Below, piece after piece: positions 1-64,000 of a stretch of 64,000 nt of DNA. The notes beneath the pieces are model-generated. The model was not told where the DNA came from, made no database searches, and was given only the letters and a program-made list of their open reading frames with translations. Numbering within the stretch: the first letter of the stretch is position 1; each line of letters opens with the position of its first letter. The stretch comes from Gammaproteobacteria bacterium. Lineage in GTDB: Bacteria > Pseudomonadota > Gammaproteobacteria > Steroidobacterales > Steroidobacteraceae. The stretch covers positions 1-64,000 of the forward strand of contig CANGBB010000008.1 of assembly GCA_947452065.1 (NCBI GenBank). Direction: 5' to 3'. The position numbers and the translations under genes were made by a program.

Positions 1-383
<383 letters not shown>

Positions 384-409
<26 letters not shown>

Positions 410-887
410 GTCCGGCCGTCCTCCTGGCGATCCGCATGATCAGGGGGAGGTCGTGGCTGCGGCCGTGGAACTGCTCGCCCGTCGCGATTACAGCAGTGGC
501 GAACTGACCGCAAAGCTCCGGGAACGGGGCTTTGCGGCTTCGGCCGTGCATGCTGTGGTCTCGGATCTCATCGAACAGCGCTTCATCGACGACGCACGCT
601 CGGCCGCGCATCGCGTCAGCTACCAGATGGGCCGCGGTCATGGTCCCTTGCGGATCCGCCGCGAGCTCGCTGAGCTGGAATTCGATGAGTTGCTGATCGA
701 AACAGTGCTGGCTGAGCACAGCTGGGCGCAGCTGGCGCGCGACGTCAGAGTCCGCAAATTTGGACCCGAACGCCCCTATGACTGGCGTGAGCGGGCCAGG
801 CAGGCAAGATTTTTGCAATACCGGGGCTTTTCCGCCGATCATATCCGTTCCGCCCTTGGCGCAAGCGACCTCGACCTGGATTCATGA
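384..887 (+). CDS. recX: Regulatory protein RecX
   Basis: RecX binds RecA filaments and blocks their extension. The protein (about 167 residues from GTG 384) shows the three-helix repeat pattern of the family: [17 protein letters not shown], then [17 protein letters not shown], then [15 protein letters not shown] shorter start at GTG 453 (144 residues) has a purine-rich stretch immediately upstream, but its spacing is too short for a good ribosome site, so the start is uncertain. The 3' end overlaps the alaS start by four bases (ATGA), and the 5' end overlaps recA by 26 bases if GTG 384 is used. Translational coupling in a recA-recX-alaS unit is likely. Confidence 0.9.
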
Positions 888-3526
888 CAAGCCCCGCAAC
901 CCCCAAAAAACCGCCCTTCATGAGCGCGGCGGATGTCCGCCGTGCCTTTCTCGATTACTTCCGTACCCGCGGCCACCGTGTTGTGGCCTCCTCATCGCTG
1001 GTGCCAGGTAACGACCCGACGCTGCTGTTCACAAATGCCGGCATGGTGCAGTTCAAAGATCTGTTCCTCGGCAAAGAGCAGCGCGACTACGTGCGTGCCG
1101 CCTCCAGTCAGCGCTGCGTGCGCGCCGGTGGTAAGCACAACGATCTGGAGAATGTCGGCTACACCGCACGGCATCACACCTTCTTTGAGATGCTGGGCAA
1201 CTTCTCCTTTGGCGACTACTTCAAGCGCGACGCCATCGCTTTCGCTTGGGAATTCGTCACTGGGGCGCTGAAGCTCGATCCCGAGCGGCTCTGGGTCACA
1301 GTGTTCCGTGACGACGATGAGGCCGAGCAACTCTGGCGCGAAGTGGCTGGCGTGCGCGCCGAGCGCATCGTGCGGCTGGGCGAGAAGTCCAACTTCTGGT
1401 CTATGGGTGACACCGGCCCCTGCGGTCCCTGCAGCGAAATCTTCTACGACCATGGTCCGGCCATTGCCGGTGGCCCGCCGGGTTCGCCCGACGAGGACGG
1501 CGATCGCTTCGTCGAGATCTGGAATCTGGTGTTCATGCAGTTCGAGCGCGACGCCGACGGCACCATGAAGCCGCTGCCCAAGCCCTCGGTGGATACCGGT
1601 GCGGGCCTCGAGCGCGTGACAGCGGTTCTGCAGGGCGTGCACTCGAACTACGACATCGACTTGTTCCGCGAACTCATCCGTGCGGCCGCGGAGCTGACCG
1701 GCACCCCCGATCTGACGTCTCCGTCGCTGCGCGTGATCGCCGATCACATTCGCGCCTGCAGTTTCCTGATCAGTGACGGCGTGGTGCCCTCCAACGAAGG
1801 TCGCGGCTACGTGCTGCGCCGAATCGCGCGCCGCGCCATGCGTCACGGCTACAAACTGGGGCAGGAGTCGCTGTTCTTCCATCGCCTCGTGCCCGTGCTG
1901 GCCAGCGTGATGGGCGAGGCCTATCCCGAGCTGATCGAACGCAGCGAAATGATTGAGCGTGTTCTGCGTATCGAAGAAGAGCGCTTTGCCGAGACGCTGG
2001 CCACTGGCATGAATCTGTTCGAAGAGGCAACGCGCGGCCTGTCGCGTGGCGACTCAGTGCCGGGCGCCGTGGTTTTCAAACTGCACGACACCTACGGTTT
2101 TCCACCCGACCTGACCGGCGACGTGGCGCGCGAGCGCGGACTTGTCATCGATCAGGCCGGATACGAAAAAGAAATGGAGGCGCAGCGTGATCGCGCCCGC
2201 GCCGCCAGCAAATTTGCTGTGGATCTGCGTGCCGGCACGCGCTTCGAGGCGCGCACCCGGTTCACGGGTTACGAGTCGCTGGATGGTGAGAGCAGCATCG
2301 TGGCGCTGTTGCGCGATGGTGCCGAAGTGCCCGCGCTGAACGCCGGCGAGCAGGGCGAGGTGGTGCTGGCGCACACCCCGTTCTACGCGGAGTCCGGTGG
2401 CCAGGTCGGTGATACGGGCGTGCTGACCCATGGCGGCACGGTGTTCACCGTGGTCGATACGCAGAAGCGGGGCAACGCCTTCTCTCATCTCGGCCAGCTG
2501 ACCACCGGCACGCTGCGTGTCGGCGATACGCTGCGCGCCGATGTGGATGTGCAGCGTCGCGATGCCATTCGCCTGAATCACTCGGCCACGCACCTGCTGC
2601 ATGCCGCCCTGCGTCAGGTGCTGGGCAGCCATGTCACGCAGAAGGGTTCGCTGGTCGCGCCCGAGCGCCTGCGTTTCGATTTTGCGCATTTCCAGGGCGT
2701 GACCCCCGCGGAGCTGGCGCGCATTGAAACGCTGGTCAACGAGCAGATCCGCACCAACGCGGCTGCCGAGACTCGCCTGATGGGTTACGACGATGCCGTG
2801 GCCGCCGGTGCCATGGCGCTGTTCGGCGAGAAGTACGACAGCGAGGTGCGCGTGCTCTCGATTGGTGGGTTCTCCACCGAGTTGTGCGGTGGCACCCATG
2901 TGAGTCGTGCCGGTGACATCGGTTTGTTCCGCATCCTGGGCGAATCCGGCGTTGCTGCCGGTGTGCGCCGCATCGAAGCCGTGACCGGCGCTGCAGCGCT
3001 GGACTATGTGTCGCAGGGCGAGGGCATGCTGCGCGAAGTGGCGGCTCTGGTGCGTGGCACGCGCGATGACGTCGCCGACAAGGTGCGCGAACAGCTCGAA
3101 CGCATCCGCACTCTGGAAAAAGAGCTGCGCGCGCTCAAGGACAAGCTGGCCTCGGGGCAGGGCACAGACCTGGCTGCTGGCGCAGTGTCCATTGGCAAGG
3201 CAAAGGTGGTCGCCGCCAGACTCGATGGCGCGGACGCAAATGCGTTGCGCGCCGCAGTCGATCAGCTCAAGAGCCAACTCGGCTCCGCGGTGATCGTGCT
3301 CGGTGCCGTCGATTCGGGAAGCAATCGCGTCTCGCTGGTGGCCGGTGTCACGGCAGACCTGACCGGAAGCGTGAAGGCGGGGGCTCTCGTAGCCACTGTC
3401 GCGGCCAAGGTGGGTGGCAAGGGCGGTGGCCGTCCTGACTTCGCACAGGCCGGTGGTACGGACCCGCAGCAACTCGACGCGGCATTGGCTGACGTCGTGC
3501 CGTCGCTGCGCGAATTACTCACCTAA
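884..3526 (+). CDS. alaS: Alanyl-tRNA synthetase
   Basis: Class II synthetase that charges tRNA-Ala; cytoplasmic. At 880 residues it has the full family length. The N-terminal catalytic core includes [15 protein letters not shown] and the motif with [15 protein letters not shown]. The editing domain carries the zinc-binding [12 protein letters not shown] (HxxxH) and CGGTHV (CxxxH) motifs, and the C-terminal C-Ala domain contains [15 protein letters not shown], which is characteristic. ATG 884 overlaps the recX stop codon; an alternative start is the in-frame ATG at 920, just before the conserved AAD(V)RRAFLDYF segment. No aspartokinase gene lies between alaS and csrA, unlike in Pseudomonas. 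Confidence 0.97.
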
Positions 3527-3570
3527 GATTCACCGTTCTTTGCATCGCAGTTGGTAGCGTGTCCTTCATC

Positions 3571-3577
3571 AGGGAGG
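3571..3577 (+). promoter_or_regulatory. Strong ribosome binding site of csrA, possible CsrA self-binding site
   Basis: AGGGAGG lies four bases before the csrA ATG. It is a near-perfect Shine-Dalgarno sequence and contains GGA cores of the type CsrA binds, so autoregulation of csrA translation is possible. The autoregulation is inference from other gammaproteobacteria. Confidence 0.5.
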
Positions 3578-3581
3578 TTGC

Positions 3582-3812
3582 ATGCTCATTTTGACGCGAC
3601 GGATCGGCGAGACCGTGATGATCGGCGAGGACATCGCCATCACGGTGTTGCGAGTGAAGGGTAACCAGGTCCGTCTGGGCGTGGATGCGCCGAAGACGGT
3701 GTCTGTGCAGCGTCAGGAGATCCACCAGCGGATCCAGAATGGGGACGGACCGGTTTCAGACGCCTTTGATGAGGAAGTCAGCGCCGGAGCGGCGTCCGCC
3801 TCTGGCAACTGA
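3582..3812 (+). CDS. csrA: Carbon storage regulator CsrA (RsmA)
   Basis: Small RNA-binding protein that controls translation and stability of mRNAs through GGA motifs. The start [15 protein letters not shown] is canonical, and the RNA-contact residues Leu4, Arg6/Arg7 and the Arg of [10 protein letters not shown] (Arg44) are kept. The usual protein is about 61 residues; this one has 76, with an acidic, Ala/Ser-rich tail (from about residue 57) that is probably disordered. It stands alone between alaS and tRNA-Ser, an arrangement common in gammaproteobacteria. Confidence 0.96.
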
Positions 3813-3913
3813 CAGGCGCGCCTTTACCTACCCCGACACCGCCAGTATCATGCGCCCCTGTTTAGGCAGGGGACGCGGCGGTTTTCCCCGTCGCACTGTG
3901 TCCGGACATGACC

Positions 3914-4004
3914 GGAGAGATGGCCGAGTGGTCGAAGGCGCACCCCTGCTAAGGGTGTAAGGGTCAAAAGCCCTTCGAGGGTTCGAATCCCTCTCTCTCC
4001 GCCA
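3914..4004 (+). tRNA. tRNA-Ser (anticodon GCU)
   Basis: A class II tRNA of 91 bases including the encoded CCA. The acceptor stem GGAGAGA (3914-3920) pairs with TCTCTCC (3994-4000), followed by discriminator G and CCA. The anticodon loop reads CTGCTAA with anticodon GCT, which decodes AGC/AGU. A long variable arm is visible (GGGTGTAAGGGTCAAAAGCCC region), and the T arm contains GGTTCGAATCC. Confidence 0.96.
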
Positions 4005-4046
4005 GTTTCCCCTTATCCAGCCGTTCCTTACCCCACTTGGGCGACT

Positions 4047-4066
4047 CTTCAGAGCCCCCTCTGAGG
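4047..4066. terminator. Possible weak hairpin downstream of tRNA-Ser
   Basis: CTTCAGAG and CTCTGAGG can pair across a CCCC loop (8 positions, one G-T). There is no U-run, so it is at best a processing or weak termination structure. Confidence 0.25.
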
Positions 4067-4121
4067 TACGGCATACCCTATTTGTCTTAAAAAATGAAAA
4101 AGATGCTAAAATAATGGGCAT

Positions 4122-4583
4122 ATGGCATCTTCGGTTCCGCCTCTCAGTTCAGCAGAGGTTGTCGGTGTAAAGCCGAAGATAGGCCTTTGCCTGCGGGATG
4201 CAGAGTTGCGCCGACGAGCGTTGCTCGCGCTTCACTGGGTGCAGTTTGAACCCTGTCTTGTTGTTCACCCCAGCCTGATTCTCGAAGACTCCGTCGCGGG
4301 TGCGCCGCAGGCGGTCATCGTTGACACAGCCTCCGTCGGTCTTGCCGACGCCACGGGTGCCACTTCGCGCGCCTGGCGCGGGATCCGTGATCGCGCGGTT
4401 CTGGTAATCGAATCCGACGATCTGCGCCGTATGAGTGATTTGGTCGCCGCCAAGCCCGCTCGGGTGATCTCGAGCAACTTCACGCCTGGCGAACTCTTGC
4501 TGAGCCTGGCCTGTTTGCTGGATCGCCTCGGCGTCCAGTCGTTGTCGGCTGACTCCAGCTCAACTTTTCATTTCATACGTTGA
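4122..4583 (+). CDS. Hypothetical protein, possibly degenerate receiver-like domain
   Basis: A protein of 153 residues that I do not recognise. Its strand/helix order (KIGLCLRDAE, then FEPCLVV, AVIVDTASV, RAVLVIES, RVISSNFTPGELLLSLACLL) resembles an alpha/beta receiver fold, but no clear phospho-acceptor Asp with the usual acidic pocket can be assigned. The start follows an AT-rich stretch (4081-4115) that could hold a promoter. Its stop is 18 bases before the xerD start, so the two genes are probably cotranscribed. It may be a small regulator of unknown role. Confidence 0.6.
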   Translation: MASSVPPLSSAEVVGVKPKIGLCLRDAELRRRALLALHWVQFEPCLVVHPSLILEDSVAGAPQAVIVDTASVGLADATGATSRAWRGIRDRAVLVIESDDLRRMSDLVAAKPARVISSNFTPGELLLSLACLLDRLGVQSLSADSSSTFHFIR

Positions 4584-4601
4584 ATCCAAGGTGACTCGCC
4601 C

Positions 4602-5651
4602 ATGCGTATGAAGAAAGATCTGAAAAAGTCCGCTCTGGCGAATCGGACAGAGACCGTAGACGTACGCGCCACTCAGGAGATTGAACGCTTCCTGGATTCG
4701 GCCTGGATGGAGCGACGACTGTCGGCGAACACCATCGATGCGTATCGCAATGACCTGGTCTCGCTGGCCCGATGGCTGACGGGTTCAAAGGTCAATCTGG
4801 TGCGCGCCTCGCGTGCGAACCTGCTGGCCTATATCGAATCGCGCGTTGCAATCGGCGCCAGCCCTCACTCGATCGCGCGGCAGCTGTCCACCTATCGGCA
4901 CTTTTATCGCCGGCTCTTGGGCGAGGGCGCCGTGAACACGGACCCGACCGCACAGATCATCCTGCCCAGTGTCAGCCGAGCGCTCCCCAGGTCTCTGACA
5001 GAGGCTGAGGTGGAGGCGCTGCTGAATGCGCCGGATGTGCAGGAGTCTTTGGGTCATCGTGATCGCGCCATGCTTGAGGTTCTTTACGCCACCGGACTGC
5101 GTGTGAGCGAACTGGTCACGCTGCGCACGCGTCAGGTGAATCTCTCTCAGGGCGTCCTGCGTGTCAGCGGCAAAGGCGACACGGAGCGGCTCATACCGCT
5201 GGGTGAAGAAGCGGTGCGCTGGCTGGTCAGCTTCTGGTCTGGTCCGCGGCTGCAGATCCTCGGACAGCACAGCACCGAGTACCTGTTCCCCTCGCGTCAC
5301 GGCGACTTCATGACCCGTCAGGCGTTCTGGTACATCATCAAACGCTACGCGCAAAAAGCGGGTATCAAGCAGGCGCTGTCGCCGCATTCTCTGCGGCACG
5401 CGTTTGCAGCGCATCTGCTCAGGCGCGGCACCGATCTGCGTGTGGTGCAGAAGCTGCTCGGCCACAGCAGCCTCTCGACGACGCAGATCTACAAGCAGGT
5501 GGCGCGCGATCAGCAGAAAGACGTCCAGGTGCTTCGTCACCCTCGCGCTCGTCCGGTGAAGGCGAAGGCGAAGCGTGCGGCCCGGCCACGACTCTCAGCG
5601 GTGGCCGCAAACTCGCCCAAGAGCGCCTCGACCGCACGTCGCCGCGGCTGA
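4602..5651 (+). CDS. xerD: Site-specific tyrosine recombinase XerD-type
   Basis: Tyrosine recombinase that resolves chromosome dimers at dif together with XerC. The N-terminal SAM-like domain starts near residue 25 (EIERFLDSAWMERRLS) and the catalytic domain near residue 130. Active-site residues are visible: Arg in TGLRVSELV, Lys in GKGDTERLIPLG, HSLRHAFAAHLL (HxxR), the second His in LLGHSSLSTTQIY, and the Tyr nucleophile of that last motif. A basic tail of about 50 residues rich in Lys, Arg and Ala follows the tyrosine region and is longer than in E. coli XerD (298 residues). The ribosome site AAGGTG precedes ATG 4602. It looks like the housekeeping recombinase rather than an island integrase. 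Confidence 0.93.
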   Translation: MRMKKDLKKSALANRTETVDVRATQEIERFLDSAWMERRLSANTIDAYRNDLVSLARWLTGSKVNLVRASRANLLAYIESRVAIGASPHSIARQLSTYRHFYRRLLGEGAVNTDPTAQIILPSVSRALPRSLTEAEVEALLNAPDVQESLGHRDRAMLEVLYATGLRVSELVTLRTRQVNLSQGVLRVSGKGDTERLIPLGEEAVRWLVSFWSGPRLQILGQHSTEYLFPSRHGDFMTRQAFWYIIKRYAQKAGIKQALSPHSLRHAFAAHLLRRGTDLRVVQKLLGHSSLSTTQIYKQVARDQQKDVQVLRHPRARPVKAKAKRAARPRLSAVAANSPKSASTARRRG

Positions 5652-5713
5652 CACTCGGCCCGGTGCGGGCTCGCAAGCCGGCGCATCAGCAGTCTTGAGG
5701 GCCTGGCCTCGCC

Positions 5714-7843
5714 TCAGAGCCGCAAGCGGCGCAGGCGCAGCGCATTGCCAATCACCGACACCGAACTGAGCGACATGGCGGCTGCCGCGATGACCGGGCT
5801 CAGTAGCCATCCGAACAGTGGATACAGCGCACCCGCAGCCAGAGGAATGCCCAGCGCGTTGTAGACGAACGCCAGCACCAGGTTTTGCCGGATGTTGCGC
5901 ATCGTTGCTCGGCTCAGTGTGCGGGCTCGGGCGATGCCGGCGAGGTCTCCCTTGACGAGGGTGACGCCAGCGCTGTGCATGGCCACTTCGGTGCCCGTGC
6001 CCATGGCGATACCAATGTCGGCTGCAGCCAGCGCCGGTGCATCGTTCACACCATCGCCAGCCATGGCCACGATGCGACCGGCAGCACGCAGTCTTTTTAC
6101 GACGGCCTGTTTCTGCTCGGGCAGCACTTCCGCTTCGACATCCGTCAGACGCAGCCGGCGAGCCACGGCAATGGCTGTGGCGCGATTGTCGCCGGTGAGC
6201 ATGACGATGCGGACGCCGTCCTCCACCAGACTGGCGAGCGCGGCCGGTGTGGATGCCTTGATCGGATCGGCCACGGCAATCAGTCCCGCTGCCTGCCCAT
6301 TGATGCCGACGAACATCACTGTGGCGCCCTCGGCTCGCAGGCGATCGGCCGACGGTTGCAGTGCTGCGAAATCGATGCGGGTCTCGGCAAAGAGCGGCTG
6401 ATTGCCGATCACGACCGACTGTTCACCAATGCTGCCGCGTACGCCGCGCCCGGTCAGCGATGTGAATGATGTGACCGGCTGCAGCTTCAGTCCTCGTGCA
6501 TGCGCACATTCGACGATGGCTCCGGCCAGCGGATGCTCGCTGGCCTGCTCGAGACTGGCGCCGAGTGTCAGCACGGTGGCCTCATCGAAGGGCGCCGCGG
6601 TTTGAACTGCGATGACCTGTGGTCGGCCTTCGGTCAGCGTCCCGGTCTTGTCGACGACCAGCGTATCGATCTTCTCGAAACGCTCGAGTGCTTCGGCATT
6701 GCGGATCAATACTCCGACTGTTGCGCCCTTGCCCATGCCAACCATTATGGACATGGGCGTGGCGAGTCCGAGCGCACAGGGGCAGGCGATGATCAACACC
6801 GACACCGCGGCCACGATGGCATAGGCCAGAGCCGGTGGCGGGCCCCAGACTAACCAACCGCAGAAGGCCAGAAACGCTATCGCCGTGACGGCCGGAACAA
6901 ACCAGGCCGACACTCCATCTGCGAGTCGCTGGATGGGGGCCCGACTACGCTGTGCTTCCGACACCTGCTGCACAATGCGCGCGAGCAGAGTTTCGTTGCC
7001 GATGCGGTCGGCGCACACCACGAGACTGCCAACGCCGTTGATGGTGCCGCCGGTGACGCGTGATCCCGGTGCTTTCTCATTGGGCATGGATTCGCCGGTG
7101 ACCATCGACTCGTCGACGGCGCTCATGCCGGTCAGCACCGTGCCATCAACGGGAATGGCTTCGCCCGGACGCACACGCAATGTGTCGCCGCGTTGTACAG
7201 CGTCGACCGGTATCACCTCATCCTCCTGGCCATCGCGGAGTCGTCGCGCTGTCTTCGGTGCCAGATCAAGCAGCGCGCGGATGGCGTCACCCGTCTGTCT
7301 GCGTGCACGCAGTTCCAACACCTGTCCCACGAGCACCAGTACCGTGATCATGGCGCCGGCCTCGAAATAGGCTGGGATGACGCCGTGTTCGTTGCGCAGT
7401 CCGGCCGGGAAGAGCGCGGGCGCAAACACTGCTGCGAGGCTGTAGAAATAGGCCGCTCCGACACCCAGCGCGATCAGGCTGAACATGTTCAGCGAACGCT
7501 GACGGATCGAATCGGCAGCGCGCACGAAGAACGGCCAGCCCGACCACAGGATCACCGGCGAGGCGAATAACCACTGCAGCCACTGCGACCACAGCGCCGG
7601 CACCTGTGTCAGCCAGGGCACACCCGGGAGATGTGCGCCCATCTCCAGCGCCATCACCGGGAGCGACAAGGCCACGCCAATCCACAGGCGACGTGACAAG
7701 TCGGCCAGTTCGGGGTCGCGCTGTGGTGTGGCCGAAACCTTGATCGCTTCCAGGGCCATGCCGCACAGCGGGCAATGACCGGGGCCCGACTGCTGCACCT
7801 GCGGATGCATGGGGCAGGTGTGGGTGACTTCGTGGTGCGTCAT
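5714..7843 (-). CDS. copA: Copper-exporting P-type ATPase (P1B-1)
   Basis: Inner-membrane ATPase that exports Cu(I) from the cytoplasm. The 709 residues start with a Cys/His heavy-metal binding module (CPMHPQV...CPLCGMALE) instead of a classical GMTCxxC domain. Then come the membrane segments, the TGES actuator motif (MVTGESMP), the metal-transport CPC motif ([11 protein letters not shown]), the phosphorylation site DKTGTLTEG, the HP motif (SEHPLAGAI) and the hinge [10 protein letters not shown]. The YN of the seventh membrane helix ([10 protein letters not shown]) and MSLSS of the eighth match the Cu(I) subgroup. The gene stands alone, convergent to xerD; no CueR gene or copper chaperone is next to it. 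Confidence 0.95.
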
Positions 7844-8044
7844 GGCAGGTCCCGGGCTAAAAGATTTAAGTTCTATAAATCAGATAGTTGGGATTGACAA
7901 TCCGGCTCTTTACGGAGGTGCTCCGGGCGGCGCCGATCCCGCCGCCGGGGTCGCACGGGCCGGCCTGTGGGGTGAGCCGTATTCGTGCCCAAACCGGATC
8001 GATACTGTGGTAGATTGCGCGCCCGCAAAGCGGCATCCAGCCAC

Positions 8045-8121
8045 GCGCCCGTAGCTCAGTTGGATAGAGTGTCTGGCTACGAACCAGAAGGTCGGGAGTT
8101 CGAATCTCTCCGGGCGCGCCA
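8045..8121 (+). tRNA. tRNA-Arg (anticodon ACG)
   Basis: A 77-base tRNA with encoded CCA. Acceptor stem GCGCCCG (8045-8051) pairs with CGGGCGC (8111-8117). The anticodon stem TCTGG/CCAGA encloses the loop CTACGAA, anticodon ACG (read as ICG). The T loop sequence GTTCGAATC is present. A TAGATT hexamer at 8011-8016 could be the -10 element. Confidence 0.96.
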
Positions 8122-8202
8122 TTTCAAATTCAAATTTGAGTCGTAGCCGGTACGGCGACGCGCTGCCGCGTCTGGATCAACGCGGGTGGATCAGCGTTTG
8201 GA

Positions 8203-8790
8203 TCAAAAGGGCATCAGCGAAAGTGCGGCGGTCGCGATCCCTGCACCCAGAAGAGCGCCTACCAGAACATCCGACGGGTAATGCAGACCAAGCACGACGC
8301 GTGAGAGTGCGATCGCCAGAGCCAATGGCAGGAGGAACGGCAAAAGGACCGGGAATCCAGCTGCTGCGATCGTTGTGAAGCAGACAGCATGCAGCGTGTG
8401 ACCCGAGGGAAAGCTGAACCGATCCAGCGGAACGCCCGCACGCTTAATCAGCGGGTCGGTAATAAACGGACGCTCTCGTACGAACCGTCGCTTCAGATCA
8501 CGATAGAGCAATAGTCCTGTCAGGCCGCTCACTGTCATCTGCAGTGCGACCCACGCGCCGTGTCGACCCGTCAGGGCAAGCATCGCGATCAAAACGTACC
8601 AGACAATGCCGTCTCCGAGTCGACTGGCGATCTGGAACAGTATGCGGGCGCCCGTGCGACTCACGAGGGCGTTGAACTGGCGGCACAGGTTGAGTTCCGT
8701 GCGATCCATCCGTGCGACAAGAGCCGCGACGCGAGATTGTCTGGCCTGAATTTCCATGCCAGTTATCTTCGCGGTGGTTTTATGCAGCAA
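8203..8790 (-). CDS. PAP2-family membrane phosphatase
   Basis: Membrane phosphatase of the PAP2/undecaprenyl-diphosphatase type, 195 residues with about five membrane helices. The three-part active site is complete: KRRFVRERP (KX6RP), PSGH (phosphoryl-transfer His), and SRVVLGLHYPSD (SRX5HX3D). Its start lies 15 bases after the stop of the PlcP-like gene on the same strand, so the two form an operon. In that context it could dephosphorylate phosphatidate or another lipid phosphate and feed diacylglycerol to the glycosyltransferase at 14.2 kb; this role is inferred. It could equally recycle undecaprenyl diphosphate. Confidence 0.88.
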   Translation of the reverse strand: MLHKTTAKITGMEIQARQSRVAALVARMDRTELNLCRQFNALVSRTGARILFQIASRLGDGIVWYVLIAMLALTGRHGAWVALQMTVSGLTGLLLYRDLKRRFVRERPFITDPLIKRAGVPLDRFSFPSGHTLHAVCFTTIAAAGFPVLLPFLLPLALAIALSRVVLGLHYPSDVLVGALLGAGIATAALSLMPF

Positions 8791-8805
8791 TATGACATTG
8801 ACGAA

Positions 8806-9609
8806 TCAGGCGGCCCGTTTCAGAGGCGCCGTTTCCGGATGAGCGGCGGCTTGGCTCTCCTGCTCAGTCCAAAGTCTTAGCTCACCGTTGAGTCCTTCGG
8901 TAATCGCTGTGCAGTGCTCCACCCAGTCGCCGACGTTGCAGTACAGCAGGCCGTCCCGCTGTTCCATCGCCGGTCGGTGGATGTGACCGCAGACCACACC
9001 CTCGAAGCCGCGCCGACGCGCTCCATCCACGGCGGCCCGTTCGAAGCGCTCGACATGCTGACGCACGTTACTGACGCGATTCTTAAGCCATGTCACCAGC
9101 GACCAGTGGGGGAGTCCGAACGCCCGACGGAGGCCATTCAGACGGTAACCCCAGCGGAGCAGGAGGTCGTACAGCCAACTGCCAAGGAAATTCTGCATTG
9201 ACCCGCATTGGACGGCGGCGTCGAACTCATCGCCGTGCAGCACCAACAGGCGCCGGCCATCCGCTAACTGGTGGGTGAATTCGCGTTCGATCTCAATGCC
9301 CTGAAAAGGCTGTCCGCAGAAATCCCGGCACAGCTCGTCGTGATTCCCTGGTATGAAGATGACGCGCGTGCCTGCTCGCGCCCGCTCAATGAGTTCTTTC
9401 AACACCGCGGAATGCGATGGCGGCCAATGGACTGAATTACGCAGACTCCAGAAGTCGATGATGTCGCCAACAAGAAATATTCGTTCGGCATGGAATGATT
9501 GGAGGAGCCGAAGCAGGCGGTCAGCCTGGCACTCTAGGGTGCCCAGGTGAACGTCCGACAGGAAGAGCGTGCGCACTCTGATAGAGGGGCTGAGTAAATT
9601 CGGACTCAT
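8806..9609 (-). CDS. plcP: Metallophosphoesterase, PlcP-like phospholipase C (LpxH superfamily)
   Basis: A calcineurin-fold phosphoesterase of 267 residues. Metal-binding motifs are in the expected order: LFLSDVHLG, VGDIIDFW, IPGNHDE, LVLHGDEFD and VCGHIHRP, ending with CNVGDWVEHCTA. From memory this pattern fits the PlcP branch (Sinorhizobium SMc00171), which removes phosphate head groups from membrane lipids under phosphate starvation, better than true LpxH, but I cannot run the alignment. ATG 9609 has the ribosome site GGCGGA. The longer start at 9669 overlaps a Pho-box-like array (9663-9691) and is therefore less likely. The PAP2 gene follows in the same operon. Confidence 0.8.
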   Translation of the reverse strand: MSPNLLSPSIRVRTLFLSDVHLGTLECQADRLLRLLQSFHAERIFLVGDIIDFWSLRNSVHWPPSHSAVLKELIERARAGTRVIFIPGNHDELCRDFCGQPFQGIEIEREFTHQLADGRRLLVLHGDEFDAAVQCGSMQNFLGSWLYDLLLRWGYRLNGLRRAFGLPHWSLVTWLKNRVSNVRQHVERFERAAVDGARRRGFEGVVCGHIHRPAMEQRDGLLYCNVGDWVEHCTAITEGLNGELRLWTEQESQAAAHPETAPLKRAA

Positions 9610-9662
9610 TATTCCGCCTGCAGCGCCAGACACGGCATTGCGACGCACGGTATCGAGGCAGG

Positions 9663-9691
9663 ATGACACTCCGATGATGACTCGATGGCAA
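9663..9691 (-). promoter_or_regulatory. Pho-box-like array upstream of the plcP-PAP2 operon
   Basis: Read on the minus strand there are three 7-mers separated by 4-base spacers: TTGCCAT, TCATCAT, GTGTCAT, an 11-bp period. The consensus PhoB half-site is CTGTCAT. The last copy matches 6 of 7, the others 5 and 4. A weak -10 (TACCGT) lies 10 bases downstream, giving a leader of about 30 bases to ATG 9609. Confidence 0.5.
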
Positions 9692-9767
9692 TTTGGAGAT
9701 TCTTATTTCTTAAACCTGCAACAATCCGTAGATAAATTTGTTCGTTTCATCTGCATCAAAAATTACC

Positions 9768-10820
9768 GTGGTACGCGCATCCGCTGACACTTTTACGACG
9801 ATTCAGCGACCGGACACAGTAGATACGGCTTACGGCTCTAATCGTGACGGAGTCGTGTGGATCTACTGGTTATCGCCCGGGGTTGCTCCTCGAGAGATTG
9901 ACGCTGAGGATGCGGCGCGATGGCTGAACAACCCTGCGGATGACAATTCCTTTCTTTGGCTGCATTTTTCTCTTTCGAACTCGGCCTCATTGCGCTGGCT
10001 GAGAGCCCACACGGAGCTTCCTGACGCGTTCTACGAGTCACTGCGCGAGAACGTTGTGTCTACGCGGCTCGAGCAGCAAGACAATGGCTTGCTGGCAACG
10101 CTGCTGGATCTGCAATTCAACTCGCAGCCTGATTCTTCGAGCATATCCAGCGTAACGCTCTATGTCGGCCCACGCATGCTCGTCAGTGCCCGCTTGCGCC
10201 CGCTGCGCTCGGTGGATCGCTTGCGCGCTCAGGTCAGGAGTGGCACGACATTTCAGTCGTCGGCCGAGTTGCTGGCCCAGTTGCTCCGGGAGCAGGCGGG
10301 GGTGCTAGCCGACATCCTGCGTGAGTCCACAAGCAAGGTGGACGCAATTGAAGACCACCTGTTGATGGACCGCGTATCAGCCAGTCGTCGCGACTTGGGT
10401 GAACTGCGACGTTTGTTGGTGCGCCTTCAGCGACTTCTGGCGCCCGAGCCGGCCTCGTTGTTCCGCCTGTTGAGCCGGCCACCCGCCTGGCTACGGGAGG
10501 AGGATGCGCAGGATTTACGACAAGCGGCTGAAGAATTCGCGACGGCCATAGGCGACTCGTCGGCACTGGCCGAGCGTGTCAAATTACTGCAGGAAGAGCT
10601 TTCGGCTCTGGTCACTGAGCAAACGAACCGGACACTTTTCGTGCTGACTCTGGTGACCGTCTTGGCGTTGCCGGTCAACATGGTCGCCGGCCTGCTGGGC
10701 ATGAACGTCGGCGGTATACCCTTTGCAACCAGCCATCACGGGTTCTCAGTGGTTGTTTCGCTGCTCGCAGCCTGCACGGCGTTAGTGACCTGGCTCCTCT
10801 GGCGACGATTCAATCGTTAA
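9768..10820 (+). CDS. CorA-family divalent metal transporter, ZntB-like
   Basis: Inner-membrane transporter of the CorA superfamily, 350 residues. The N-terminal cytoplasmic alpha/beta domain contains SFLWLHFSLSN and a long helical funnel (about residues 170-290). Two C-terminal helices carry the selectivity motif GMN in LLGMNVGGIPFATSHHGF, where the GGIP continuation is typical of ZntB (zinc transport coupled to protons). GTG 9768 is preferred; TTG 9738 is the alternative, and no in-frame ATG is present nearby. The gene is divergent from plcP, and the Pho-like array lies between them but points the other way. Confidence 0.87.
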   Translation: MVRASADTFTTIQRPDTVDTAYGSNRDGVVWIYWLSPGVAPREIDAEDAARWLNNPADDNSFLWLHFSLSNSASLRWLRAHTELPDAFYESLRENVVSTRLEQQDNGLLATLLDLQFNSQPDSSSISSVTLYVGPRMLVSARLRPLRSVDRLRAQVRSGTTFQSSAELLAQLLREQAGVLADILRESTSKVDAIEDHLLMDRVSASRRDLGELRRLLVRLQRLLAPEPASLFRLLSRPPAWLREEDAQDLRQAAEEFATAIGDSSALAERVKLLQEELSALVTEQTNRTLFVLTLVTVLALPVNMVAGLLGMNVGGIPFATSHHGFSVVVSLLAACTALVTWLLWRRFNR

Positions 10821-10883
10821 TTCAGTGCTGTAAGACGTCTGTAGCAATCCCAAACTAAGCTTGGGTTTGTTCGTGGTCGAGCC

Positions 10884-10947
10884 CCCCAAGATCGCCCACA
10901 ACCGCTTGGGGCACTGTCTCGTCAATCTCCCTTCGAGGCAGTGCCCC
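10884..10947. terminator. Two overlapping, mutually exclusive hairpins between convergent genes
   Basis: Hairpin A pairs CCCCAAG (10884-10890) with CTTGGGG (10905-10911). Hairpin B pairs GGGGCACTG plus TCTCG (10908-10921) with CGAGG plus CAGTGCCCC (10934-10947), with one wobble. They share bases 10908-10911, so only one can form fully. There is no U-run. The position between two 3' ends suggests a bidirectional terminator or 3'-end protection. Confidence 0.45.
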
Positions 10948-10953
10948 GGTTGA

Positions 10954-11829
10954 CTATCGGCTGTGGGCAAAACCGAATAGCGCCTCACCCATCCGGATTC
11001 GATGACCTGGGCTGATTCCGGGCACGAGCGTCATGCTCGAGGGCGTGATTGCAATGATGGTTGAGCCATGCTCAAACCATCCCATTTCCTGTCCCTTTGT
11101 GTAATCGCTGTCGCAGTCGAACTTCCGGTGCCCGCGATGACGGAGATTGAGCAGGTCCGGGATGGCATGTAGGCGGATGCCAGCAACCAGAATTGCCGCA
11201 ACCGGCACTAACAGCATGGTTGTTCCGCACCGGAGCCGCAGTCTCACCACCGCGCGTTCATTCCGACAGTACAAGCGATCGACACGGTCCAAGGCCGGTG
11301 GATTGACATTCCAGGCGTCTCCGCCGATGTAGTTCACCTGCGTGAGAGTGCAATCATGGGGGGCGTGAAAGCGGTGATACATCCCAGCTGTCAGACGCAG
11401 GGTGGCGTAGGTTCCGCTAGAAAATTCTGCCGCCAGCGCCTCATCCGCCAGCAGCTCAGAGAGCGGATAGCTCCGTCCTTTAGCCTGTAGGGCCTGTCCC
11501 GACTGTAAGGCTCCACATTGGCCTACGATCGCGTCGCAGGGGCTCGCTACGATCTGCGGGCGCAGGTCAACGGAACGCGCCCCGTCGCGCAATTCCCTAA
11601 TGAAGCAATCGTGCAGGCTGGAAAAAGTCGTTTTCCGTGCATCCGTCAGATCCACATCGGCAAATGTGCGCCAGGCAGCGATGCTCAGGTCTCGAATCAA
11701 TGGCTGCTCGATCCGGCTGAGGCGGCTCATCAGAAGCGTCAAGCGCCGCCGCGGCAACCAATTGGTCAGTGCGAAATTAAGTCCTGGCTGTTGCAGCACC
11801 CGCTGCAGCAAAGATCTGAGCATTTTCAT
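10954..11829 (-). CDS. psd: Phosphatidylserine decarboxylase homologue
   Basis: Pyruvoyl-dependent membrane-associated enzyme that converts phosphatidylserine to phosphatidylethanolamine; 291 residues, the normal length. Motifs include FFIREL-like DCFIRELRDGAR, SPCDAIVGQCG, the catalytic Asp/His region TAGMYHRFHAP, and the self-cleavage site near the C-terminus. The cleavage tetrapeptide is HGST (FEHGSTIIAI) rather than the bacterial LGST; the Gly-Ser pair required for cleavage is kept. The start is 43 bases from the divergent aminotransferase start. Its location inside a phosphate-regulated lipid cluster suggests a specialised paralogue, but whether another psd exists cannot be seen here. 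Confidence 0.88.
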   Translation of the reverse strand: MKMLRSLLQRVLQQPGLNFALTNWLPRRRLTLLMSRLSRIEQPLIRDLSIAAWRTFADVDLTDARKTTFSSLHDCFIRELRDGARSVDLRPQIVASPCDAIVGQCGALQSGQALQAKGRSYPLSELLADEALAAEFSSGTYATLRLTAGMYHRFHAPHDCTLTQVNYIGGDAWNVNPPALDRVDRLYCRNERAVVRLRLRCGTTMLLVPVAAILVAGIRLHAIPDLLNLRHRGHRKFDCDSDYTKGQEMGWFEHGSTIIAITPSSMTLVPGISPGHRIRMGEALFGFAHSR

Positions 11830-11830
11830 T

Positions 11831-11859
11831 GCGTCATCGCTCTGTCATGGTGCTGACAA
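11831..11859 (+). promoter_or_regulatory. Pho box upstream of the class III aminotransferase
   Basis: Three 7-mers with 4-base spacers: GCGTCAT (11831), CTGTCAT (11842, perfect consensus) and CTGACAA (11853). After the first pair, 11 bases separate the box from CAAAAT (11860-11865), a plausible -10. Transcription would then start about base 11872, right at the ATG 11873. Confidence 0.65.
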
Positions 11860-11872
11860 CAAAATGCAGGGT

Positions 11873-13570
11873 ATGAATACATGGATAGCCTCGTTGGCCG
11901 CTGCTGCGGCCGCATTCTGGATCGGACGTCGTCTGTGGAGAAGGGCTGAATTGTCCTTTGCCAAACATCCCTCGCTCGAGGGGCATCCGCGCTGGTCCAG
12001 GCGACTGGCACGCCTGCTCCCGTACTACGCCTACGATGACGAAATCTTCTTTAATGTCGACGGCGCCCCCGCGCCTGTTGCTCAACAGCGCAGGAACGCC
12101 TTTGAAGCCCTCGGAGAGCTGCTCCGCACCCGTCATCGGCTTGGTCGGGAGCTGACGGCCGAAGCCACCGAAGGGCTGTCGGATTTGCAATTCACGGCGC
12201 GTTACCGTGTGCCGTTCCAGTTCAGCCAGCGCGTTCGCGAGACCCTCGGAGGTGATGCGTTTGCCACCAGCACCTCCGGTATGACGGTTCGCGACACAGA
12301 CGGCAATCAGGCGTTCGATCTGACCGGCTCGTATGGCGTCAACGTCTTTGGGAACGACTTCTACAAAGAATGCATTGAGCGCGGGTCGGCAGCGGTGCGC
12401 GAGCTCGGACCGGTGCTGGGCGCGCTCCATCCTGTGGTGATCGACAATGTTCGCCGCCTGCGTGCCATTTCCGGCATGGACGAGATCTCGTTTCACATGT
12501 CGGGCACTGAAGCGGTGATGCAAGCGGTCAGACTGGCGCGCTACCACACGCGCCGTCGTTATGCCGTGCGGTTTTGCGGCGCCTATCATGGCTGGTGGGG
12601 TGATGTGCAGCCCGGCACCGGCAATCCCCTCATCGCGCGTGACACGCTCACGCTGCATGACATGAGTGAGTCTGCATTGCAGGTGTTGCGGCATCGTGGA
12701 GATATTGCCTGCGTGCTGGTCAATCCCTTGCAGGGACTTCATCCCAATCGCGGCGCACCAGCCGATTCCGCGCTGATTGCTGCACGTGGTAGCTACAGCT
12801 TTGATCGCGAAGCCTATGCCGCTTGGTTGCAGCGCTTGCGGCAGATTTGTGATCAGCGAGGAATTGCATTGATCTTCGACGAGGTTTTCCTGGGTTTCCG
12901 ACTCGCTCCGGGAGGTGCTCAGGAGTATTTCGGAGTCAAAGCCGATCTGGTGACCTACGGTAAAACGGTGGCTGGCGGACTGCCGATTGGCCTGGTGGCG
13001 GGTCGTAGCCGCTGGATGCGACGTTTCAACCCCGATAGGCCGGGAGACATCTGCTTTGCCCGGGGAACCTTCAATTCGCACCCCTATGTCATGGGTGCGA
13101 TGAATGAGTTTCTCCGCGCCTTGGAGACTGAGCCGCTGCGTACTCTCTACCGTGACCTCGACCAGAAGTGGAACGGGCGGGCGGAGTTCCTCAATCAGCA
13201 ACTCATAAAGACCGGTGCCCCCGTACGAGTGGCCAACCTGTCCACCGTCTGGGCGCTCTACTTTACTCAACCGTCCCGCTATCACTGGATGTTGCAGTAC
13301 TATCTGCGTGCCCAGGGGCTCGCCCTGAGCTGGGTTGGATCCGGCAGACTGATTTTCACGCTCAACTGCACTGACGCAGAGTTCTCCGAGGTGGTACAGC
13401 GGGTCGAAGCCGCCGCCCGCGCCATGCTTTCGGATGGCTGGTGGTGGATCGACCCGACTGTGAACGCTCGGAGCATGCAGCGTCGAGTGCTGCGGGAAAT
13501 GCTTCAGGCGCGCTGTTCCTCGGTCTTCTCGTCAGTCATAGGATCAATCAGCTCGCCGCGGAGCAAATAG
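11873..13570 (+). CDS. Membrane-anchored class III (GSAM-like) PLP aminotransferase
   Basis: Fold-type I PLP enzyme of about 565 residues. Residues 3-20 form a hydrophobic segment followed by Arg residues (IGRRLWRR), suggesting a single N-terminal membrane anchor with the catalytic domain in the cytoplasm. A unique region to about residue 130 precedes the aminotransferase fold. Seen in the fold: SGTEAVMQAVRLAR near residue 210, the cofactor Asp in IFDEVFLGF (about 336) and the Schiff-base Lys in TYGKTVAGGLPIG (about 364). It is much longer than HemL (about 430), and a true hemL exists at 63.3 kb, so this is not the tetrapyrrole enzyme. ATG 11864 is an alternative start. The last 67 bases overlap the convergent gene. 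Substrate unknown; a ketone lipid or lipid precursor is inferred from context. Confidence 0.85.
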   Translation: MNTWIASLAAAAAAFWIGRRLWRRAELSFAKHPSLEGHPRWSRRLARLLPYYAYDDEIFFNVDGAPAPVAQQRRNAFEALGELLRTRHRLGRELTAEATEGLSDLQFTARYRVPFQFSQRVRETLGGDAFATSTSGMTVRDTDGNQAFDLTGSYGVNVFGNDFYKECIERGSAAVRELGPVLGALHPVVIDNVRRLRAISGMDEISFHMSGTEAVMQAVRLARYHTRRRYAVRFCGAYHGWWGDVQPGTGNPLIARDTLTLHDMSESALQVLRHRGDIACVLVNPLQGLHPNRGAPADSALIAARGSYSFDREAYAAWLQRLRQICDQRGIALIFDEVFLGFRLAPGGAQEYFGVKADLVTYGKTVAGGLPIGLVAGRSRWMRRFNPDRPGDICFARGTFNSHPYVMGAMNEFLRALETEPLRTLYRDLDQKWNGRAEFLNQQLIKTGAPVRVANLSTVWALYFTQPSRYHWMLQYYLRAQGLALSWVGSGRLIFTLNCTDAEFSEVVQRVEAAARAMLSDGWWWIDPTVNARSMQRRVLREMLQARCSSVFSSVIGSISSPRSK

Positions 13571-14124
13571 AGCGGGGCCTTGTAGTACAAAGCCACGTCA
13601 TGAAAGGGGTCGGTCATGATCTTCGTGATCCATACCAATCCTGTCTGTACGTCGCGGACGAAAAAGAGCTGAACGGTGCGAAAGATCAGAGCGCCGGCGC
13701 CAACCGCTAGCCAGATCCAGCCGACCTGCTGAACAAGTTCGGCATGGTTCGAGGCCGGATGCAGGATTCCAAAGAGGCTGGGGCTGACCTCAAGCAGTAG
13801 CGGTGACAGTGCCCAGATGGCGAGAAGAACAATCTTGCGTTGGATGTTGTAACCAACCTTGATCTCTTCCTTATATTCGTCCGTCGCCTGATTGACTTCA
13901 TCATAGCCACGTGGCTCGAAGAAGAAGTGTCCGGATTGACGAGTGAGCATGGAGACCAGCCAACCCATCAGTGCGGCAGCGGCCGGGCTGTAGAACAGCA
14001 GGATGTAGGCGCTGATAAAGCTGAGTGCGCTAACCAGATGCAGTGACTGATTGATGCGGCTGTGATGGTAATAGCGATGGTCATCATCGCGCTGAATCTT
14101 TAAAGCAGCAAAGAAATCCCGCAT
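13504..14124 (-). CDS. Mpo1/DUF962-like integral membrane protein
   Basis: A membrane protein of 206 residues with about four hydrophobic segments. Two conserved-looking polar patches sit at the membrane ends: YYHHSRINQSLHLV and RQSGHFFFEPRGYDE. They match the pattern of yeast Mpo1 (YHH...N...H and GHxxFE), an Fe(II) dioxygenase that removes one carbon from 2-hydroxy fatty acids; I infer the same fold and metal-ligand histidines, but similarity elsewhere is low. ATG 14124 is chosen because GGAG lies six bases upstream; the in-frame ATG at 14184 would overlap the Pho-like site. It faces the glycosyltransferase divergently and overlaps the aminotransferase 3' end by 67 bases. Confidence 0.65.
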   Translation of the reverse strand: MRDFFAALKIQRDDDHRYYHHSRINQSLHLVSALSFISAYILLFYSPAAAALMGWLVSMLTRQSGHFFFEPRGYDEVNQATDEYKEEIKVGYNIQRKIVLLAIWALSPLLLEVSPSLFGILHPASNHAELVQQVGWIWLAVGAGALIFRTVQLFFVRDVQTGLVWITKIMTDPFHDVALYYKAPLYLLRGELIDPMTDEKTEEQRA

Positions 14125-14173
14125 GGCAACTCCAACATTGTGACAAGTATCCGGATAGAAATATCGGGTTGGC

Positions 14174-14191
14174 GTTTCAGTCATGTGACAG
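14174..14191 (-). promoter_or_regulatory. Pho-box-like site toward the Mpo1-like gene
   Basis: On the minus strand CTGTCAC is followed after four bases by CTGAAAC. The first repeat matches the PhoB half-site 6 of 7, the second is weak. TATTTC, ten bases further on, could serve as -10, leaving a leader of about 27 bases with its ribosome site. Confidence 0.45.
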
Positions 14192-14194
14192 CGA

Positions 14195-14212
14195 CCGTCA
14201 CAAAGGCGTCAA
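14195..14212 (+). promoter_or_regulatory. Pho box toward the glycosyltransferase gene
   Basis: CCGTCAC and GCGTCAA are separated by AAAG, an 11-bp period. Ten bases downstream lies CATATT (14223-14228), a possible -10, which puts the transcription start within a base or two of ATG 14237. Confidence 0.55.
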
Positions 14213-14236
14213 CTGACCCAGTCATATTTGGCCGCC

Positions 14237-15292
14237 ATGAGAATCATGATCGTGACCGATGCGTGGTTTCCCCAGACCAATGGGGTTGTTCAGACGCTGG
14301 CCCGTACGGGCATGTGGCTCGACCATTTTGGGCACGAAGTCAAATTCGTCACCCCGGAGCGATTCCGCAGCTTTGCCTGTCCGACCTATCCGGAGATCAG
14401 GCTGGCCTGGCGGCCGTATAGCCAGCTTGCTGATATTGCCGATGCGTTTGAGCCAGAGGCGATCCATGTCGCAACCGAAGGGTCACTGGGCCTCGCTGCG
14501 CGCCGCTATTGCATCCGGCGTCGATACTCCTTCACCACCTCTTACCACACTCAGTTTCCGCACTATCTCCATGCCCGCATGCGGATGCCGAAGCCGGTTT
14601 CCTATCAGGCGTTGCGCTGGTTTCATGGAGCTGCGGAGCGCTGCATGGTCAGCACTGAATCGATCTCCAATGAGCTGGCAAGTCACGGTTTCCGGAATAT
14701 CGCGCGATGGCGGCGCGGCGTTGATACGCAGCTATTCCATCCCCGCGACAAGGCATTTCTTGATCTGCCGCGGCCCATAGCCACGTATGTCGGCCGATTA
14801 GCGGTTGAGAAAAATGTTGAGGCATTCCTCTCCATGAAGTGGCAGGGGAGCAAGCTGGTGATCGGTGACGGTCCAGAGCGTGAACGACTGGAGCGCGCCT
14901 ATCCTGAGGCGAGTTTTGTTGGCTACCGATTCGGCGAGGATCTGGCGGCTCACCTTGCGGCCTCGGATGTCATGGTGTTTCCAAGTCTTACCGATACCTT
15001 TGGCCTAGTGAACCTTGAGGCCATGGCCTGTGGCGTCCCGGTTGCGGCGTTCCCGGCTGCTGGTCCACGAGACGTCATACGCGATGGCGTCACCGGCATT
15101 CTCGACAACGATCTGGCACTGGCGGCGTCGAAAGCCCTGCTGCTGAATCCCGACGACTGTCGGAGCTACGCACTAAAATGGGGCTGGGACGTTTGCTCTC
15201 GGGATTTTGAGAGAAACTTGATGCCAACCAGAGCTTACAACGCTCGTGGTGCGGCGACCGGCCCAGCGCAACTTTCACGAGTCAGTCACTGA
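14237..15292 (+). CDS. GT4 glycosyltransferase, Agt/MgtA/SQD2-like lipid glycosyltransferase
   Basis: GT-B-fold retaining glycosyltransferase of about 351 residues. The N-terminal TDAWFPQTNGVVQTL is the acceptor-side signature shared by MgtA, SQD2 and diacylglycerol glycosyltransferases. In the C-terminal half YVGRLAVEKNVE and the EX7E region (TDTFGLVNLEAMACGVPV) bind the nucleotide sugar. Ornithine- or glycolipid-forming bacteria pair such an enzyme (Agt) with PlcP, and a PlcP-like gene lies 5 kb away in this cluster, so diacylglycerol glycosylation is the favoured role. ATG 14237 has no ribosome site; the Pho-type promoter predicts a leaderless message. TTG 14228 is the alternative start. 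Confidence 0.85.
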   Translation: MRIMIVTDAWFPQTNGVVQTLARTGMWLDHFGHEVKFVTPERFRSFACPTYPEIRLAWRPYSQLADIADAFEPEAIHVATEGSLGLAARRYCIRRRYSFTTSYHTQFPHYLHARMRMPKPVSYQALRWFHGAAERCMVSTESISNELASHGFRNIARWRRGVDTQLFHPRDKAFLDLPRPIATYVGRLAVEKNVEAFLSMKWQGSKLVIGDGPERERLERAYPEASFVGYRFGEDLAAHLAASDVMVFPSLTDTFGLVNLEAMACGVPVAAFPAAGPRDVIRDGVTGILDNDLALAASKALLLNPDDCRSYALKWGWDVCSRDFERNLMPTRAYNARGAATGPAQLSRVSH

Positions 15293-15351
15293 TTTGTAAA
15301 CAAGATGGGTCAGCATGCAAACGCGCGGCTGGCCCTAGTGGGTATGCGTCG

Positions 15352-15585
15352 ATGAGCGAGAACGACACAGACGGGATCGTTGAGCGGCTCGTGACAGAGT
15401 TCGAAGCAACGAAACTGGCGGCCATTGATGCCCGCGAGCGTTATCTCATGCTGATGCTGACCAGCGATGAACATGTCAATTTTAGTGCGGCATTTGTAGC
15501 GCAGCGCTCATGGATCCGATTGGAGGCGGCATGCGATGCTATCCTTCATTACATTGATCGGCTGTCCGAACGAAATGCGGCTTAG
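15352..15585 (+). CDS. Small hypothetical protein
   Basis: A 77-residue, helical, acidic-to-neutral protein that I do not recognise. Three helices are suggested (DGIVERLVTEFEATKLAAIDARERYLML, FSAAFVAQRSWIRLEAACDAILHYIDRL). It lies between the glycosyltransferase and the TonB receptor on the same strand, 60 bases after the former. Its stop codon lies inside the first copy of a 19-bp tandem repeat. It may be real, but there is no homology evidence. Confidence 0.45.
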   Translation: MSENDTDGIVERLVTEFEATKLAAIDARERYLMLMLTSDEHVNFSAAFVAQRSWIRLEAACDAILHYIDRLSERNAA

Positions 15586-15621
15586 TGCTAAAAAGCGCAT
15601 GAAGTGCTAAAAAGCGAATGA
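15584..15621 (+). repeat. Two tandem 19-bp repeats upstream of a TonB receptor
   Basis: AGTGCTAAAAAGCGCATGA (15584-15602) is followed directly by AGTGCTAAAAAGCGAATGA (15603-15621); one base differs. They end 24 bases before the TonB receptor ATG, between the small ORF stop and the ribosome site. They could be a regulator binding site or a recent duplication. Confidence 0.7.
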
Positions 15622-15645
15622 ATTGTGTTGATAGGGAGAAATGAT

Positions 15646-18069
15646 ATGAGCAGACATTCTTTTGGCCGGACTAGCGGCATCGCGTCGCTGGCCATTCTTG
15701 GCCTGATGGCGAGCCTGGAAACGAGGGCTCAGTCCACCGGCACGCGTATCGAGGAAGCGCAGCTTGAAGAAATTGTTGTTTCAAGCCGTCGAATCAACGT
15801 CAGCGCTCTGATGCAGCAGGACGGCGCGCCGAAATCGCGCACCAACGTTGGAGCGGAGTACATCGAGACCCAGTCCGCTGGTCAGTCGGTGATTCAATCT
15901 CTGAATCTGGTACCCGGTGTCAATTTCACTAATAGCGACCCCTACGGATCCAGTGGTGGAAACCTGCGCATGCGCGGTTTCGATGGTAACCGTGTCTCCC
16001 TGATGCTTGATGGCGTCCAGCTGAACGACACGGGTAACTACGCCATCTATACGAACCAGATGCTGGATCCTGAGTTGATCCAGCAAGCCTCAGTGAATCT
16101 GGGTACCACAGACGTCGATAGTCCGACTGCATCTGCAACGGGCGGTACTGTCAACCTGTCGATGCGCCGACCGAGTGAGACTGCTGCGCTGGTCTTGCAG
16201 CCCTCTTTCGGTAGCTACGGCTATCGTCGTCTATTCACCAGCGTAGACACTGGCGCAATCGGCCCTTGGGATAGTCGTATGCTTCTGGCGTATTCAGGGC
16301 AGCAGTATGACAAGTTCAAGGGACCGGGCAGTCTCCAAAAGAATCAGGTTGATGCTGGTTTCTACGAAGACCTCGGTAACAATGACTTTGTAAGTCTCTC
16401 GCTGCACTACAACCGCAACCGAAATAGTTTCTATCGCAACCTCAGCTTCGCTGACATTGCGACTTCGGGCTATGAATTGGACAACGACGCAACCTGCTCG
16501 CGGCCAACGCCCACAGGCGGCACCTCGCAGAACGAGGCCACTTCGGCAACGGGCACCACCGCTCTTTGCACCAACTATTACAACCTTCGTATTAATCCGT
16601 CTAATACTGGCAACGTCCGTATGCAGTCCAGCTTCGGGCTCACTGATGTCCTGCGGCTGACCATCGACCCCTCATTCCAATACACCCTGGCCAATGGCGG
16701 CGGCATTTCAATCATCTCGGAAAGCGATTCGCGCCTGAAGGGTGCCAGCACCGCATCTGGGGTGGATCTCAATGGTGACGGCGATGTGCTTGACCGCGTA
16801 GCGATCTACTCCCCGAACAACACGAAGACCAATCGTCTTGGAGTCGGTTCGTCACTGATCTGGAGTCTGGCGCAAGGGCAGGTGGTCCGTTTTGGCTATA
16901 CGCTTGATCACGGACGCCACCGCCAGACCGGCCAGATGGGCTTTTTTGACTTGGGCGGCAATCCGCAGGATGTCTTCGCAGGCTTGAGCGGCGTGCGCGT
17001 ACGTAGTGCCGATGGCGTTGATCTTCGTGGCCGCGATCGCTATTCCATCGCGCATCTTGACCAGTACTCGCTGAGCTACAGCGGCCGCTTGCTTGATGAC
17101 ACTGTGCGCGTGGCGGCTGGAATCAGGGCGCCTTATTTCCGTCGCGACCTGAACCAATATTGCTATACCTCGACCAGCGGCTCCGCCTATTGCACGAGTC
17201 AGACTCCGAACGCGCCGGGTCCGACCGGTCTGGTGACCTTCACTGGCAGCACCACGAACTATCTGGTTCCGTTCAGTGGCACCAAGAAGTACAGCAAGGT
17301 GCTGCCGAATGTCGGCGTGTCCTGGCATCCGGGCCGCTCGGGTCATGAGATCTACGTGAGCTATGCCGAAGGGTTCTCTGCGCCCCGTACGGATAATCTG
17401 TACAACGTCCAGATCCTGAACGTTCTGCCGGAAACGACTCGATCGGTTGATTTGGGCTATCGATACTCAGGCGAGCAGCTCGTCGCGTCAGCCGCTCTGT
17501 GGCAGTCTCACTTCGAGAATCGCATCGTTACCTCGTTCGACCCAGATCTGGGACTGAGCGTCGATCGCAATGTCGGTCCGGTCAGCCTGAAGGGTTTTGA
17601 TGGATCGCTCGGGTTGAAGATTGGCACGGATGTGAGCGTGTACGGTACGGCCTCGTATAACAACAGCAAGGTTGAAAACGATATCCAGTACAACAGCACC
17701 GTGTTCGTGCCGACGGCGGGTAAGGAGCTGGTTGAGACGCCCAAGTGGACCTATGGTGTTCGGGCTGAAATGACCGAGGGTGATACCACCATCGGCCTGC
17801 AGGGCAAGTACGTCTCGAAGCGCTGGTCGACCGATGTTAACGATCAGAGCGCTCCGGCCTATGCTGTCTGGGATCTTGATGCACGCATCCGGTTCAGCAC
17901 CACCCTGTATCTCCAGGGAAATGTCATCAATATCTTCGGTAGGCAGTATCTGGGCAGCATCGCGACGAGCAAGTTCTCGGCTGATACGACGCAGGCTTAC
18001 GGCGGTGCGCCGCTGTACGCCGTGGGTGCGCCTCGTACCGTGCAGGTCTCGTTGCGTAAGTCATTCTGA
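15646..18069 (+). CDS. TonB-dependent outer-membrane receptor
   Basis: Receptor of about 807 residues. A signal peptide (IASLAILGLMASLETRAQS) is followed by a TonB-box-like LEEIVVSS, a plug domain with LNLVPGVNF and LRMRGFDGNRVSLMLDGVQLND, and a 22-strand-type barrel ending in an aromatic residue (VSLRKSF). AGGGAGA at the right distance supports ATG 15646. phoD starts nine bases after the stop, so receptor and phosphodiesterase form an operon; uptake of a phosphorus-containing compound is inferred. No plug motif specific to siderophores or cobalamin was recognised. Confidence 0.93.
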   Translation: MSRHSFGRTSGIASLAILGLMASLETRAQSTGTRIEEAQLEEIVVSSRRINVSALMQQDGAPKSRTNVGAEYIETQSAGQSVIQSLNLVPGVNFTNSDPYGSSGGNLRMRGFDGNRVSLMLDGVQLNDTGNYAIYTNQMLDPELIQQASVNLGTTDVDSPTASATGGTVNLSMRRPSETAALVLQPSFGSYGYRRLFTSVDTGAIGPWDSRMLLAYSGQQYDKFKGPGSLQKNQVDAGFYEDLGNNDFVSLSLHYNRNRNSFYRNLSFADIATSGYELDNDATCSRPTPTGGTSQNEATSATGTTALCTNYYNLRINPSNTGNVRMQSSFGLTDVLRLTIDPSFQYTLANGGGISIISESDSRLKGASTASGVDLNGDGDVLDRVAIYSPNNTKTNRLGVGSSLIWSLAQGQVVRFGYTLDHGRHRQTGQMGFFDLGGNPQDVFAGLSGVRVRSADGVDLRGRDRYSIAHLDQYSLSYSGRLLDDTVRVAAGIRAPYFRRDLNQYCYTSTSGSAYCTSQTPNAPGPTGLVTFTGSTTNYLVPFSGTKKYSKVLPNVGVSWHPGRSGHEIYVSYAEGFSAPRTDNLYNVQILNVLPETTRSVDLGYRYSGEQLVASAALWQSHFENRIVTSFDPDLGLSVDRNVGPVSLKGFDGSLGLKIGTDVSVYGTASYNNSKVENDIQYNSTVFVPTAGKELVETPKWTYGVRAEMTEGDTTIGLQGKYVSKRWSTDVNDQSAPAYAVWDLDARIRFSTTLYLQGNVINIFGRQYLGSIATSKFSADTTQAYGGAPLYAVGAPRTVQVSLRKSF

Positions 18070-18078
18070 CCGACTGAG

Positions 18079-19665
18079 ATGCCGATGTGGAGCCGTAGGC
18101 GGTTTCTGATCCTTGGCGGATCGACTGCGGCCTGCATCGGCGCTACCCGAAATATCAGTGCTGATATTGGGCAGCGCCCTTGGAACTACGACCCTTTCAC
18201 ACTGGGGGTTGCTTCCGGGGCGCCGGCCACCGATGGATTCGTTCTTTGGACACGGTTGGCGCCAAACCCTCTGAGCGCTGATCCAGCCGCACCGGGCGGA
18301 TTGCGCGGCGCGGACATTCCTCTCCGCTATGAAGTCGCCGCTGATCCAGGCATGAGCAGGATCGTGCTCGCTGGAACTGCGCTTGCCGAAGCGCGCTTTG
18401 GCCACTCGGTGCACCAGATCGTAAGAGGGCTCAATCCAGGCCGAGAGTATTGGTATCGCTTCCGGAGTGGGGACGCTGTCAGTGACATCGGACGGGCGCT
18501 GACATTGCCGGCCGCCAATGCAGCGGCGAGCTCCCTGGCCCTTGGATTTGTCTCTTGTTCCAATTACGAACAAGGCTATTTTTCGGCCTATCGGCATCTG
18601 GCCAATGAGCATCCGGATTTCGTGGTCTACCTGGGTGACTACATCTACGAATATGTCGATTTGTCCTCGACAGATCTGGTTCGTCATCACAGCGACGGCC
18701 GCGATGCCTCTGATTTGATGGGCTACCGTAACAGGTACGCTCAATATCACCTGGATGCGGATCTGCGCAGACTACGGGCGAGTTGCACGAGTCTCAATAT
18801 TTGGGATGATCATGAGGTCGCGAACGATTACGGCGGTCTACTGGCTCAGGATTTCAGTCCCCCCGAACAGTTTCGGAAACGTCGGGACGCCGCTTATCAG
18901 GCGTTTTATGAGCATATGCCGGTCACCCCAGCCAGAAAGCCGCAGGGTGCAGGGCTGCGCATCTACGATCGCTTTCGTTACGGCAAGCTAGCCGAAATTC
19001 ATCTCACTGATGCCCGGCAATACCGTTCCGCAGCCCCTTGTTACGGCCCGCCAGATCACAAGCCCGGCCGCATGATCACCAACGTCGAGTGCCCTGAGCG
19101 ACTGCAGGAACAGAGATCGATGTTGGGAGATGTCCAGGAGCAGTGGCTCAACGACGGGCTGGCCCGGTCTAATGCACATTGGAACGTGATCGCATCCAGT
19201 GTGCTGATGGCGCAGCTTCGTCGGCGCGATACTGAAGGGCAGGCCATCTACTGGACTGATGACTGGAATGGATACCCGGCCGCGCGAGCGCGGCTGATAC
19301 GCCATTTGCACGACGCCAAGGTGTCTAATGTGGTGCTTCTCGGTGGAGACATCCACTCATATTGGGCTAATGACCTGAAGCTCGATTTCGATGATCCGAA
19401 TTCGCCGACAGTGGCTACGGAGTTCGTGGGAACCTCCATCAGTGCGAGTGCGCCGACCTTTGACTTCGAGGCAGCGCTACCAGAGAACCCGCACGTTCGA
19501 TTCTTTGATAAGACCTATCGCGGCTATGCAACGTTGCGACTGGAGGCGGGTCTCGGGGAAGTGCGCTTCCGTGCGATTTCAGACCGGCGTGACTGGAGAG
19601 CCACCGTCAGCACTCTCCGAACCTTTCATATCGATCCGCAGCGGCCAGGCGTTAGACCGGCCTGA
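18079..19665 (+). CDS. phoD: Alkaline phosphatase / phosphodiesterase PhoD
   Basis: Exported Ca/Fe-dependent phosphatase of 528 residues. The twin-arginine signal SRRRFLILGG at residues 5-14 marks Tat export of the folded enzyme. The N-terminal Fn3-like PhoD domain contains FTLGVASGAPATDGFVLWTRLAP. The metallophosphatase core has FVSCSNYEQGYF, YLGDYIYE, WDDHEVANDYGG and LLGGDIHSYW. PhoD proteins release phosphate from phosphate esters and lipid or teichoic phosphodiesters and are classical Pho-regulon members. It is the second gene of the TonB receptor operon and converges on the acyltransferase gene with seven bases between stops. Confidence 0.93.
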   Translation: MPMWSRRRFLILGGSTAACIGATRNISADIGQRPWNYDPFTLGVASGAPATDGFVLWTRLAPNPLSADPAAPGGLRGADIPLRYEVAADPGMSRIVLAGTALAEARFGHSVHQIVRGLNPGREYWYRFRSGDAVSDIGRALTLPAANAAASSLALGFVSCSNYEQGYFSAYRHLANEHPDFVVYLGDYIYEYVDLSSTDLVRHHSDGRDASDLMGYRNRYAQYHLDADLRRLRASCTSLNIWDDHEVANDYGGLLAQDFSPPEQFRKRRDAAYQAFYEHMPVTPARKPQGAGLRIYDRFRYGKLAEIHLTDARQYRSAAPCYGPPDHKPGRMITNVECPERLQEQRSMLGDVQEQWLNDGLARSNAHWNVIASSVLMAQLRRRDTEGQAIYWTDDWNGYPAARARLIRHLHDAKVSNVVLLGGDIHSYWANDLKLDFDDPNSPTVATEFVGTSISASAPTFDFEAALPENPHVRFFDKTYRGYATLRLEAGLGEVRFRAISDRRDWRATVSTLRTFHIDPQRPGVRPA

Positions 19666-19672
19666 AGGCTTT

Positions 19673-21484
19673 TTAGCTATATTGGCTGCGGCGTCGACTC
19701 GTTGATGAGGCCCGCCAATACTGCTGGCATTGCTCCAAGGCCTCAACTGAGAGGTATTTCTTTAGTAGCTCTGCCGGCACCTGGCGAAGGTCAAGTGTGA
19801 TGAGGCAGTCGATGGACTGGCCAAAACTGGCATCGACGTTGAACGAGAGCGTCCGGGCTCCAAGCTTTAGGTAGTGCCTCAGCAAGACAGGCAGTCCTTT
19901 GCCATCCCGTTCACGATCCGTTACCAGCCTATCAAGGCGGTCTAGGTCGGGAAGCCGACGGGTACTGCCAAAGAGCGTTCCAACAGAGAGCTGCGGCAAA
20001 AACGGATTGCGTGCCTTCACCAGTGGCGCAAGTAGACGGTCACGCCGATGCGTGCGCAGGCCACGGACAAGGAGGTCGCGGGAGGCTCGATCATAGTCAT
20101 TGCTCAGGCTTGCTGGCCCGAGCAGGCGAGAGTGGCGAGGGTTTTTTGCCACATAGGCGCAAATGCCGCGCCAGAGCAGCAGCAAGGGTGCGTAGCTCCG
20201 CTGGTACTCAAGGCTGACGAATGAACGACCGAGTTCGAGTGCCGGCCCGAGCAGTCGAAAGAAGGGTGTACGAAATTCGAATAACGTATTGAGGTAGAGG
20301 CCTCGGCTTCCAAATTGACGGCGCACGACATCGATTCGAGCAATCCGGTAGCCACCCACCACTTTGCCTTTTGCGGCATCCCAAACAAACAGGTGCTCGT
20401 AATAATTGTCGAAAAGATCGATGTCGTAGCTGCGTCCAGTACCTTCGCCGACTGCACGGAAGCTTTCCTCACGCCGGCGACCAATTTCCTGCAGGAGATG
20501 CGGTATGGCCTGTGCTCGCGCCAGGTACGCGCTCAATGTCCCGCATGTCGCCAGGCAACTTTCAGCTGGCAACGCTGCGACTTCAGCCGCCAGCAAACCC
20601 TCAGCCACCGGTGGTCGAAGTGGCTCGGCCTCCTTGGCATCAGGGGGCGAAGCGGCGGCGGTCTCGTCGAGGAGATAGGTTGCGGCGCGCAGATGCTCAA
20701 TCAGAGCGTTTGGATCGGTCAGCGCAGTCAGTCGTGCAGCCGGCAGGAGCTTTCCGGCCCGAACCTGGATGCGCTGCCCGGATTTATTGGTAATTTCTCG
20801 GGCCAGCAGCAGGGTGCGGATTCGAGGGTGCAGCATTCCGCCGACCTGAAATAGCAGACTGTTGCGACCCTGAAAGAAAAGGGGCATGACAGGCGCGCCT
20901 GAGAGCTGGACGATTCGCGCAGCCGTGGGATTCCACGCTGGATCACTGACCGACGTGCGCCCGGGACTGAAGTGCGAAACCTCACCGGCCGGAAACATCA
21001 GCAGTGCGCCACCCGAATCCAGATGACGAAGAGCCCGACGTACCGACGGCGCGTTGGTACGCGCCGCCACAGTGCCGCCAAATGGATTGATTGGCAGCAC
21101 GATGTCGGCCAATGCCGGTACATGTCTCAGAACCCCGTGTGCCAGAACCTTCAGATCCGGTCGTCGGACCGCCAGCGCGGCGATGGCGATAAGTCCATCA
21201 ATGCCGCCAAAGGGGTGGTTCGCCACGATGACAACGGGTCCGGTGGCCGGTAGATTTATTAGGTCTTGATCCGAGAGCTCGAAGGAAACCCCGAATCGTT
21301 CTAACGCAGCAATGGCAAAGCGCGCGGGTCCGTCCTCTGACGGCAGCTCCTCAATCGCCTGCATCAATGGCTTGAGTCCTCCGCCGCTGTTGAGCAGTGG
21401 CGCGAGCCAGCCTGGCAGCTGCGGCATTGTCGAGAGACGTAAAGTCTGGCCGTCTGACTTGGCCCGGGATTGGCTGGCAGGCAT
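19673..21484 (-). CDS. olsF: OlsF-like bifunctional acyltransferase (ornithine-lipid synthesis)
   Basis: A 603-residue two-domain protein. The N-terminal half is a PlsC/OlsA-type O-acyltransferase with VVIVANHPFGGIDG (acyl-transfer His and Asp) and MFPAGEVSHF. The C-terminal half from about residue 310 is an OlsB-like GNAT-related N-acyltransferase (REESFRAVGEGTGRSYDIDLFDNYYEHLFVWD, GLYLNTLFEF, SFVSLEYQRSYAPLLLLWRGI; written here in parts, not continuous). This order matches Serratia-type OlsF, which makes the phosphorus-free ornithine lipid. Starts at 21484 or ATG 21427 are possible. A perfect half Pho site (CTGTCAT, minus strand at 21573-21579) lies about 90 bases upstream within the end of the preceding gene. 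Confidence 0.84.
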   Translation of the reverse strand: MPASQSRAKSDGQTLRLSTMPQLPGWLAPLLNSGGGLKPLMQAIEELPSEDGPARFAIAALERFGVSFELSDQDLINLPATGPVVIVANHPFGGIDGLIAIAALAVRRPDLKVLAHGVLRHVPALADIVLPINPFGGTVAARTNAPSVRRALRHLDSGGALLMFPAGEVSHFSPGRTSVSDPAWNPTAARIVQLSGAPVMPLFFQGRNSLLFQVGGMLHPRIRTLLLAREITNKSGQRIQVRAGKLLPAARLTALTDPNALIEHLRAATYLLDETAAASPPDAKEAEPLRPPVAEGLLAAEVAALPAESCLATCGTLSAYLARAQAIPHLLQEIGRRREESFRAVGEGTGRSYDIDLFDNYYEHLFVWDAAKGKVVGGYRIARIDVVRRQFGSRGLYLNTLFEFRTPFFRLLGPALELGRSFVSLEYQRSYAPLLLLWRGICAYVAKNPRHSRLLGPASLSNDYDRASRDLLVRGLRTHRRDRLLAPLVKARNPFLPQLSVGTLFGSTRRLPDLDRLDRLVTDRERDGKGLPVLLRHYLKLGARTLSFNVDASFGQSIDCLITLDLRQVPAELLKKYLSVEALEQCQQYWRASSTSRRRSQYS

Positions 21485-21564
21485 TTCAGCCTTCTGTTCT
21501 CTGCAGGCGGATTACCTGCCGAGATTCTCCGCAACTCTAATTGCGGCCCAGTTTCAGCTTCGCG

Positions 21565-23541
21565 TCATTGTGATGACAGCTTCTCGGACGTCCTTGTGAG
21601 AGGTCCGCCGCAGCCTTGCGGGTCCCTTTGCTCAGAAGAACTGAACTCAGCGAAGTCCAAATAGCGATTGCCTGCATACTCTTGGTAATGCAAAACGGTC
21701 TGACGGCCGTCAGCCGAAGAAGAGGCTGCGAAGCACTGCCGAGACTGATTGGACACCCCGTCTGCACTGGTTCGCAGCGCCTCTGTGAGTGCTCTTCCTG
21801 TCAGCGTGCCCGTTGACCTGAGTGGTAGGTTGAGCAGCAGTGAAAGGGTTGGCGCGATATCTGCGTTGCTAGCCGGAAGCGTATCCACCACCCCTGTGCG
21901 GAAGTCCGGTCCCATTGCCGCCATGAAGTTGAAGGTGCTCTCCCGGCCAAATCCGCCATGAGTGCCTTGGCCTTGCTGCAGAGTGGTGTCGGCGATCTGG
22001 ACGACTCGTCGCAGCGGGTCCAGCGTGCCATCGGCCTCAGCCACCGATAACTCGTAGGTTCGGAAGGCCACAACGATGGCCGGCGCCGGAAGTTTTCCCG
22101 TGCCGGACAAATTGATGGCGCTCATAGGCAGGGTTCCGGGTATGGAGCCGTAGCGATCATTGACGAAGAGTCCGCCCACGTAATCCTGTTTGACCAGATG
22201 CGAAATGATGGTGCGGACAAGATCTAAATTGTCCTCAGGAAGATAGATGGCATCTGATCCCCCATTGGCACTGATCAGTACTTCGGCATCGTGGTCCGAG
22301 TTGGTCAGTCCGCTACCGCCCAGAATTCCGTTTCCAAGAACGGGGTGTTGAGAAGCGGGATTCAGTCGCTGATAGACCGGCTCGCCTCGGTCGTTACGCG
22401 TCTGAACATCGGGATCAAACAAAGGCTTTTTCAGTAGGACCGCTAGATCGATGGCCAGGAATCCTGGCGGTAGATGACCCGGTGCAACATCCGAGTAGGT
22501 TGGGCGGGCAATGCTGTTTCTCCCCCATGAATCGAGGGTTTTCTTACCAACTGTTGCAAAACCATGATCTGAGGTGACGATGATGTCGGTATCAGCGGCA
22601 AGATCGGGATCCGCGTGGATCGCCTCCATCAACAGTTTCAGATTGTGATCAGCGTTGCGGACTGCCAACGCAGAGGTCTCGCCATTGATGCCCGGCCAGA
22701 GCGATTGGAGGCTGTCGCCCTGATTGTGCTGGCTACCGTCTGGATCCCGAGACCAGTAGACCAACAAAAAAGGCTGCCCTGTCCGTTTGAGTTGGGGCAG
22801 CACAGCGTCTACGGCAGCGTCGACGAAGTAGACCTGCTGACCCCAGTTTGCATTGCGCGTGCCCGGATTGCTTCGATCCCCTTGAGGTTGCAGTCGCACT
22901 AGGGCTGCAGAAGGCAGGTGGGCTTTCCGGAGTGCTGCGGAAGTTTCCTCGGTCAACGGAATTCCGTCGAGGCCCGTGACATCGTCAATGAAAACGGTTT
23001 TCGGTACGGGGAAACGGCCGCCGAGCGGTTGGAGTTGTGTCACATCCTGCAATGCCACCGGACCGAGCTTGCCGATGGTCGCAGTACCGAAGCCCGCCTC
23101 CCGAGCGACGGACAGCAGGGTGCGCTCGCCGAGAGGATTGCCAGCGTAATGATCAACGACATCAGCCAGCACTTGGTCGTTCTCCAGGAATGGCATTGGT
23201 GAACCGGCGGGCTTGCTGAAGTTTCCGGTATCGAAGCTGCGGTAGCGGATCCACGGATTGTTGCCGTAAATGCCTGTGTCGCCAGGAAGATGGCCGGTGG
23301 CAATGCTGGCCGCATTGACCATCGTCACAGTTGGAAACACGGAGTGACTGTTGGCGAAGTACACCCCGGTGTCCCGAACAGCAGCCAGTGCAGGCGTATC
23401 CGTCGCATTCACGGAGGAGGGGCGCAGCCCGTCTGCTACGAACAACACAACATTCCTGCCAGCAGCCGGGAAAGCCGGGAATAGCCAAGCCGCTATTAGC
23501 ACGCAAAATCGCAGGGCGTGGAAGCTAGACGAATGATTCAT
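21565..23541 (-). CDS. Secreted NPP-type nucleotide pyrophosphatase/phosphodiesterase
   Basis: Alkaline-phosphatase-superfamily enzyme of 658 residues with a signal peptide (FCVLIAAWLFPAFPAAG). Metal ligands and nucleophile are visible: VADGLRP near residue 35, the Thr nucleophile in SVFPTVTMVNAASIATGH near 70, and TSDHGFATVG near 330, with later His in NSDHDAEV and GTHGGFG. NPP enzymes split nucleotide pyrophosphates or phosphodiesters outside the cytoplasm. It is divergent from the TonB receptor at 23.75 kb and upstream of the OlsF-like gene on the same strand (80 bases). Phosphate acquisition is the inferred role. Confidence 0.87.
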   Translation of the reverse strand: MNHSSSFHALRFCVLIAAWLFPAFPAAGRNVVLFVADGLRPSSVNATDTPALAAVRDTGVYFANSHSVFPTVTMVNAASIATGHLPGDTGIYGNNPWIRYRSFDTGNFSKPAGSPMPFLENDQVLADVVDHYAGNPLGERTLLSVAREAGFGTATIGKLGPVALQDVTQLQPLGGRFPVPKTVFIDDVTGLDGIPLTEETSAALRKAHLPSAALVRLQPQGDRSNPGTRNANWGQQVYFVDAAVDAVLPQLKRTGQPFLLVYWSRDPDGSQHNQGDSLQSLWPGINGETSALAVRNADHNLKLLMEAIHADPDLAADTDIIVTSDHGFATVGKKTLDSWGRNSIARPTYSDVAPGHLPPGFLAIDLAVLLKKPLFDPDVQTRNDRGEPVYQRLNPASQHPVLGNGILGGSGLTNSDHDAEVLISANGGSDAIYLPEDNLDLVRTIISHLVKQDYVGGLFVNDRYGSIPGTLPMSAINLSGTGKLPAPAIVVAFRTYELSVAEADGTLDPLRRVVQIADTTLQQGQGTHGGFGRESTFNFMAAMGPDFRTGVVDTLPASNADIAPTLSLLLNLPLRSTGTLTGRALTEALRTSADGVSNQSRQCFAASSSADGRQTVLHYQEYAGNRYLDFAEFSSSEQRDPQGCGGPLTRTSEKLSSQ

Positions 23542-23666
23542 GGTGAGCGATGGCCCCGTGGCAGTGATCGTGAAGTCAGGTCCGATCGGTCGAACTTAGA
23601 CCGCTCCATATTGCAGCGGATTTTCGACACCGTTGTCCAGAATATAAATGGGCAGTTGTGATTGTG

Positions 23667-23706
23667 CTGTCACGAAAGCGTCCCCAATCTGTCACAAAGT
23701 GTCGCT
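23667..23706 (+). promoter_or_regulatory. Tandem Pho box upstream of TonB receptor
   Basis: Four 7-mers at exact 11-bp spacing: CTGTCAC (23667), GCGTCCC (23678), CTGTCAC (23689), TGTCGCT (23700). Two match the PhoB half-site 6 of 7. The array ends 47 bases before the receptor ATG. CTTAAT (23709-23714) is a possible -10. The divergent NPP gene starts 125 bases away. Confidence 0.68.
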
Positions 23707-23753
23707 AGCTTAATCAGTCTTCGATACGCCTCATCATAGGAACTGCCATCGCT

Positions 23754-26006
23754 ATGTCTAGTAGACAAATCACGATCAGCCTGCGCCTGATTACCCTTGC
23801 AGCGAGCGCCGCTGCTTCAGCTCTGTCTCATGCCGCTGATTTCGCTGCCGAAAAAAGCAATCTTCTGGAAGAGGTTGAGGTGACGGCCCAGCGAACCTCT
23901 GCCTTGACCCAGGCGCCGACCAGCAGCCGGCTGGATGCAATGCAGCCTCAGTCTGAAATTGGCATCGAGCGCATTGCCAACACCATGGTGCCGACTGCCG
24001 ATTACGCCACGATCGCGAATCTGGCCCCGGGCGTCTCGAACGTCGAGACAAATGGCCCTGGATTGAGCGAATCCAAGCATCTGACGATGCGTGGATTTGA
24101 TGACGCGTCCTACAACGTGACGTACGACGGTATTCCTTTCGGTGACCAGAACGACTGGTCGCATCACAGCACCAGCTATTTCCCAGCGAAGGTTGTCGGC
24201 AAGATGGTGGTGGACCGTGGCCCGGGTACGGCCAGCACCATCGGCCAGGCCACGTTTGGCGGCACGATTGCCATGTATTCCAAGGATCCGCGTGAGGACA
24301 TGGTGTTCGTCCCGACGCTGAGTCGCGGCAGTTGGGACACGAGCCTGTCCCACTTTGAATTCAACACCGGCCGCATTGCCGAGCTGAATAACGCCACGGG
24401 AATCGTGAGCTTCCAGCGCATGACGACGGATGGTTATCGCACCGCCTCGGACATGAAGCGCGACACGTATTACCTGAAGTTCTTGCAGCCGCTAAGTGAG
24501 AGCACGACGATCACTCTCCTGAGCTCTTACAACAAGATTCGCTTTAGCAATCCTGGCACCGTTACGCAGGCGCAAATCGATACACTGGGACGCAACTATG
24601 GTCTCAGCGACACGCCTTTCGCCACTGATAATCGCCTCTACAACTATCAGGAAAAGGTGGCGGATTTTGAGTACGTTGGAATCGACTCCAAACTCAGCGA
24701 CAACTGGGAACTGAGCAACAAGGTCTATACTTACTACTACGACAACCAGAGCCGCGAAGCGCCGAAGGTCAAGACGGTCAGCGGCGTTCTGAACAACATC
24801 GGCTCCTTTAAAGTTAATCGCTATCGGAACTACGGTGATTACCTCGTTCTCTCGCGCAAGGACTCGATCGGCACCTTTAAGACTGGGATGTGGTTTGACT
24901 ACACTCGGAACCCCCGTTTCCTCTATGGTCTGAATTACACGAACACTGGGGATACGGCCACCGATCTTTCGTCGGCAACCGTATTGTTCGCGCCCGTGGC
25001 TGCCAATCCGCTGACCGCGGTTGGTGCGCAGGATTACAACTACAGCTACGACATGGTGGAATGGGCTCGCGCCTCACAGGGTTTCGCGGAGTACGAATGG
25101 CACCCTGGCGCGCTGACGGTTAACGCCGGCCTCAAGTACTTCAAATTCAAGCGAGACATCGAAGCGACGGTCAATGGGACCAAGGCGCGCCTGCCGCTCT
25201 ACTACAGCCACACTGATACCAAGACGCTGGGTTACCTCTCAGCGAACTATCTGTTTGCGCCGACCTGGTCTGCTTACGCGCAGGTGGCTCAGGGCATGCT
25301 GTCACCCAATCTGAATCAGTTCTACGTCGATACGCCGAGCAACAACACGATCAAGCCGGCTGAGACCATGAACTATCAGGTTGGCACGGTCTACCAGACG
25401 GACAGGTTCAATGCGGATGCCGATGTTTATTACATCGACTTCAAGAATTACGCCTACAAGGGTCCGACTAATTCTGCTGGTGATCCGCTCTACATTGGTC
25501 TCGCTCAAGGAGCCAAGTATCAGGGCGTTGAATTCCAGGGTACTTACTCGCTTGGCAACGGGCTCAGTGTGTACGGGAACTACGCCATGGCGAGTGCCAA
25601 GTTCAAGGGTTCGAACCTTGATGTGCCGACAGTTCCCAAGAACACTGCAGCGCTCGGACTTGTCTATGACAATGGTGGTTTCACCACCGCGCTGACCGAC
25701 AAGTTCGTGGACAGCTGGGCGGTTTACGACACCATCACCAACCCGGATGTAGCCGGCGGTGGTGCGACTCGTCGGGCTGATAGCGACAAGTATTGGCTCG
25801 CCGATTGGTCGCTGGGGTACAGCGCCAAGGTGTCCAACTCCTTCTTCCAGAGCTACAAGCTGCGTCTCCAGGTGAGCAACCTGTTCAATAACAAGGTGCA
25901 GGTCCTGAACGGTATCGATGCGTCGGCGGTGAACGCCTACACGAAGGATGCCTTCAATGTTCTGCCGGACCGCAATTACTTCCTGACGCTTTCGGGCGAA
26001 CTCTGA
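23754..26006 (+). CDS. TonB-dependent outer-membrane receptor
   Basis: A 750-residue receptor with a signal peptide (LITLAASAAASALSHA), TonB box LEEVEVTAQR, a plug with IANLAPGVSNVE, LTMRGFDDASYNVTYDGIPFGD and VDRGPGTAS, and a barrel that includes QVAQGMLSPNLNQFYVDTP. It ends in FLTLSGEL rather than with an aromatic residue. The phytase-like gene starts one base after its stop, so receptor and esterase are translationally coupled. The Pho-box array upstream suggests induction by phosphate starvation and uptake of an organic phosphate such as a phytate breakdown product; the substrate is inferred. Confidence 0.93.
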   Translation: MSSRQITISLRLITLAASAAASALSHAADFAAEKSNLLEEVEVTAQRTSALTQAPTSSRLDAMQPQSEIGIERIANTMVPTADYATIANLAPGVSNVETNGPGLSESKHLTMRGFDDASYNVTYDGIPFGDQNDWSHHSTSYFPAKVVGKMVVDRGPGTASTIGQATFGGTIAMYSKDPREDMVFVPTLSRGSWDTSLSHFEFNTGRIAELNNATGIVSFQRMTTDGYRTASDMKRDTYYLKFLQPLSESTTITLLSSYNKIRFSNPGTVTQAQIDTLGRNYGLSDTPFATDNRLYNYQEKVADFEYVGIDSKLSDNWELSNKVYTYYYDNQSREAPKVKTVSGVLNNIGSFKVNRYRNYGDYLVLSRKDSIGTFKTGMWFDYTRNPRFLYGLNYTNTGDTATDLSSATVLFAPVAANPLTAVGAQDYNYSYDMVEWARASQGFAEYEWHPGALTVNAGLKYFKFKRDIEATVNGTKARLPLYYSHTDTKTLGYLSANYLFAPTWSAYAQVAQGMLSPNLNQFYVDTPSNNTIKPAETMNYQVGTVYQTDRFNADADVYYIDFKNYAYKGPTNSAGDPLYIGLAQGAKYQGVEFQGTYSLGNGLSVYGNYAMASAKFKGSNLDVPTVPKNTAALGLVYDNGGFTTALTDKFVDSWAVYDTITNPDVAGGGATRRADSDKYWLADWSLGYSAKVSNSFFQSYKLRLQVSNLFNNKVQVLNGIDASAVNAYTKDAFNVLPDRNYFLTLSGEL

Positions 26007-26007
26007 A

Positions 26008-27324
26008 GTGCTGTACTCCCGCCTGACTGTAGCGGTTCTCGCGGCACTGGCCTGTTCAAGGGCCGGTGCCGCGGTCACCTACCTCGGTGTCGCCACACTG
26101 GATGGATTGGATAAATCCGGGCTGAGCGGCAAGCTGGAGGACGGTGTTCGGTCGCCGGCAGTCATCGGCGGGTTTTCAGCTATTGCTTGGACGGGCCGCG
26201 GCAACAGTTATCTGGTCCTACCCGACCGCGGCCCCAACGCCGAGGCCTATGCGGGCGGCGACGGCGTGGATAACACGCAGTCCTTCATTAACCGCGTTCA
26301 GGCTATCGATATCGAAGTGACCGGCGATGCCAGCCATGGCTGGAGTGTTGCTGGCCGGCTGAAGAGCACCTCGCTGTTGAGTAGTGAGGTGCCGCTCACA
26401 GGGGCTACGACCGGCAACCCTGAGCGCCGCTATTTCACGGGGCTCAGTAGCGGAATCGATCCGACTGTTCTAACACGGAGCATGCGTCTGGATTCCGAAG
26501 GGTTGCGCGTTGCCAGTGATCGAAAGAGCTTTTTCGTGTCTGACGAATACGGCCCATTCGTCTACGAATTTGCCATGAGTACTGGCCAGCGGCTACGCAG
26601 TTTTGTGCTTCCTTCTGAGTTTGTGGTGCAGAAGGCGGCCGCGATCGGCAAGCAGGAGATCGCGACGAATACCACCGGCCGCGTGTCTAACAAGGGTATG
26701 GAAGGCCTGGCCATTACGCCGGATGGCGGAACGCTCGTCGGGCTCATGCAGGCCCCCTTGCTCCAGGATCACGCGCTCAGTGCTGAAGATGGCAAGTCTG
26801 CGGTGGGTATCTATTCACGGCTGATCAGTATTGACCTGCGTCATTGCTCGGCTGGAACTCAGGCCTCGTGTGCGACCCGTCAGTTTGTTTACGAGCAGTC
26901 GGCTCCGACGACCGGCAACAGTGAGTTGCTTGCGGTCAATGAGCATCAGTTTCTGGCAATCGAGCGCGATGGCAAGGCCGGGGGTGGATCGGTCAAGTTG
27001 ATTACTCTCATCGATCTCGAGGGTGCAACCGATATTTCCGCTGTAGCTCAGTTGCCGCAGACTGGCCTCCCTGCGGTTGTTAAGCCCACTAAGAAGCGCG
27101 TGTTGTTTGATTTGGCCGCGACCTTGAAGGCAGCGGGTGAGACTGTTGTGGAGAAGTACGAAGGCCTCGCATTCGGACCCGATCTTCCGGATGGGCGGCA
27201 CCTGCTTCTGGTCAGCGTCGATAATGATTTCGTACGGGATGCACCTAGCAAAATCTACGCTTTTGCTGTTGATCGCAACGAACTCCCCGAATTCAAACAG
27301 CAGGTCTTCTCTGGCGCTAAGTAG
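26008..27324 (+). CDS. Phytase-family esterase-like protein (PF13449 type)
   Basis: A secreted beta-propeller-like protein of 438 residues with a signal peptide (LTVAVLAALACSRAGA). Repeated acidic motifs are typical of 'esterase-like activity of phytase' proteins: YLVLPDRGPNAEAY, FFVSDEYGPFVYEF, KGMEGLAITPDGGTLVGLMQ, FLAIERDGKAGGG and VEKYEGLAFGPDLPDGRHLLLVSVDNDF. The enzyme probably hydrolyses phosphate monoesters or diesters, with Ca held by the Asp/Glu residues. GTG 26008 follows the receptor stop after one base. The following gene starts 116 bases later. Confidence 0.85.
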   Translation: MLYSRLTVAVLAALACSRAGAAVTYLGVATLDGLDKSGLSGKLEDGVRSPAVIGGFSAIAWTGRGNSYLVLPDRGPNAEAYAGGDGVDNTQSFINRVQAIDIEVTGDASHGWSVAGRLKSTSLLSSEVPLTGATTGNPERRYFTGLSSGIDPTVLTRSMRLDSEGLRVASDRKSFFVSDEYGPFVYEFAMSTGQRLRSFVLPSEFVVQKAAAIGKQEIATNTTGRVSNKGMEGLAITPDGGTLVGLMQAPLLQDHALSAEDGKSAVGIYSRLISIDLRHCSAGTQASCATRQFVYEQSAPTTGNSELLAVNEHQFLAIERDGKAGGGSVKLITLIDLEGATDISAVAQLPQTGLPAVVKPTKKRVLFDLAATLKAAGETVVEKYEGLAFGPDLPDGRHLLLVSVDNDFVRDAPSKIYAFAVDRNELPEFKQQVFSGAK

Positions 27325-27440
27325 TGTCGCGGGAGGGCGTGTATCCTGCGGCCAGGTATGATTCGCAGCCGGTGGCGTTAAGGTCTGGCTGATCGCCACG
27401 CCAGCCGTAGTCTTAGGGAGTACCTGCCACCATCGCTCCA

Positions 27441-28637
27441 GTGTCCAAATCGCTCCGTCGAGGATCGGTCCTTGAGGTCCTGCGTGCCTTCCTCAAGCTC
27501 GGCTGCAGCTCTTTTGGCGGTCCGATCGCGCATTTGGGCTACTTCCGTGCTGAGTTCGTAGAGCGTCGAGGGTGGCTTGATGATCAGTCCTATATCGATC
27601 TGATTGCCCTCTGCCAGTTCCTGCCGGGTCCCGCGAGTAGCCAGATTGGCATGGCGTTAGGGCACAAGCGCGCGGGTTGGTTGGGTGCGCTGGCGGCGTG
27701 GCTGGGTTTTACACTGCCTTCAGCCATCGCGCTGATTCTGTTCGCCTACGGTATTGCTCAATGGCCCGCTTTGGCCTTGTCGGGTGCATTGCATGGGCTG
27801 ATGGTTGTGGCTGCCGCCGTGGTCGCACAAGCCGTGTGCGCCATGGCCAAATCACTTTGTCCTGACCGTCTGCGTGCGGGAATCGCGTTGGGTGCCGCAT
27901 CAATCCTCATTGCCGCTCCTTCAGCCGTCGGGCAGATCTGGGTCATTCTGCTCGGCGGTCTTGCCGGCTACTGGATGCAGCCTCAGCGCCCCATGCTGCC
28001 GGCCGCTCGTTCGGAGTGCAGTGTCAGTCGACGCACTGGCGGAGTGCTGCTGGGACTCTTCGCTTTATTGCTGCTGTTACTGCCAACTCTCGCTGTTGTC
28101 TGGTCATCGCCTTGGCTGAGTGCAGCCTCAGTTTTCTACCGGTCCGGCGCGCTTGTTTTCGGCGGTGGCCATGTCGTATTGCCGCTTCTGCAAGCGGGCG
28201 TGGTACCGCCAGGATGGATCAGTAACGACATCTTCCTAACCGGTTACGGAGCTGCACAGGCACTACCTGGGCCGCTGTTCGCATTTGCGGCTTACGTCGG
28301 TGCTGCGATGTTCTCGCCTTTGGGCGGCTGGATTGGCGGATTGATGCTGTTAGGGGCAATCTTCCTGCCAGCCTTCCTTCTGGTTTTTGGAGCGCTACCG
28401 TTCTGGGATACTCTCCGGCACCGCGAGAGTGTGCGACGCGCCATGGGCGGCATCAATGCAGCGGTGGTGGGCATATTGGCAGCGGCTCTGTATGAGCCAG
28501 TGTGTACAAGTGCAATTCATGCCCGCTCAGACTGCTTACTCGCCCTTGCGGCCTTTGGCCTACTCGTATTCGCTCGAATCTCACCAGTGTTAGTGGTTGC
28601 GTTAGGAGCCGTGGTGGGGTGGGGGATGTCCACTTAG
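27441..28637 (+). CDS. chrA: Chromate transporter ChrA (CHR family)
   Basis: A 398-residue inner-membrane protein made of two homologous CHR halves, as in long-chain ChrA. The first half starts with FLKLGCSSFGGPIAHLGYFR and has LCQFLPGPASSQIG; the second half has FYRSGALVFGGGHVVLPLL and GAAQALPGPLFAFAAYVG. These duplicated GGP and PGP motifs define the family, which exports chromate (perhaps with sulfate or another oxyanion). GTG 27441 is the likely start; no ATG is available near it. Any link to the surrounding phosphate genes is unclear. Confidence 0.92.
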   Translation: MSKSLRRGSVLEVLRAFLKLGCSSFGGPIAHLGYFRAEFVERRGWLDDQSYIDLIALCQFLPGPASSQIGMALGHKRAGWLGALAAWLGFTLPSAIALILFAYGIAQWPALALSGALHGLMVVAAAVVAQAVCAMAKSLCPDRLRAGIALGAASILIAAPSAVGQIWVILLGGLAGYWMQPQRPMLPAARSECSVSRRTGGVLLGLFALLLLLLPTLAVVWSSPWLSAASVFYRSGALVFGGGHVVLPLLQAGVVPPGWISNDIFLTGYGAAQALPGPLFAFAAYVGAAMFSPLGGWIGGLMLLGAIFLPAFLLVFGALPFWDTLRHRESVRRAMGGINAAVVGILAAALYEPVCTSAIHARSDCLLALAAFGLLVFARISPVLVVALGAVVGWGMST

Positions 28638-28760
28638 CCGCTTTTTAAGCGTGCTTCAAACGCACCAGAGCGCCTGCTTCACGGCAACGCGTCAGGCTTC
28701 GAAGTTCCGCGGTCTCCTGCTCATAAAGATAAACAATCAACCTAGACCAAGATTTCCGGG

Positions 28761-30359
28761 TCAGTTCGAGGGTTTGGGCTTGCCCGCGAGGAATGTTGAT
28801 AACAGCCACAGTGTTGCTGCGAGTCCCGCATAGGCGGTGCAGAACTGGATGGCAACGGCATGTGATACTCCGCTCAGTTGCCATAGCGCATACATGCTTC
28901 CATCTGCACGTACCGAATGAATGATGCCGAAGTAGCACAGCACGCTTCCGACAGCCAGAAAGGCTGCTGCATTGCGCATTCTCGAGTCGATCATCTCGGC
29001 TACGACCGCCGTCCAGATTGTGGCGGTGATAATAAATCCGTTGCCCAATGCCACGATGACAGCCAACTGTGGCAGCCCACCGGTGGTTGTTGTCAGCAGC
29101 TCGTTGAAGCGTTCCGGCGAAAGAAATGTGGTGTTGCTCAGCTCAATCGTGACCATACGAGCTATGGCTGGAAAGAAGCCAAATACCACAGCAACGGAAT
29201 GGCGGGCATCGATAGCCTGAAAGGCCTGCACAGTCATGTCCAGAGCGACGTAGATGAGCACAGGGGCAAGTACGGCGATAGGAATCAATTCAAGAAGGTT
29301 TGATAGAACTCCACAGATGCCACCGATGCCGATGCACAGCCCAGTCAGCCAGGTGTAGGCAACGCGTGCGCCCATTTGCTTGTAAGCCGGATGACCGATA
29401 TACGGTGTCGTCTGAGCTACGCCACCCACGAAGCCGGCGGCCAAGGTGGCAGCCCCTTCCGCTAACAAAATGCTACGGACGTCGTAGTCATCGCCCGCGA
29501 CACGCGCGCTTTCGGTGTTGTTGACTCCGCCGATGATCGTCAACAGCGCAAACGGAACCAGTAGCGGTAGATAGCCCAAGGCGAGCGGCAAACTATGCAA
29601 AATCTCTAGGTCAGGGCGCGGCAATGAAAATCGCAGTGGAGTGAGCACCGGCGTATGAAAGACCATGCCGGAGAACTGACAGATCCACAGGATGTAGTAG
29701 AGCGCAGTACCGACCAGCACGGCAAACAGAACACCGGGCAGTCCGCCTGGAATACGGCCCTTCGCCACCAGCGCATAGAGCACCAGACCAAGGCTGAGGA
29801 AGCCAATCACTGGTGACTGCATCAACTCGATGATCGGCAGGAAGCCAATGAGCATCAGAGCGATGCCGGCAAGTGATCCCAATAGGCCTGCTTGCGGAAT
29901 GATGCGTCGTAAGGATCGGCCAGCAAACGACAAAGGCAGCTTCACCAGGCCCATAACCATCGTCGCCGCCATACCCAGATGCCAAGTCTCCAGGCCAGCC
30001 GCCTCGGCATCTAAGCCGGATGCCCTGAAACGTACAAACGCGGGTCCAAGCACCAACACGGCCATGCCAATTGTGGATGGCGTATCCAAACCAAACGGCA
30101 TGGCGGTGACATCGGTACGGCCTAAGCGGCGTGCAAGTCTTACAGCCAGAGCGGTGTAAAGAAGGTCGCCTACTAGGACGCCAAATGCTGTGCCCGGAAT
30201 CATACGACCAAGGACGGTATCGGCGGGCACGCCGAAGCCGCCGATCAGGATCCCCGCCAACAGGGCCATGACGGACAAGTTATCGACGGACAACGCCAGT
30301 AGTCCGTTGATATCGCCTGGCAGGATGCGTAAGGGGCGCAATGTCTTAAGGACGTTCAT
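28761..30359 (-). CDS. NCS2-like permease (nucleobase/xanthine-uracil type)
   Basis: A 532-residue inner-membrane protein with 12-14 hydrophobic helices. It fits the NCS2/AzgA-like superfamily by length and by features such as DVTAMPFGLDTPST, GGVNNTESARVAGDDYDVR, LLAEGAATLAAGFVGGVAQTTPYIGHPAYKQMGAR, and a C-terminal amphipathic region (motifs listed separately). The substrate cannot be told. With a nuclease and a nucleotide phosphodiesterase nearby, uptake of free nucleobases is a reasonable guess. It is divergent from the S1/P1 nuclease gene. Confidence 0.75.
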   Translation of the reverse strand: MNVLKTLRPLRILPGDINGLLALSVDNLSVMALLAGILIGGFGVPADTVLGRMIPGTAFGVLVGDLLYTALAVRLARRLGRTDVTAMPFGLDTPSTIGMAVLVLGPAFVRFRASGLDAEAAGLETWHLGMAATMVMGLVKLPLSFAGRSLRRIIPQAGLLGSLAGIALMLIGFLPIIELMQSPVIGFLSLGLVLYALVAKGRIPGGLPGVLFAVLVGTALYYILWICQFSGMVFHTPVLTPLRFSLPRPDLEILHSLPLALGYLPLLVPFALLTIIGGVNNTESARVAGDDYDVRSILLAEGAATLAAGFVGGVAQTTPYIGHPAYKQMGARVAYTWLTGLCIGIGGICGVLSNLLELIPIAVLAPVLIYVALDMTVQAFQAIDARHSVAVVFGFFPAIARMVTIELSNTTFLSPERFNELLTTTTGGLPQLAVIVALGNGFIITATIWTAVVAEMIDSRMRNAAAFLAVGSVLCYFGIIHSVRADGSMYALWQLSGVSHAVAIQFCTAYAGLAATLWLLSTFLAGKPKPSN

Positions 30360-30525
30360 GCGATCTATCTTGGCATTTTAGCTCTCAGTCGCGAAGGCAT
30401 TTCTATGGAGCCCGATTCATGGCCCGCCATCATCGCGGCTGTCGGGGCAGTTGCAGATGGCCCTTTAGTGGTCCCGAGTGGGTCATTCATTGTGACGCTC
30501 CTATCAGCCGCCAGGCCAACGGCGT

Positions 30526-30543
30526 ATGTCACAAGCCTGTAAG
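30526..30543 (+). promoter_or_regulatory. Pho-box-like site upstream of S1/P1 nuclease
   Basis: ATGTCAC and CTGTAAG are separated by AAGC (11-bp period), matching the PhoB half-site 5-6 of 7 each, 58 bases before the nuclease ATG. The rest of the 30360-30600 gap shows no convincing gene. Confidence 0.45.
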
Positions 30544-30600
30544 AATTCGACCCCACAGTCACATTAGGTGCCAAATGATGACAGTGGAACGGGTAGCCCG

Positions 30601-31608
30601 ATGCAGTGGAAAGTCAGATGGATTGTGCTGCTATTGGCATTCAACAGTGCCGATTCATGCGCGTGGAATGCGATTGGGCACCAAGTGATTGGCGGGATCG
30701 CTGATCGTCTAATAGAAGGAACGCCCGCACAGCAACATGTCAGGGACATCCTGCGCGCCGAATCGCTGTCAACCGCCTCAGTATGGGCTGATTGTGCCAA
30801 GGGCGTGGATGAACAGGGATCGTTCCGATACGTCTCCAGTGATCGCTTCCCGGAGTGTCAGCCTTTCGACACTCCGGAAGGGCGTGAGCAGATGGTCGAT
30901 TACGTGATGCGTAACGATGGTCGCTGCACTGTGTTGCCTGGTCAGGAAACATGCCACCGGCAGTATCACTACGCCGACCTTGATTCCTCGATGAGTGTTT
31001 ATCGGCCGGGTGTTGAAGGTAGTAGCGATCACGACATTGTTTCCGGAATCAAGGCCGCGGTTGCAGTGCTCGCTGGAAGGCAAGCGCCGGACCCATTCTA
31101 TATTCCATCCAAAGTTGTCGCGTTGCGACTGCTCGTACACTGGGTAGGAGACCTTCATCAGCCATTACATGTCGCAGCCGTCCACATCGACAGCGCTGGG
31201 CAGATCGTCTCAGCTCAAGAGTTTTTAGCGGAATCCGAGACTCGCGGTGGAAATCTAATCCGGCATGATGGTCGTTCCCTCCATGCGGAATGGGACGAAG
31301 CCCCTGAGGGCGTGGTTCAACCGCTGTTTTTTCAGGAAGCCGCTCGTGCCGCTAGGTCAAACTCACTTATCCCGGGTCCGGTCGAAAGCTGGCCGGAGAT
31401 TTGGGCCAGCGAGTCAGCGCGCAACAGCTTGCGGGTGTTCGACGGGATGCAGTTCATGGCGCGCAGCTGCACGGCCAATAATCGCTGCGTATGGGAGGCG
31501 CATACGCCAGAGTCCTATGCGGAACGTAGGGTTAACCTTCAGCACGATGCTATGATCGAAGCGGGTGTGCGTTTGTCCCAACTGCTCAGCGCACTTTGGC
31601 CAAGATGA
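30601..31608 (+). CDS. Secreted S1/P1-type nuclease
   Basis: Zinc-dependent nuclease of 335 residues that cleaves single-stranded nucleic acids and can remove 3'-phosphates. After the signal peptide (WIVLLLAFNSADSCA) the predicted mature N-terminus is Trp, whose amino group is a zinc ligand in this family (WNAIGHQVIGG). Other zinc ligands: RQYHYADLD, LLVHWVGDLHQPLH, and GGNL...LHAEWDE. ATG 30601 is chosen because it gives a standard signal peptide; the frame is open to 30568. Extracellular nucleic acids are a phosphate source, which fits the Pho-like site upstream. The EF-hand gene follows after 31 bases. Confidence 0.92.
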   Translation: MQWKVRWIVLLLAFNSADSCAWNAIGHQVIGGIADRLIEGTPAQQHVRDILRAESLSTASVWADCAKGVDEQGSFRYVSSDRFPECQPFDTPEGREQMVDYVMRNDGRCTVLPGQETCHRQYHYADLDSSMSVYRPGVEGSSDHDIVSGIKAAVAVLAGRQAPDPFYIPSKVVALRLLVHWVGDLHQPLHVAAVHIDSAGQIVSAQEFLAESETRGGNLIRHDGRSLHAEWDEAPEGVVQPLFFQEAARAARSNSLIPGPVESWPEIWASESARNSLRVFDGMQFMARSCTANNRCVWEAHTPESYAERRVNLQHDAMIEAGVRLSQLLSALWPR

Positions 31609-31639
31609 AATACAAAACCCTGCTCGGGAAGTCAAAGGC

Positions 31640-32047
31640 ATGTCTGTAAAGCTGATTTCTGCTTCGATCGCCTCCATGGTGATGGGTTTGGCAATGGCTC
31701 AAAACGCCCCTGATGGCGACGCTCGCAAAGAGCAAAGCCGGATAGATTTAGCTGCGCGTTTCAAGCAGCTGGACAAGAATGGAGATGGCAAGCTGACCCT
31801 GGATGAGCTCACCGCCGGGTTCTCAAGCGTCCCACTCGGACGCCGTCCGGCCGGCCCCGATACGGGAGCGACCGAACCTTCAGAAAAACTCAGCCAGCCG
31901 ACAATGTCAGTAGGTGAGTTCCTCAAGGCCGCTGATTCGAATAACGACGGCGTGCTGAGCGTTGATGAATTTACTTCGATGGTTGAGAAGGTCCGGGAGT
32001 CTGGGCGCTCAGGCGGTGGAATGGGCGGAGGCATGGACGGCGCATAG
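31640..32047 (+). CDS. Small secreted EF-hand calcium-binding protein
   Basis: A protein of 135 residues with a signal peptide (LISASIASMVMGLAMA) and two canonical EF-hand loops, DKNGDGKLTLDE near residue 45 and DSNNDGVLSVDE near residue 97, separated by a Pro-rich linker; the C-terminus is Gly-rich. It probably binds Ca in the periplasm. It follows the nuclease gene closely on the same strand and may be cotranscribed. The role is unknown. Confidence 0.82.
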   Translation: MSVKLISASIASMVMGLAMAQNAPDGDARKEQSRIDLAARFKQLDKNGDGKLTLDELTAGFSSVPLGRRPAGPDTGATEPSEKLSQPTMSVGEFLKAADSNNDGVLSVDEFTSMVEKVRESGRSGGGMGGGMDGA

Positions 32048-32199
32048 ATTCGCTGCTCGGCTAACGGCTAACCGTGGTCGGGTGTGCACGGTGCTTTCGC
32101 ACTAAGGAATGGCGCGCTGTGGCCTGCCATAAACCACGATCAAATCAATGACATAAGAGTTCGTGGTTAATGCGGTTGTGGCGCGCCACTCCTGAAAGA

Positions 32200-32997
32200 T
32201 CAGCGATAAGCCACCATCGGCACCGGCTCGTGCCGCCTGTGGGCAGTGTCATGAAGGGCTGTCGGACTCACCGTGCGGCGGGCCGATGCGTAGCATTCGC
32301 AGGCACTGGCCTCCAGCCCCTGTCGGTCGAGAATGGACAGGCAGCCCCGTCGGTGTTCGATCAGTTCGGCATTCTGCAAGCGACGGGCGGACTGCATCAC
32401 AGCTTCGCGACGCACGCCGAGCAGGTTGGCCAGTTCTTCGTAAGTGACCGACAGGTGGTTTCCGTGCATGCGATCCATGACCAGAAGCAACCACGTGCAA
32501 AGCCGATCGTTCAAACAATGGTGTGTGTTGCAGGCCACAGTCTGAGCCGCGATCTGCATCATCGCCCAGCTGTACTGCATCAGAATGTCACGCAGATCCT
32601 GCGAGCGGTGGAACTCACTCCGCAACGTCAATCTTGATATTTTTAGGGCGCTGCCACCCTGCAGCACCACGGCGTGGTCGCTGCAGGTGCGGTCGCTGAA
32701 TAGCGCTGGGAGGCCTACGGCTCCTTCGCGACCGACGATGCCAAACTGCGCCGAACAGGAATCCTTGAGTACATGCTGCAGCGTTACGACGCTGGAGGTG
32801 GGAAACCAGACATGCGCTCCGCTGTACCGGACGCCGGAGAGAACGTGGCCTGCGGGCAGCGTAACTGGGCTGAGGTGTGGCAGAAGTCGGTTTCTGCTCT
32901 CTTCGGATAACTCTCGCAGCAGGTCATTCCGCTCGATCTCATGCATCACATTCACGGGCTGCAGCTCCTCAGGTACGTTGGACATCCGGCTGATCAC
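32200..32997 (-). CDS. Crp/Fnr-family transcriptional regulator
   Basis: A 265-residue regulator. The N-terminal cyclic-nucleotide-binding-like domain has LPAGHVLSGVRYSGAHVWFPTSS and GREGAVGLPALF but lacks the RxS phosphate-binding motif of cAMP-binding Crp. The winged helix contains SVTYEELANLLGVRREAVMQSARRLQ. This type (without Fe-S Cys clusters) is common in soil proteobacteria and often responds to stress. It is on the same strand as the tad operon, 109 bases downstream of tadD, so it may be independent or read through. Confidence 0.85.
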   Translation of the reverse strand: MISRMSNVPEELQPVNVMHEIERNDLLRELSEESRNRLLPHLSPVTLPAGHVLSGVRYSGAHVWFPTSSVVTLQHVLKDSCSAQFGIVGREGAVGLPALFSDRTCSDHAVVLQGGSALKISRLTLRSEFHRSQDLRDILMQYSWAMMQIAAQTVACNTHHCLNDRLCTWLLLVMDRMHGNHLSVTYEELANLLGVRREAVMQSARRLQNAELIEHRRGCLSILDRQGLEASACECYASARRTVSPTALHDTAHRRHEPVPMVAYR

Positions 32998-33105
32998 TGC
33001 GATCGCGAATGACCGGGAGCTACTGTGCGCCTAGGAGAGCGGCAAATCCTGAGGGGTTGCACACGGGAAATAGGGACAACTACGACCACCACTTTTAATT
33101 CGCGG

Positions 33106-33999
33106 TCATCGTCTCCCGGCGGCCAGGTATTCCCTGGCTACGGCCAGGCGCTGATGCGCCGTCTCGAGATAGGTGGGCGAGATTCGTGCGGCTGCTTCTA
33201 GGAATTTTACTGCCGAGGCGTAGTCGTTGCGTTCCATGGCCCGCTCCCCCACTCGTTGGTAGGCGAGCGGAGTCGTCAGTACGGTCTGATAGGAATCAAA
33301 CGCATGAGAGTAATCTCCGGCCTGAGCCCTGAGATCTCCCCAGACCAGTCGCGCAGCGGACGAAGGAGTGATCGCCAGCGATAGGCTGACCTGTTCGCGA
33401 GCGCGCTCTACGTTACCCAGTGCCAGATGGGTGCGGGCGCTGTAGGCCAGCAACTCAGCAGATTTCGGCTGCATGGTCAGGGCATCATCGTAATACCGGC
33501 GTGCCGACTCCAGATCGCCGCTCTGCTCGGCGATGAGGCCCAGGCCCATACGGGAGGGCCATAATCCGGAATCGAGTTCCAGTGCCTGCGTGAAGTATTG
33601 CCCGGCGTGCTCGTCATCGCCGACGCGCAGTGAAAGAAAGCCGAGGCGCTGCGGCGTTAGTCCCTGACGCAGGTCGCGCTGGGCGGCCAACTGCAGCGCG
33701 CGTATGGCGGGCTCCATGTTCCCAGCAGACTCGTGCAGTTGAGCAATGCGCAGCAGCGCAGCATCGGATTTTGGATCCTGCTCGGCCGCATCGATGTACT
33801 GAACCAGTGCTTCATCCAGACGGCCCGCCTGCAAAGCGGCGTCGCCACGCGCGATCGTAGCGGCCAGCACGGCGGCCTCTTCGGCCGCACGCTTGGAGGA
33901 GAGTGTTGCCGCGGTGTTTGTCGCGCAGCCGGTCAGCGCAAAGACGGTCAGCATCATTGCCAAGCCATGCGAGCCGCTGGTTTTTGCGGAACGGTTCAT
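33106..33999 (-). CDS. tadD: TPR protein TadD, tad pilus operon
   Basis: A probable lipoprotein of 297 residues; the signal ends in FALTGCATN (lipobox LTGC). At least six tetratricopeptide repeats follow, for example DEALVQYIDAAEQDPKSDAALLRIAQLHE and ESARRYYDDALTMQPKSAELLAYSARTHLALG in separate repeats. TadD is the pilotin-like factor needed for assembly or stability of the secretin. It is the last gene of the tad operon and overlaps the tadC stop by four bases. Confidence 0.88.
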   Translation of the reverse strand: MNRSAKTSGSHGLAMMLTVFALTGCATNTAATLSSKRAAEEAAVLAATIARGDAALQAGRLDEALVQYIDAAEQDPKSDAALLRIAQLHESAGNMEPAIRALQLAAQRDLRQGLTPQRLGFLSLRVGDDEHAGQYFTQALELDSGLWPSRMGLGLIAEQSGDLESARRYYDDALTMQPKSAELLAYSARTHLALGNVERAREQVSLSLAITPSSAARLVWGDLRAQAGDYSHAFDSYQTVLTTPLAYQRVGERAMERNDYASAVKFLEAAARISPTYLETAHQRLAVAREYLAAGRR

Positions 34000-34919
34000 T
34001 TTCCGAACACTTCCATGAGGCGCAAGGCCGCCGGACCCACCGCGATCACGAAAAAGCCAGGGAATTCGCAGAAGATCAGCGGGAAGATCAGCTTCGTGCC
34101 GATCTTGCCAGCACGCTCCTCGGCGGCCTGCATGCGCTGATCCCGAAATTCGGCCGAGTAGACTCGCAGGCTGTCTGCGATACCAGTGCCGAATCGCAGT
34201 GTCTGGACGAGTAGGGTGACCAGACCGCGAATCTCGCGCAGACCCGTGCGGACATTGAGGTTGTTGAGTGCCACTTCGCGATCGACGCCGGCGCGCATCT
34301 CCGCGTTGACGATCTCCAGCTCAGCAGCGAGATCCGGATGGGTGTACTGGAGTTCCTCTGCGACGCGCGCGATGGCGGAGGTCAGTCCTAGTCCGGCCTC
34401 CACGCAGATCACCAGCATGTCCAAAGCGTCAGGGAAGCCATCACGGAGCCGCCGCTGTCGACGCGCCACACGCCTCTCAAGCCAGCGGTTCGGTCCGATC
34501 AATGCCAAGAATGCGACGAGTACGGCGATGGGCCAGCGCTGCGTTCTGACCAGGGCAGGCAGCCAGCCTGAGGCAATGAGCCAGCCCAGAGGCAGGAGAA
34601 GCAGAAACATTGTCTTGGTGCCAAAGAAAGCCAATGACGCACTGGGTTCGCGGAAGCCACCTAGGAACAGCAGTCGTTCGATCCGGGCTTGCTCAATTTT
34701 TGAGCCCGGAAGGAGCCAGCTGCCCAGTGACGACAGTCGCTCAATCCACTTCGCTGTGACGGTCGGCAACGCCGCGCCCGGATGCTCAATCTGGCTCATG
34801 GAGGCCAGTCTTCGATACGCCGGATCTCTGATATTGGCCAGCCATGAGGCAATGACCCATGTGGACAGGAATGCGGCGGCCCCTAGCAGGCCAACGACGA
34901 GCACAAGAGTGGGGGTCAT
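33996..34919 (-). CDS. tadC: Tad pilus inner-membrane protein TadC (T2SSF family)
   Basis: A 307-residue platform protein of the type II secretion F family. It has an N-terminal helix (LVLVVGLLGAAAFLSTWVIA), a central cytoplasmic F domain (FPDALDMLVICVEAGLGLTSAIARVAEEL, LNVRTGLREIRGLVTLLVQ in parts) and C-terminal helices. ATG 34919 has the ribosome site AAAGGA; the upstream open frame is ignored. It works with TadB as the membrane platform for the TadA motor. Confidence 0.92.
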   Translation of the reverse strand: MTPTLVLVVGLLGAAAFLSTWVIASWLANIRDPAYRRLASMSQIEHPGAALPTVTAKWIERLSSLGSWLLPGSKIEQARIERLLFLGGFREPSASLAFFGTKTMFLLLLPLGWLIASGWLPALVRTQRWPIAVLVAFLALIGPNRWLERRVARRQRRLRDGFPDALDMLVICVEAGLGLTSAIARVAEELQYTHPDLAAELEIVNAEMRAGVDREVALNNLNVRTGLREIRGLVTLLVQTLRFGTGIADSLRVYSAEFRDQRMQAAEERAGKIGTKLIFPLIFCEFPGFFVIAVGPAALRLMEVFGK

Positions 34920-34932
34920 GGTGTTTCCTTTC

Positions 34933-35904
34933 TCAAAGCTCGATTCGGATGATTTTCCGCATCCAGTAAATGCCAATCACCATGAGCACGCTGGACACGC
35001 TGAGTAGGGTGAGTCCGTTGCGGCTTTGGAACAGGATCGGCAGATAATGCGGGCTGGTCAGATGCAGAACGCCCGCCAATGAGATGGGCATGAGCGTCAA
35101 CACCCAGGCTGAGACGCGACCTTCGGCGGACAGGGTGCGTATCTTGCGCTGGAAGCGGTAGCGTGCGCGGATGACCTGCGAGATATTCTCGAGTATTTCA
35201 GCGAGATTGCCACCGGTCTCGCGCTGGATCAGCACGGCTGTGACAAATCCCATCAGCGTCATGCTGGGAACGCGTGAGACCAGCCCGAGTAGCGCGGCAC
35301 GTGGATCGGTCCCATAGGCGAAGTCGGCCGCCGTAGTGGCGAACTCCTTCCCGATCGCACCTTCCAAGTCCTCTCCGACTAGGTGGATGGCGGCGATGAA
35401 TGGATGGCCAGCGCGTACGGAGCGTTTAATGACGTCGATGGCATCCGGCAGTTGTTCTTCAATCTCCTGGATTCGCCTCCCGCGCATGAATCCGAGTCGA
35501 ACGAAGGGTGCCGCGCCTGCGATTGCACCGAGTGCCCATGCCATGACCGCAGAGAAACCGGCAACCACGCCGATGGCGATGGCACACAGTCCGAGAAACA
35601 GAGCTTGCAGAACGAAATGATGCGCCGGCTGGTCGAGTCCCGCCTGTTCGACGATGCGCCGGAGCGACTGCATGACGGGTAGGCTCTCGAGCCGCTTCTG
35701 GAAGGGTGTCAGCCCTTCGAGATAGCGGGTCCGAAGTAGTGACGGTGCTATATCAGGTTGTTCCGCCCGCAGGGCATTGAGGCGTCGGCGCAAACGCCGA
35801 CGCATCTGGGCATTGGAGCCCATGGTCGGGACTACGAGTCCCTGCATCAGAAGGAAGACAGCCAGAAAGATCGAAGCGACGAAAACGACGAGAGGTGTGT
35901 TCAT
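34933..35904 (-). CDS. tadB: Tad pilus inner-membrane protein TadB (T2SSF family)
   Basis: A 323-residue paralogue of TadC. The first helix is [18 protein letters not shown]; the F domain shows [28 protein letters not shown] and [23 protein letters not shown]. The ATG overlaps the tadA stop (ATGA, 35901-35904), so translation is coupled. TadB is thought to contact the TadA ATPase. Confidence 0.93.
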
Positions 35905-37277
35905 CGGTGTGAATCCTCATGTGCAGCCTGACTGAATGTCTCGAGAGGCAGCGGGATGCCGCGCTGCTTGAGCCGTTTATAGAACCCCGGCACGATGCCG
36001 GTGGGCTTGAGGCTGCCAATGACCTTGTGGTCGGCTGTCATACCCTGGCGCACGAAGCTGAAGATCTCTGTCATGGTGATGGTTTCTCCTTCCATGCCGT
36101 TGATCTCCTGAACACTGATCAGACGGCGTGCGCCGTCTTCCTGTCGCTCGGTATGTACGACGACATTGATGGCCGAGGCGATCTGCGCGCGCAGCGCCTG
36201 GATCGGGAAGCGAATGTCACTCATGGCAACCATGGTCTCGACACGGCTGAGGGCGTCGCGAGCGGAATTGGCATGGATGGTGGTCAGTGAGCCATCGTGG
36301 CCAGTGTTCATCGCCTGGAGCATGTCCAGCGCCTCGGCGCCGCGGACCTCACCGACGACGATGCGGTCCGGGCGCATGCGTAGACTATTTCTTACGAGGT
36401 CACGCTGCGTGACCTGTCCGCGCCCTTCGATATTCGGTGGTCGGGTCTCAAGTCTGACCACATGGGGCTGTCGCAATTGCAACTCAGCCGAGTCTTCAAT
36501 GGTGACGATGCGTTCGTTCTCTGGAATAAAGCCGGAGAGAACATTGAGCAGTGTCGTCTTGCCCGATCCTGTGCCACCCGAGATCATGACGTTGAGTCGT
36601 CCACGTACAACAGCTCTGAGCAGGTCGGTAACCTGTGCGCTGAGGGTTCCGAATTCGATCAGGTTCTCCGGCGTGAGTCGCTCAACGGCGAAACGTCGTA
36701 TTGACAGGACGGGGCCATCAATAGCCAGGGGCGGGATGATCACGTTCACGCGCGATCCATCCTTGAGGCGCGCATCGACCATGGGTGAGGATTCGTCTAC
36801 GCGGCGCCCGACGGCGGACACGATGCGATCGATGATATTCATGAGGTGGGAGTCATCCTGGAAGCGCACCGTTGAGCGTTCAAGCTTCCCGCCTCGTTCG
36901 AGAAATACGTTGGAGCAGCCGTTCACAAGAATGTCCGAGATGGTCGGATCGGCCAGCAGCGGCTCGAGTGGGCCGAGGCCCATGACCTCGTCCTCCAGTT
37001 GGCTGGCAATGAGCTGACGCTGAGTCAGGCTCAGTGGCGCGGACTCCTCCAAAAACAATCTGTTTGTCAGTTCGCGGATCTGGGTGCGTGCAGTCTGGCT
37101 CTCTGCCTTGGAGAGCTGAGCAAGGTCCAGAAGCCGCAGAATCTTCTGCAGGATGCGCTGCTTCCACTCGACCTCCAGCGGCGTGAGCACCCGGAGGCGA
37201 TCCTGCGCGCTGGCTTTGGTGCCGTTGCTGCCATTGCCGCCGTTGTGGCCGTTGTTCGGGTACCGAGCGAGGATCAC
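35901..37277 (-). CDS. tadA: Tad secretion ATPase TadA (CpaF)
   Basis: Hexameric secretion ATPase of 458 residues. Walker [17 protein letters not shown], Asp box [14 protein letters not shown], Walker [20 protein letters not shown] and the His box [19 protein letters not shown] are all intact. The N-terminal region before about residue 60 holds a Gly/Asn-rich stretch. It drives both pilus extension and probably retraction in tad systems. tadZ ends two bases upstream. Confidence 0.96.
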
Positions 37278-37279
37278 GT

Positions 37280-38500
37280 CTATATCCTTGAAGAAATGGC
37301 CGACATGGCCCGGCGCAGCAGCCCGTCGGGTTCGGTGGTCGCGTTCTCTACCAGATGCGATCCGAGATTGATTAAGGCCCGCGACAGCGGCGACTTGCGA
37401 TCCAGCTCAAACAGGGGTATCGCGGCATCCATGCTGTCGAGAGCCAATCCGTGCATGTTCGGAATCAGTATCGGATCGCTACAGCCGATGACTTTGCAGA
37501 GGGTGTCTGGCTGGACGGTGGCATGCCGCGAATAGCGGTTAAGAACAACAGTGATCCGTGACGCCGGGACATTTAGATGTTGTGTGAGCATATGGAACAG
37601 CCGGGCGGCGTTGTGGACGTGCAGTACTGATTGCTCAAGCACCAGCACCACATGCTGCGAATCATTCACGGCCGCGACGGTTTCCGGTTCCAGCCAGCGC
37701 CGACCTTCCATGAAGACTTGCTCGTGGCCTTCGCGAATCATTCGCAGCAGTGTGGGAAATGAGTGGCCATCGACGGGTGGCGCGATGGCTGAGTCCTCCA
37801 CACATGACAGAAGACCTAGGCCGCTGGGGTGGCGGGTGATGTATCCCTGCAGCGCCGTTGCATCTAGGCCGTCAAGCTGCTGCAGTGCCTCAATCAGTCC
37901 GCGCTTTGGTTTTAGGCCGAGTGCGGCGCCAAGCGTAGCGTAGAGCGGATCGGAGTCGATCAGCAGTGTTCGGCGATGCCAGACCGTGGCGCTTAGATGT
38001 GCCAGCGTGCAGGCAATGAAGCTGGCGCCAACGCCGCCGGCAGCGCCGATGATGGTGACCAGACGACCGAGTTCGTGTTCACCATCGTGGCGTAGAGGCT
38101 GCAAGACGGCACGTTGCAGTGCCGAGACAAGGTCGGGTGGTGATGGGCTCCCAGAGAGCAGGTCCGCTGCACCGGCGCGTATCGCCGCGCGGGTGGCCTC
38201 GGCGCTCTGCAGTGAGCCGCAGACAATCACGGGCGCATGCAGCTTGTGATCCAGCGTTGCGAGGGCTTCCAGCACGCCCAGATCGCCGTCGCCGCCAGCC
38301 ACGACGATGGCTCGCATCGCGCTATCGGGAGCGGTTGCCGCGGCCAAGACGTCGGTCACCGGTTGGGTCGAGTGCACGACGAGGGCCGTGACTTTCCAGT
38401 CCGGTTCGTCGTGCAGCAAGTCGGCAAGCCGCTTCACGGCGGGTTCCGAGGAGCCGGTGATCAGGATCGGCAGTTGGGCATTTGTGTCTGTCAGTGGCAT
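37280..38500 (-). CDS. cpaE: Tad pilus localisation protein TadZ/CpaE
   Basis: A 406-residue protein with an N-terminal receiver-like domain ([26 protein letters not shown]) and a C-terminal ParA/MinD-type ATPase domain. The P-loop is the atypical GAAGGVGAS without the usual Lys, as reported for several TadZ proteins, so ATP binding may be weak or different. TadZ/CpaE places the pilus machinery at the pole. The start overlaps the tadF-like gene end by 10 bases. Confidence 0.9.
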
Positions 38501-38979
38501 GGCGGCTTATCCGTTGGTTGAACACCGAGGCTCTCAGCCGGCTGTGTGGATGACAGCGGCCCCGGTTTGTAGGTGAGGTTCACGAAAGGGATGTACAGCG
38601 GGATCTCGTAACCTGCGGTCGTCACCCGAACGAACCGGATCGAGGTGAAATTCGTCAGCGGGTCGGGAATCCAGGCGGCGTGCTCATCGAGGTACTGCAG
38701 CGTGACCATGCTGGCGGTCAGCTGTGGAATGATGTTTGTGCCCCAGTTTCTTTCAGTGAAGCGTGCCGCATTGGTGATGTAGGGATCATTGAGCGGACAC
38801 ACCGCGGCCAGCCGGGCCGCACGCCGCACGCCTTCCTCGATCATTGCGCGCGCAAAAGCGGCTCGACTGGTTTCGATGACGCCTAGTACGACGAGAAATA
38901 CCAGCGAGCCGACGATGGCAAATTCCACGGTGCTCAGTCCGCGCTGCTGACGGGGTGATTTGCTTTGGCCGGACGTCAC
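38491..38979 (-). CDS. TadE/TadF-like pseudopilin
   Basis: A 162-residue minor pilin-like protein. The prepilin motif QQRGLSTVEFAIVGSLVF (Gly followed by a helix with Glu at position +5) marks a substrate for a prepilin peptidase. The periplasmic part contains two Cys residues (CPLND and the C-terminal PPCH). It overlaps both neighbours in the operon (10 and 4 bases). Confidence 0.88.
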   Translation of the reverse strand: MTSGQSKSPRQQRGLSTVEFAIVGSLVFLVVLGVIETSRAAFARAMIEEGVRRAARLAAVCPLNDPYITNAARFTERNWGTNIIPQLTASMVTLQYLDEHAAWIPDPLTNFTSIRFVRVTTAGYEIPLYIPFVNLTYKPGPLSSTQPAESLGVQPTDKPPCH

Positions 38980-39470
38980 AGTGGCCTCATGCTGTAGGTG
39001 ACCGTCAGGGGTAGATTCTTGAGTGTCATATCGGCGCCGTAGCCAAAGCCGGGTAGGCGACCCCCAAGTTGCAGCAATGATTGGTAGGGATGAGTGACGG
39101 TCAGCGAAATGTTTCCCTCTGACGTGATGACCGGGGTCAGAACCTCACTGGTCGTCAGGCCGGGGAATGCGGGCGTGGTGCCACCGTCGGGCGAGCCATA
39201 GACCACGAGGTTGCGTGCTTTCGCGATCAAGTCCGCCGTGAGCACCGGCACACCGGTGGTATCGCTGACGGCGTTCTCGGCCAGATAGCGCACGGCACTG
39301 CGTGTGTGATGCGACAGTGTGCTCAACTGTACGAAAGCGCGCACGATCTCTGCTACGGGAATGAGCAGCAGCAGCACGATTGGTATGGCAATGGCGGCCT
39401 CAACAAGCGCTAGGCCGCGCTGCCGATGACGCTGCTTTCCCCCGGTTGGCGATATCGCTCTGCGCCTCAT
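38976..39470 (-). CDS. TadE-like pseudopilin
   Basis: A 164-residue protein with the prepilin-type N-terminus RQRGLALVEAAIAIPIVLLL and a periplasmic domain. It is a second TadE-family minor pilin in the operon and overlaps the adjacent genes by four bases each. Confidence 0.86.
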   Translation of the reverse strand: MRRRAISPTGGKQRHRQRGLALVEAAIAIPIVLLLLIPVAEIVRAFVQLSTLSHHTRSAVRYLAENAVSDTTGVPVLTADLIAKARNLVVYGSPDGGTTPAFPGLTTSEVLTPVITSEGNISLTVTHPYQSLLQLGGRLPGFGYGADMTLKNLPLTVTYSMRPL

Positions 39471-40669
39471 GAGTCCGGACTCGTCGTGTCGCGATAGAGT
39501 TCGATCACATACACGCCGCCGAGCGCGCCTGGCGGCTCATTCCCCGGGCGGCCTCCGGCTTCGCATTGCGAGACCATCTCGACGAACAGTGCGGCGTCGC
39601 TGCCCGACAATGCCGCCGGCTGAAGCATGAAAAGACAGCGAAGACCTAATACGGGAACCGTCTTGCTGACTTCTGCGCCGCAATCGACGAGTGGTGCCGC
39701 GACCACGCGGCGCTTGAAGCCACCCAGTCCGGTCGGGCGGGGCTGCACATCGTACGGGCCGTCGCGCAACGCTGCCGAATAAGCCGAATAGCTGTAGTTG
39801 ATCTGACTGATCAACGTGACGACGTTGGAGCCCTGCTTGATCACGCCATTTTTGTCGACAGTGAGCTGTGGATTGGGCGTCTTGAGGATAACGTCCGGGG
39901 GGTAGGTGGCCGGATCAGTGGATGCGCTGTACTGATTGAACCGCGCATTGAGTCCTTGAGTGGCTGGTCCGGCATTCACGCCGCTCTTGATCGGTACCCG
40001 CGTACCCACAACCACACACTGGTTGTAGTGGCCCGCCAGGTTCTGGCGCACCGAGCTTGCGCCGCCCGTATCGTCGAACTGCAGGTAGCGATAGAACCCG
40101 GGTGTGGTACCACTACCGGAACTCAGAGTCTGAATCTTGGTGGCGGAATATCCGTTATCGGAACCACCATTGCTGCACAGTGCGATGGGTACGATGTCGC
40201 AGCCAACGGCCACGGGAGGGCTGGGCCCTGCCAGCGCGCTGGCCTTAACATTCAGCGTATTGAGGCCGAGGATGCGCAGCAGTCCGGAGCTGGCCGCGAA
40301 CTGATCGATGCTGACCCGGACGTAATGCAGCCCGATGGTGCCGCTGGTCTCGGACTGGAAGGGATTGACCAGCTTTGAGTAGCGGATCGTCGGAACAGCG
40401 GTCGCTCCCAGAATGGCTTTGAACTCGGGGAATGAAGCAATGTTCTGCTGGAAGAGGGTGTTGGCAGCGGCCGTGGCCTGTTCATCGGAGCCTGTCTGGT
40501 CCAGGACTTTTGCGGCAGCGAGCGCCGTGGCATCGATCACGCCCTGAAGTCGGGCCTTGTTATAGGTGATGTGGCTCGCCTCGAGAGCGAGACCGGCGAT
40601 TGCCAGAATGGCAAACAGTCCCACAGCAATCAGGATCATTGCCATGCCACGCTGTCTGCTGCGCAGCAT
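39467..40669 (-). CDS. tadG: TadG-like pilus assembly protein
   Basis: A 400-residue protein with the N-terminal PF13400-type helix RQRGMAMILIAVGLFAILAIAGL, followed by a large periplasmic domain. Cys pairs are visible (GCDIVPIALC, QCEAG). No von Willebrand A MIDAS motif was seen. ATG 40669 lies one base after the stop of the small lipoprotein gene; the longer open frame upstream is antisense-like and rejected. Confidence 0.85.
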   Translation of the reverse strand: MLRSRQRGMAMILIAVGLFAILAIAGLALEASHITYNKARLQGVIDATALAAAKVLDQTGSDEQATAAANTLFQQNIASFPEFKAILGATAVPTIRYSKLVNPFQSETSGTIGLHYVRVSIDQFAASSGLLRILGLNTLNVKASALAGPSPPVAVGCDIVPIALCSNGGSDNGYSATKIQTLSSGSGTTPGFYRYLQFDDTGGASSVRQNLAGHYNQCVVVGTRVPIKSGVNAGPATQGLNARFNQYSASTDPATYPPDVILKTPNPQLTVDKNGVIKQGSNVVTLISQINYSYSAYSAALRDGPYDVQPRPTGLGGFKRRVVAAPLVDCGAEVSKTVPVLGLRCLFMLQPAALSGSDAALFVEMVSQCEAGGRPGNEPPGALGGVYVIELYRDTTSPDS

Positions 40670-40670
40670 G

Positions 40671-40979
40671 TCAGCGACTCCCGATCGCCTGTGTGATGGA
40701 CGTGATGTCCGGGCTGGAAGTGGTGTTGGTGCTGCGCGTGCTGGCCTTGCGCACGCCCACCACCGCGGCATTAGCGATCTCCGGGTCGGTACCCACCGGC
40801 GCAGCAGTGCCGTTACGCTCAGTCGCCTCCGGATCATTCGTCTGCTGGGTGATCATTGCGCGTACTGATGAACCGTCAGCGAGCTTGGATGCCGGTTCAC
40901 CCACACAACCGGCGAGCACCAGAAATGCTGTGATCGTAGTGACACTGGCAAGAACATTCTTCCTGGCTGTCGTTCTCAC
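40671..40979 (-). CDS. Small lipoprotein of the tad operon
   Basis: A 102-residue protein with a lipoprotein signal (VTTITAFLVLAGCVGEP, lipobox LAGC). The mature part is short, polar and Thr/Ser-rich. It sits between the secretin and TadG genes and overlaps the secretin stop by four bases. It could be a pilotin or an outer-membrane accessory protein comparable to RcpB or CpaD in position, but no sequence similarity was recognised. Confidence 0.75.
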   Translation of the reverse strand: MRTTARKNVLASVTTITAFLVLAGCVGEPASKLADGSSVRAMITQQTNDPEATERNGTAAPVGTDPEIANAAVVGVRKASTRSTNTTSSPDITSITQAIGSR

Positions 40980-42571
40980 GGCGCTTTCTCCTCAGTGGGG
41001 GCAATCTTTCGGGTGGCTTCGGGCGCCTGCAGTCGGCCCTTTAAGAAGAAGTCGCTATCACTCGGTTCGCGATAGCCGTCGGTGGGCAGTGACAGGCGCT
41101 TGGGGTCGATGGGGCGGGCGAGGCGTGGCGTCACGAGAATGACCAACTCGGTCTCACCCTTCACGAAGTCCTGGCTGCGGAACAGCGAGCCGAGTACGGG
41201 CACTGATCCCAGTCCCGGGAACTTGGTGACCATGGAGCGCATGTTGTCGTTGATCAGTCCGGCCAAACCGATGGTCTGTCCATCGGCCAGTTCGACCGTG
41301 CCACTGGCACTTCGCTTGGTGAGCGACGGAATGACGAATGAGGAATTGGAACGCGCGGATGTCAGCGTGACTGTGGTGGCGTTTGACAGCTCGCTGACCG
41401 AGACGTCGATGCGCACGTTGATGCGTCCGTCGCTCAGCACGGTGGGCAGCACCTTCAGGCCGACACCAAAGTCCTTGAATTCGATGGCCGACGTGTCGAC
41501 GCCGCGCGGCACCGGAATCGGGAATTCGCCACCGGAGAGGAACGAAGCCTCCTGTCCGGTCAGTGTGGTGAGTGTGGGCTCAGCCAGAATCTTGGCGAGA
41601 CCATTCTCCTTGGCAGCGTCCAGCGCAATGTTGAGCGCGAAGCTGCCGCTGAGGTAACTGGCAAACAGTCCCTTGTCCTGAATAAAGAGGTCCGTCGGGG
41701 CCACTTCTTTGATCATGGGACCGGTGGTAGCGCCTCCGCCCAACGGGATCGCAGCGGCGCGCAGGGCGTCGACACCGAACAGTGCGTCGGGGAAGCTGGC
41801 GCCACCATTCACACCGCCCAGGGCCCATTTGCCGTTGGTGCCAAAGGCGTTGAAGCGCGGATCCATGCGCTTGAGTTCGGAGCGGGCCACTTCAGCGACC
41901 TTCACCTCCAGCATGACCTGTTGGGAGCCGGCGACCTCCATCAGATTAATGATGCCGCCCACGCTCTTGTCTTCGCGCCGGGAGCCACTCTCTTGGGAAA
42001 ACTGCTCACCCTTGCGCGAGATGATCTGCGCCAGATAACCCTCGGCAATGGTCAGCGCGGCGTTCATCGCGGTGGCTGAGGGAACCTGACCGGATAGCAC
42101 GATGGAGCGCTGTGCCGAGCGCGCCTCGATATGGGAGTCCGGGAGCAGTCGGTGCAAGGTCTCCTTGAGCCCCTCTAAGTCATGGGTCACCTGGATCTGT
42201 GCTGCCACATGCGTGTTCGAGCCGCGATCCCAGACCAGCAGATTCGTGACGCCGATGTCCTTGGCCAGCAGATAGAACTCAGTCGGTGAAATGATGACGA
42301 TGTCCGCCAGATCAGGATTCGCCACCGACACTCGCATGGCGGGTTTATCCAGCATGATGATCCGTGACTGGAACAGCGGCAGGCTGATGCCGTTGCTCGC
42401 CTCAGGCGAGGGGATGTGCAGCCTTAATGGCGCGGCACCTTCCACTGGGCCTGCATTGATGGGTGAGTAGGCGGTGCCGGCAGTGGGCTCGGTTGCCTGA
42501 ACAGACAGGATCGCCAAACACGATGAGAGGCAGATCAGCAGGCCGAGAGCGCTTTTCTTAAGGTGATACAT
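40976..42571 (-). CDS. cpaC: Outer-membrane secretin RcpA/CpaC
   Basis: A 531-residue secretin that forms the outer-membrane channel for the Flp pilus. After a signal peptide (LGLLICLSSCLAILSVQA) comes the N-terminal pilus-type domain (IMLDKPAMRVSVANPDLADIV), a BON-like domain, and the secretin core with VMLEVKVAEVARSELKRM, LAEPTLTTLTGQEASFLSGGEFPIPV and LVILVTPRLARPI. ATG 42571 gives the signal peptide; the open frame extends to 42634. rcpC lies just upstream. Confidence 0.93.
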   Translation of the reverse strand: MYHLKKSALGLLICLSSCLAILSVQATEPTAGTAYSPINAGPVEGAAPLRLHIPSPEASNGISLPLFQSRIIMLDKPAMRVSVANPDLADIVIISPTEFYLLAKDIGVTNLLVWDRGSNTHVAAQIQVTHDLEGLKETLHRLLPDSHIEARSAQRSIVLSGQVPSATAMNAALTIAEGYLAQIISRKGEQFSQESGSRREDKSVGGIINLMEVAGSQQVMLEVKVAEVARSELKRMDPRFNAFGTNGKWALGGVNGGASFPDALFGVDALRAAAIPLGGGATTGPMIKEVAPTDLFIQDKGLFASYLSGSFALNIALDAAKENGLAKILAEPTLTTLTGQEASFLSGGEFPIPVPRGVDTSAIEFKDFGVGLKVLPTVLSDGRINVRIDVSVSELSNATTVTLTSARSNSSFVIPSLTKRSASGTVELADGQTIGLAGLINDNMRSMVTKFPGLGSVPVLGSLFRSQDFVKGETELVILVTPRLARPIDPKRLSLPTDGYREPSDSDFFLKGRLQAPEATRKIAPTEEKAP

Positions 42572-42599
42572 GCGAGGCCTCGAGTTCAGTGATGCGGAC

Positions 42600-43472
42600 T
42601 TAGTGGATGGCTTCTTGCGAAACGGTGGTGCCACGAATCACGCTGATACCGTGTTCGATGGCCGGTGCCTGGTGAGGCGCATTGGTCGTGCCGCGTTCGG
42701 TTTTGGCGCGCACTGCAGGCTTCACCTGTGGCTCGGCGGTCGCCGCGGCGGGAGTCGAGGCGACCTTTACGGCTTCCTCGGGAGGCGGATAAATCCCGGT
42801 GACGCTCACCGACTTGTCTGTTGGGTTGCGCAATGCGAGCTGCAAGGCGCCCAGCTGTTTCGCACGCGCAAGCTTCTGCGCGCCTTCGGGCGTCACTTCG
42901 ATCGTGACAGCACGTACCACGACCGGGCCGGCCTTGTCGGCGCTGGCCTTCTGGTCGACAGCGAGGACTTTGACATCACTGAGAATGGTCTCAGCCCATG
43001 CGCGGCTGCCTTCGGCGTGCGAGGCGATCAGATCCACGCGGTTGCCGGGCAGGATGAATCCGGCTACACCCACGACATCGTCCACGCGCACGCTGACGGC
43101 GCGCATGTTGGGTGTGACCACTGCGGCCAGTGTGCTGCCCAATCCAGGTGTTGCAAAGCGCCGCTCGACCAAGATCTCGTCGGCATAGATATCCGATTTC
43201 GCAATCCGGCCGATCAGGCGCTGGGAGTCGGTGAAGCTGCCGGTTGGTGCTTCGGCAGCGAGTATCTGAACCGTCTTCAGATTCTGCGCTTCGATTGCGG
43301 CGCCGAACGGGATGTCTGTGGCTGCAGCAACCAGTGACAATGAGCGCGGGCGAGTCGCGTCAACATCGGCGACGCGCTTGTTGACCCAGCGATTGGCGAG
43401 CACGGCCGCCATCGTGGCAATTGCCAGCGAGATTGCGATAAGCAGCAAACTGCGACGGGTTCTGGGGGTCAT
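42600..43472 (-). CDS. cpaB: Tad pilus assembly protein RcpC/CpaB
   Basis: A 290-residue periplasmic protein with an N-terminal membrane anchor (LLIAISLAIATMAAVLANRWV) and a SAF/RcpC domain (AATDIPFGAAIEAQNLKTVQ, MRAVSVRVDDVVGVAGFILPGNRVDLI). The C-terminal part is Pro/Ala-rich with VKPAVRAKTERGT. CpaB/RcpC modulates pilus biogenesis at the secretin. It stands 84 bases after the pilin gene. Confidence 0.9.
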   Translation of the reverse strand: MTPRTRRSLLLIAISLAIATMAAVLANRWVNKRVADVDATRPRSLSLVAAATDIPFGAAIEAQNLKTVQILAAEAPTGSFTDSQRLIGRIAKSDIYADEILVERRFATPGLGSTLAAVVTPNMRAVSVRVDDVVGVAGFILPGNRVDLIASHAEGSRAWAETILSDVKVLAVDQKASADKAGPVVVRAVTIEVTPEGAQKLARAKQLGALQLALRNPTDKSVSVTGIYPPPEEAVKVASTPAAATAEPQVKPAVRAKTERGTTNAPHQAPAIEHGISVIRGTTVSQEAIH

Positions 43473-43556
43473 CGAGACACTCCTGTGTCAGGAGAAAATC
43501 TGAGGTACTGGAAAACAAGCCCGGCCGGCATCTTCCGGCCGGAGCCTGCTCGCGGC

Positions 43557-43724
43557 TCAACCCCCGATGGCGGTGGTGATGCCAGTGATGATCGCTTCGA
43601 CTCGACCGCCCAGCGCCGTGAAGGCGGCGACCAGCGTTGCCACGATGAGGCCGCCGGCGACGGCGTACTCGACCGTTGTCAGGCCGCGTTGCTTGCGTGC
43701 GAAAGACTTCAGGAACTTGTTCAT
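43557..43724 (-). CDS. flp: Flp-type major pilin
   Basis: A 55-residue prepilin. MNKFLKSFARKQRG is the leader, cleaved after Gly14; the mature pilin begins LTTVEYAVAGGLIV with Glu5 and Tyr6, the Flp signature. ATG 43724 has the ribosome site GAGAGG. It is the first gene of the tad operon, as usual. Intergenic 43725-43911 should contain its promoter; I see no clear element. Confidence 0.94.
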   Translation of the reverse strand: MNKFLKSFARKQRGLTTVEYAVAGGLIVATLVAAFTALGGRVEAIITGITTAIGG

Positions 43725-43911
43725 GGATCTACCTCTCGGTTTGGTTTTCAACGACGCTGCACTCAGTGCATCGCCCACGAGAGAACCTTACGTCGAGGTG
43801 CGCGGGATGAACGCGCGCTAGCGCACGTGGAAACGTGCGTACTTTCCGCGAATATCTTCGGTATTTGACGGCCGCGAAAGCGGCCGTTCGGGCGGTCCGG
43901 TCAGCTCTGCC

Positions 43912-44535
43912 CTAGAACTGCCAGAGTAAGGCGACGGTCAGCAGAGTGGGATCGCCATTGCTGGTTGCATAGCGCTCGTATTCAGCGCGCAGGGCAAAGT
44001 CCGTCAAAGGGATGCTCACCTGCGTTCCAACACCCCAGACATTGCGCTTATCCGAGGTTCTGCTGTCAAAGACATTGCAACCTGGGCGCACGCAGACCAC
44101 GCCGGGTAGGGAACCGCTCAGAGTCGTCTGCAAGTTGCTGATGCCAGCCTTGGCATACACGTCGAGCCAGGGCAGGGGCAACGGCAGGTAGCCGACAGCC
44201 ATGAACGCGCTACCTCGTTGCTTGACCTGCGCGACGACCGCTGATGAGGTGCCGGGCGCACCGAGTGTGCTCGTGGGCTGGCCGAAGTCCATGTAAGCGT
44301 ATTCCACGCCAATGATGGAGAGCGGGCGAATACCGACAAAGGCTTTCCAGGCCGTGTGATTTTCCTTCAGGCCCAAGGCGATATCGCCGGGTCGCTGATC
44401 GATGCGGATGTTGGCTTGTCCAACACCGGCGCCCACATACTTCCCCAGCAGGCCGCCTGCGGCTTGGCTGCTTTCGCACAGGCACGCCATCAGTGCTACG
44501 GCGGCGGCCAGACGGGTCGCGATGCAATGGGTCAT
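43912..44535 (-). CDS. Small outer-membrane beta-barrel protein
   Basis: A 207-residue protein with a signal peptide (LAAAVALMACLCESSQA) and alternating amphipathic strands, ending with LTVALLWQF (aromatic C-terminus typical of BAM substrates). It resembles OmpA/OmpW-like eight-stranded barrels (KAFVGIRPLSIIGVEYAYMDFG). Two Cys in VCVRPGCNVF may form a loop disulfide. Function unknown; divergent from the methyltransferase-like gene. Confidence 0.78.
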   Translation of the reverse strand: MTHCIATRLAAAVALMACLCESSQAAGGLLGKYVGAGVGQANIRIDQRPGDIALGLKENHTAWKAFVGIRPLSIIGVEYAYMDFGQPTSTLGAPGTSSAVVAQVKQRGSAFMAVGYLPLPLPWLDVYAKAGISNLQTTLSGSLPGVVCVRPGCNVFDSRTSDKRNVWGVGTQVSIPLTDFALRAEYERYATSNGDPTLLTVALLWQF

Positions 44536-44677
44536 CGTCTCTATTTCCTACGGTTGCCTGATGGTGTTGCCCGGCATGCTGGAATGCCGCTGCGACTCTA
44601 GCATGGCACCTCCGATGGTCCTATTCTCTGCCATTACCCGAGTCCAACAGACTCTTCACTTGCTCAGGGGGATTCAC

Positions 44678-45418
44678 ATGACACGATTTCTTTCAGTGGC
44701 CGCCATGGCCATGACGCTTGTTTCCGCGCCTTCGCTTCATGCCGCCGAAACGTTGCCAACTTCTGTAGTCGCCGCAGTTGCTGACGCGGCACGTCCGGAT
44801 GCTGATCGCGAGCGTGATGCCAGCCGCAAGCCGGCCGAGGTCGTTGCCTTCGCAGGCGTGAAGCCGGGCATGATCGTTGCGGAGCTTGGACCAGGCGGCG
44901 GTTATTTCACACGGATTCTGGCCAAGGCCGTCGGTCCCAGCGGCAAGGTCTATGCGCTACTGAATCAGGCCGCTGCAGCTCGTCCGGGCGTGCTGGAGGC
45001 GATGAACAAGCTGGCTAGCGACTACCCCAACATCAAAGTGGTCACCACGGACTACGCCGCGATCACACTGCCGGAAAAGGCCGACTTGTTCTGGACCACT
45101 GAGAACTATCACGACTATCACAACGGTCCGACTGCGAACATTGCCGGTCTCAACAAGTCAGTGTTTGACAACCTCAAAGCCGGCGGCATTTTCTACGTGG
45201 AAGATCACAACGCCGCGGATGGTGCCGGTCTTGAGGCTACGTCCAAGGTGCATCGCATGGATGTAGCGGTTGCCAAGACCGAACTTGCGACGGCGGGTTT
45301 CAAGCTGGATGGCGAAGGCACGGCGCTGAAAAACGTGGCCGATGATCGCTCGGCGCGCAACAGCGAATCGGGACATTTCGTGACGGATCGCTTCATGCTG
45401 CGGATGAAGCGACCCTGA
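44678..45418 (+). CDS. Exported SAM-methyltransferase-like protein
   Basis: A 246-residue protein with a clear signal peptide (VAAMAMTLVSAPSLHA) followed by a Rossmann methyltransferase-like domain: VKPGMIVAELGPGGGYFTRIL (motif I) and FDNLKAGGIFYVEDH. A SAM-dependent enzyme in the periplasm would be odd, since SAM is cytoplasmic; the family is widespread in proteobacteria and its role is not settled. AGGGGG upstream of ATG 44678 fixes the start. Confidence 0.82.
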   Translation: MTRFLSVAAMAMTLVSAPSLHAAETLPTSVVAAVADAARPDADRERDASRKPAEVVAFAGVKPGMIVAELGPGGGYFTRILAKAVGPSGKVYALLNQAAAARPGVLEAMNKLASDYPNIKVVTTDYAAITLPEKADLFWTTENYHDYHNGPTANIAGLNKSVFDNLKAGGIFYVEDHNAADGAGLEATSKVHRMDVAVAKTELATAGFKLDGEGTALKNVADDRSARNSESGHFVTDRFMLRMKRP

Positions 45419-45449
45419 TCGAGCATCAAACTGGATCAGGCTTGTCCTG

Positions 45450-45479
45450 ACAGGGCCCTGCGATTAAGCAGGGCCCTGT
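45450..45479. terminator. Perfect 12-bp hairpin between convergent genes
   Basis: ACAGGGCCCTGC and GCAGGGCCCTGT form a perfect stem with loop GATTAA, midway between the methyltransferase stop and the TonB receptor stop. No U-run follows in either direction. Most likely a shared terminator or transcript-end stabiliser. Confidence 0.65.
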
Positions 45480-45514
45480 GATCCGCGCAGTCCTTACAGG
45501 CGCTGCGCCGAAGT

Positions 45515-48454
45515 TCAGAGCATGCGCCGGAACGACAGGCTGACCGCGCGGCCGTAGGGATTGAGGAAGGCCGGCTGGTAAATCTGCGGCGTGACGCCGC
45601 TGGCATTGCGAACCGTCTGGTAGCTGTCGAACACGTTGGTCAACGCCAGCGTCACGCGAGTACCTGTGGCCCACGGCTTACCGGCGAAGCGCGTGCCCAG
45701 ATCCGCAAACAATCGCAAATCGAATGTTGCCAGTGAGGAGTAGTACAGGGCTCCAGATCCGTTCCCGGTATCCAGGATACTGATCGGGCTGCTCCAGTTG
45801 CCGCTCAGGCGCAGTGCAACGCCGTTGTCGATCAGTCCACTGTTGAGCGTGACTTTGTGACGCGCCTGTCCGCCGGCTCCGAGTCTGCCGCCATTGAGCA
45901 GGTCGATGGTCGGCGCTCCAGCTTTTAGCGTGACCTCATTGACCAGCGACCAGCTGTGATAGAGCGACACGTCGAATTGCGCGCCGTTTCCGCCAGTGGA
46001 TCCGCCGCCGCCACCGCCGCGACCGCCACTACGGCCACCGCCGCCGCTGCTGCCGCCGCCACCGCCACCGCCGCCGGCGCTGCTGCCACCGCCGCCACCA
46101 CCGCCGGAGCTGCTGCCGCCGCCACTAGAGCGAGAGCCGCCGCCATCTGAGGAACTGCTGCGCTGTCTGTCAGACCCTCTATCCGACTGTCTGTCCATGC
46201 CTCTGTCTGAGGGCATGCCGTCCTCCGGGGAGCCGCCATCCGCACCGAAGCCACGATCGCCGCCAGAACCGAAGCTACGATCACCGCCGGTATTCCTGTC
46301 GTCTGATTCAGTCGGGCCCGAGCCGCCTGCGGATGCTCCGCCATCACCGCCCTCGGCGGCGTTGGCACCAAGGGCTGAGCCCTCAGGGCTTTCCAATGAA
46401 CCACTACCCGATGGAGTACTGCGTGTGTTTCTCGCGGTACTGGGTGCCGTGGCACCGGGGCGCCCACCACTGCGCGCTCCGCTGGCTGCCGCGCTCTGGC
46501 TGCGCGTACTCACCGTCGAGGTACGCATCACCCGCGTCAGGTTGAAGCCCCAGCGGACGCTGCGGCTTTCCTGGCGCGCGAAGTTCACGGCACGGCTGTC
46601 CACCAGCACCATGTTCCCGCTGCTGTCACGGACGAAACGATCGGGGAATGCTGATTCGGTTGCCGCCGTGGCGCTATTGAGCGAACTGATCGGGTTGGTG
46701 GTCACGCTATCGAGATAGTTGGCCGAGAAGTTGAGCTTCAACGCCGTCGTGCTGATCGCTGCATACGTCGCCCCGAACTTGAAGACGCGACGATCGTCGG
46801 CCTTTAGATCGGGATTGCCACCGGAAATTCGGGTGACGGTGACGGTCTGGCCCAGCACATAGTCATAGAAGCGGGCGTTGGTCGTCGTGATCAAAGGGTC
46901 GTTGATCTGTCCAAGCGACGGGGCCTGACGGTCCTGGTTCACCGACGCGATCAAGCTGATGCCCGTGCGCGGCGTCCAGTGCAGGCCGTAACCGAAACTG
47001 CCTACTGAGCCGAAGCGGGTGATCTGATTTACGGCGCCGTTGACATTGACGCTAATCGATCCGACAGAGGCCAGCACATTCTTCGAGATGCTGGTGAGCG
47101 GGACGTCCAGACTGACCTGACCGCGCACCTTGCTTTGATTAGTGGTCCTGCTGTCCTGGCTGGTGCTGGTCGAATTCTGACTGCTGATGTCGCCGCCCAG
47201 GCGGATGCTGGTGGTGACAAAGCCGGCCGGCAGCGTGAACAGACTTCCGTTCGCCACCGCACTGATGCTGCCCGTATTAGTGGTCGACGTCGAATCCTGT
47301 CGCGTCACCGGGCCCAGCACCGCCGCTGACAAAACGCCATAGGGGTTGACGGTGCCGGCAGTAATTGCCGACTGCAGAGTGCGCACATCGTAGCCACGAT
47401 CTGAATGGGTTTGAGTGTTGGTGTAGTCGTAGTTGCCAACAACCGACAAGCGCCAGCGCTGTGGCAGTTCGGCATTCATCGAGACGCCCGCATGCGCCTT
47501 GCCCGTGTTGGAATTCTGTCGCAGCGTGGTATCCGACAGATAGCGATTCAGGGTCGTGTTAACGCGGCTGGTTGCGAAAGGACTGGTCGCCGGCACGCTG
47601 AGATTCGCCGACGGATAGCCGTTCAGCGAATGGCTGCTCTGATAGCTCGCCAGACCGTTGAATGATGCGTTGATCGTGTCTGAAAGAGGATGCGCCTTGA
47701 CCGCGTTGAGCGAGTAATTGTTGCTCCCGGGGCGCAAAGTCCGCGCACCACTGTCGTTGCCAATCGTGCCGGTCGGGTCAGTGATCGTACCGGCGGTCGA
47801 TGACACATCCCGATCCGACTCCAGCAGTGCCGCCTGGGCGCGGGCACGCCCCACGACATTGAGACGATCGTTGTCGCGAATGTGGCTGCGGCTCACGTCG
47901 CCCGTGGCGTTTTCGCCGCCGCCCGCGGTGGATACGCCGACGCCGAGATTGGCGACTGCGGCATCGAAGGTTCGAACCAGGATGATGTTCACCACCTTCT
48001 GTTCGGCGCCATAGCCGTACTTCAGCGCCACTTCCTCAGGCAGGATGTCGAGTCGCAGAATGGCTTCAGTGGGCAGATCGCCCACCTCGTTGACGCCCGA
48101 AACCCGGCGGCCGTTGACCAAAATGATGGGACCCGAGCCACCGTCTCGCCCCTGATCGCTCTGCGTCTGGTCGGAGATGTCGGCCAGCAGTTCATTGATG
48201 GTGCCCACACCACGCGCTGCGATGTCCTCCGGGCTCATCTGATTTTCCGGCGGGATGTCGCCGATCACCGCACCGGGTACCGCATCGGCCAGCACCACGA
48301 CTTCCTCGAGCTCCGAGCCGGTCTTGGAGGCCGTCGCAGTCTGCGCCGCCAATAGGGCGGTGTTCTGGTTCATGGCGGCCAGGGCGGCGAGTGCGGTTAG
48401 CAGTAGCCGGTGACGGGCGTGGAGGCGGTGCGAGCGAGGAGACGTGCGATTCAT
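45515..48454 (-). CDS. TonB-dependent receptor with long Gly/Ser-rich insert
   Basis: A 979-residue outer-membrane receptor of the plug-plus-barrel type. The N-terminus has a signal peptide, TonB-box-like LEEVVVLADA, and a plug with INELLADISDQTQ, GPIILVNGRRVSGVNEVGDLPTEAI and KVVNIILVR. The barrel runs from about residue 200. Between strands ending in GFNLTRVMRT (about 640) and QFDVSLYHSWSLVNE (about 825) lies a 170-residue insert rich in Gly, Ser, Arg and Asp, including (DRGSDRQ)-like repeats and long Gly runs (46000-46500). The C-terminus SLSFRRML is atypical. Substrate unknown. Confidence 0.88.
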   Translation of the reverse strand: MNRTSPRSHRLHARHRLLLTALAALAAMNQNTALLAAQTATASKTGSELEEVVVLADAVPGAVIGDIPPENQMSPEDIAARGVGTINELLADISDQTQSDQGRDGGSGPIILVNGRRVSGVNEVGDLPTEAILRLDILPEEVALKYGYGAEQKVVNIILVRTFDAAVANLGVGVSTAGGGENATGDVSRSHIRDNDRLNVVGRARAQAALLESDRDVSSTAGTITDPTGTIGNDSGARTLRPGSNNYSLNAVKAHPLSDTINASFNGLASYQSSHSLNGYPSANLSVPATSPFATSRVNTTLNRYLSDTTLRQNSNTGKAHAGVSMNAELPQRWRLSVVGNYDYTNTQTHSDRGYDVRTLQSAITAGTVNPYGVLSAAVLGPVTRQDSTSTTNTGSISAVANGSLFTLPAGFVTTSIRLGGDISSQNSTSTSQDSRTTNQSKVRGQVSLDVPLTSISKNVLASVGSISVNVNGAVNQITRFGSVGSFGYGLHWTPRTGISLIASVNQDRQAPSLGQINDPLITTTNARFYDYVLGQTVTVTRISGGNPDLKADDRRVFKFGATYAAISTTALKLNFSANYLDSVTTNPISSLNSATAATESAFPDRFVRDSSGNMVLVDSRAVNFARQESRSVRWGFNLTRVMRTSTVSTRSQSAAASGARSGGRPGATAPSTARNTRSTPSGSGSLESPEGSALGANAAEGGDGGASAGGSGPTESDDRNTGGDRSFGSGGDRGFGADGGSPEDGMPSDRGMDRQSDRGSDRQRSSSSDGGGSRSSGGGSSSGGGGGGGSSAGGGGGGGGSSGGGGRSGGRGGGGGGSTGGNGAQFDVSLYHSWSLVNEVTLKAGAPTIDLLNGGRLGAGGQARHKVTLNSGLIDNGVALRLSGNWSSPISILDTGNGSGALYYSSLATFDLRLFADLGTRFAGKPWATGTRVTLALTNVFDSYQTVRNASGVTPQIYQPAFLNPYGRAVSLSFRRML
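46000..46150 (-). repeat. Gly/Ser codon low-complexity tract inside the TonB receptor
   Basis: Imperfect trinucleotide repetition (GCC/GCT/ACC on the plus strand) encodes runs of Gly with Ser in the receptor. Such tracts can change length by slippage, but the codon mix (GGC, GGT, GGA) reduces this. Confidence 0.7.
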
Positions 48455-48684
48455 AGCGTCAGATGTTCCATCTGTTGAAAATGGTCGTTGGAAGTCAACG
48501 ATCTAGGGGCCGCCAAGATAACGTCCCGGGGGTTAATGAATGCAAAGCCTAGTCAACTAGAGTGGTATGAAGCTGTCACTCTGGCCAGGCTTGTACCCCG
48601 GTGTGCGTTGGGAGCGATGATTGTTGCGACGGCTGGTGTAACATCGGGGTATTGGCGAAGTCACCATAGAGCGGCAAATCAATC

Positions 48685-49737
48685 ATGAAAAGCAAACTTC
48701 TCTCTGGATCTCTGGTTCTTGCGTGGTTGCTGGCAAGCGTCGCGCCTGCGGCCCGGGCCCATCACGGCTGGGGCGGTCAGTACGACACCACCAAGGAAAT
48801 CGAGCTCACCGGTGTCATCAAATCGGTGCAATGGACCAATCCGCATGTCACTTTCAAGATGCTGGTCGATGGCGGCAAGAGCACTGAAAAGCTCTGGACC
48901 ATCGAGAGCAATTCGGTCAGTGCACTGGTGCGCATGGGCATCGAGAAAACCACTGTTGCTATCGGCAGCACCGTAAAAGTGTCCGGTTTCGGCCCTGTCG
49001 CCGGCGCTAATTTCGGCCTGTTCATGAACCACATGCTGCTTCCTGACGGCAAGGAAATTGTCTTCCTGCGTGGCGCTGCGCCGCGCTGGTCAGATGAAAT
49101 CATCGGCAACGATGACCGGCTGCACGGCAAGGTGGTCGAGAACGATATCAACAAGCGTCCGGCCACGGTGTTCTCGGTCTGGACTGTGGTCTACAACGAC
49201 AACAACAGCCATGGCATGCATGTCATCACTCCGGCGCCCGCTGCGGCCGCTGCAACGCCGGCCGCCAGCGGCATGGCTGCAGGGGCCACGGCTGCGATGA
49301 CGCCGGTGGTGGGTGCAGACGGTGCGGTCATCGTCTGCCACGACACGCCGGCCATCTCGGAGATGGGTTCGCCCTATCCGATGGAGTTGATTGATCAGAT
49401 TGCGAAGAACAAGACCGTTGTCATGAAAGTCGAGAAAGATGACACGGTGCGCGTCGTTCACATCACCGCCGCGCCACACAAAGCAGTAGGCGCGCCCAGT
49501 CTGGCGGGTTATTCCACCGGCGTGGTCGATGCCAACAAGAAGAAGCTGACGGTGACGACCTCGAATGTACTGGGTGCACCCGAAGTCGTGTACACGGAGA
49601 CCTTCGAGCTCTCGGATGACCGGAATCGCCTGAATTACACGGTCAAATCAACCAAGAGCCCCGAAGTGCGTGGCCGCTACTGGCAGTATCAGCCAGGTGC
49701 GAAGGTCATGCCGTACGGCTGCACCAACGCCAAGTAG
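48685..49737 (+). CDS. Secreted DUF6152-family protein
   Basis: A 350-residue protein with a signal peptide (GSLVLAWLLASVAPAARA) and then AHHGWGGQYDTTKEIELTGVIKSVQWTNPH in two parts: the AHH start and ELTGVIK.VQWTNPH pattern define DUF6152, found in gammaproteobacteria and sphingomonads rich in TonB receptors. The C-terminal half (after an Ala-rich linker near residue 190) adds a second unassigned domain. Function unknown; a metal-binding N-terminal His pair is suggestive. The 48455-48684 gap upstream has no recognisable gene. Confidence 0.75.
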   Translation: MKSKLLSGSLVLAWLLASVAPAARAHHGWGGQYDTTKEIELTGVIKSVQWTNPHVTFKMLVDGGKSTEKLWTIESNSVSALVRMGIEKTTVAIGSTVKVSGFGPVAGANFGLFMNHMLLPDGKEIVFLRGAAPRWSDEIIGNDDRLHGKVVENDINKRPATVFSVWTVVYNDNNSHGMHVITPAPAAAAATPAASGMAAGATAAMTPVVGADGAVIVCHDTPAISEMGSPYPMELIDQIAKNKTVVMKVEKDDTVRVVHITAAPHKAVGAPSLAGYSTGVVDANKKKLTVTTSNVLGAPEVVYTETFELSDDRNRLNYTVKSTKSPEVRGRYWQYQPGAKVMPYGCTNAK

Positions 49738-49760
49738 AGCGACGGGATCTCTGGCCGCAG

Positions 49761-50297
49761 CTAGCGTTTGGCTAGCTGCGGATACCAGAAGATCACGTGG
49801 CACTTCTCGCAGACCTCATCAAGCCCGTTGGAGACATCGGAGAGGATCTTGAGGTCTTTCCGGGTGGCTGCGGTCACCACGCTGGCGCCAGTCTTCTGCA
49901 ACGCCAGCGCGTGGGTGCGGAACACAGCCGGCTTGGCATCAAGGAAACGCTGAACGTCAGCGGCTTTGGACGCCGCGGCGGCTGTGCCCTCGTCCTGGAG
50001 TTTCGCCCCCGGCAGTGCTGCAATCACTCCGCCCGTCGTAGCCAGCGTGCGGCCCGATTCTTCCAGTGCCTTGCCGATTTCCAGCAGCCGCGCCCATTGC
50101 GCTGCAGTGATCTTCTTGGGATCAAGGTTGCCGTCGTCGCCGATGGCCGGGTTGGTGATATCCCACAGTGCCAGCCCCATCGGGTTGACCTTGGTTTGCA
50201 TCTGCACCTGAACAACCGGTTTGGCGGCGTCGGCAGCCTGTGCCGCTCCAAAGATCGTCAGACTGGCAATGCAGACCCATGGCGCGAGGAATTTCAT
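49761..50297 (-). CDS. Class II-type cytochrome c (c' -like)
   Basis: A 178-residue periplasmic protein with a signal peptide (APWVCIASLTIFGAAQA) and one haem-binding motif CEKCH near the C-terminus (residue about 166). A single C-terminal CXXCH in a helical protein is typical of class II cytochromes c' and c556. It may bind NO or CO or transfer electrons. It is convergent to the DUF6152 gene. ATG 50297 gives the signal peptide; the upstream open frame to 50966 is not coding. Confidence 0.83.
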   Translation of the reverse strand: MKFLAPWVCIASLTIFGAAQAADAAKPVVQVQMQTKVNPMGLALWDITNPAIGDDGNLDPKKITAAQWARLLEIGKALEESGRTLATTGGVIAALPGAKLQDEGTAAAASKAADVQRFLDAKPAVFRTHALALQKTGASVVTAATRKDLKILSDVSNGLDEVCEKCHVIFWYPQLAKR

Positions 50298-50492
50298 GTT
50301 GGCTCCATCAAGCAGGGGTGGTTCATGCGACATGAACGAATTGAAGTTGTTCCACTCGACGGCAGTATGCCTTCGGAGAAGGGTCGATAGGCCGTGGTAA
50401 CTACGTATATTGGGCGCTGCAGGCGGCGGCCATTCATTGGCAAAGCCGCTGATCTGCAGAGTTTGCAGCCTGCCTGACAGTACAATAAACGA

Positions 50493-52649
50493 ATGGCACC
50501 CAAAGCTGGCCACTGGCCACCGGATCAAAAGCCTATGCACGACCGCCGCGCTCAGCATCCGTTTCGTCTGGCCATCGCCGCCGTCGCGATGGTTCTTCTG
50601 GCTTTGCCGGGACTGGTAACGGTCGCGCACGCCGCTCCGGTGCGTACTGCGCATGTTGAAGCGGAGCTGATCGCCGAGAAATCCAGCGTTCGTGCCGGTG
50701 AGACATTTGACGTCGGCGTGCGGCTGAAGATGAAGCCGAAATGGCACACCTACTGGATCAATCCCGGTGATACGGGATTGCCGACAAAGATTGTCTGGCG
50801 CTTGCCCGAGGGCTTTCAGGCCGGCGACACGCAGTGGCCGCATCCGCGCCGCCTGCTGGTGGATGATCTGGTCAACTTCGGCTACGAAGACGAGGTGTTG
50901 CTGATCAGTTCGCTGACGCCGCCGGCGAGCCTTGCCGCGGGCAAACCGGTGACGCTGCAGGCGCACGTCAGTTGGCTGGTCTGCGAAGTGGAGTGTGTGC
51001 CGGAGCAGGCTGACCTGACACTAACCTTGCCCAGCAGTAGTACCGCGCCTGTTGCGGACTCGCGCCGGGCTGCGCTTTTCTCAGCGGCGCGCAGTCTTTC
51101 ACCGGGTGTATCGGCCGACTGGAATTTTTCAGCCGAGGCAACGCCGGGGGGTTATCGGCTCATCGCCACACCTGTGGGAACCGGTATCGCTCAACCCAGT
51201 GGTGAGTTGTACTTCTTCAGCCAGGATGCATCGGTGGTCGACAACAAGGCCGACCAGCCGGTAACGCATGAGGGTGAGCGTGTGGTCGCGACGTTGCGAC
51301 GTGCGGCCGACGCATCGGAGGCCGCGCCTCGGCTGCGCGGCATGTGGGTGGCGGCTGGCGGCTGGCAGGCGGGACGGACCGCCGCGGCCATCGACATTCC
51401 CGTCGTTGCGCCCGAACTCGTGGCGCCTGCTGCTGCGCCGTCATCGCTCCTGACCACCCTTTTACTCGCGCTGGTCGGTGGGCTGATCCTGAATCTGATG
51501 CCCTGTGTCTTTCCGGTGCTGGGTCTGAAGATTCTCGGCTTCGTCGATCAGGCCGGCGAGAATCGTCGTCATGTTGTGCTGCACGGCCTGATGTTCACAG
51601 CCGGCGTGCTGCTGTCGTTCTGGATATTGGCAGCGCTGCTAGCGCTGCTGCGTGCTGGCGGTGAACAACTCGGCTGGGGTTTTCAACTGCAGTCGCCACT
51701 GTTCGTCTACATGCTGGCAGCGCTACTGCTGGTGTTTGCGCTGAATTTGAGCGGCGTGTGGGAATTCGGCGTGTCGGCCACGACCGTTGGCGGCAGTCTC
51801 CATACCCGCTCAGGTCTGGCGGGTACTTTCTTCACCGGCTTTCTGTCTACTGTGGTCGCTACGCCCTGCAGCGCGCCGTTTCTGGCGCCGGCGTTGGGTG
51901 CCGCAGTGAGCTTGCCGATCGCGCAGTCATTCGTGGTGTTCACGGTCATCGGAGTCGGTCTCTCGCTCCCTTACCTGCTTTTGTCAGTGTTTCCATCGGC
52001 AGTGCGTCTGTTGCCGCGGCCGGGGCGTTGGATGGAAACCTTCAAGCAAGTGATGGCTTTCCCGCTGTATGCAACGGTGGTGTATCTGGTGTGGGTGCTC
52101 GCAGGACAAATCAGCGACGAGCATTTGCTGAGCGCGGCTTGGGGTCTGATTCTCGTGGCGATGGGCGTCTGGGTGTACGGGCGCTGGACAGCGCCTGGCA
52201 CAAGACGCGGTGCGGCGCGACTGGCGGTGATGGCGCTGGTGTTGCTGGTGGGCGGTGGACTCTGGCTGGGCTGGCCGGTGCAGCGCTCATCGGGGCAGGG
52301 CGGTCCGCCGCCTGTGGTGTGGGAGAAGTGGTCGCCGGAACGTGTGGCACAGCTGCAGGCCGAGAACCGCATCATCTATGTGGATTTCACAGCGCGCTGG
52401 TGTGCAACCTGCCAGACGAACAAGCAGATCGTGTTTCATTCCGATCGCGTGCTGCAGGCGTTTGCGCAAAAGAATGTTGCGACACTGCGCGCCGACTGGA
52501 CCAATAGTGATCCGCAGATCACCGCGGAGCTGGCGAAATTCCAGCGCAGCGCGATTCCTTTCAACTTGATTTACAAGCCGGGCTCCGGCCGACCCGTCGA
52601 GTTACCTACTCTGCTGACGCCGGAGCTTGTGCTCCGTGAGATCGAATGA
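50493..52649 (+). CDS. dsbD: Thiol:disulfide interchange protein DsbD/ScsB-like
   Basis: A 718-residue membrane protein that passes electrons from cytoplasmic thioredoxin to periplasmic thiols. The periplasmic N-terminal domain carries a Cys pair in VCEVECVPE. The membrane domain has Cys in NLMPCVFPVLGLKIL and VATPCSAPFLAPALG. The C-terminal thioredoxin domain contains TARWCATCQTNK. The long N-terminal domain resembles ScsB/CcdA-fused forms rather than E. coli DsbD. ATG 50535 is an alternative start that gives a more typical signal peptide. Confidence 0.91.
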   Translation: MAPKAGHWPPDQKPMHDRRAQHPFRLAIAAVAMVLLALPGLVTVAHAAPVRTAHVEAELIAEKSSVRAGETFDVGVRLKMKPKWHTYWINPGDTGLPTKIVWRLPEGFQAGDTQWPHPRRLLVDDLVNFGYEDEVLLISSLTPPASLAAGKPVTLQAHVSWLVCEVECVPEQADLTLTLPSSSTAPVADSRRAALFSAARSLSPGVSADWNFSAEATPGGYRLIATPVGTGIAQPSGELYFFSQDASVVDNKADQPVTHEGERVVATLRRAADASEAAPRLRGMWVAAGGWQAGRTAAAIDIPVVAPELVAPAAAPSSLLTTLLLALVGGLILNLMPCVFPVLGLKILGFVDQAGENRRHVVLHGLMFTAGVLLSFWILAALLALLRAGGEQLGWGFQLQSPLFVYMLAALLLVFALNLSGVWEFGVSATTVGGSLHTRSGLAGTFFTGFLSTVVATPCSAPFLAPALGAAVSLPIAQSFVVFTVIGVGLSLPYLLLSVFPSAVRLLPRPGRWMETFKQVMAFPLYATVVYLVWVLAGQISDEHLLSAAWGLILVAMGVWVYGRWTAPGTRRGAARLAVMALVLLVGGGLWLGWPVQRSSGQGGPPPVVWEKWSPERVAQLQAENRIIYVDFTARWCATCQTNKQIVFHSDRVLQAFAQKNVATLRADWTNSDPQITAELAKFQRSAIPFNLIYKPGSGRPVELPTLLTPELVLREIE

Positions 52650-52656
52650 GGTCTGA

Positions 52657-53475
52657 TCAGTCCTGCCGATAACGATTGATCAGCTGTTGCAGCTCTATCG
52701 TCGCGGCGCGGGCGGCGCTCGCAAAGTCGCTGCCGCGACTGGCGTACAGGATGGCACGCGAAGAGTTCACCAGCAGGCCCGTTCCGCGGGCCGTGCGTCC
52801 GGCACGAACCAGCTGTTCCACATCGCCGCCCTGTGCGCCGACACCGGGCACCAGCAGCGGCATGTCGCCGACGATGGCCCGCACCCGCGCCAACTGCTGC
52901 GGCCAGGTGGCACCAACCACCAGCAGACAGTTGCCGGCAGCGTTCCATTGTGTGGCGGCGCGTTCAGCCACCAGTTCGTACAGCGGACGGCCATTGATCT
53001 CCAGATCCTGGAAATCGCCGGCTCCGGGATTGGAGGTGCGGCACAGAACCACCACGCCACGATCGCGATACCGCAGGAAAGGCTCAAGGGTGTCACTGCC
53101 CATGTATGGATTCACGGTGACGGCATCGGCACCGTAACGCGTGAAGGCTTCGAGGGCATATTGTTCGGCCGTGCTGCCGATGTCACCGCGCTTGGCATCA
53201 AGAATGATCGGCACATGCGGTGCGTGTTCGCGGATATGCGCAATGGTTGCCAGCAGCACGTCTTCGAGGCCGGCGGCAGCGAAATAGGCGATCTGCGGCT
53301 TGTAGGCGCAGACCAGATCGCGTGTCGCGTCGATGATGGCACGGTGGAAGGCCAGCACGCCCGCAGCGTCGCGCGACAGGTGCGCCGGGAGTCGACCGAG
53401 ATCGGGATCCAGGCCGACGCACACCAGCGAGTTGGAGCGCTCCCAGGACTGTTCAAGTTTTTCGATGAAGGTCAT
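52657..53475 (-). CDS. pyrF: Orotidine 5'-phosphate decarboxylase (PyrF, subfamily 2)
   Basis: Last step of UMP synthesis, cytoplasmic. The 272-residue length and motifs fit subfamily 2: LVCVGLDPDLGRLP near the N-terminus, the catalytic Lys/Asp in LDAKRGDIGSTAEQYA, and LLVPGVGAQGGDVEQLV for phosphate binding. ATG 53475 follows GGAACG; the longer frame to 53520 is less likely. It is a single gene convergent to dsbD. Confidence 0.95.
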   Translation of the reverse strand: MTFIEKLEQSWERSNSLVCVGLDPDLGRLPAHLSRDAAGVLAFHRAIIDATRDLVCAYKPQIAYFAAAGLEDVLLATIAHIREHAPHVPIILDAKRGDIGSTAEQYALEAFTRYGADAVTVNPYMGSDTLEPFLRYRDRGVVVLCRTSNPGAGDFQDLEINGRPLYELVAERAATQWNAAGNCLLVVGATWPQQLARVRAIVGDMPLLVPGVGAQGGDVEQLVRAGRTARGTGLLVNSSRAILYASRGSDFASAARAATIELQQLINRYRQD

Positions 53476-53538
53476 AAGGCGTTCCGGTGTGGAGGGGCGC
53501 AAGCATGATTGCGTACGCACCGGCTTGCAACTTCGGCT

Positions 53539-54291
53539 TTAGCGCCGCGGTGGATCGCCCGCGCTACAGTTCTCCTCATGGAACTGCAGTCCGGGTTTGC
53601 GCTGAAGCGTGACTTCCGCCTGCCACGGGCGCTGGTACATGTCGTCGTCGCGGATGGTGATGTGATCGATCAGCGTGTCATCGGACGCGCGCTCAATGCG
53701 CTCGGTGGTCACCAGTTTCGGGCCATGTGGGAGGCCCGTGCTGTCCAGCACCGGTCCGGTTTTGAAGTGAGAGGTTTCCACGATCAACGCTTGCCCGTCC
53801 CAGTGTCCGCGCGATTCGCCCATGTAACTGGTGTCGGTTACGGCGGGGTAGGTGTCGTCCAGATGGATGAACCGCACCAGACGCTGGTGCTGGAAAGCCA
53901 GTGCGATCAGATGTGGATCGCTGCTGATGTCTACGGGCTCGGCGAAGGACATGATGCGCGGCATGCCGGGCGGCTCGCAGCGCTGTGTGTTGTCCCAACG
54001 GTAGTCACCATGTGCCGCCGCTGTGCGGTTTGCGTCGAACTGCCTGCGCCCAGCAGCCGTCAGCAGCGGTTTGTCACCTACGACAGACAACACATCGCTG
54101 GCACCTGAGGGCAGCCAGAGTCCGTTGATGTCGAAGGCCGGTGCGGTGGGCGTGGGCACTATCATCGGCGGCGCTGGAGTTCTGCTCGCTGGTGTTGGCG
54201 GAGCATTAAATGAAGTTTCAGACGTTTTTGAACAGGCGGACAGCATTAGCATGCCGGCTGCGAAAGTCAGCAGGCGCGCAGCAGCATTCAT
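53539..54291 (-). CDS. Lipoprotein of the GHWDG family
   Basis: A 250-residue lipoprotein (lipobox LSAC in FAAGMLMLSACSKT) with a Pro-rich linker and a domain containing FDINGLWLPSG, CEPPGMPRIM and GHWDGQALIVETSHF. The same GHWDG(N/Q)xL(V/I)VET motif occurs in the adjacent upstream gene, so the two are paralogues of a family of unknown function often found near DUF6152 proteins. ATG 54291 overlaps the upstream stop (ATGA). Confidence 0.75.
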   Translation of the reverse strand: MNAAARLLTFAAGMLMLSACSKTSETSFNAPPTPASRTPAPPMIVPTPTAPAFDINGLWLPSGASDVLSVVGDKPLLTAAGRRQFDANRTAAAHGDYRWDNTQRCEPPGMPRIMSFAEPVDISSDPHLIALAFQHQRLVRFIHLDDTYPAVTDTSYMGESRGHWDGQALIVETSHFKTGPVLDSTGLPHGPKLVTTERIERASDDTLIDHITIRDDDMYQRPWQAEVTLQRKPGLQFHEENCSAGDPPRR

Positions 54292-55133
54292 CGTTTGCCA
54301 CCCGCAGTCTTGCCGTGCTCGGTCATGCAGACTGACTCGATCCAGCGTGCGTTCGGTGCCCACCCCCAGTTGCGCACCATACGGATCGGTCCGACGTAAT
54401 TCACCGGGTCATTGAGTGTGGCTTCAATGCGCAGTGAGCCATTGGGCTGTTTGGTGAAGCGCTCCGTCAGCATCATGTGTTCGCTGCCCGGATCACCGTA
54501 GTCGTCCAGCCAGAGGTCGTCCTGGAAGCCGCGCGTTTCGACAACCAGCGTGTTGCCGTCCCAGTGACCGATCGATGTGCCGACCGAACTGGGGCGCATG
54601 GCTGAAGGCCCAGGCTGACCGCCAATGGCGATGCGACGCACCAGATGGTTTGTCATGTGGATCAGTGTCAACTGCGTCGCTGACTGCAGCACCTGCACGG
54701 TGGAGCCCTGATTCAATGCGCGCACTGTACCTTCAGGATTGCAGTGTGTGGTCGGGTCAACCCGCTCGTGACCGTCGATACGCTCCTGTGCACGCTCCAT
54801 GAATACGCGCGCACCACGATCGGTATAGCTGGCCATGCGACCACGCTCGCCCGGCAGCAAATGCGTGGCTTCAAGCGGTGCATAGCGTCCTGCGAAATCA
54901 TGCGGATCGGTTGATGGCGGTAGCTGGTCGTCGCCTGTAGTCGGGCTGCCGTTGGGGCTATAGAAGCCGCTGGTGAGTTGCGGAATCAGCGGTGCGAGCA
55001 GCGGATGCGGAGGTTTGTCCAGCGCAGGCACGCTGTGTCCCGCGTTATTGTCGGGGCCACTGGCTGCCAGCGCACAGACACTCAACAGCGTTGTGCTGAA
55101 GATGCCTCTACGCATGGCCGGCATGGCAGTCAT
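54288..55133 (-). CDS. Exported GHWDG-family protein
   Basis: A 281-residue secreted protein with a signal-like N-terminus (GIFSTTLLSVCALAASG). The domain has DFAGRYAPLEATHLLPG, CNPEGTVRALNQ, and GHWDGNTLVVETRGFQDD followed by HMMLTERFTK. It is the middle gene of a three-gene unit with ATGA overlaps on both sides, so translation is coupled. Function unknown. Confidence 0.75.
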   Translation of the reverse strand: MTAMPAMRRGIFSTTLLSVCALAASGPDNNAGHSVPALDKPPHPLLAPLIPQLTSGFYSPNGSPTTGDDQLPPSTDPHDFAGRYAPLEATHLLPGERGRMASYTDRGARVFMERAQERIDGHERVDPTTHCNPEGTVRALNQGSTVQVLQSATQLTLIHMTNHLVRRIAIGGQPGPSAMRPSSVGTSIGHWDGNTLVVETRGFQDDLWLDDYGDPGSEHMMLTERFTKQPNGSLRIEATLNDPVNYVGPIRMVRNWGWAPNARWIESVCMTEHGKTAGGKR

Positions 55134-55537
55134 TGCTGGGCGGGTTCCCCGCGGTCGACGAAATAGACGGTATCGCCAAAACAACTGCTGGGCACGCCGC
55201 GATGCTCGTCGTAGTGCAGACGTACGCGCTGCCCCAGCCACCGGTTTAGCCCTGCAGCGACCTGCGGATCGCGCACCGTGAACGACCAGATCTGCGGCGC
55301 CACACCGCCCACAACGTACATGGCGATCTCGCCTTCGTAGGTCTTGCACAGCCAGCCCTTGCGAGAGAGCTTTTGCAGTACGCCGACGCGTTCGCCATCC
55401 GAGTAGGACCAGGTCAGCGTGAACCAGGTGTAGGCGGCTGGGAGTGCCAGCACCAACAACAGCAAAATCCAGGGCCATCGCCGGCGACGGCGCGCGGGTG
55501 ACTGGCCGAGTTCGGTGCGGGCAGCGTTGTTTTGCAT
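55130..55537 (-). CDS. Single-pass membrane protein, unknown function
   Basis: A 135-residue protein with a basic N-terminus (ARRRRRWPW), one membrane helix (ILLLLVLALPAAYTWFTLTW) and a periplasmic domain with GWLCKTYEGEIAMYVVGG and a second Cys (SSCFGDTV). Such proteins are widespread in proteobacteria and uncharacterised. It starts the three-gene coupled unit; the stop overlaps the next start. Confidence 0.7.
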   Translation of the reverse strand: MQNNAARTELGQSPARRRRRWPWILLLLVLALPAAYTWFTLTWSYSDGERVGVLQKLSRKGWLCKTYEGEIAMYVVGGVAPQIWSFTVRDPQVAAGLNRWLGQRVRLHYDEHRGVPSSCFGDTVYFVDRGEPAQQ

Positions 55538-55574
55538 GGCGGCCAGTTTAGCGCGGTCGCGGCCGCGGATCACT

Positions 55575-56297
55575 TTAGACCAGCGTGTGGAACACGCGCT
55601 GGACGTCGTCGTCCTGTTCCAACTGGTCGATCAGCTCCAAGACCTCGTTGGCCTGGGCTTCCGGCAGTTCGGTCGGCGTGTTGCAGATGTATTCATGCTC
55701 CGCAGAAAGGGGGGAGAGCTTGCGCGCCTCCAGAGCCTCCTGCAGCCGCCCGAAGTTCTCGAACTTGCAACGCAGAACCAGTTGCGGTTCATTCTTCTCG
55801 CCCACGCTTTCGCCCATTTCTTCGAGGCCGTGGTCGATCATGTCGAGTTCGAGATCGTCCTGATTGATGCCTGCCGGATCGAGCCGGAATACGCCCATCT
55901 TCTGGAACTGAAAAGCGACGCTGCCGCTGGCGCCCAGATTCCCGCCCTGCTTGCTGATGATGCTGCGCACATGCGCTACGGTGCGCGTGGGGTTGTCTGT
56001 GGCGGTTTCCACCAGCAGTGCTACGCCATGAGGCGCGTAGGCTTCATAGATGACCTCGTTGTAGTTGGTCGCGTCGCGGCCGCTGGCGCGCTTGATGGCG
56101 GCGTCGACCTTGTCCTTGGGCATGTTGACGGCGCGCGCATTCTGGATCACGCGCCGCAGTGAGGGGTTTGATCCGGGGTCCGCGCCGCCGGACTTCACCG
56201 CCATGTTGATGTCCTTGGCGATGCGGGCGAACTGCTTCGCCATGCGGTTCCAGCGCGCGAACATGGCGTGCTTTCGTACTTCGAATATGCGACCCAT
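55575..56297 (-). CDS. yebC: YebC/PmpR-family protein
   Basis: A 240-residue protein of the YebC family, whose members assist translation of Pro-rich stretches or act as DNA-binding regulators. Signatures: [21 protein letters not shown] at the start, [35 protein letters not shown] (in parts) and [14 protein letters not shown]. The variant start with FEVRKH... is that of the YeeN-like group. The last 40 residues are the conserved C-terminal dimer part. Confidence 0.93.
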
Positions 56298-56373
56298 CTC
56301 TGCTTCGACCTCTGCTGACCAGTGCTTATCGTAGCAGGTCGCTCAGGTTAGCTGGCGGTGCCCTGCGCCGCGT

Positions 56374-58287
56374 TCATTGCACCCGCTGCAGTAACCGCCG
56401 GCAACTGCTGGCCGAGAGCGGGCGGCTGAAGAAATAGCCCTGTGCAAAGTTGCAGCCCAACAGCCGCAGTCGCAGTGCCTGTTCGCGCGTCTCGATGCCC
56501 TCGGCAATGGTGGCCAGATTCAGCCTGGCGGCCATGTCGATGATCGAGGTGATGACCGCCTCGTCGCGGGCGTTGCTCATCATGTTGGTGACGAACGAGC
56601 GATCGATCTTGACCGTATTGACCGGCAGTGTGGTCAAGTAGCTCAGGCCCGAATAGCCGGTGCCAAAGTCGTCGATCAGGATTTCCGAGCCGATCTCGCG
56701 CAGCTGACGAAGTGTGCCCACCAATTGCGGCACGTTCTGCAGCAGGGCCCCTTCTGTGATCTCGAATCGGAGCCACCGTGGATCAATGCCGGCTTGGCTT
56801 GTCAGCCGCTTCACCAGCTCGACAAAATTTCTGTTGGTCAGCTGTTGCGGCGCCACGTTAACGGCGACTGGCACGCAAGCGACACCCAGGTTCAGCCAAA
56901 TGCGCATCTGCTGCAGCACATTCTCCAGCGCAAATTGGCCGATCTGGTTGATCAGACCAGTGCGTTCGGCCACCGGCACGAATCGCGACGGGGGAATCTG
57001 GCCGAGCTCAGGATGCTGCCAGCGCAAGAGCGCCTCCACAGAGGCTAAGCGGTTGTTGCGCAGATTCACCACCGGCTGGAACTCAATGTAGAACTGCTTG
57101 TTTCCCAGTGCGTGACGCAGCGCCTGCTCCAGCGTGAGGTCTTCACTCACGCGGACGTTCATGTGCGCATCGAAGTAGCGATGACAGCCGCGTCCGGCTT
57201 CTTTGGCCTGGTACAGCGCGATGTCCGCATGCTTTAGCAGCGGCTCAAGGTCGGCGCCGTCGCGCGGGTAGACCGCCAGTCCCATGCTGGCTGTGATCGA
57301 CAGCGACGAGTCATCAATAATGATCGGGGCGCTGACTGCGGCCTGTACGCGCTGGGCCAGCAGGTCGATGCTGGCGGGCTTGGGCATCAGGGTTGCGATG
57401 ATGACGAATTCGTCGCCGCCCATGCGGATGACAGCGTCCTCGCTGCTGACGGTGCTACGCAGCCGCTGCGCGACAATCTGCAGCAGCCGATCGCCATGAC
57501 CATGTCCCAGCGAATCATTGATGTTCTTGAAGTGATCGAGGTCGACATAGATCAGTGCAATGCCGTCCTGAGATTCCTGCGCCTCACGGATCACCTGCGG
57601 GAATCTGGAGCGCAGAAAAAGTCTGTTGGGCAATCCGGTGAGCGGATCATGCTGCGCCATGTGCAGGAGCTTGCGCTGGTTGGCTCTGATCTGTTCCTCG
57701 GCGGCACGACGGTGGCTGACATCGTGAGCAACCAGACACAGCAGTTGCCGATGATTGTCGTGAAACTCGGTCACGGACACCTCGGTGTCCTGTTCGCTGC
57801 CGTCGCGGCGGCGCAGGCGTGAGAGGTGAATGCGTCGTGTGGTGGAATCCTCCCGCAGTTTGTCGCCGGACAGATCGGGGAATAACTCCGCCACGGGCCG
57901 GCCACAGAGTTCGCTCTCCGAGTAGCCCGTGGTCGTCAAAGCAGCCTGATTCGTCTCAACCACCACTAAGGACTGGCGGTCCACCAGCAGGATGGCCTCC
58001 GTGAGCTGGTTGGCGAGCTTGTGATAACGGGCCTCGGCGATGACCCGTGCTTTGCGCGAGCGCCGCAGGTGTGTCAGCAGCCACCCCAGAACCAGAGCGG
58101 AGACCAGCAGTGTCGCCAGCAGCCGGCCATCGGGCGAGCTGACGAGTGCTAGGCTGGCAAAGTGGCCGTTGGCTGGCCGGTCGGCCGCCCGCCCGGCTTG
58201 CCGCACACTTTGGGGTCGAATCATGGACAAAGGAGGGTTATTGAGGCAGTGAGGGGGAGAGTCATTGGATCCGCTGGCGCGCTTCAT
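56374..58287 (-). CDS. PAS-GGDEF-EAL c-di-GMP enzyme
   Basis: A 637-residue membrane protein. One helix (LLATLLVSALVLGWLL, about residue 57) is followed by a PAS domain (VETNQAALTTTGYSESELCG), a GGDEF domain with intact GGDEF (RMGGDEFVIIA) and an EAL domain with EALLRW, VNVAPQQL, FEITEG, DDFGTGYS, VKIDRSFV, AEGIET and QGYFF. All cyclase and phosphodiesterase residues are kept, so it may do both. It could be the local c-di-GMP input for pilus and surface genes. Start 58287 or 58224. Confidence 0.92.
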   Translation of the reverse strand: MKRASGSNDSPPHCLNNPPLSMIRPQSVRQAGRAADRPANGHFASLALVSSPDGRLLATLLVSALVLGWLLTHLRRSRKARVIAEARYHKLANQLTEAILLVDRQSLVVVETNQAALTTTGYSESELCGRPVAELFPDLSGDKLREDSTTRRIHLSRLRRRDGSEQDTEVSVTEFHDNHRQLLCLVAHDVSHRRAAEEQIRANQRKLLHMAQHDPLTGLPNRLFLRSRFPQVIREAQESQDGIALIYVDLDHFKNINDSLGHGHGDRLLQIVAQRLRSTVSSEDAVIRMGGDEFVIIATLMPKPASIDLLAQRVQAAVSAPIIIDDSSLSITASMGLAVYPRDGADLEPLLKHADIALYQAKEAGRGCHRYFDAHMNVRVSEDLTLEQALRHALGNKQFYIEFQPVVNLRNNRLASVEALLRWQHPELGQIPPSRFVPVAERTGLINQIGQFALENVLQQMRIWLNLGVACVPVAVNVAPQQLTNRNFVELVKRLTSQAGIDPRWLRFEITEGALLQNVPQLVGTLRQLREIGSEILIDDFGTGYSGLSYLTTLPVNTVKIDRSFVTNMMSNARDEAVITSIIDMAARLNLATIAEGIETREQALRLRLLGCNFAQGYFFSRPLSASSCRRLLQRVQ

Positions 58288-58373
58288 TTGAAGCGGCGTG
58301 CGGGTGGAGTGTGAGCCTCGTCACAGCGCGTGTATCATCCGCAGCCTCGCCTGGCAGCCGACGCCCCTCTGGA

Positions 58374-61133
58374 ATGCGTCTGGCGCAGGCCTGGGCAGAG
58401 AGTCGAGAAACAGTGAAACACGACCCGGAATTTCCCGAGCGCCATCAGCCACTGCGCGAAGACATCCGCACCTTGGGTGAGATGCTTGGTGACGTGCTGC
58501 GTGAGCAGGGCGGCGACAGCCTTTTTGAGCTGGTCGAGCAGGATCGACAGGCCGCCATACGTCGCCGTGCAGGCACCGACGCTGATGGCGAACTCGTGGC
58601 CCGCGTGCGTGGCCGGCCGCCGGCGCAGGCCCGTGATCTGGTACGCGCCTTTTCAGCTTGGTTCCAGTTGGTCAATGTCGCCGAGAGCGTGCATCGCATC
58701 CGCCGTCGCCGCACCTATTTCCGCGAAGAGAGCGAGCGACCCCAGCCCGGCGGCGTAGCCGATGCCTTCGGTGATCTTCAGGCTCAGGGCCTGACGCTGG
58801 CTGAGGTGCTCAAGCTGCTGGGCCAGATCACCATCGAGCCGGTGCTGATCGCTCACCCGATGGAGTCGCCACGTCGCACACTGCTGCGGCGGCAGCAGCG
58901 CATCGCCGATCTGCTGCTGCAGCGGAGCAATCCGCTGCTCGCACCCTTTGAGCAGCGCGCGCTGCTCTCGCGCGTCCGCTTCGAGGTCACGGCCGACTGG
59001 CAGACCGCCGAGCACCCGCGCGACCGCTTGCAGGTAGCCGATGAGCGCGAGCATGGCGTGTTCTATCTCGCCGAGGTTTTCTATCGCATCGTGCCGGGCT
59101 TCTATCAGGAGATCGCCGCGACTTTGAGTCGGCTCTACGGCGTGCCCGAACACGAAATTGAGGTGCCGCAGATCCTGCGCTTTGGAACCTGGGTCGGTGG
59201 CGACATGGAAGCCCATGCCGACGTCCATGCCAAGAGTATCCGCGAGACCCTGACGCGGCATCAGCGTGTCATCGTCAGCAATTACTACGCTGAGTGCCAG
59301 AAGCTGGGTCAGCAGTTGTCGCAAAGCGCTTCACGGGCGGGTGTGTCGCGTGAGTTGTTGCGCCGAATCGAGGAATACCGGCTGTTGCTGCCCGGCTCGC
59401 GCAACCTCACGCCGGCGCGCCACGACCAGATGCCTTACCGCGAGCTGTTCAGCCAAATCGCTGAGCGTTTGCACCGAACCTTCGATTCACAGCCGCAGCG
59501 CTACGAAAGCGCGCAGCAGCTGCGCCATGATTTGGAGCTGATCGCCACCAGTCTCCGCCAGCATGCGGGTCTGCATGCAGGCTATTTACCGGTGCGGCGG
59601 CTGTTGCGCCGGGTCGAGACCTTTGGCTTTCATCTCGCCACGCTCGATCTCAAGCAGCACACCAGCGTTCATCATGCAGTGCTGGCCCAGGGGCTCGACG
59701 ATCCGGCTTGGACGACTCGCGCGCCGCGCGACCGCTACCGCCGGCTCCTCGATGTGCTCGAGCGCGACGTCGGTCCGACCGGCGTCTTCGATGCCGTGGG
59801 ACGGCGCACGCTGGCTGTGTTCGACGCCATGGTCCAGTGCCGTCATCGCTATGGAGCCGATGCCGTAGGTCTGTATATCGTCAGCGGTGCGGCCAGTGCC
59901 GATGATGTGCTGGCGCCGCTGGTGCTGGCGCGTTGGGCCGAGGCCTGTGATCGCAAGACCCGCGAAGTAGCCATGGACGTCGCGCCGCAGTTCGATTCGG
60001 TGGATACGTTGCAGAACTGCGCGGACACTCTGCGCCAGTTGCTGGGCGAAAATGTTTATCGACGTCACCTCGAGGCGCGTGGTCGTCTGCAGACGGTGCT
60101 CATCGGTTACTCCAGCAGCAATGTCGAGAGCGGTATCGTTGCCTCGCGTCTCGCGGCCTATCAGGCGCAGCGTGGTCTGACCCGCGCCCTGCGTGGAGCG
60201 CGCGAAGGGCATGTGCTCTTCTACAGCCGCGGCGGCAGCATCGCCCGCGGTGGTGGTTCTATCGACGCGGTGCTCCGTGCGGCACCGGCCGAGTCGGTCA
60301 GTGGCGTGCTTCGTTTCACCGAGCAGGGTGAGAGCCTCAGCCAGAATTACGGTTTGTTGCCTACCGCGATGCGCACTCTGGAGCGCACCTTCGGCACGCT
60401 TTCGCAGGCGACGCTGGCCGTGCGCCGTGGCATCGCAGTGCAGGAGAGCACTGCAATGGCTGAATGCGTCGCCGTGGCGGCAGCCGCCAGCCGCGCGGCG
60501 TGGAAGCGGCTGGTGAACGAAGAGCCTGAGTTCCAGCAGTATTTCCGTGCCGCGACCCCGATCGATGTCATCGAGCGCATGCAGATCGGTAGTGTCGCCA
60601 TGGGGCCCGAACCCGTTGCCGAAGCCGCGGTGCATCCGGCCGCATGGGTGTACGCCTGGTCGCAGTCGCGTCACATGCTCCCGGGCTGGTACGGCGCCGG
60701 CACCGGGCTGGCTGCGGCGCGCGAGCAGCGCGGCATCGAGCTGCTGCGACGCTGTTATCGCGGCTGGCCCTTCTTCCATGTGCTGATCGACGATGTGGAA
60801 GCGATGCTGGCGCGAGCAGATCTGCAGATCGCCGCGCACTATGACCAGCTTGCCGATGGTCTGGGCCGGCGCTTCCGGCCGATGATTGAGGCGGAATTCG
60901 CGCTGACGCGTCAGCTGGTGCTGGAAATTCGCGAAAGCGACGTCCTGCTGGCGGACAATGGCACCCTGCAGCGGGCGATCGCGCTCCGCAATCCGTATGT
61001 CGATCCGATGAACCTGATGCAGGTTGACCTGCTGACGCGGTGGCGTGCCAGCCAGCGGCAGGACCGCGCGCTGTTCGAGGCACTGCTCTCCAGTGTCAGT
61101 GGCATCGCCCGCGGGCTGCAGACGACCGGTTGA
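58374..61133 (+). CDS. Phosphoenolpyruvate carboxylase homologue with degenerate active site
   Basis: PEPC-fold protein of about 919 residues (E. coli PPC 883). The overall alignment is clear (RFGTWVGGDMEAHAD, LDLKQHTSVHHAV, GYSSSNVESGIVASRL, FYSRGGSIARGGG, WVYAWSQSRHMLPGWYGAG, LRNPYVDPMNLMQVDLL). But catalytic positions differ from E. coli PPC: GGDRDGNP becomes GGDMEAHAD; metal ligands Glu506 and Asp543 become Asp and Ser; His579 becomes Tyr; Arg699 and Arg713 become Val and His; Lys773 becomes Arg; Asn881 becomes Thr; AHPTE becomes AHPME. His138, Arg581 and Arg587 remain. Starts at GTG 58311 or GTG 58413 are also possible. Carboxylase activity is doubtful. The sulfite reductase gene follows. 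Confidence 0.9.
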   Translation: MRLAQAWAESRETVKHDPEFPERHQPLREDIRTLGEMLGDVLREQGGDSLFELVEQDRQAAIRRRAGTDADGELVARVRGRPPAQARDLVRAFSAWFQLVNVAESVHRIRRRRTYFREESERPQPGGVADAFGDLQAQGLTLAEVLKLLGQITIEPVLIAHPMESPRRTLLRRQQRIADLLLQRSNPLLAPFEQRALLSRVRFEVTADWQTAEHPRDRLQVADEREHGVFYLAEVFYRIVPGFYQEIAATLSRLYGVPEHEIEVPQILRFGTWVGGDMEAHADVHAKSIRETLTRHQRVIVSNYYAECQKLGQQLSQSASRAGVSRELLRRIEEYRLLLPGSRNLTPARHDQMPYRELFSQIAERLHRTFDSQPQRYESAQQLRHDLELIATSLRQHAGLHAGYLPVRRLLRRVETFGFHLATLDLKQHTSVHHAVLAQGLDDPAWTTRAPRDRYRRLLDVLERDVGPTGVFDAVGRRTLAVFDAMVQCRHRYGADAVGLYIVSGAASADDVLAPLVLARWAEACDRKTREVAMDVAPQFDSVDTLQNCADTLRQLLGENVYRRHLEARGRLQTVLIGYSSSNVESGIVASRLAAYQAQRGLTRALRGAREGHVLFYSRGGSIARGGGSIDAVLRAAPAESVSGVLRFTEQGESLSQNYGLLPTAMRTLERTFGTLSQATLAVRRGIAVQESTAMAECVAVAAAASRAAWKRLVNEEPEFQQYFRAATPIDVIERMQIGSVAMGPEPVAEAAVHPAAWVYAWSQSRHMLPGWYGAGTGLAAAREQRGIELLRRCYRGWPFFHVLIDDVEAMLARADLQIAAHYDQLADGLGRRFRPMIEAEFALTRQLVLEIRESDVLLADNGTLQRAIALRNPYVDPMNLMQVDLLTRWRASQRQDRALFEALLSSVSGIARGLQTTG

Positions 61134-61216
61134 GGACGATTACATCCGTTTGCCACATGAACCCATAACCTGCCTCGCCTCACAACGGCGGGCGCCTTTC
61201 CCTAGAATACCTACCT

Positions 61217-62857
61217 GTGTACCAATACGATTCAATCGACCGCACGCTGGTCAACGAGCGGGTCGCCCAGTTCCGTGACCAGACCCAGCGCTTTCTGCGC
61301 GGCGAACTCAGTGAAGACGAGTTCCGTCCGCTGCGCCTGCGCAATGGCCTGTACATCCAGAAGCACGCGCCGATGCTGCGCGTGGCCATCCCCTATGGGC
61401 TGCTGTCCAGCAAACAGCTGCGGATGCTCGCGCACATCGCGCGGACTTATGACCGCGACTTCGGTCACTTCACTACGCGGCAGAACATCCAGTACAACTG
61501 GCCCAAGCTCGAGCAGGTGCCGGACATCCTCGCGGATCTGGCCAGCGTCGAGATGCACGCCATCCAGACCAGCGGCAACTGTATCCGCAACACGACCTCC
61601 GATCATCTGGCCGGCGTCGCGGCCGATGAAGTCTGTGATCCGCGTCCCTGGTGCGAACTGATCCGCCAGTGGTCGACGTTCCACCCGGAATTCACCTACC
61701 TGCCGCGCAAGTTCAAGATTGCTGTCAGCGCTGCGGCGCGCGATCGTGCCGCCGTGGCTGTCCACGATATCGGCTTGCATATCGAACGCTCAGCGAGCGG
61801 TGAGATCAGCTTCCGTGTGCTCGTCGGCGGTGGCCTGGGCCGTCAACCGATTTTGGGTCGCGAGATTCGCAGCGGAGTGCAGCCCGCAGACCTGCTGGCT
61901 TATCTCGAGGCGATCCTGCGCGTGTACAACCGCTACGGTCGCCGTGACAACATTCACAAGGCACGCATCAAGATCCTCGTGAAGGCACTGGGCGCGACTG
62001 AATTCGCCCGACAGGTTGACGCTGAATACGAGGCGAACCGCGCGTTTGCGCCGCGTGTGGAGGCGGCCGAGATCGCGCGACTGCAGGCCTTCTTCCGCAC
62101 GCAACCCTATGCGGCCCTGAAGGACATCGATGTCCTGGCTGGCGCCGACGCGCCATTCGCCGCCTGGTATCGGCACAACACCGTTGCTCATCGCCAGAGC
62201 GGTTATCGCGCCGTGTTTGTGTCGCTGAAGAAACCCGGCGTTGCGCCGGGTGACATGACCAGCGCGCAGATGGAAGGCGTCGCAGCGCTCGCGGAACGCT
62301 TCAGCTTCGGCGAAGTGCGCGTCACGCACGATCAAAACCTGGTGCTTGCCGATGTGCCGCAGCATGAGTTGCGCACCGTGCACGCAGAGCTCTCTGCGCT
62401 GGGTCTGGCCACGCCGAACATCGGCACGATCAACGACATGATCTGCTGCCCCGGTCTGGATTTCTGCGGTCTGGCCAATGCCACCTCGATTCCGGTTGCC
62501 GCGCAGATCAACGAGCGCTTCGATGATCTCGACTACCTCTACGATCTTGGCCAGATCCAGATCAAGATGTCAGGCTGCATGAATGCCTGCGGCCATCATC
62601 ACGTGGGTCATATCGGCATCCTCGGTGTCGATAAGCACGGCGAGGAGTGGTACCAGATCACCCTCGGCGGTTCGGCCACCAATGATGCGTCGCTGGGCGA
62701 AGTCATCGGTCCCTCGGTGGCCAAGGCAAATGTCGCCAACACCATCGCACGCATCCTCGACGTGTATGTGGAGCAGCGCCAGTCCGCGGAAGAGAGCTTC
62801 CTGCAGACCGTCCGTCGCCTGGGCATCGAACCGTTCAAGGAGCGTGTGTATGCGTAG
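61217..62857 (+). CDS. cysI: Siroheme/4Fe-4S sulfite or nitrite reductase, CysI-type
   Basis: Six-electron reductase of 546 residues that makes sulfide (or ammonia). Ferredoxin-like half repeats are visible (LRVAIPYGLLSSKQLRML, GHFTTRQNIQYNWPKLEQV). The [4Fe-4S]-siroheme ligands are in CCPGLDFCGLAN and KMSGCMNACGHHHVG. GTG 61217 is the likely start, 83 bases after the PEPC-like stop on the same strand. The DUF934 gene overlaps its end by eight bases. This pairing is the usual marker for assimilatory sulfite reduction. Confidence 0.94.
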   Translation: MYQYDSIDRTLVNERVAQFRDQTQRFLRGELSEDEFRPLRLRNGLYIQKHAPMLRVAIPYGLLSSKQLRMLAHIARTYDRDFGHFTTRQNIQYNWPKLEQVPDILADLASVEMHAIQTSGNCIRNTTSDHLAGVAADEVCDPRPWCELIRQWSTFHPEFTYLPRKFKIAVSAAARDRAAVAVHDIGLHIERSASGEISFRVLVGGGLGRQPILGREIRSGVQPADLLAYLEAILRVYNRYGRRDNIHKARIKILVKALGATEFARQVDAEYEANRAFAPRVEAAEIARLQAFFRTQPYAALKDIDVLAGADAPFAAWYRHNTVAHRQSGYRAVFVSLKKPGVAPGDMTSAQMEGVAALAERFSFGEVRVTHDQNLVLADVPQHELRTVHAELSALGLATPNIGTINDMICCPGLDFCGLANATSIPVAAQINERFDDLDYLYDLGQIQIKMSGCMNACGHHHVGHIGILGVDKHGEEWYQITLGGSATNDASLGEVIGPSVAKANVANTIARILDVYVEQRQSAEESFLQTVRRLGIEPFKERVYA

Positions 62858-63317
62858 CATCATTCGCGATCGCGCCGTCGTGGCCGATGCCTGGCGCTAT
62901 GCCGGCGAGGCCGGTGAGGGTCCCGAGGTGCTGTCGCTGGACGCATTCCTGGCCTCGGCAGCCGGCGCTTCGTCAGCGGCGGGTACCGCCGTGATACTGC
63001 AACCCACCGATGAGCCCGAGAAACTTATTCCCTATCTCGCGCAGCTGGCGCTGGTGGTAATCGATTTTCCGAAGGTTGGCGAGGGCCGCGGCTTCAGTCA
63101 GGCGCAATTGCTGCGCCAACGCTGCGGTTATCGCGGGGAATTGCGTGCCCGCGGTGCACTCAAGCGTGATCAGTTGTTCTTTCTGGCTCGCTGCGGATTC
63201 GACAGCTTCGATCTCGATCCCACTGAAGACCTAGCCGCTTCTCTGGCCGCGTTCAGTACCTTCACTGCCGCCTATCAGCGCGCCGTCGACGGCGCACTCC
63301 CGTTGCAGTCACGCTGA
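62850..63317 (+). CDS. DUF934 protein, sulfite-reduction accessory
   Basis: A 155-residue protein with the DUF934 core: VVIDFPKVGEGRGFSQAQLLRQRCGYRGELRARG and LFFLARCGFDSFDL (motifs in parts). It is almost always encoded next to cysI and is thought to help electron supply or siroheme reduction. ATG 62850 lies after AAGGAGCG inside the cysI end, giving coupled translation. Confidence 0.9.
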   Translation: MRSIIRDRAVVADAWRYAGEAGEGPEVLSLDAFLASAAGASSAAGTAVILQPTDEPEKLIPYLAQLALVVIDFPKVGEGRGFSQAQLLRQRCGYRGELRARGALKRDQLFFLARCGFDSFDLDPTEDLAASLAAFSTFTAAYQRAVDGALPLQSR

Positions 63318-63339
63318 CGGACAGTGAACGCCGGCCGCT

Positions 63340-64000
63340 TCAGCCGGCGCGCAGCTCGCAGATGGCCTCGGCCAGCCGATCCACCTGATCCTCGGTATGG
63401 CTTGCCGCAAAGAAGCCGACTTCAAACGCGCTGGGTGACAGGTAGAAGCCGCGTTCGAGCAGCGGATGGTAGAGGCGGCTGAAGCAGTTGCCTGCATCAG
63501 CCGGGAACGCCGCCGGTGTGCGCATTGGCAGCGCCGGAGCACCCTCATCGCTGAGACAGAACCAGAAGATTGATTCGCAACGTTGCAGCGAGAGCCCGCG
63601 TGCGTTGCGCAGACCACGCTCCAGACGCTGACCCAGTGCATCCAGACGCGCGTACAGCGAGCCGTCCGCCAGCTGTTGCAGGGCTGCCAGTCCGGCACGC
63701 ATCGCCAGCGGATTGGCGCTCAATGTGCCGGCCTGATAGACCGGGCCTGCAGGCGCTACCAACTCCATCAGATCGCGCCGGCCACCATAGGCCCCCACCG
63801 GGAAACCGCCGCCGATGATCTTGCCGTAGGTCACCAGATCGGGGCGCAGGCCGCAGCGGCCGGCATAGCCTTGGAAGCCGATGCGGAAGCCCGAGATCAC
63901 CTCGTCGAAGATCACCAGTGCGCCGGCAGCGCGGGCCTCGCGCACCACAGCCTGCAGGAACGCATCACGTTGCGGCAGCAGTCCGTAGTTGGCGGGCAAG
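63340..64000 (-). CDS. hemL: Glutamate-1-semialdehyde 2,1-aminomutase, C-terminal part
   Basis: Second step of C5-pathway 5-aminolevulinate synthesis. About 219 residues of the C-terminal half are in the window; the 5' part lies beyond the right edge. The PLP Lys is in TYGKIIGGGFPVGAYGG, preceded by IFDEVISGFR, and followed by YQAGTLSANPLAMRAG, all canonical HemL. This shows that the aminotransferase at 11.9 kb is a different enzyme. Confidence 0.95.
   Translation of the reverse strand, partial: LPANYGLLPQRDAFLQAVVREARAAGALVIFDEVISGFRIGFQGYAGRCGLRPDLVTYGKIIGGGFPVGAYGGRRDLMELVAPAGPVYQAGTLSANPLAMRAGLAALQQLADGSLYARLDALGQRLERGLRNARGLSLQRCESIFWFCLSDEGAPALPMRTPAAFPADAGNCFSRLYHPLLERGFYLSPSAFEVGFFAASHTEDQVDRLAEAICELRAG

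Follow-up and report, generated by a model that had tools for sequence, protein, structure and literature searches.

Sequence comparison indicates that a little-known four-enzyme lipid cassette is present in many bacteria and that the same phosphate-control DNA switch often precedes it. The cassette combines a phosphatidylserine-decarboxylase paralogue (PSD), a class III aminotransferase (AT3), an Mpo1-like protein and a GT4 glycosyltransferase (GT4), and by homology and gene order it is a recurring unit in Alpha-, Beta- and Gammaproteobacteria. In the 64,000-nucleotide stretch of DNA analysed here (the window), it lies within a 24-kb island (8203-32047) in which phosphate-saving and phosphate-collecting genes are grouped together. 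On balance, we favor reading this block as a phosphate-starvation cluster under PhoB control, with the widely conserved cassette as its core acting after the lipase PlcP. The cassette's likely role is to supply a phosphorus-free membrane lipid once phosphate is exhausted.

Bacterial life at low phosphorus in soils, lakes and oceans depends on membrane lipid replacement. A conserved cassette that has a recurring phosphate switch and lacks a known product points to a missing lipid.

Results

Gene content and composition of the island

Seventeen ORFs of the island were taken into the annotation (most of them in Table 1). The phosphorus-related families named in the initial annotation were all recovered by Pfam or NCBIfam models, and its list had missed PSD, AT3 and the Mpo1-like protein. 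One recovered protein scores 363.7 bits against the NCBIfam OlsF cut-off of 620 and is therefore called OlsF-like rather than OlsF proper. Four of the 17 ORFs (CorA/ZntB-like, ChrA-type, an unassigned 532-aa protein and an EF-hand protein) have no obvious phosphorus role; the CorA/ZntB-like transporter had zero matches in the 80 cassette loci described below and shows no sign of cassette membership. A tRNA-Arg (8045-8121) flanks the island; a tRNA-borne integrative island was rejected, as no exact repeat of at least 12 bases of the 3' part of tRNA-Ser or tRNA-Arg occurs elsewhere in the window. Neither the full 24-kb block nor the scavenging half together with the cassette was found in the relatives examined. 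The block therefore seems to have been assembled locally, as a clustering of separately inherited modules, not a conserved unit.

Table 1. Genes and Pho-box-like sites of the island, in window coordinates
Feature	Position	Strand	Evidence
PAP2-family phosphatase	8203..8790	-	PF01569 5e-20
PlcP-like metallophosphoesterase, LpxH-like	8806..9669	-	Pfam Metallophos
Weak Pho-box-like site, at chance level	9663..9680	-	shuffle p 0.096
CorA/ZntB-like metal transporter	9762..10820	+	PF01544 1.5e-52
PSD	10954..11829	-	PF02666 1.9e-52
Triple Pho box GCGTCAT-CGCT-CTGTCAT-GGTG-CTGACAA, divergent PSD/AT3 promoter	11831..11859	+	p 0.002; recurs in homologous promoters
AT3	11873..13570	+	PF00202 1.7e-31; N-terminal helix predicted
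Mpo1-like multi-helix protein	13504..14124	-	PF06127 weak 9.9e-4, below gathering
Pho box CTGTCACATGACTGAAAC, Mpo1-like/GT4 gap	14174..14191	-	p 0.002
GT4, Agt-like	14237..15292	+	PF13439/PF13692
TonB-dependent receptor 1	15646..18069	+	PF00593 3e-28
PhoD phosphatase	18079..19665	+	PF09423 3e-105
OlsF-like bifunctional acyltransferase (ornithine-type aminolipid)	19673..21484	-	PF13444 + PF19576
Pho-box-like site 5' of OlsF-like gene	21562..21579	-	12.2 bits, p 0.044
NPP-type phosphodiesterase	21565..23541	-	PF01663 1.8e-31
Pho-box array TTGTGAT-CTGTCAC-gcgtccc-CTGTCAC, 11-bp steps, NPP/TonB gap	23656..23695	+	17.93 bits, p 0.002
TonB-dependent receptor 2	23754..26006	+	PF00593 6e-33
'Esterase-like activity of phytase' protein	26008..27324	+	PF13449 9.7e-54
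Marginal Pho-box-like site ATGTCACAAGCCTGTAAG upstream of S1/P1 nuclease	30526..30543	+	p 0.030; 3/9 outside gaps also < 0.05
S1/P1 nuclease	30568..31608	+	PF02265 3.8e-23

Pho boxes within the window

The bare consensus CTGTCATN4CTGTCAT, allowing up to three mismatches, was not enriched in the window (7 sites against 4.94 expected). A comparison of PhoB-matrix scores with shuffled sequence, as the initial annotation had suggested, did find the island enriched. The matrix was E. coli-derived (eight Pho boxes), and at 12 bits or more it returned 8 sites in the island versus 2 in the remaining 40 kb of the window; 30 were present in 400 kb of sampled genome, phoB region included. Dinucleotide shuffles of the island (n=100) gave a mean of 1.77 and a maximum of 6 at this threshold, none reaching 8, and the reversed matrix found 1 site inside the island and 3 outside it in the window. 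Enrichment was weaker at 13 bits, where 1 of 100 shuffles gets to the 4 sites of the island. Four of the 8 sites fall in gaps (11831 and 11842, overlapping in one array, 14174 and 23656), two at gene ends (15272, 21562) and two within genes (16296, 20875).

Gap by gap, the floor of the shuffle test (p 0.002) was reached at 11842, 14174 (minus strand) and 23656, while the convergent CorA/PSD gap gave 0.038 and the 30526, 21562 and 9663 sites also lay above the floor. Outside the island, three of the nine gaps long enough to test had p < 0.05 (0.022, 0.038 and 0.044) but none reached the floor; the three island gaps that did are therefore the only ones to stand out. Of the boxes first proposed, those in the gaps at 11831, 14174 and 23667 (the last being part of the 23656..23695 array) thus held up, some outside gaps do as well as 30526, and 9663 is at chance. 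At 14174, spacing 12 scores nearly as well as spacing 11 (15 vs 16), and the second site proposed there, at 14195 on the plus strand (CCGTCAC/GCGTCAA), scores lower. Overlap with the NPP stop codon and with a hairpin makes the 21562 site ambiguous. The genome encodes PhoB (TIGR02154, 347.5 bits; cut-off 296.2), and the phoB promoter bears the same box at 17.99 bits, with a further box at a gene downstream of phoB that is porin-like by eye.

Recurrence of the box at promoters of relatives

Across 42 dereplicated PSD/AT3 promoter regions (our own included; 6 titled Bradyrhizobium), the mean best score was 11.9 at spacing 11, whereas the remaining spacings between 8 and 23 gave 2.6-5.9. A score of at least 9 was reached by 30/42 regions at spacing 11 and by at most 10/42 at any other spacing. 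The combined shuffle p was 7e-32, although the relatedness of the genomes, which are non-independent, means that all p values given here overstate. In many relatives the PSD start codon and the first repeat overlap. Upstream of GT4 (28 dereplicated regions), spacing 11 averaged 11.8 against 3.9-7.5 at other spacings. Upstream of the Mpo1-like gene, spacing 11 had the higher mean (11.5 vs 9.5 at spacing 14), while scores of at least 11 were more frequent at spacing 14 (24/45 vs 20/45). The strong PSD/AT3 box is missing in several lineages (12/42 regions score below 9), as it is from 5/10 of a later promoter set drawn partly from the same kinds of bacteria; in the one-strand operons a strong 11-bp box was found at only 1/7 promoters. 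Upstream of PlcP in relatives the box was seen in only 1/5, and for NPP in 0/7 testable relatives.

The coordinated PhoB regulon first proposed for the whole block therefore survives mainly for the lipid-replacement half, where 11-bp boxes recur across lineages; the scavenging half has one strong box only (NPP/TonB2). A PhoB-type regulon for the lipid-replacement half is well supported by these comparisons, and the cassette is very probably under PhoB control in the source lineage.

The block might alternatively be an ordinary Pho regulon assembled by chance, a low-GC, recently gathered set of common phosphorus genes with few real boxes. Such an origin would fit the island GC of 0.577, below the sample mean of 0.617 (although an even lower GC occurs in 2 of 20 sampled stretches), a PhoD without a match at E 1e-60 in any of the genus's 14 other genomes, the lack of NPP boxes in relatives, the failure of 9663, the three of nine outside gaps that equal 30526 or 21562, and the four ORFs without a phosphorus role. 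It leaves unexplained both the conservation of cassette and box across classes and the co-occurrence of the cassette with PlcP. We consider chance assembly quite unlikely for the block as a whole, although it may be correct for the scavenging half.

Conservation of the cassette

Cassette loci were sampled in genome_contigs as the best 80 of 483 relatives, and many Bradyrhizobium genomes bear the cassette (57 of these 80 loci are so titled). PSD is divergent to AT3 in 80/80 of these best loci, the Mpo1-like gene is present in 79/80, and GT4 has a match anywhere in the retrieved DNA in 74/80. Among related genomes, 22 of 24 AT3 loci contain PSD; the two exceptions (L144, L148) are short loci in which the AT3 match itself is partial. 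Six distant loci (L275-L280) are arranged on one strand in the order AT3, an ~890-aa protein, PSD and Mpo1-like. The ~890-aa protein ends in a GT4 domain by Pfam (4 scanned), and an OlsF-type gene comes next in L275 and L278. Sphingomonas parapaucimobilis has the box as well, and there a PmtA-like methyltransferase is in line with the Mpo1-like gene.

Residues and relatives of the cassette enzymes

The cassette enzymes look active, to judge from the retained PSD D/H/H/S residues, AT3 lysine and Mpo1-like histidine motifs. In PSD, D99, H152, H155 and S256 are invariant in 32/32 aligned sequences and the GST motif is present. A retained PSD could simply supply phosphatidylethanolamine; since this is a phospholipid, such a role would be at odds with a phosphorus-free product. 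The cassette might then maintain or recycle ordinary phosphatidylethanolamine, with PSD acting on phosphatidylserine and with AT3 and the Mpo1-like protein salvaging pieces of head groups or acyl chains set free by PlcP. The canonical catalytic residues and the nearest solved relatives of PSD, which are E. coli-type enzymes, are in keeping with this role, as are two neighbors: a PmtA-like phospholipid methyltransferase (136 bits against a cut-off of 390), which in the Sphingomonas locus is in line with the cassette, and a transporter, which we take to be LplT-like, adjoining GT4 in 6/34 neighborhoods compared. However, another PSD, only 31% identical to that of the cassette, is already encoded in the genome, and phospholipid synthesis under PhoB during breakdown by PlcP would be self-defeating. 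We also know of no role for AT3 or Mpo1-like proteins in the known route to phosphatidylethanolamine. We regard phosphatidylethanolamine recycling as unlikely.

AT3 K364, the presumed PLP lysine, is invariant in aligned relatives. The best solved relative of AT3, by both sequence and predicted fold, is the aminotransferase domain of mycosubtilin synthase (6kfm), which aminates a beta-keto acyl group; yeast Mpo1 acts on 2-hydroxy fatty acids. Both point toward acyl-chain modification, in which AT3 would yield a beta-amino fatty-acid lipid. This scheme has no obvious place for PSD and GT4, and other class III enzymes, including C-6' sugar aminotransferases, match AT3 as well; we hold it to be very unlikely. 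The Mpo1-like protein, whose 206-aa start is backed by homologues, keeps the motifs DDHR, HHS, NQ.LH, GHFFFEP and DP.HD invariant (16 rows). Its predicted model had no PDB match, and weak PF06127 scores (window 19.6, relative L188 20.6, relative L279 24.8; gathering 24) point only weakly to membership of the Mpo1 family.

Association with PlcP

The PlcP-like gene was considered as LpxH and rejected, since it scores only 39 bits with the LpxH model and the true LpxH of the genome, on C6, scores 277 bits. Its gene context with GT4 and PAP2 would fit a putative phospholipase C acting on membrane phospholipids; PAP2 adjoins PlcP and GT4 in two related genomes (G029 and G034). PlcP homologues occur in 70 of 148 related genomes (our own counted), namely in 24/25 with AT3 versus 46/123 others (Fisher 3e-8), and within the family (G000-G089) in 24/25 versus 34/65 (5e-5). 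In 8/25 genomes, the window included, the coordinates place PlcP no more than about 4 kb from AT3. A functional link of the cassette to PlcP is likely.

Discussion

In the favored reading of a PhoB-controlled lipid cassette, low phosphate would lead PhoB to bind the tandem 7-mers, as the recurring boxes suggest, and to switch the cassette on. By analogy with published PlcP, the PlcP-like enzyme would remove phosphate head groups to leave diacylglycerol, the presumed substrate of GT4, which by its family would add a sugar. AT3 may add an amino group, PSD take off a carboxyl group and the Mpo1-like protein oxidise an intermediate, in one order or another. The end product would be a phosphorus-free, amine-bearing polar lipid substituting for phosphatidylethanolamine. 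The scavenging genes (PhoD, NPP, S1/P1 and TonB receptors) and the OlsF-like synthase would have joined by separate acquisition.

An aminated, phosphorus-free lipid as the product is possible, and we propose it tentatively. The complete scheme is more speculative and somewhat doubtful in its entirety: a PhoB-controlled PSD-AT3-Mpo1-like-GT4 pathway, undescribed within the literature searched and widespread in Alpha-, Beta- and Gammaproteobacteria, many Bradyrhizobium among them, may make a phosphorus-free aminated glycolipid that replaces phosphatidylethanolamine. The sugar added by GT4 would be oxidised, AT3 would transaminate it, and a PSD put to a new use would do the trimming.

Several known systems offer comparisons. 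In phosphatidylserine decarboxylases the D/H/H/S residues are catalytic and the GST motif is self-cleaving; the cassette PSD shares these and its family with E. coli PSD (6l06), but is a divergent paralogue (FEHGST, versus FNMGST in the other PSD of the genome) that adjoins AT3 wherever the AT3 flank is readable. AT3 has the class III fold and lysine motif of the mycosubtilin synthase domain and GSAM (6kfm, 2cfb), but stands alone, with ~120 residues, starting with a predicted helix, preceding the matched region. The ornithine-lipid synthase OlsF shares its acyltransferase and GNAT domains with the OlsF-like protein, and OlsF-type genes lie beside two distant operons, yet the island protein scores below the NCBIfam cut-off; we know of no chemical overlap between OlsF and the cassette. 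As in an E. coli-type Pho regulon, the island has tandem CTGTCAT-like 7-mers at 11-bp steps, and the genome has PhoB and a box at phoB; the targets differ, being lipid-cassette and scavenging genes that are, to our knowledge, absent from the E. coli Pho set. According to the main text of PMC9239053, PlcP-Agt remodelling in Ensifer, Roseobacter, Pelagibacter and Methylosinus replaces phospholipid with glycolipid at phosphate limitation. The words 'decarboxylase' and 'aminotransferase' have zero occurrences in that main text. The island likewise has a GT4 together with a metallophosphoesterase that is related to LpxH yet distinct from it; compared with the system described there, its GT4 is accompanied by PSD, AT3 and the Mpo1-like protein.

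A conserved cassette within the phosphorus-gene block

Four genes of the 24-kb phosphorus-gene block (the island), encoding a PSD paralogue, a class III aminotransferase (AT3), an Mpo1-like protein and a GT4 glycosyltransferase, form a cassette that recurs in other genomes. A search of genome_contigs with AT3 returned 483 relatives; among the best 80 of these 483 loci, 57 are titled Bradyrhizobium and the rest are, by title, other Proteobacteria, save one titled Frankia. Within the same best 80 of 483, a divergent PSD adjoins AT3 in every case (80/80), the Mpo1-like gene is found in 79, GT4 lies anywhere within the fetched DNA in 74, and PlcP occurs in 4. AT3 is present in 25 of 148 related genomes, own included, and in 6 of 15 within the window's genus; PSD accompanies it in 22 of the 24 non-own loci from the 148. 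A sample of the phylum gave AT3 in 25 of 398 genomes, own included, with a divergent PSD within a short flank in 17 of 24 non-own loci; AT3 identity is at most 54% in the remaining seven.

Six of these seven, read more widely (L275-L280), carry AT3, a protein of about 890 aa, PSD and the Mpo1-like gene, in this order and on one strand, and in the seventh, L268, the contig stops within the second gene. The C-terminal part of the ~890-aa protein is a GT4 by Pfam in all four scanned (L276-L279) and by tblastn in all six. Its first ~500 residues, before the GT4 part, hold the motif DxHCHDxNSDVPDELWGRI and matched Pfam in 0/4 scanned. An OlsF-type gene comes next after the one-strand operon in L275 and L278.

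The PSD catalytic residues D99, H152, H155 and S256 are unchanged in 32/32 aligned sequences, and the cassette PSD shares 31% identity with the genome's other PSD. K364 of AT3, which we take to be the PLP lysine, is invariant in alignments that leave out L049, L066, L072, L102 and L128. The predicted AT3 model (pLDDT 77) has an N-terminal helix, and its closest solved fold (E 4e-27) is the mycosubtilin synthase aminotransferase domain; weaker sequence matches include C-6' sugar aminotransferases. The Mpo1-like protein has a weak Pfam score, and its histidine motifs are invariant in 16 rows with 61-72% identity to the window's protein (two rows being one sequence); a fold search with its model (pLDDT 78) gave nothing below E 0.9. 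The Mpo1-like proteins of locus L126 (G021, same family) and of L044, a public MAG titled Gammaproteobacteria, show no differences where they align, and on this match the window's organism is presumed to be a gammaproteobacterium.

In the literature searched, whose scope excludes most subscription papers, the accessible portions do not describe the cassette, no paper joins phosphatidylserine decarboxylase with a Pho box, and none unites phosphate starvation, phosphatidylserine decarboxylase, aminotransferase and PlcP. The available parts of PMC9239053 and PMC11631085 do not mention the cassette, which is thus undescribed as far as these searches reach.

Pho-box sites in the island and in related promoters

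A bare consensus count showed no enrichment (7 seen against 4.94 expected), and a position weight matrix (PWM) was therefore used, built from eight E. coli boxes. At 12 bits or more, the PWM found eight sites in the island (two overlapping in one array), two in the other 40 kb of the window and 30 in a 400-kb sample. Shuffled islands held a mean of 1.77 such sites and none of 100 reached eight, while the reversed matrix found one site in the island; at 13 bits there were four island sites, a number that 1 of 100 shuffles attained. The top island site (17.93 bits) is close to the site before the genome's phoB (17.99) and above a 15.53-bit site preceding a gene, porin-like by eye, that lies downstream of phoB.

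The initial annotation had placed tandem 7-mers resembling CTGTCAT, spaced by 11 bp, in five gaps of the island. A gap-by-gap shuffle test, with a p floor of 0.002 and three outside gaps of fewer than 25 bases skipped, upheld the PSD/AT3, Mpo1-like/GT4 and NPP/TonB2 gaps but not the site at 9663. Outside the island 3 of 9 tested gaps also fell below 0.05 (0.022, 0.038 and 0.044), so that only the three gaps at the floor can be pressed; the S1/P1 gap is no better than some outside gaps.

Features of the window and of related loci, with p values from the gap-by-gap shuffle test
Feature	Position	p	Remark
tRNA-Ser, then phage-type integrase gene	3914-5651		att repeats not detected
tRNA-Arg	8045-8121		island begins after
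PlcP/CorA gap	9663 (site)	0.096	
CorA/PSD gap		0.038	convergent
PSD/AT3 gap		0.002	floor
Mpo1-like/GT4 gap		0.002	floor; spacing 12 almost equals spacing 11
GT4/TonB1 gap		0.27	
OlsF gap	21560-21586 (hairpin)	0.044	Pho-box-like site upstream of OlsF-like gene is this hairpin, at NPP stop codon
NPP/TonB2 gap		0.002	floor
S1/P1 gap		0.030	
Phy/ChrA gap		0.94	
Permease-like protein, 532 aa	28764-30359		Pfam and NCBIfam searches without match
PmtA-like phospholipid methyltransferase, Sphingomonas parapaucimobilis	L188:12478-13131		NF045882 1e-39, below cut-off
MFS carrier resembling LplT	L078:6435-7688		

The box at the PSD/AT3 promoter recurs in relatives. Shared 6-mers served to cut 113 regions, among them repeat copies and the window's own, to 42. 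The mean score of these dereplicated regions (own included) was 11.9 at spacing 11, as opposed to 2.6-5.9 at other spacings from 8 to 23, and the second-best spacing was 22, twice eleven. The combined p at spacing 11 is 7e-32, but the relatives are not independent, and the spacing contrast is therefore better evidence than the p value. Upstream sets for GT4 and the Mpo1-like gene were drawn from matches whose alignment begins no more than 25 residues into the query, with the window's own loci left out. GT4 regions average 11.8 at spacing 11 and 3.9-7.5 elsewhere, and 15 of 28 score at least 11. The 45 Mpo1-like regions are less clean than those of GT4, with means of 11.5 at spacing 11 and 9.5 at spacing 14, and scores of at least 11 in 20/45 and 24/45, respectively. 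A Sphingomonas plasmid likewise carries a box between PSD and AT3.

The predicted control by PhoB is nevertheless not universal, since 12 of the 42 PSD/AT3 regions lack a strong score (<9), a strong box is absent in 5/10 of a later, not fully independent, region set, and the one-strand operon has a strong box in only 1/7 promoters. Upstream of AT3 and the one-strand operon in L276 lies an inverted repeat, TGTCAAAATATGACA, which is almost identical in L268; this repeat suggests a regulator other than PhoB.

Scavenging genes and the setting of the block

The block had been read initially as one coordinated PhoB regulon. The boxes recurring at the cassette in relatives favor a PhoB-type regulon for the lipid-replacement half; the scavenging half has one strong box, in the NPP/TonB2 gap. 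PhoD is found in 30/148 related genomes, own included, and in 0/14 other genomes of the genus; NPP is found in 9/148, own included. Of the eight non-own NPP genomes G013 was left out, and the other seven, each represented by two overlapping loci (14 rows), had no Pho box in the NPP promoter (0/7 testable). OlsF occurs in 20/148 genomes, own included, with a box of at least 12 in 4/15 testable promoters. The DNA fetched around PhoD, NPP and OlsF in relatives contained no cassette, the exceptions being PlcP/PAP2 beside the cassette and the OlsF-type gene beside L275/L278. In ten relatives, across ~20 kb on each side of AT3 as contigs allowed, scavenging genes were undetected save for a 38% PF13449 match (G029). 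Because the scavenging genes, that one match apart, were not detected near the cassette in these ten relatives, the 24-kb block looks like a local gathering of genes.

The window's genome comprises 2.17 Mb in 10 contigs and is 96% complete. Island GC is 0.577, against a mean of 0.617 for 20 sampled stretches, two of which fall below the island. No att repeats were found at the tRNA-Ser and tRNA-Arg genes in the window.

PlcP and lipid-type neighbors

At a homologue cut-off of E 1e-35 or better, PlcP is present in 70/148 related genomes, as compared to 24/25 genomes with AT3, the sole exception (G070) being 62% complete. This co-occurrence gives Fisher p values of 3e-8 across the 148 genomes and 5e-5 within the family, taken as G000-G089. 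Their coordinates place PlcP no more than ~4 kb from AT3 in 8/25: the window, G029, G034, G042, G051, G052, G057 and G081. The window's PlcP-like protein is not LpxH; a true LpxH is encoded elsewhere in the genome.

PlcP and PAP2 adjoin the cassette in relatives. The PmtA-like gene of S. parapaucimobilis shares 4 bases with the Mpo1-like gene and is preceded by a Pho-box-like site, and an LplT-like MFS carrier adjoins GT4 in 6/34 cassette neighborhoods compared. These neighbors in other genomes (PlcP, PAP2, PmtA-like, LplT-like and OlsF-type) point to lipids. The betaine lipid marker PF11899/BtaA had no match in the window's genome. In a genome of the same family (G016, contig C43, locus L243), PlcP adjoins an OlsF-like gene. 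Mutual exclusion of AT3 and OlsF was considered and rejected, as three genomes share both (p 1.0 for the 148 genomes, 0.55 for the family).

Discussion

The new part within the island is probably its conserved, PhoB-linked cassette, with a putative lipid product. Judged from sequence, the island itself appears real and mostly of a known kind, a Pho regulon with lipid replacement; in other bacteria, formation of a glycolipid by PlcP and a GT4 partner is established (PMC9239053).
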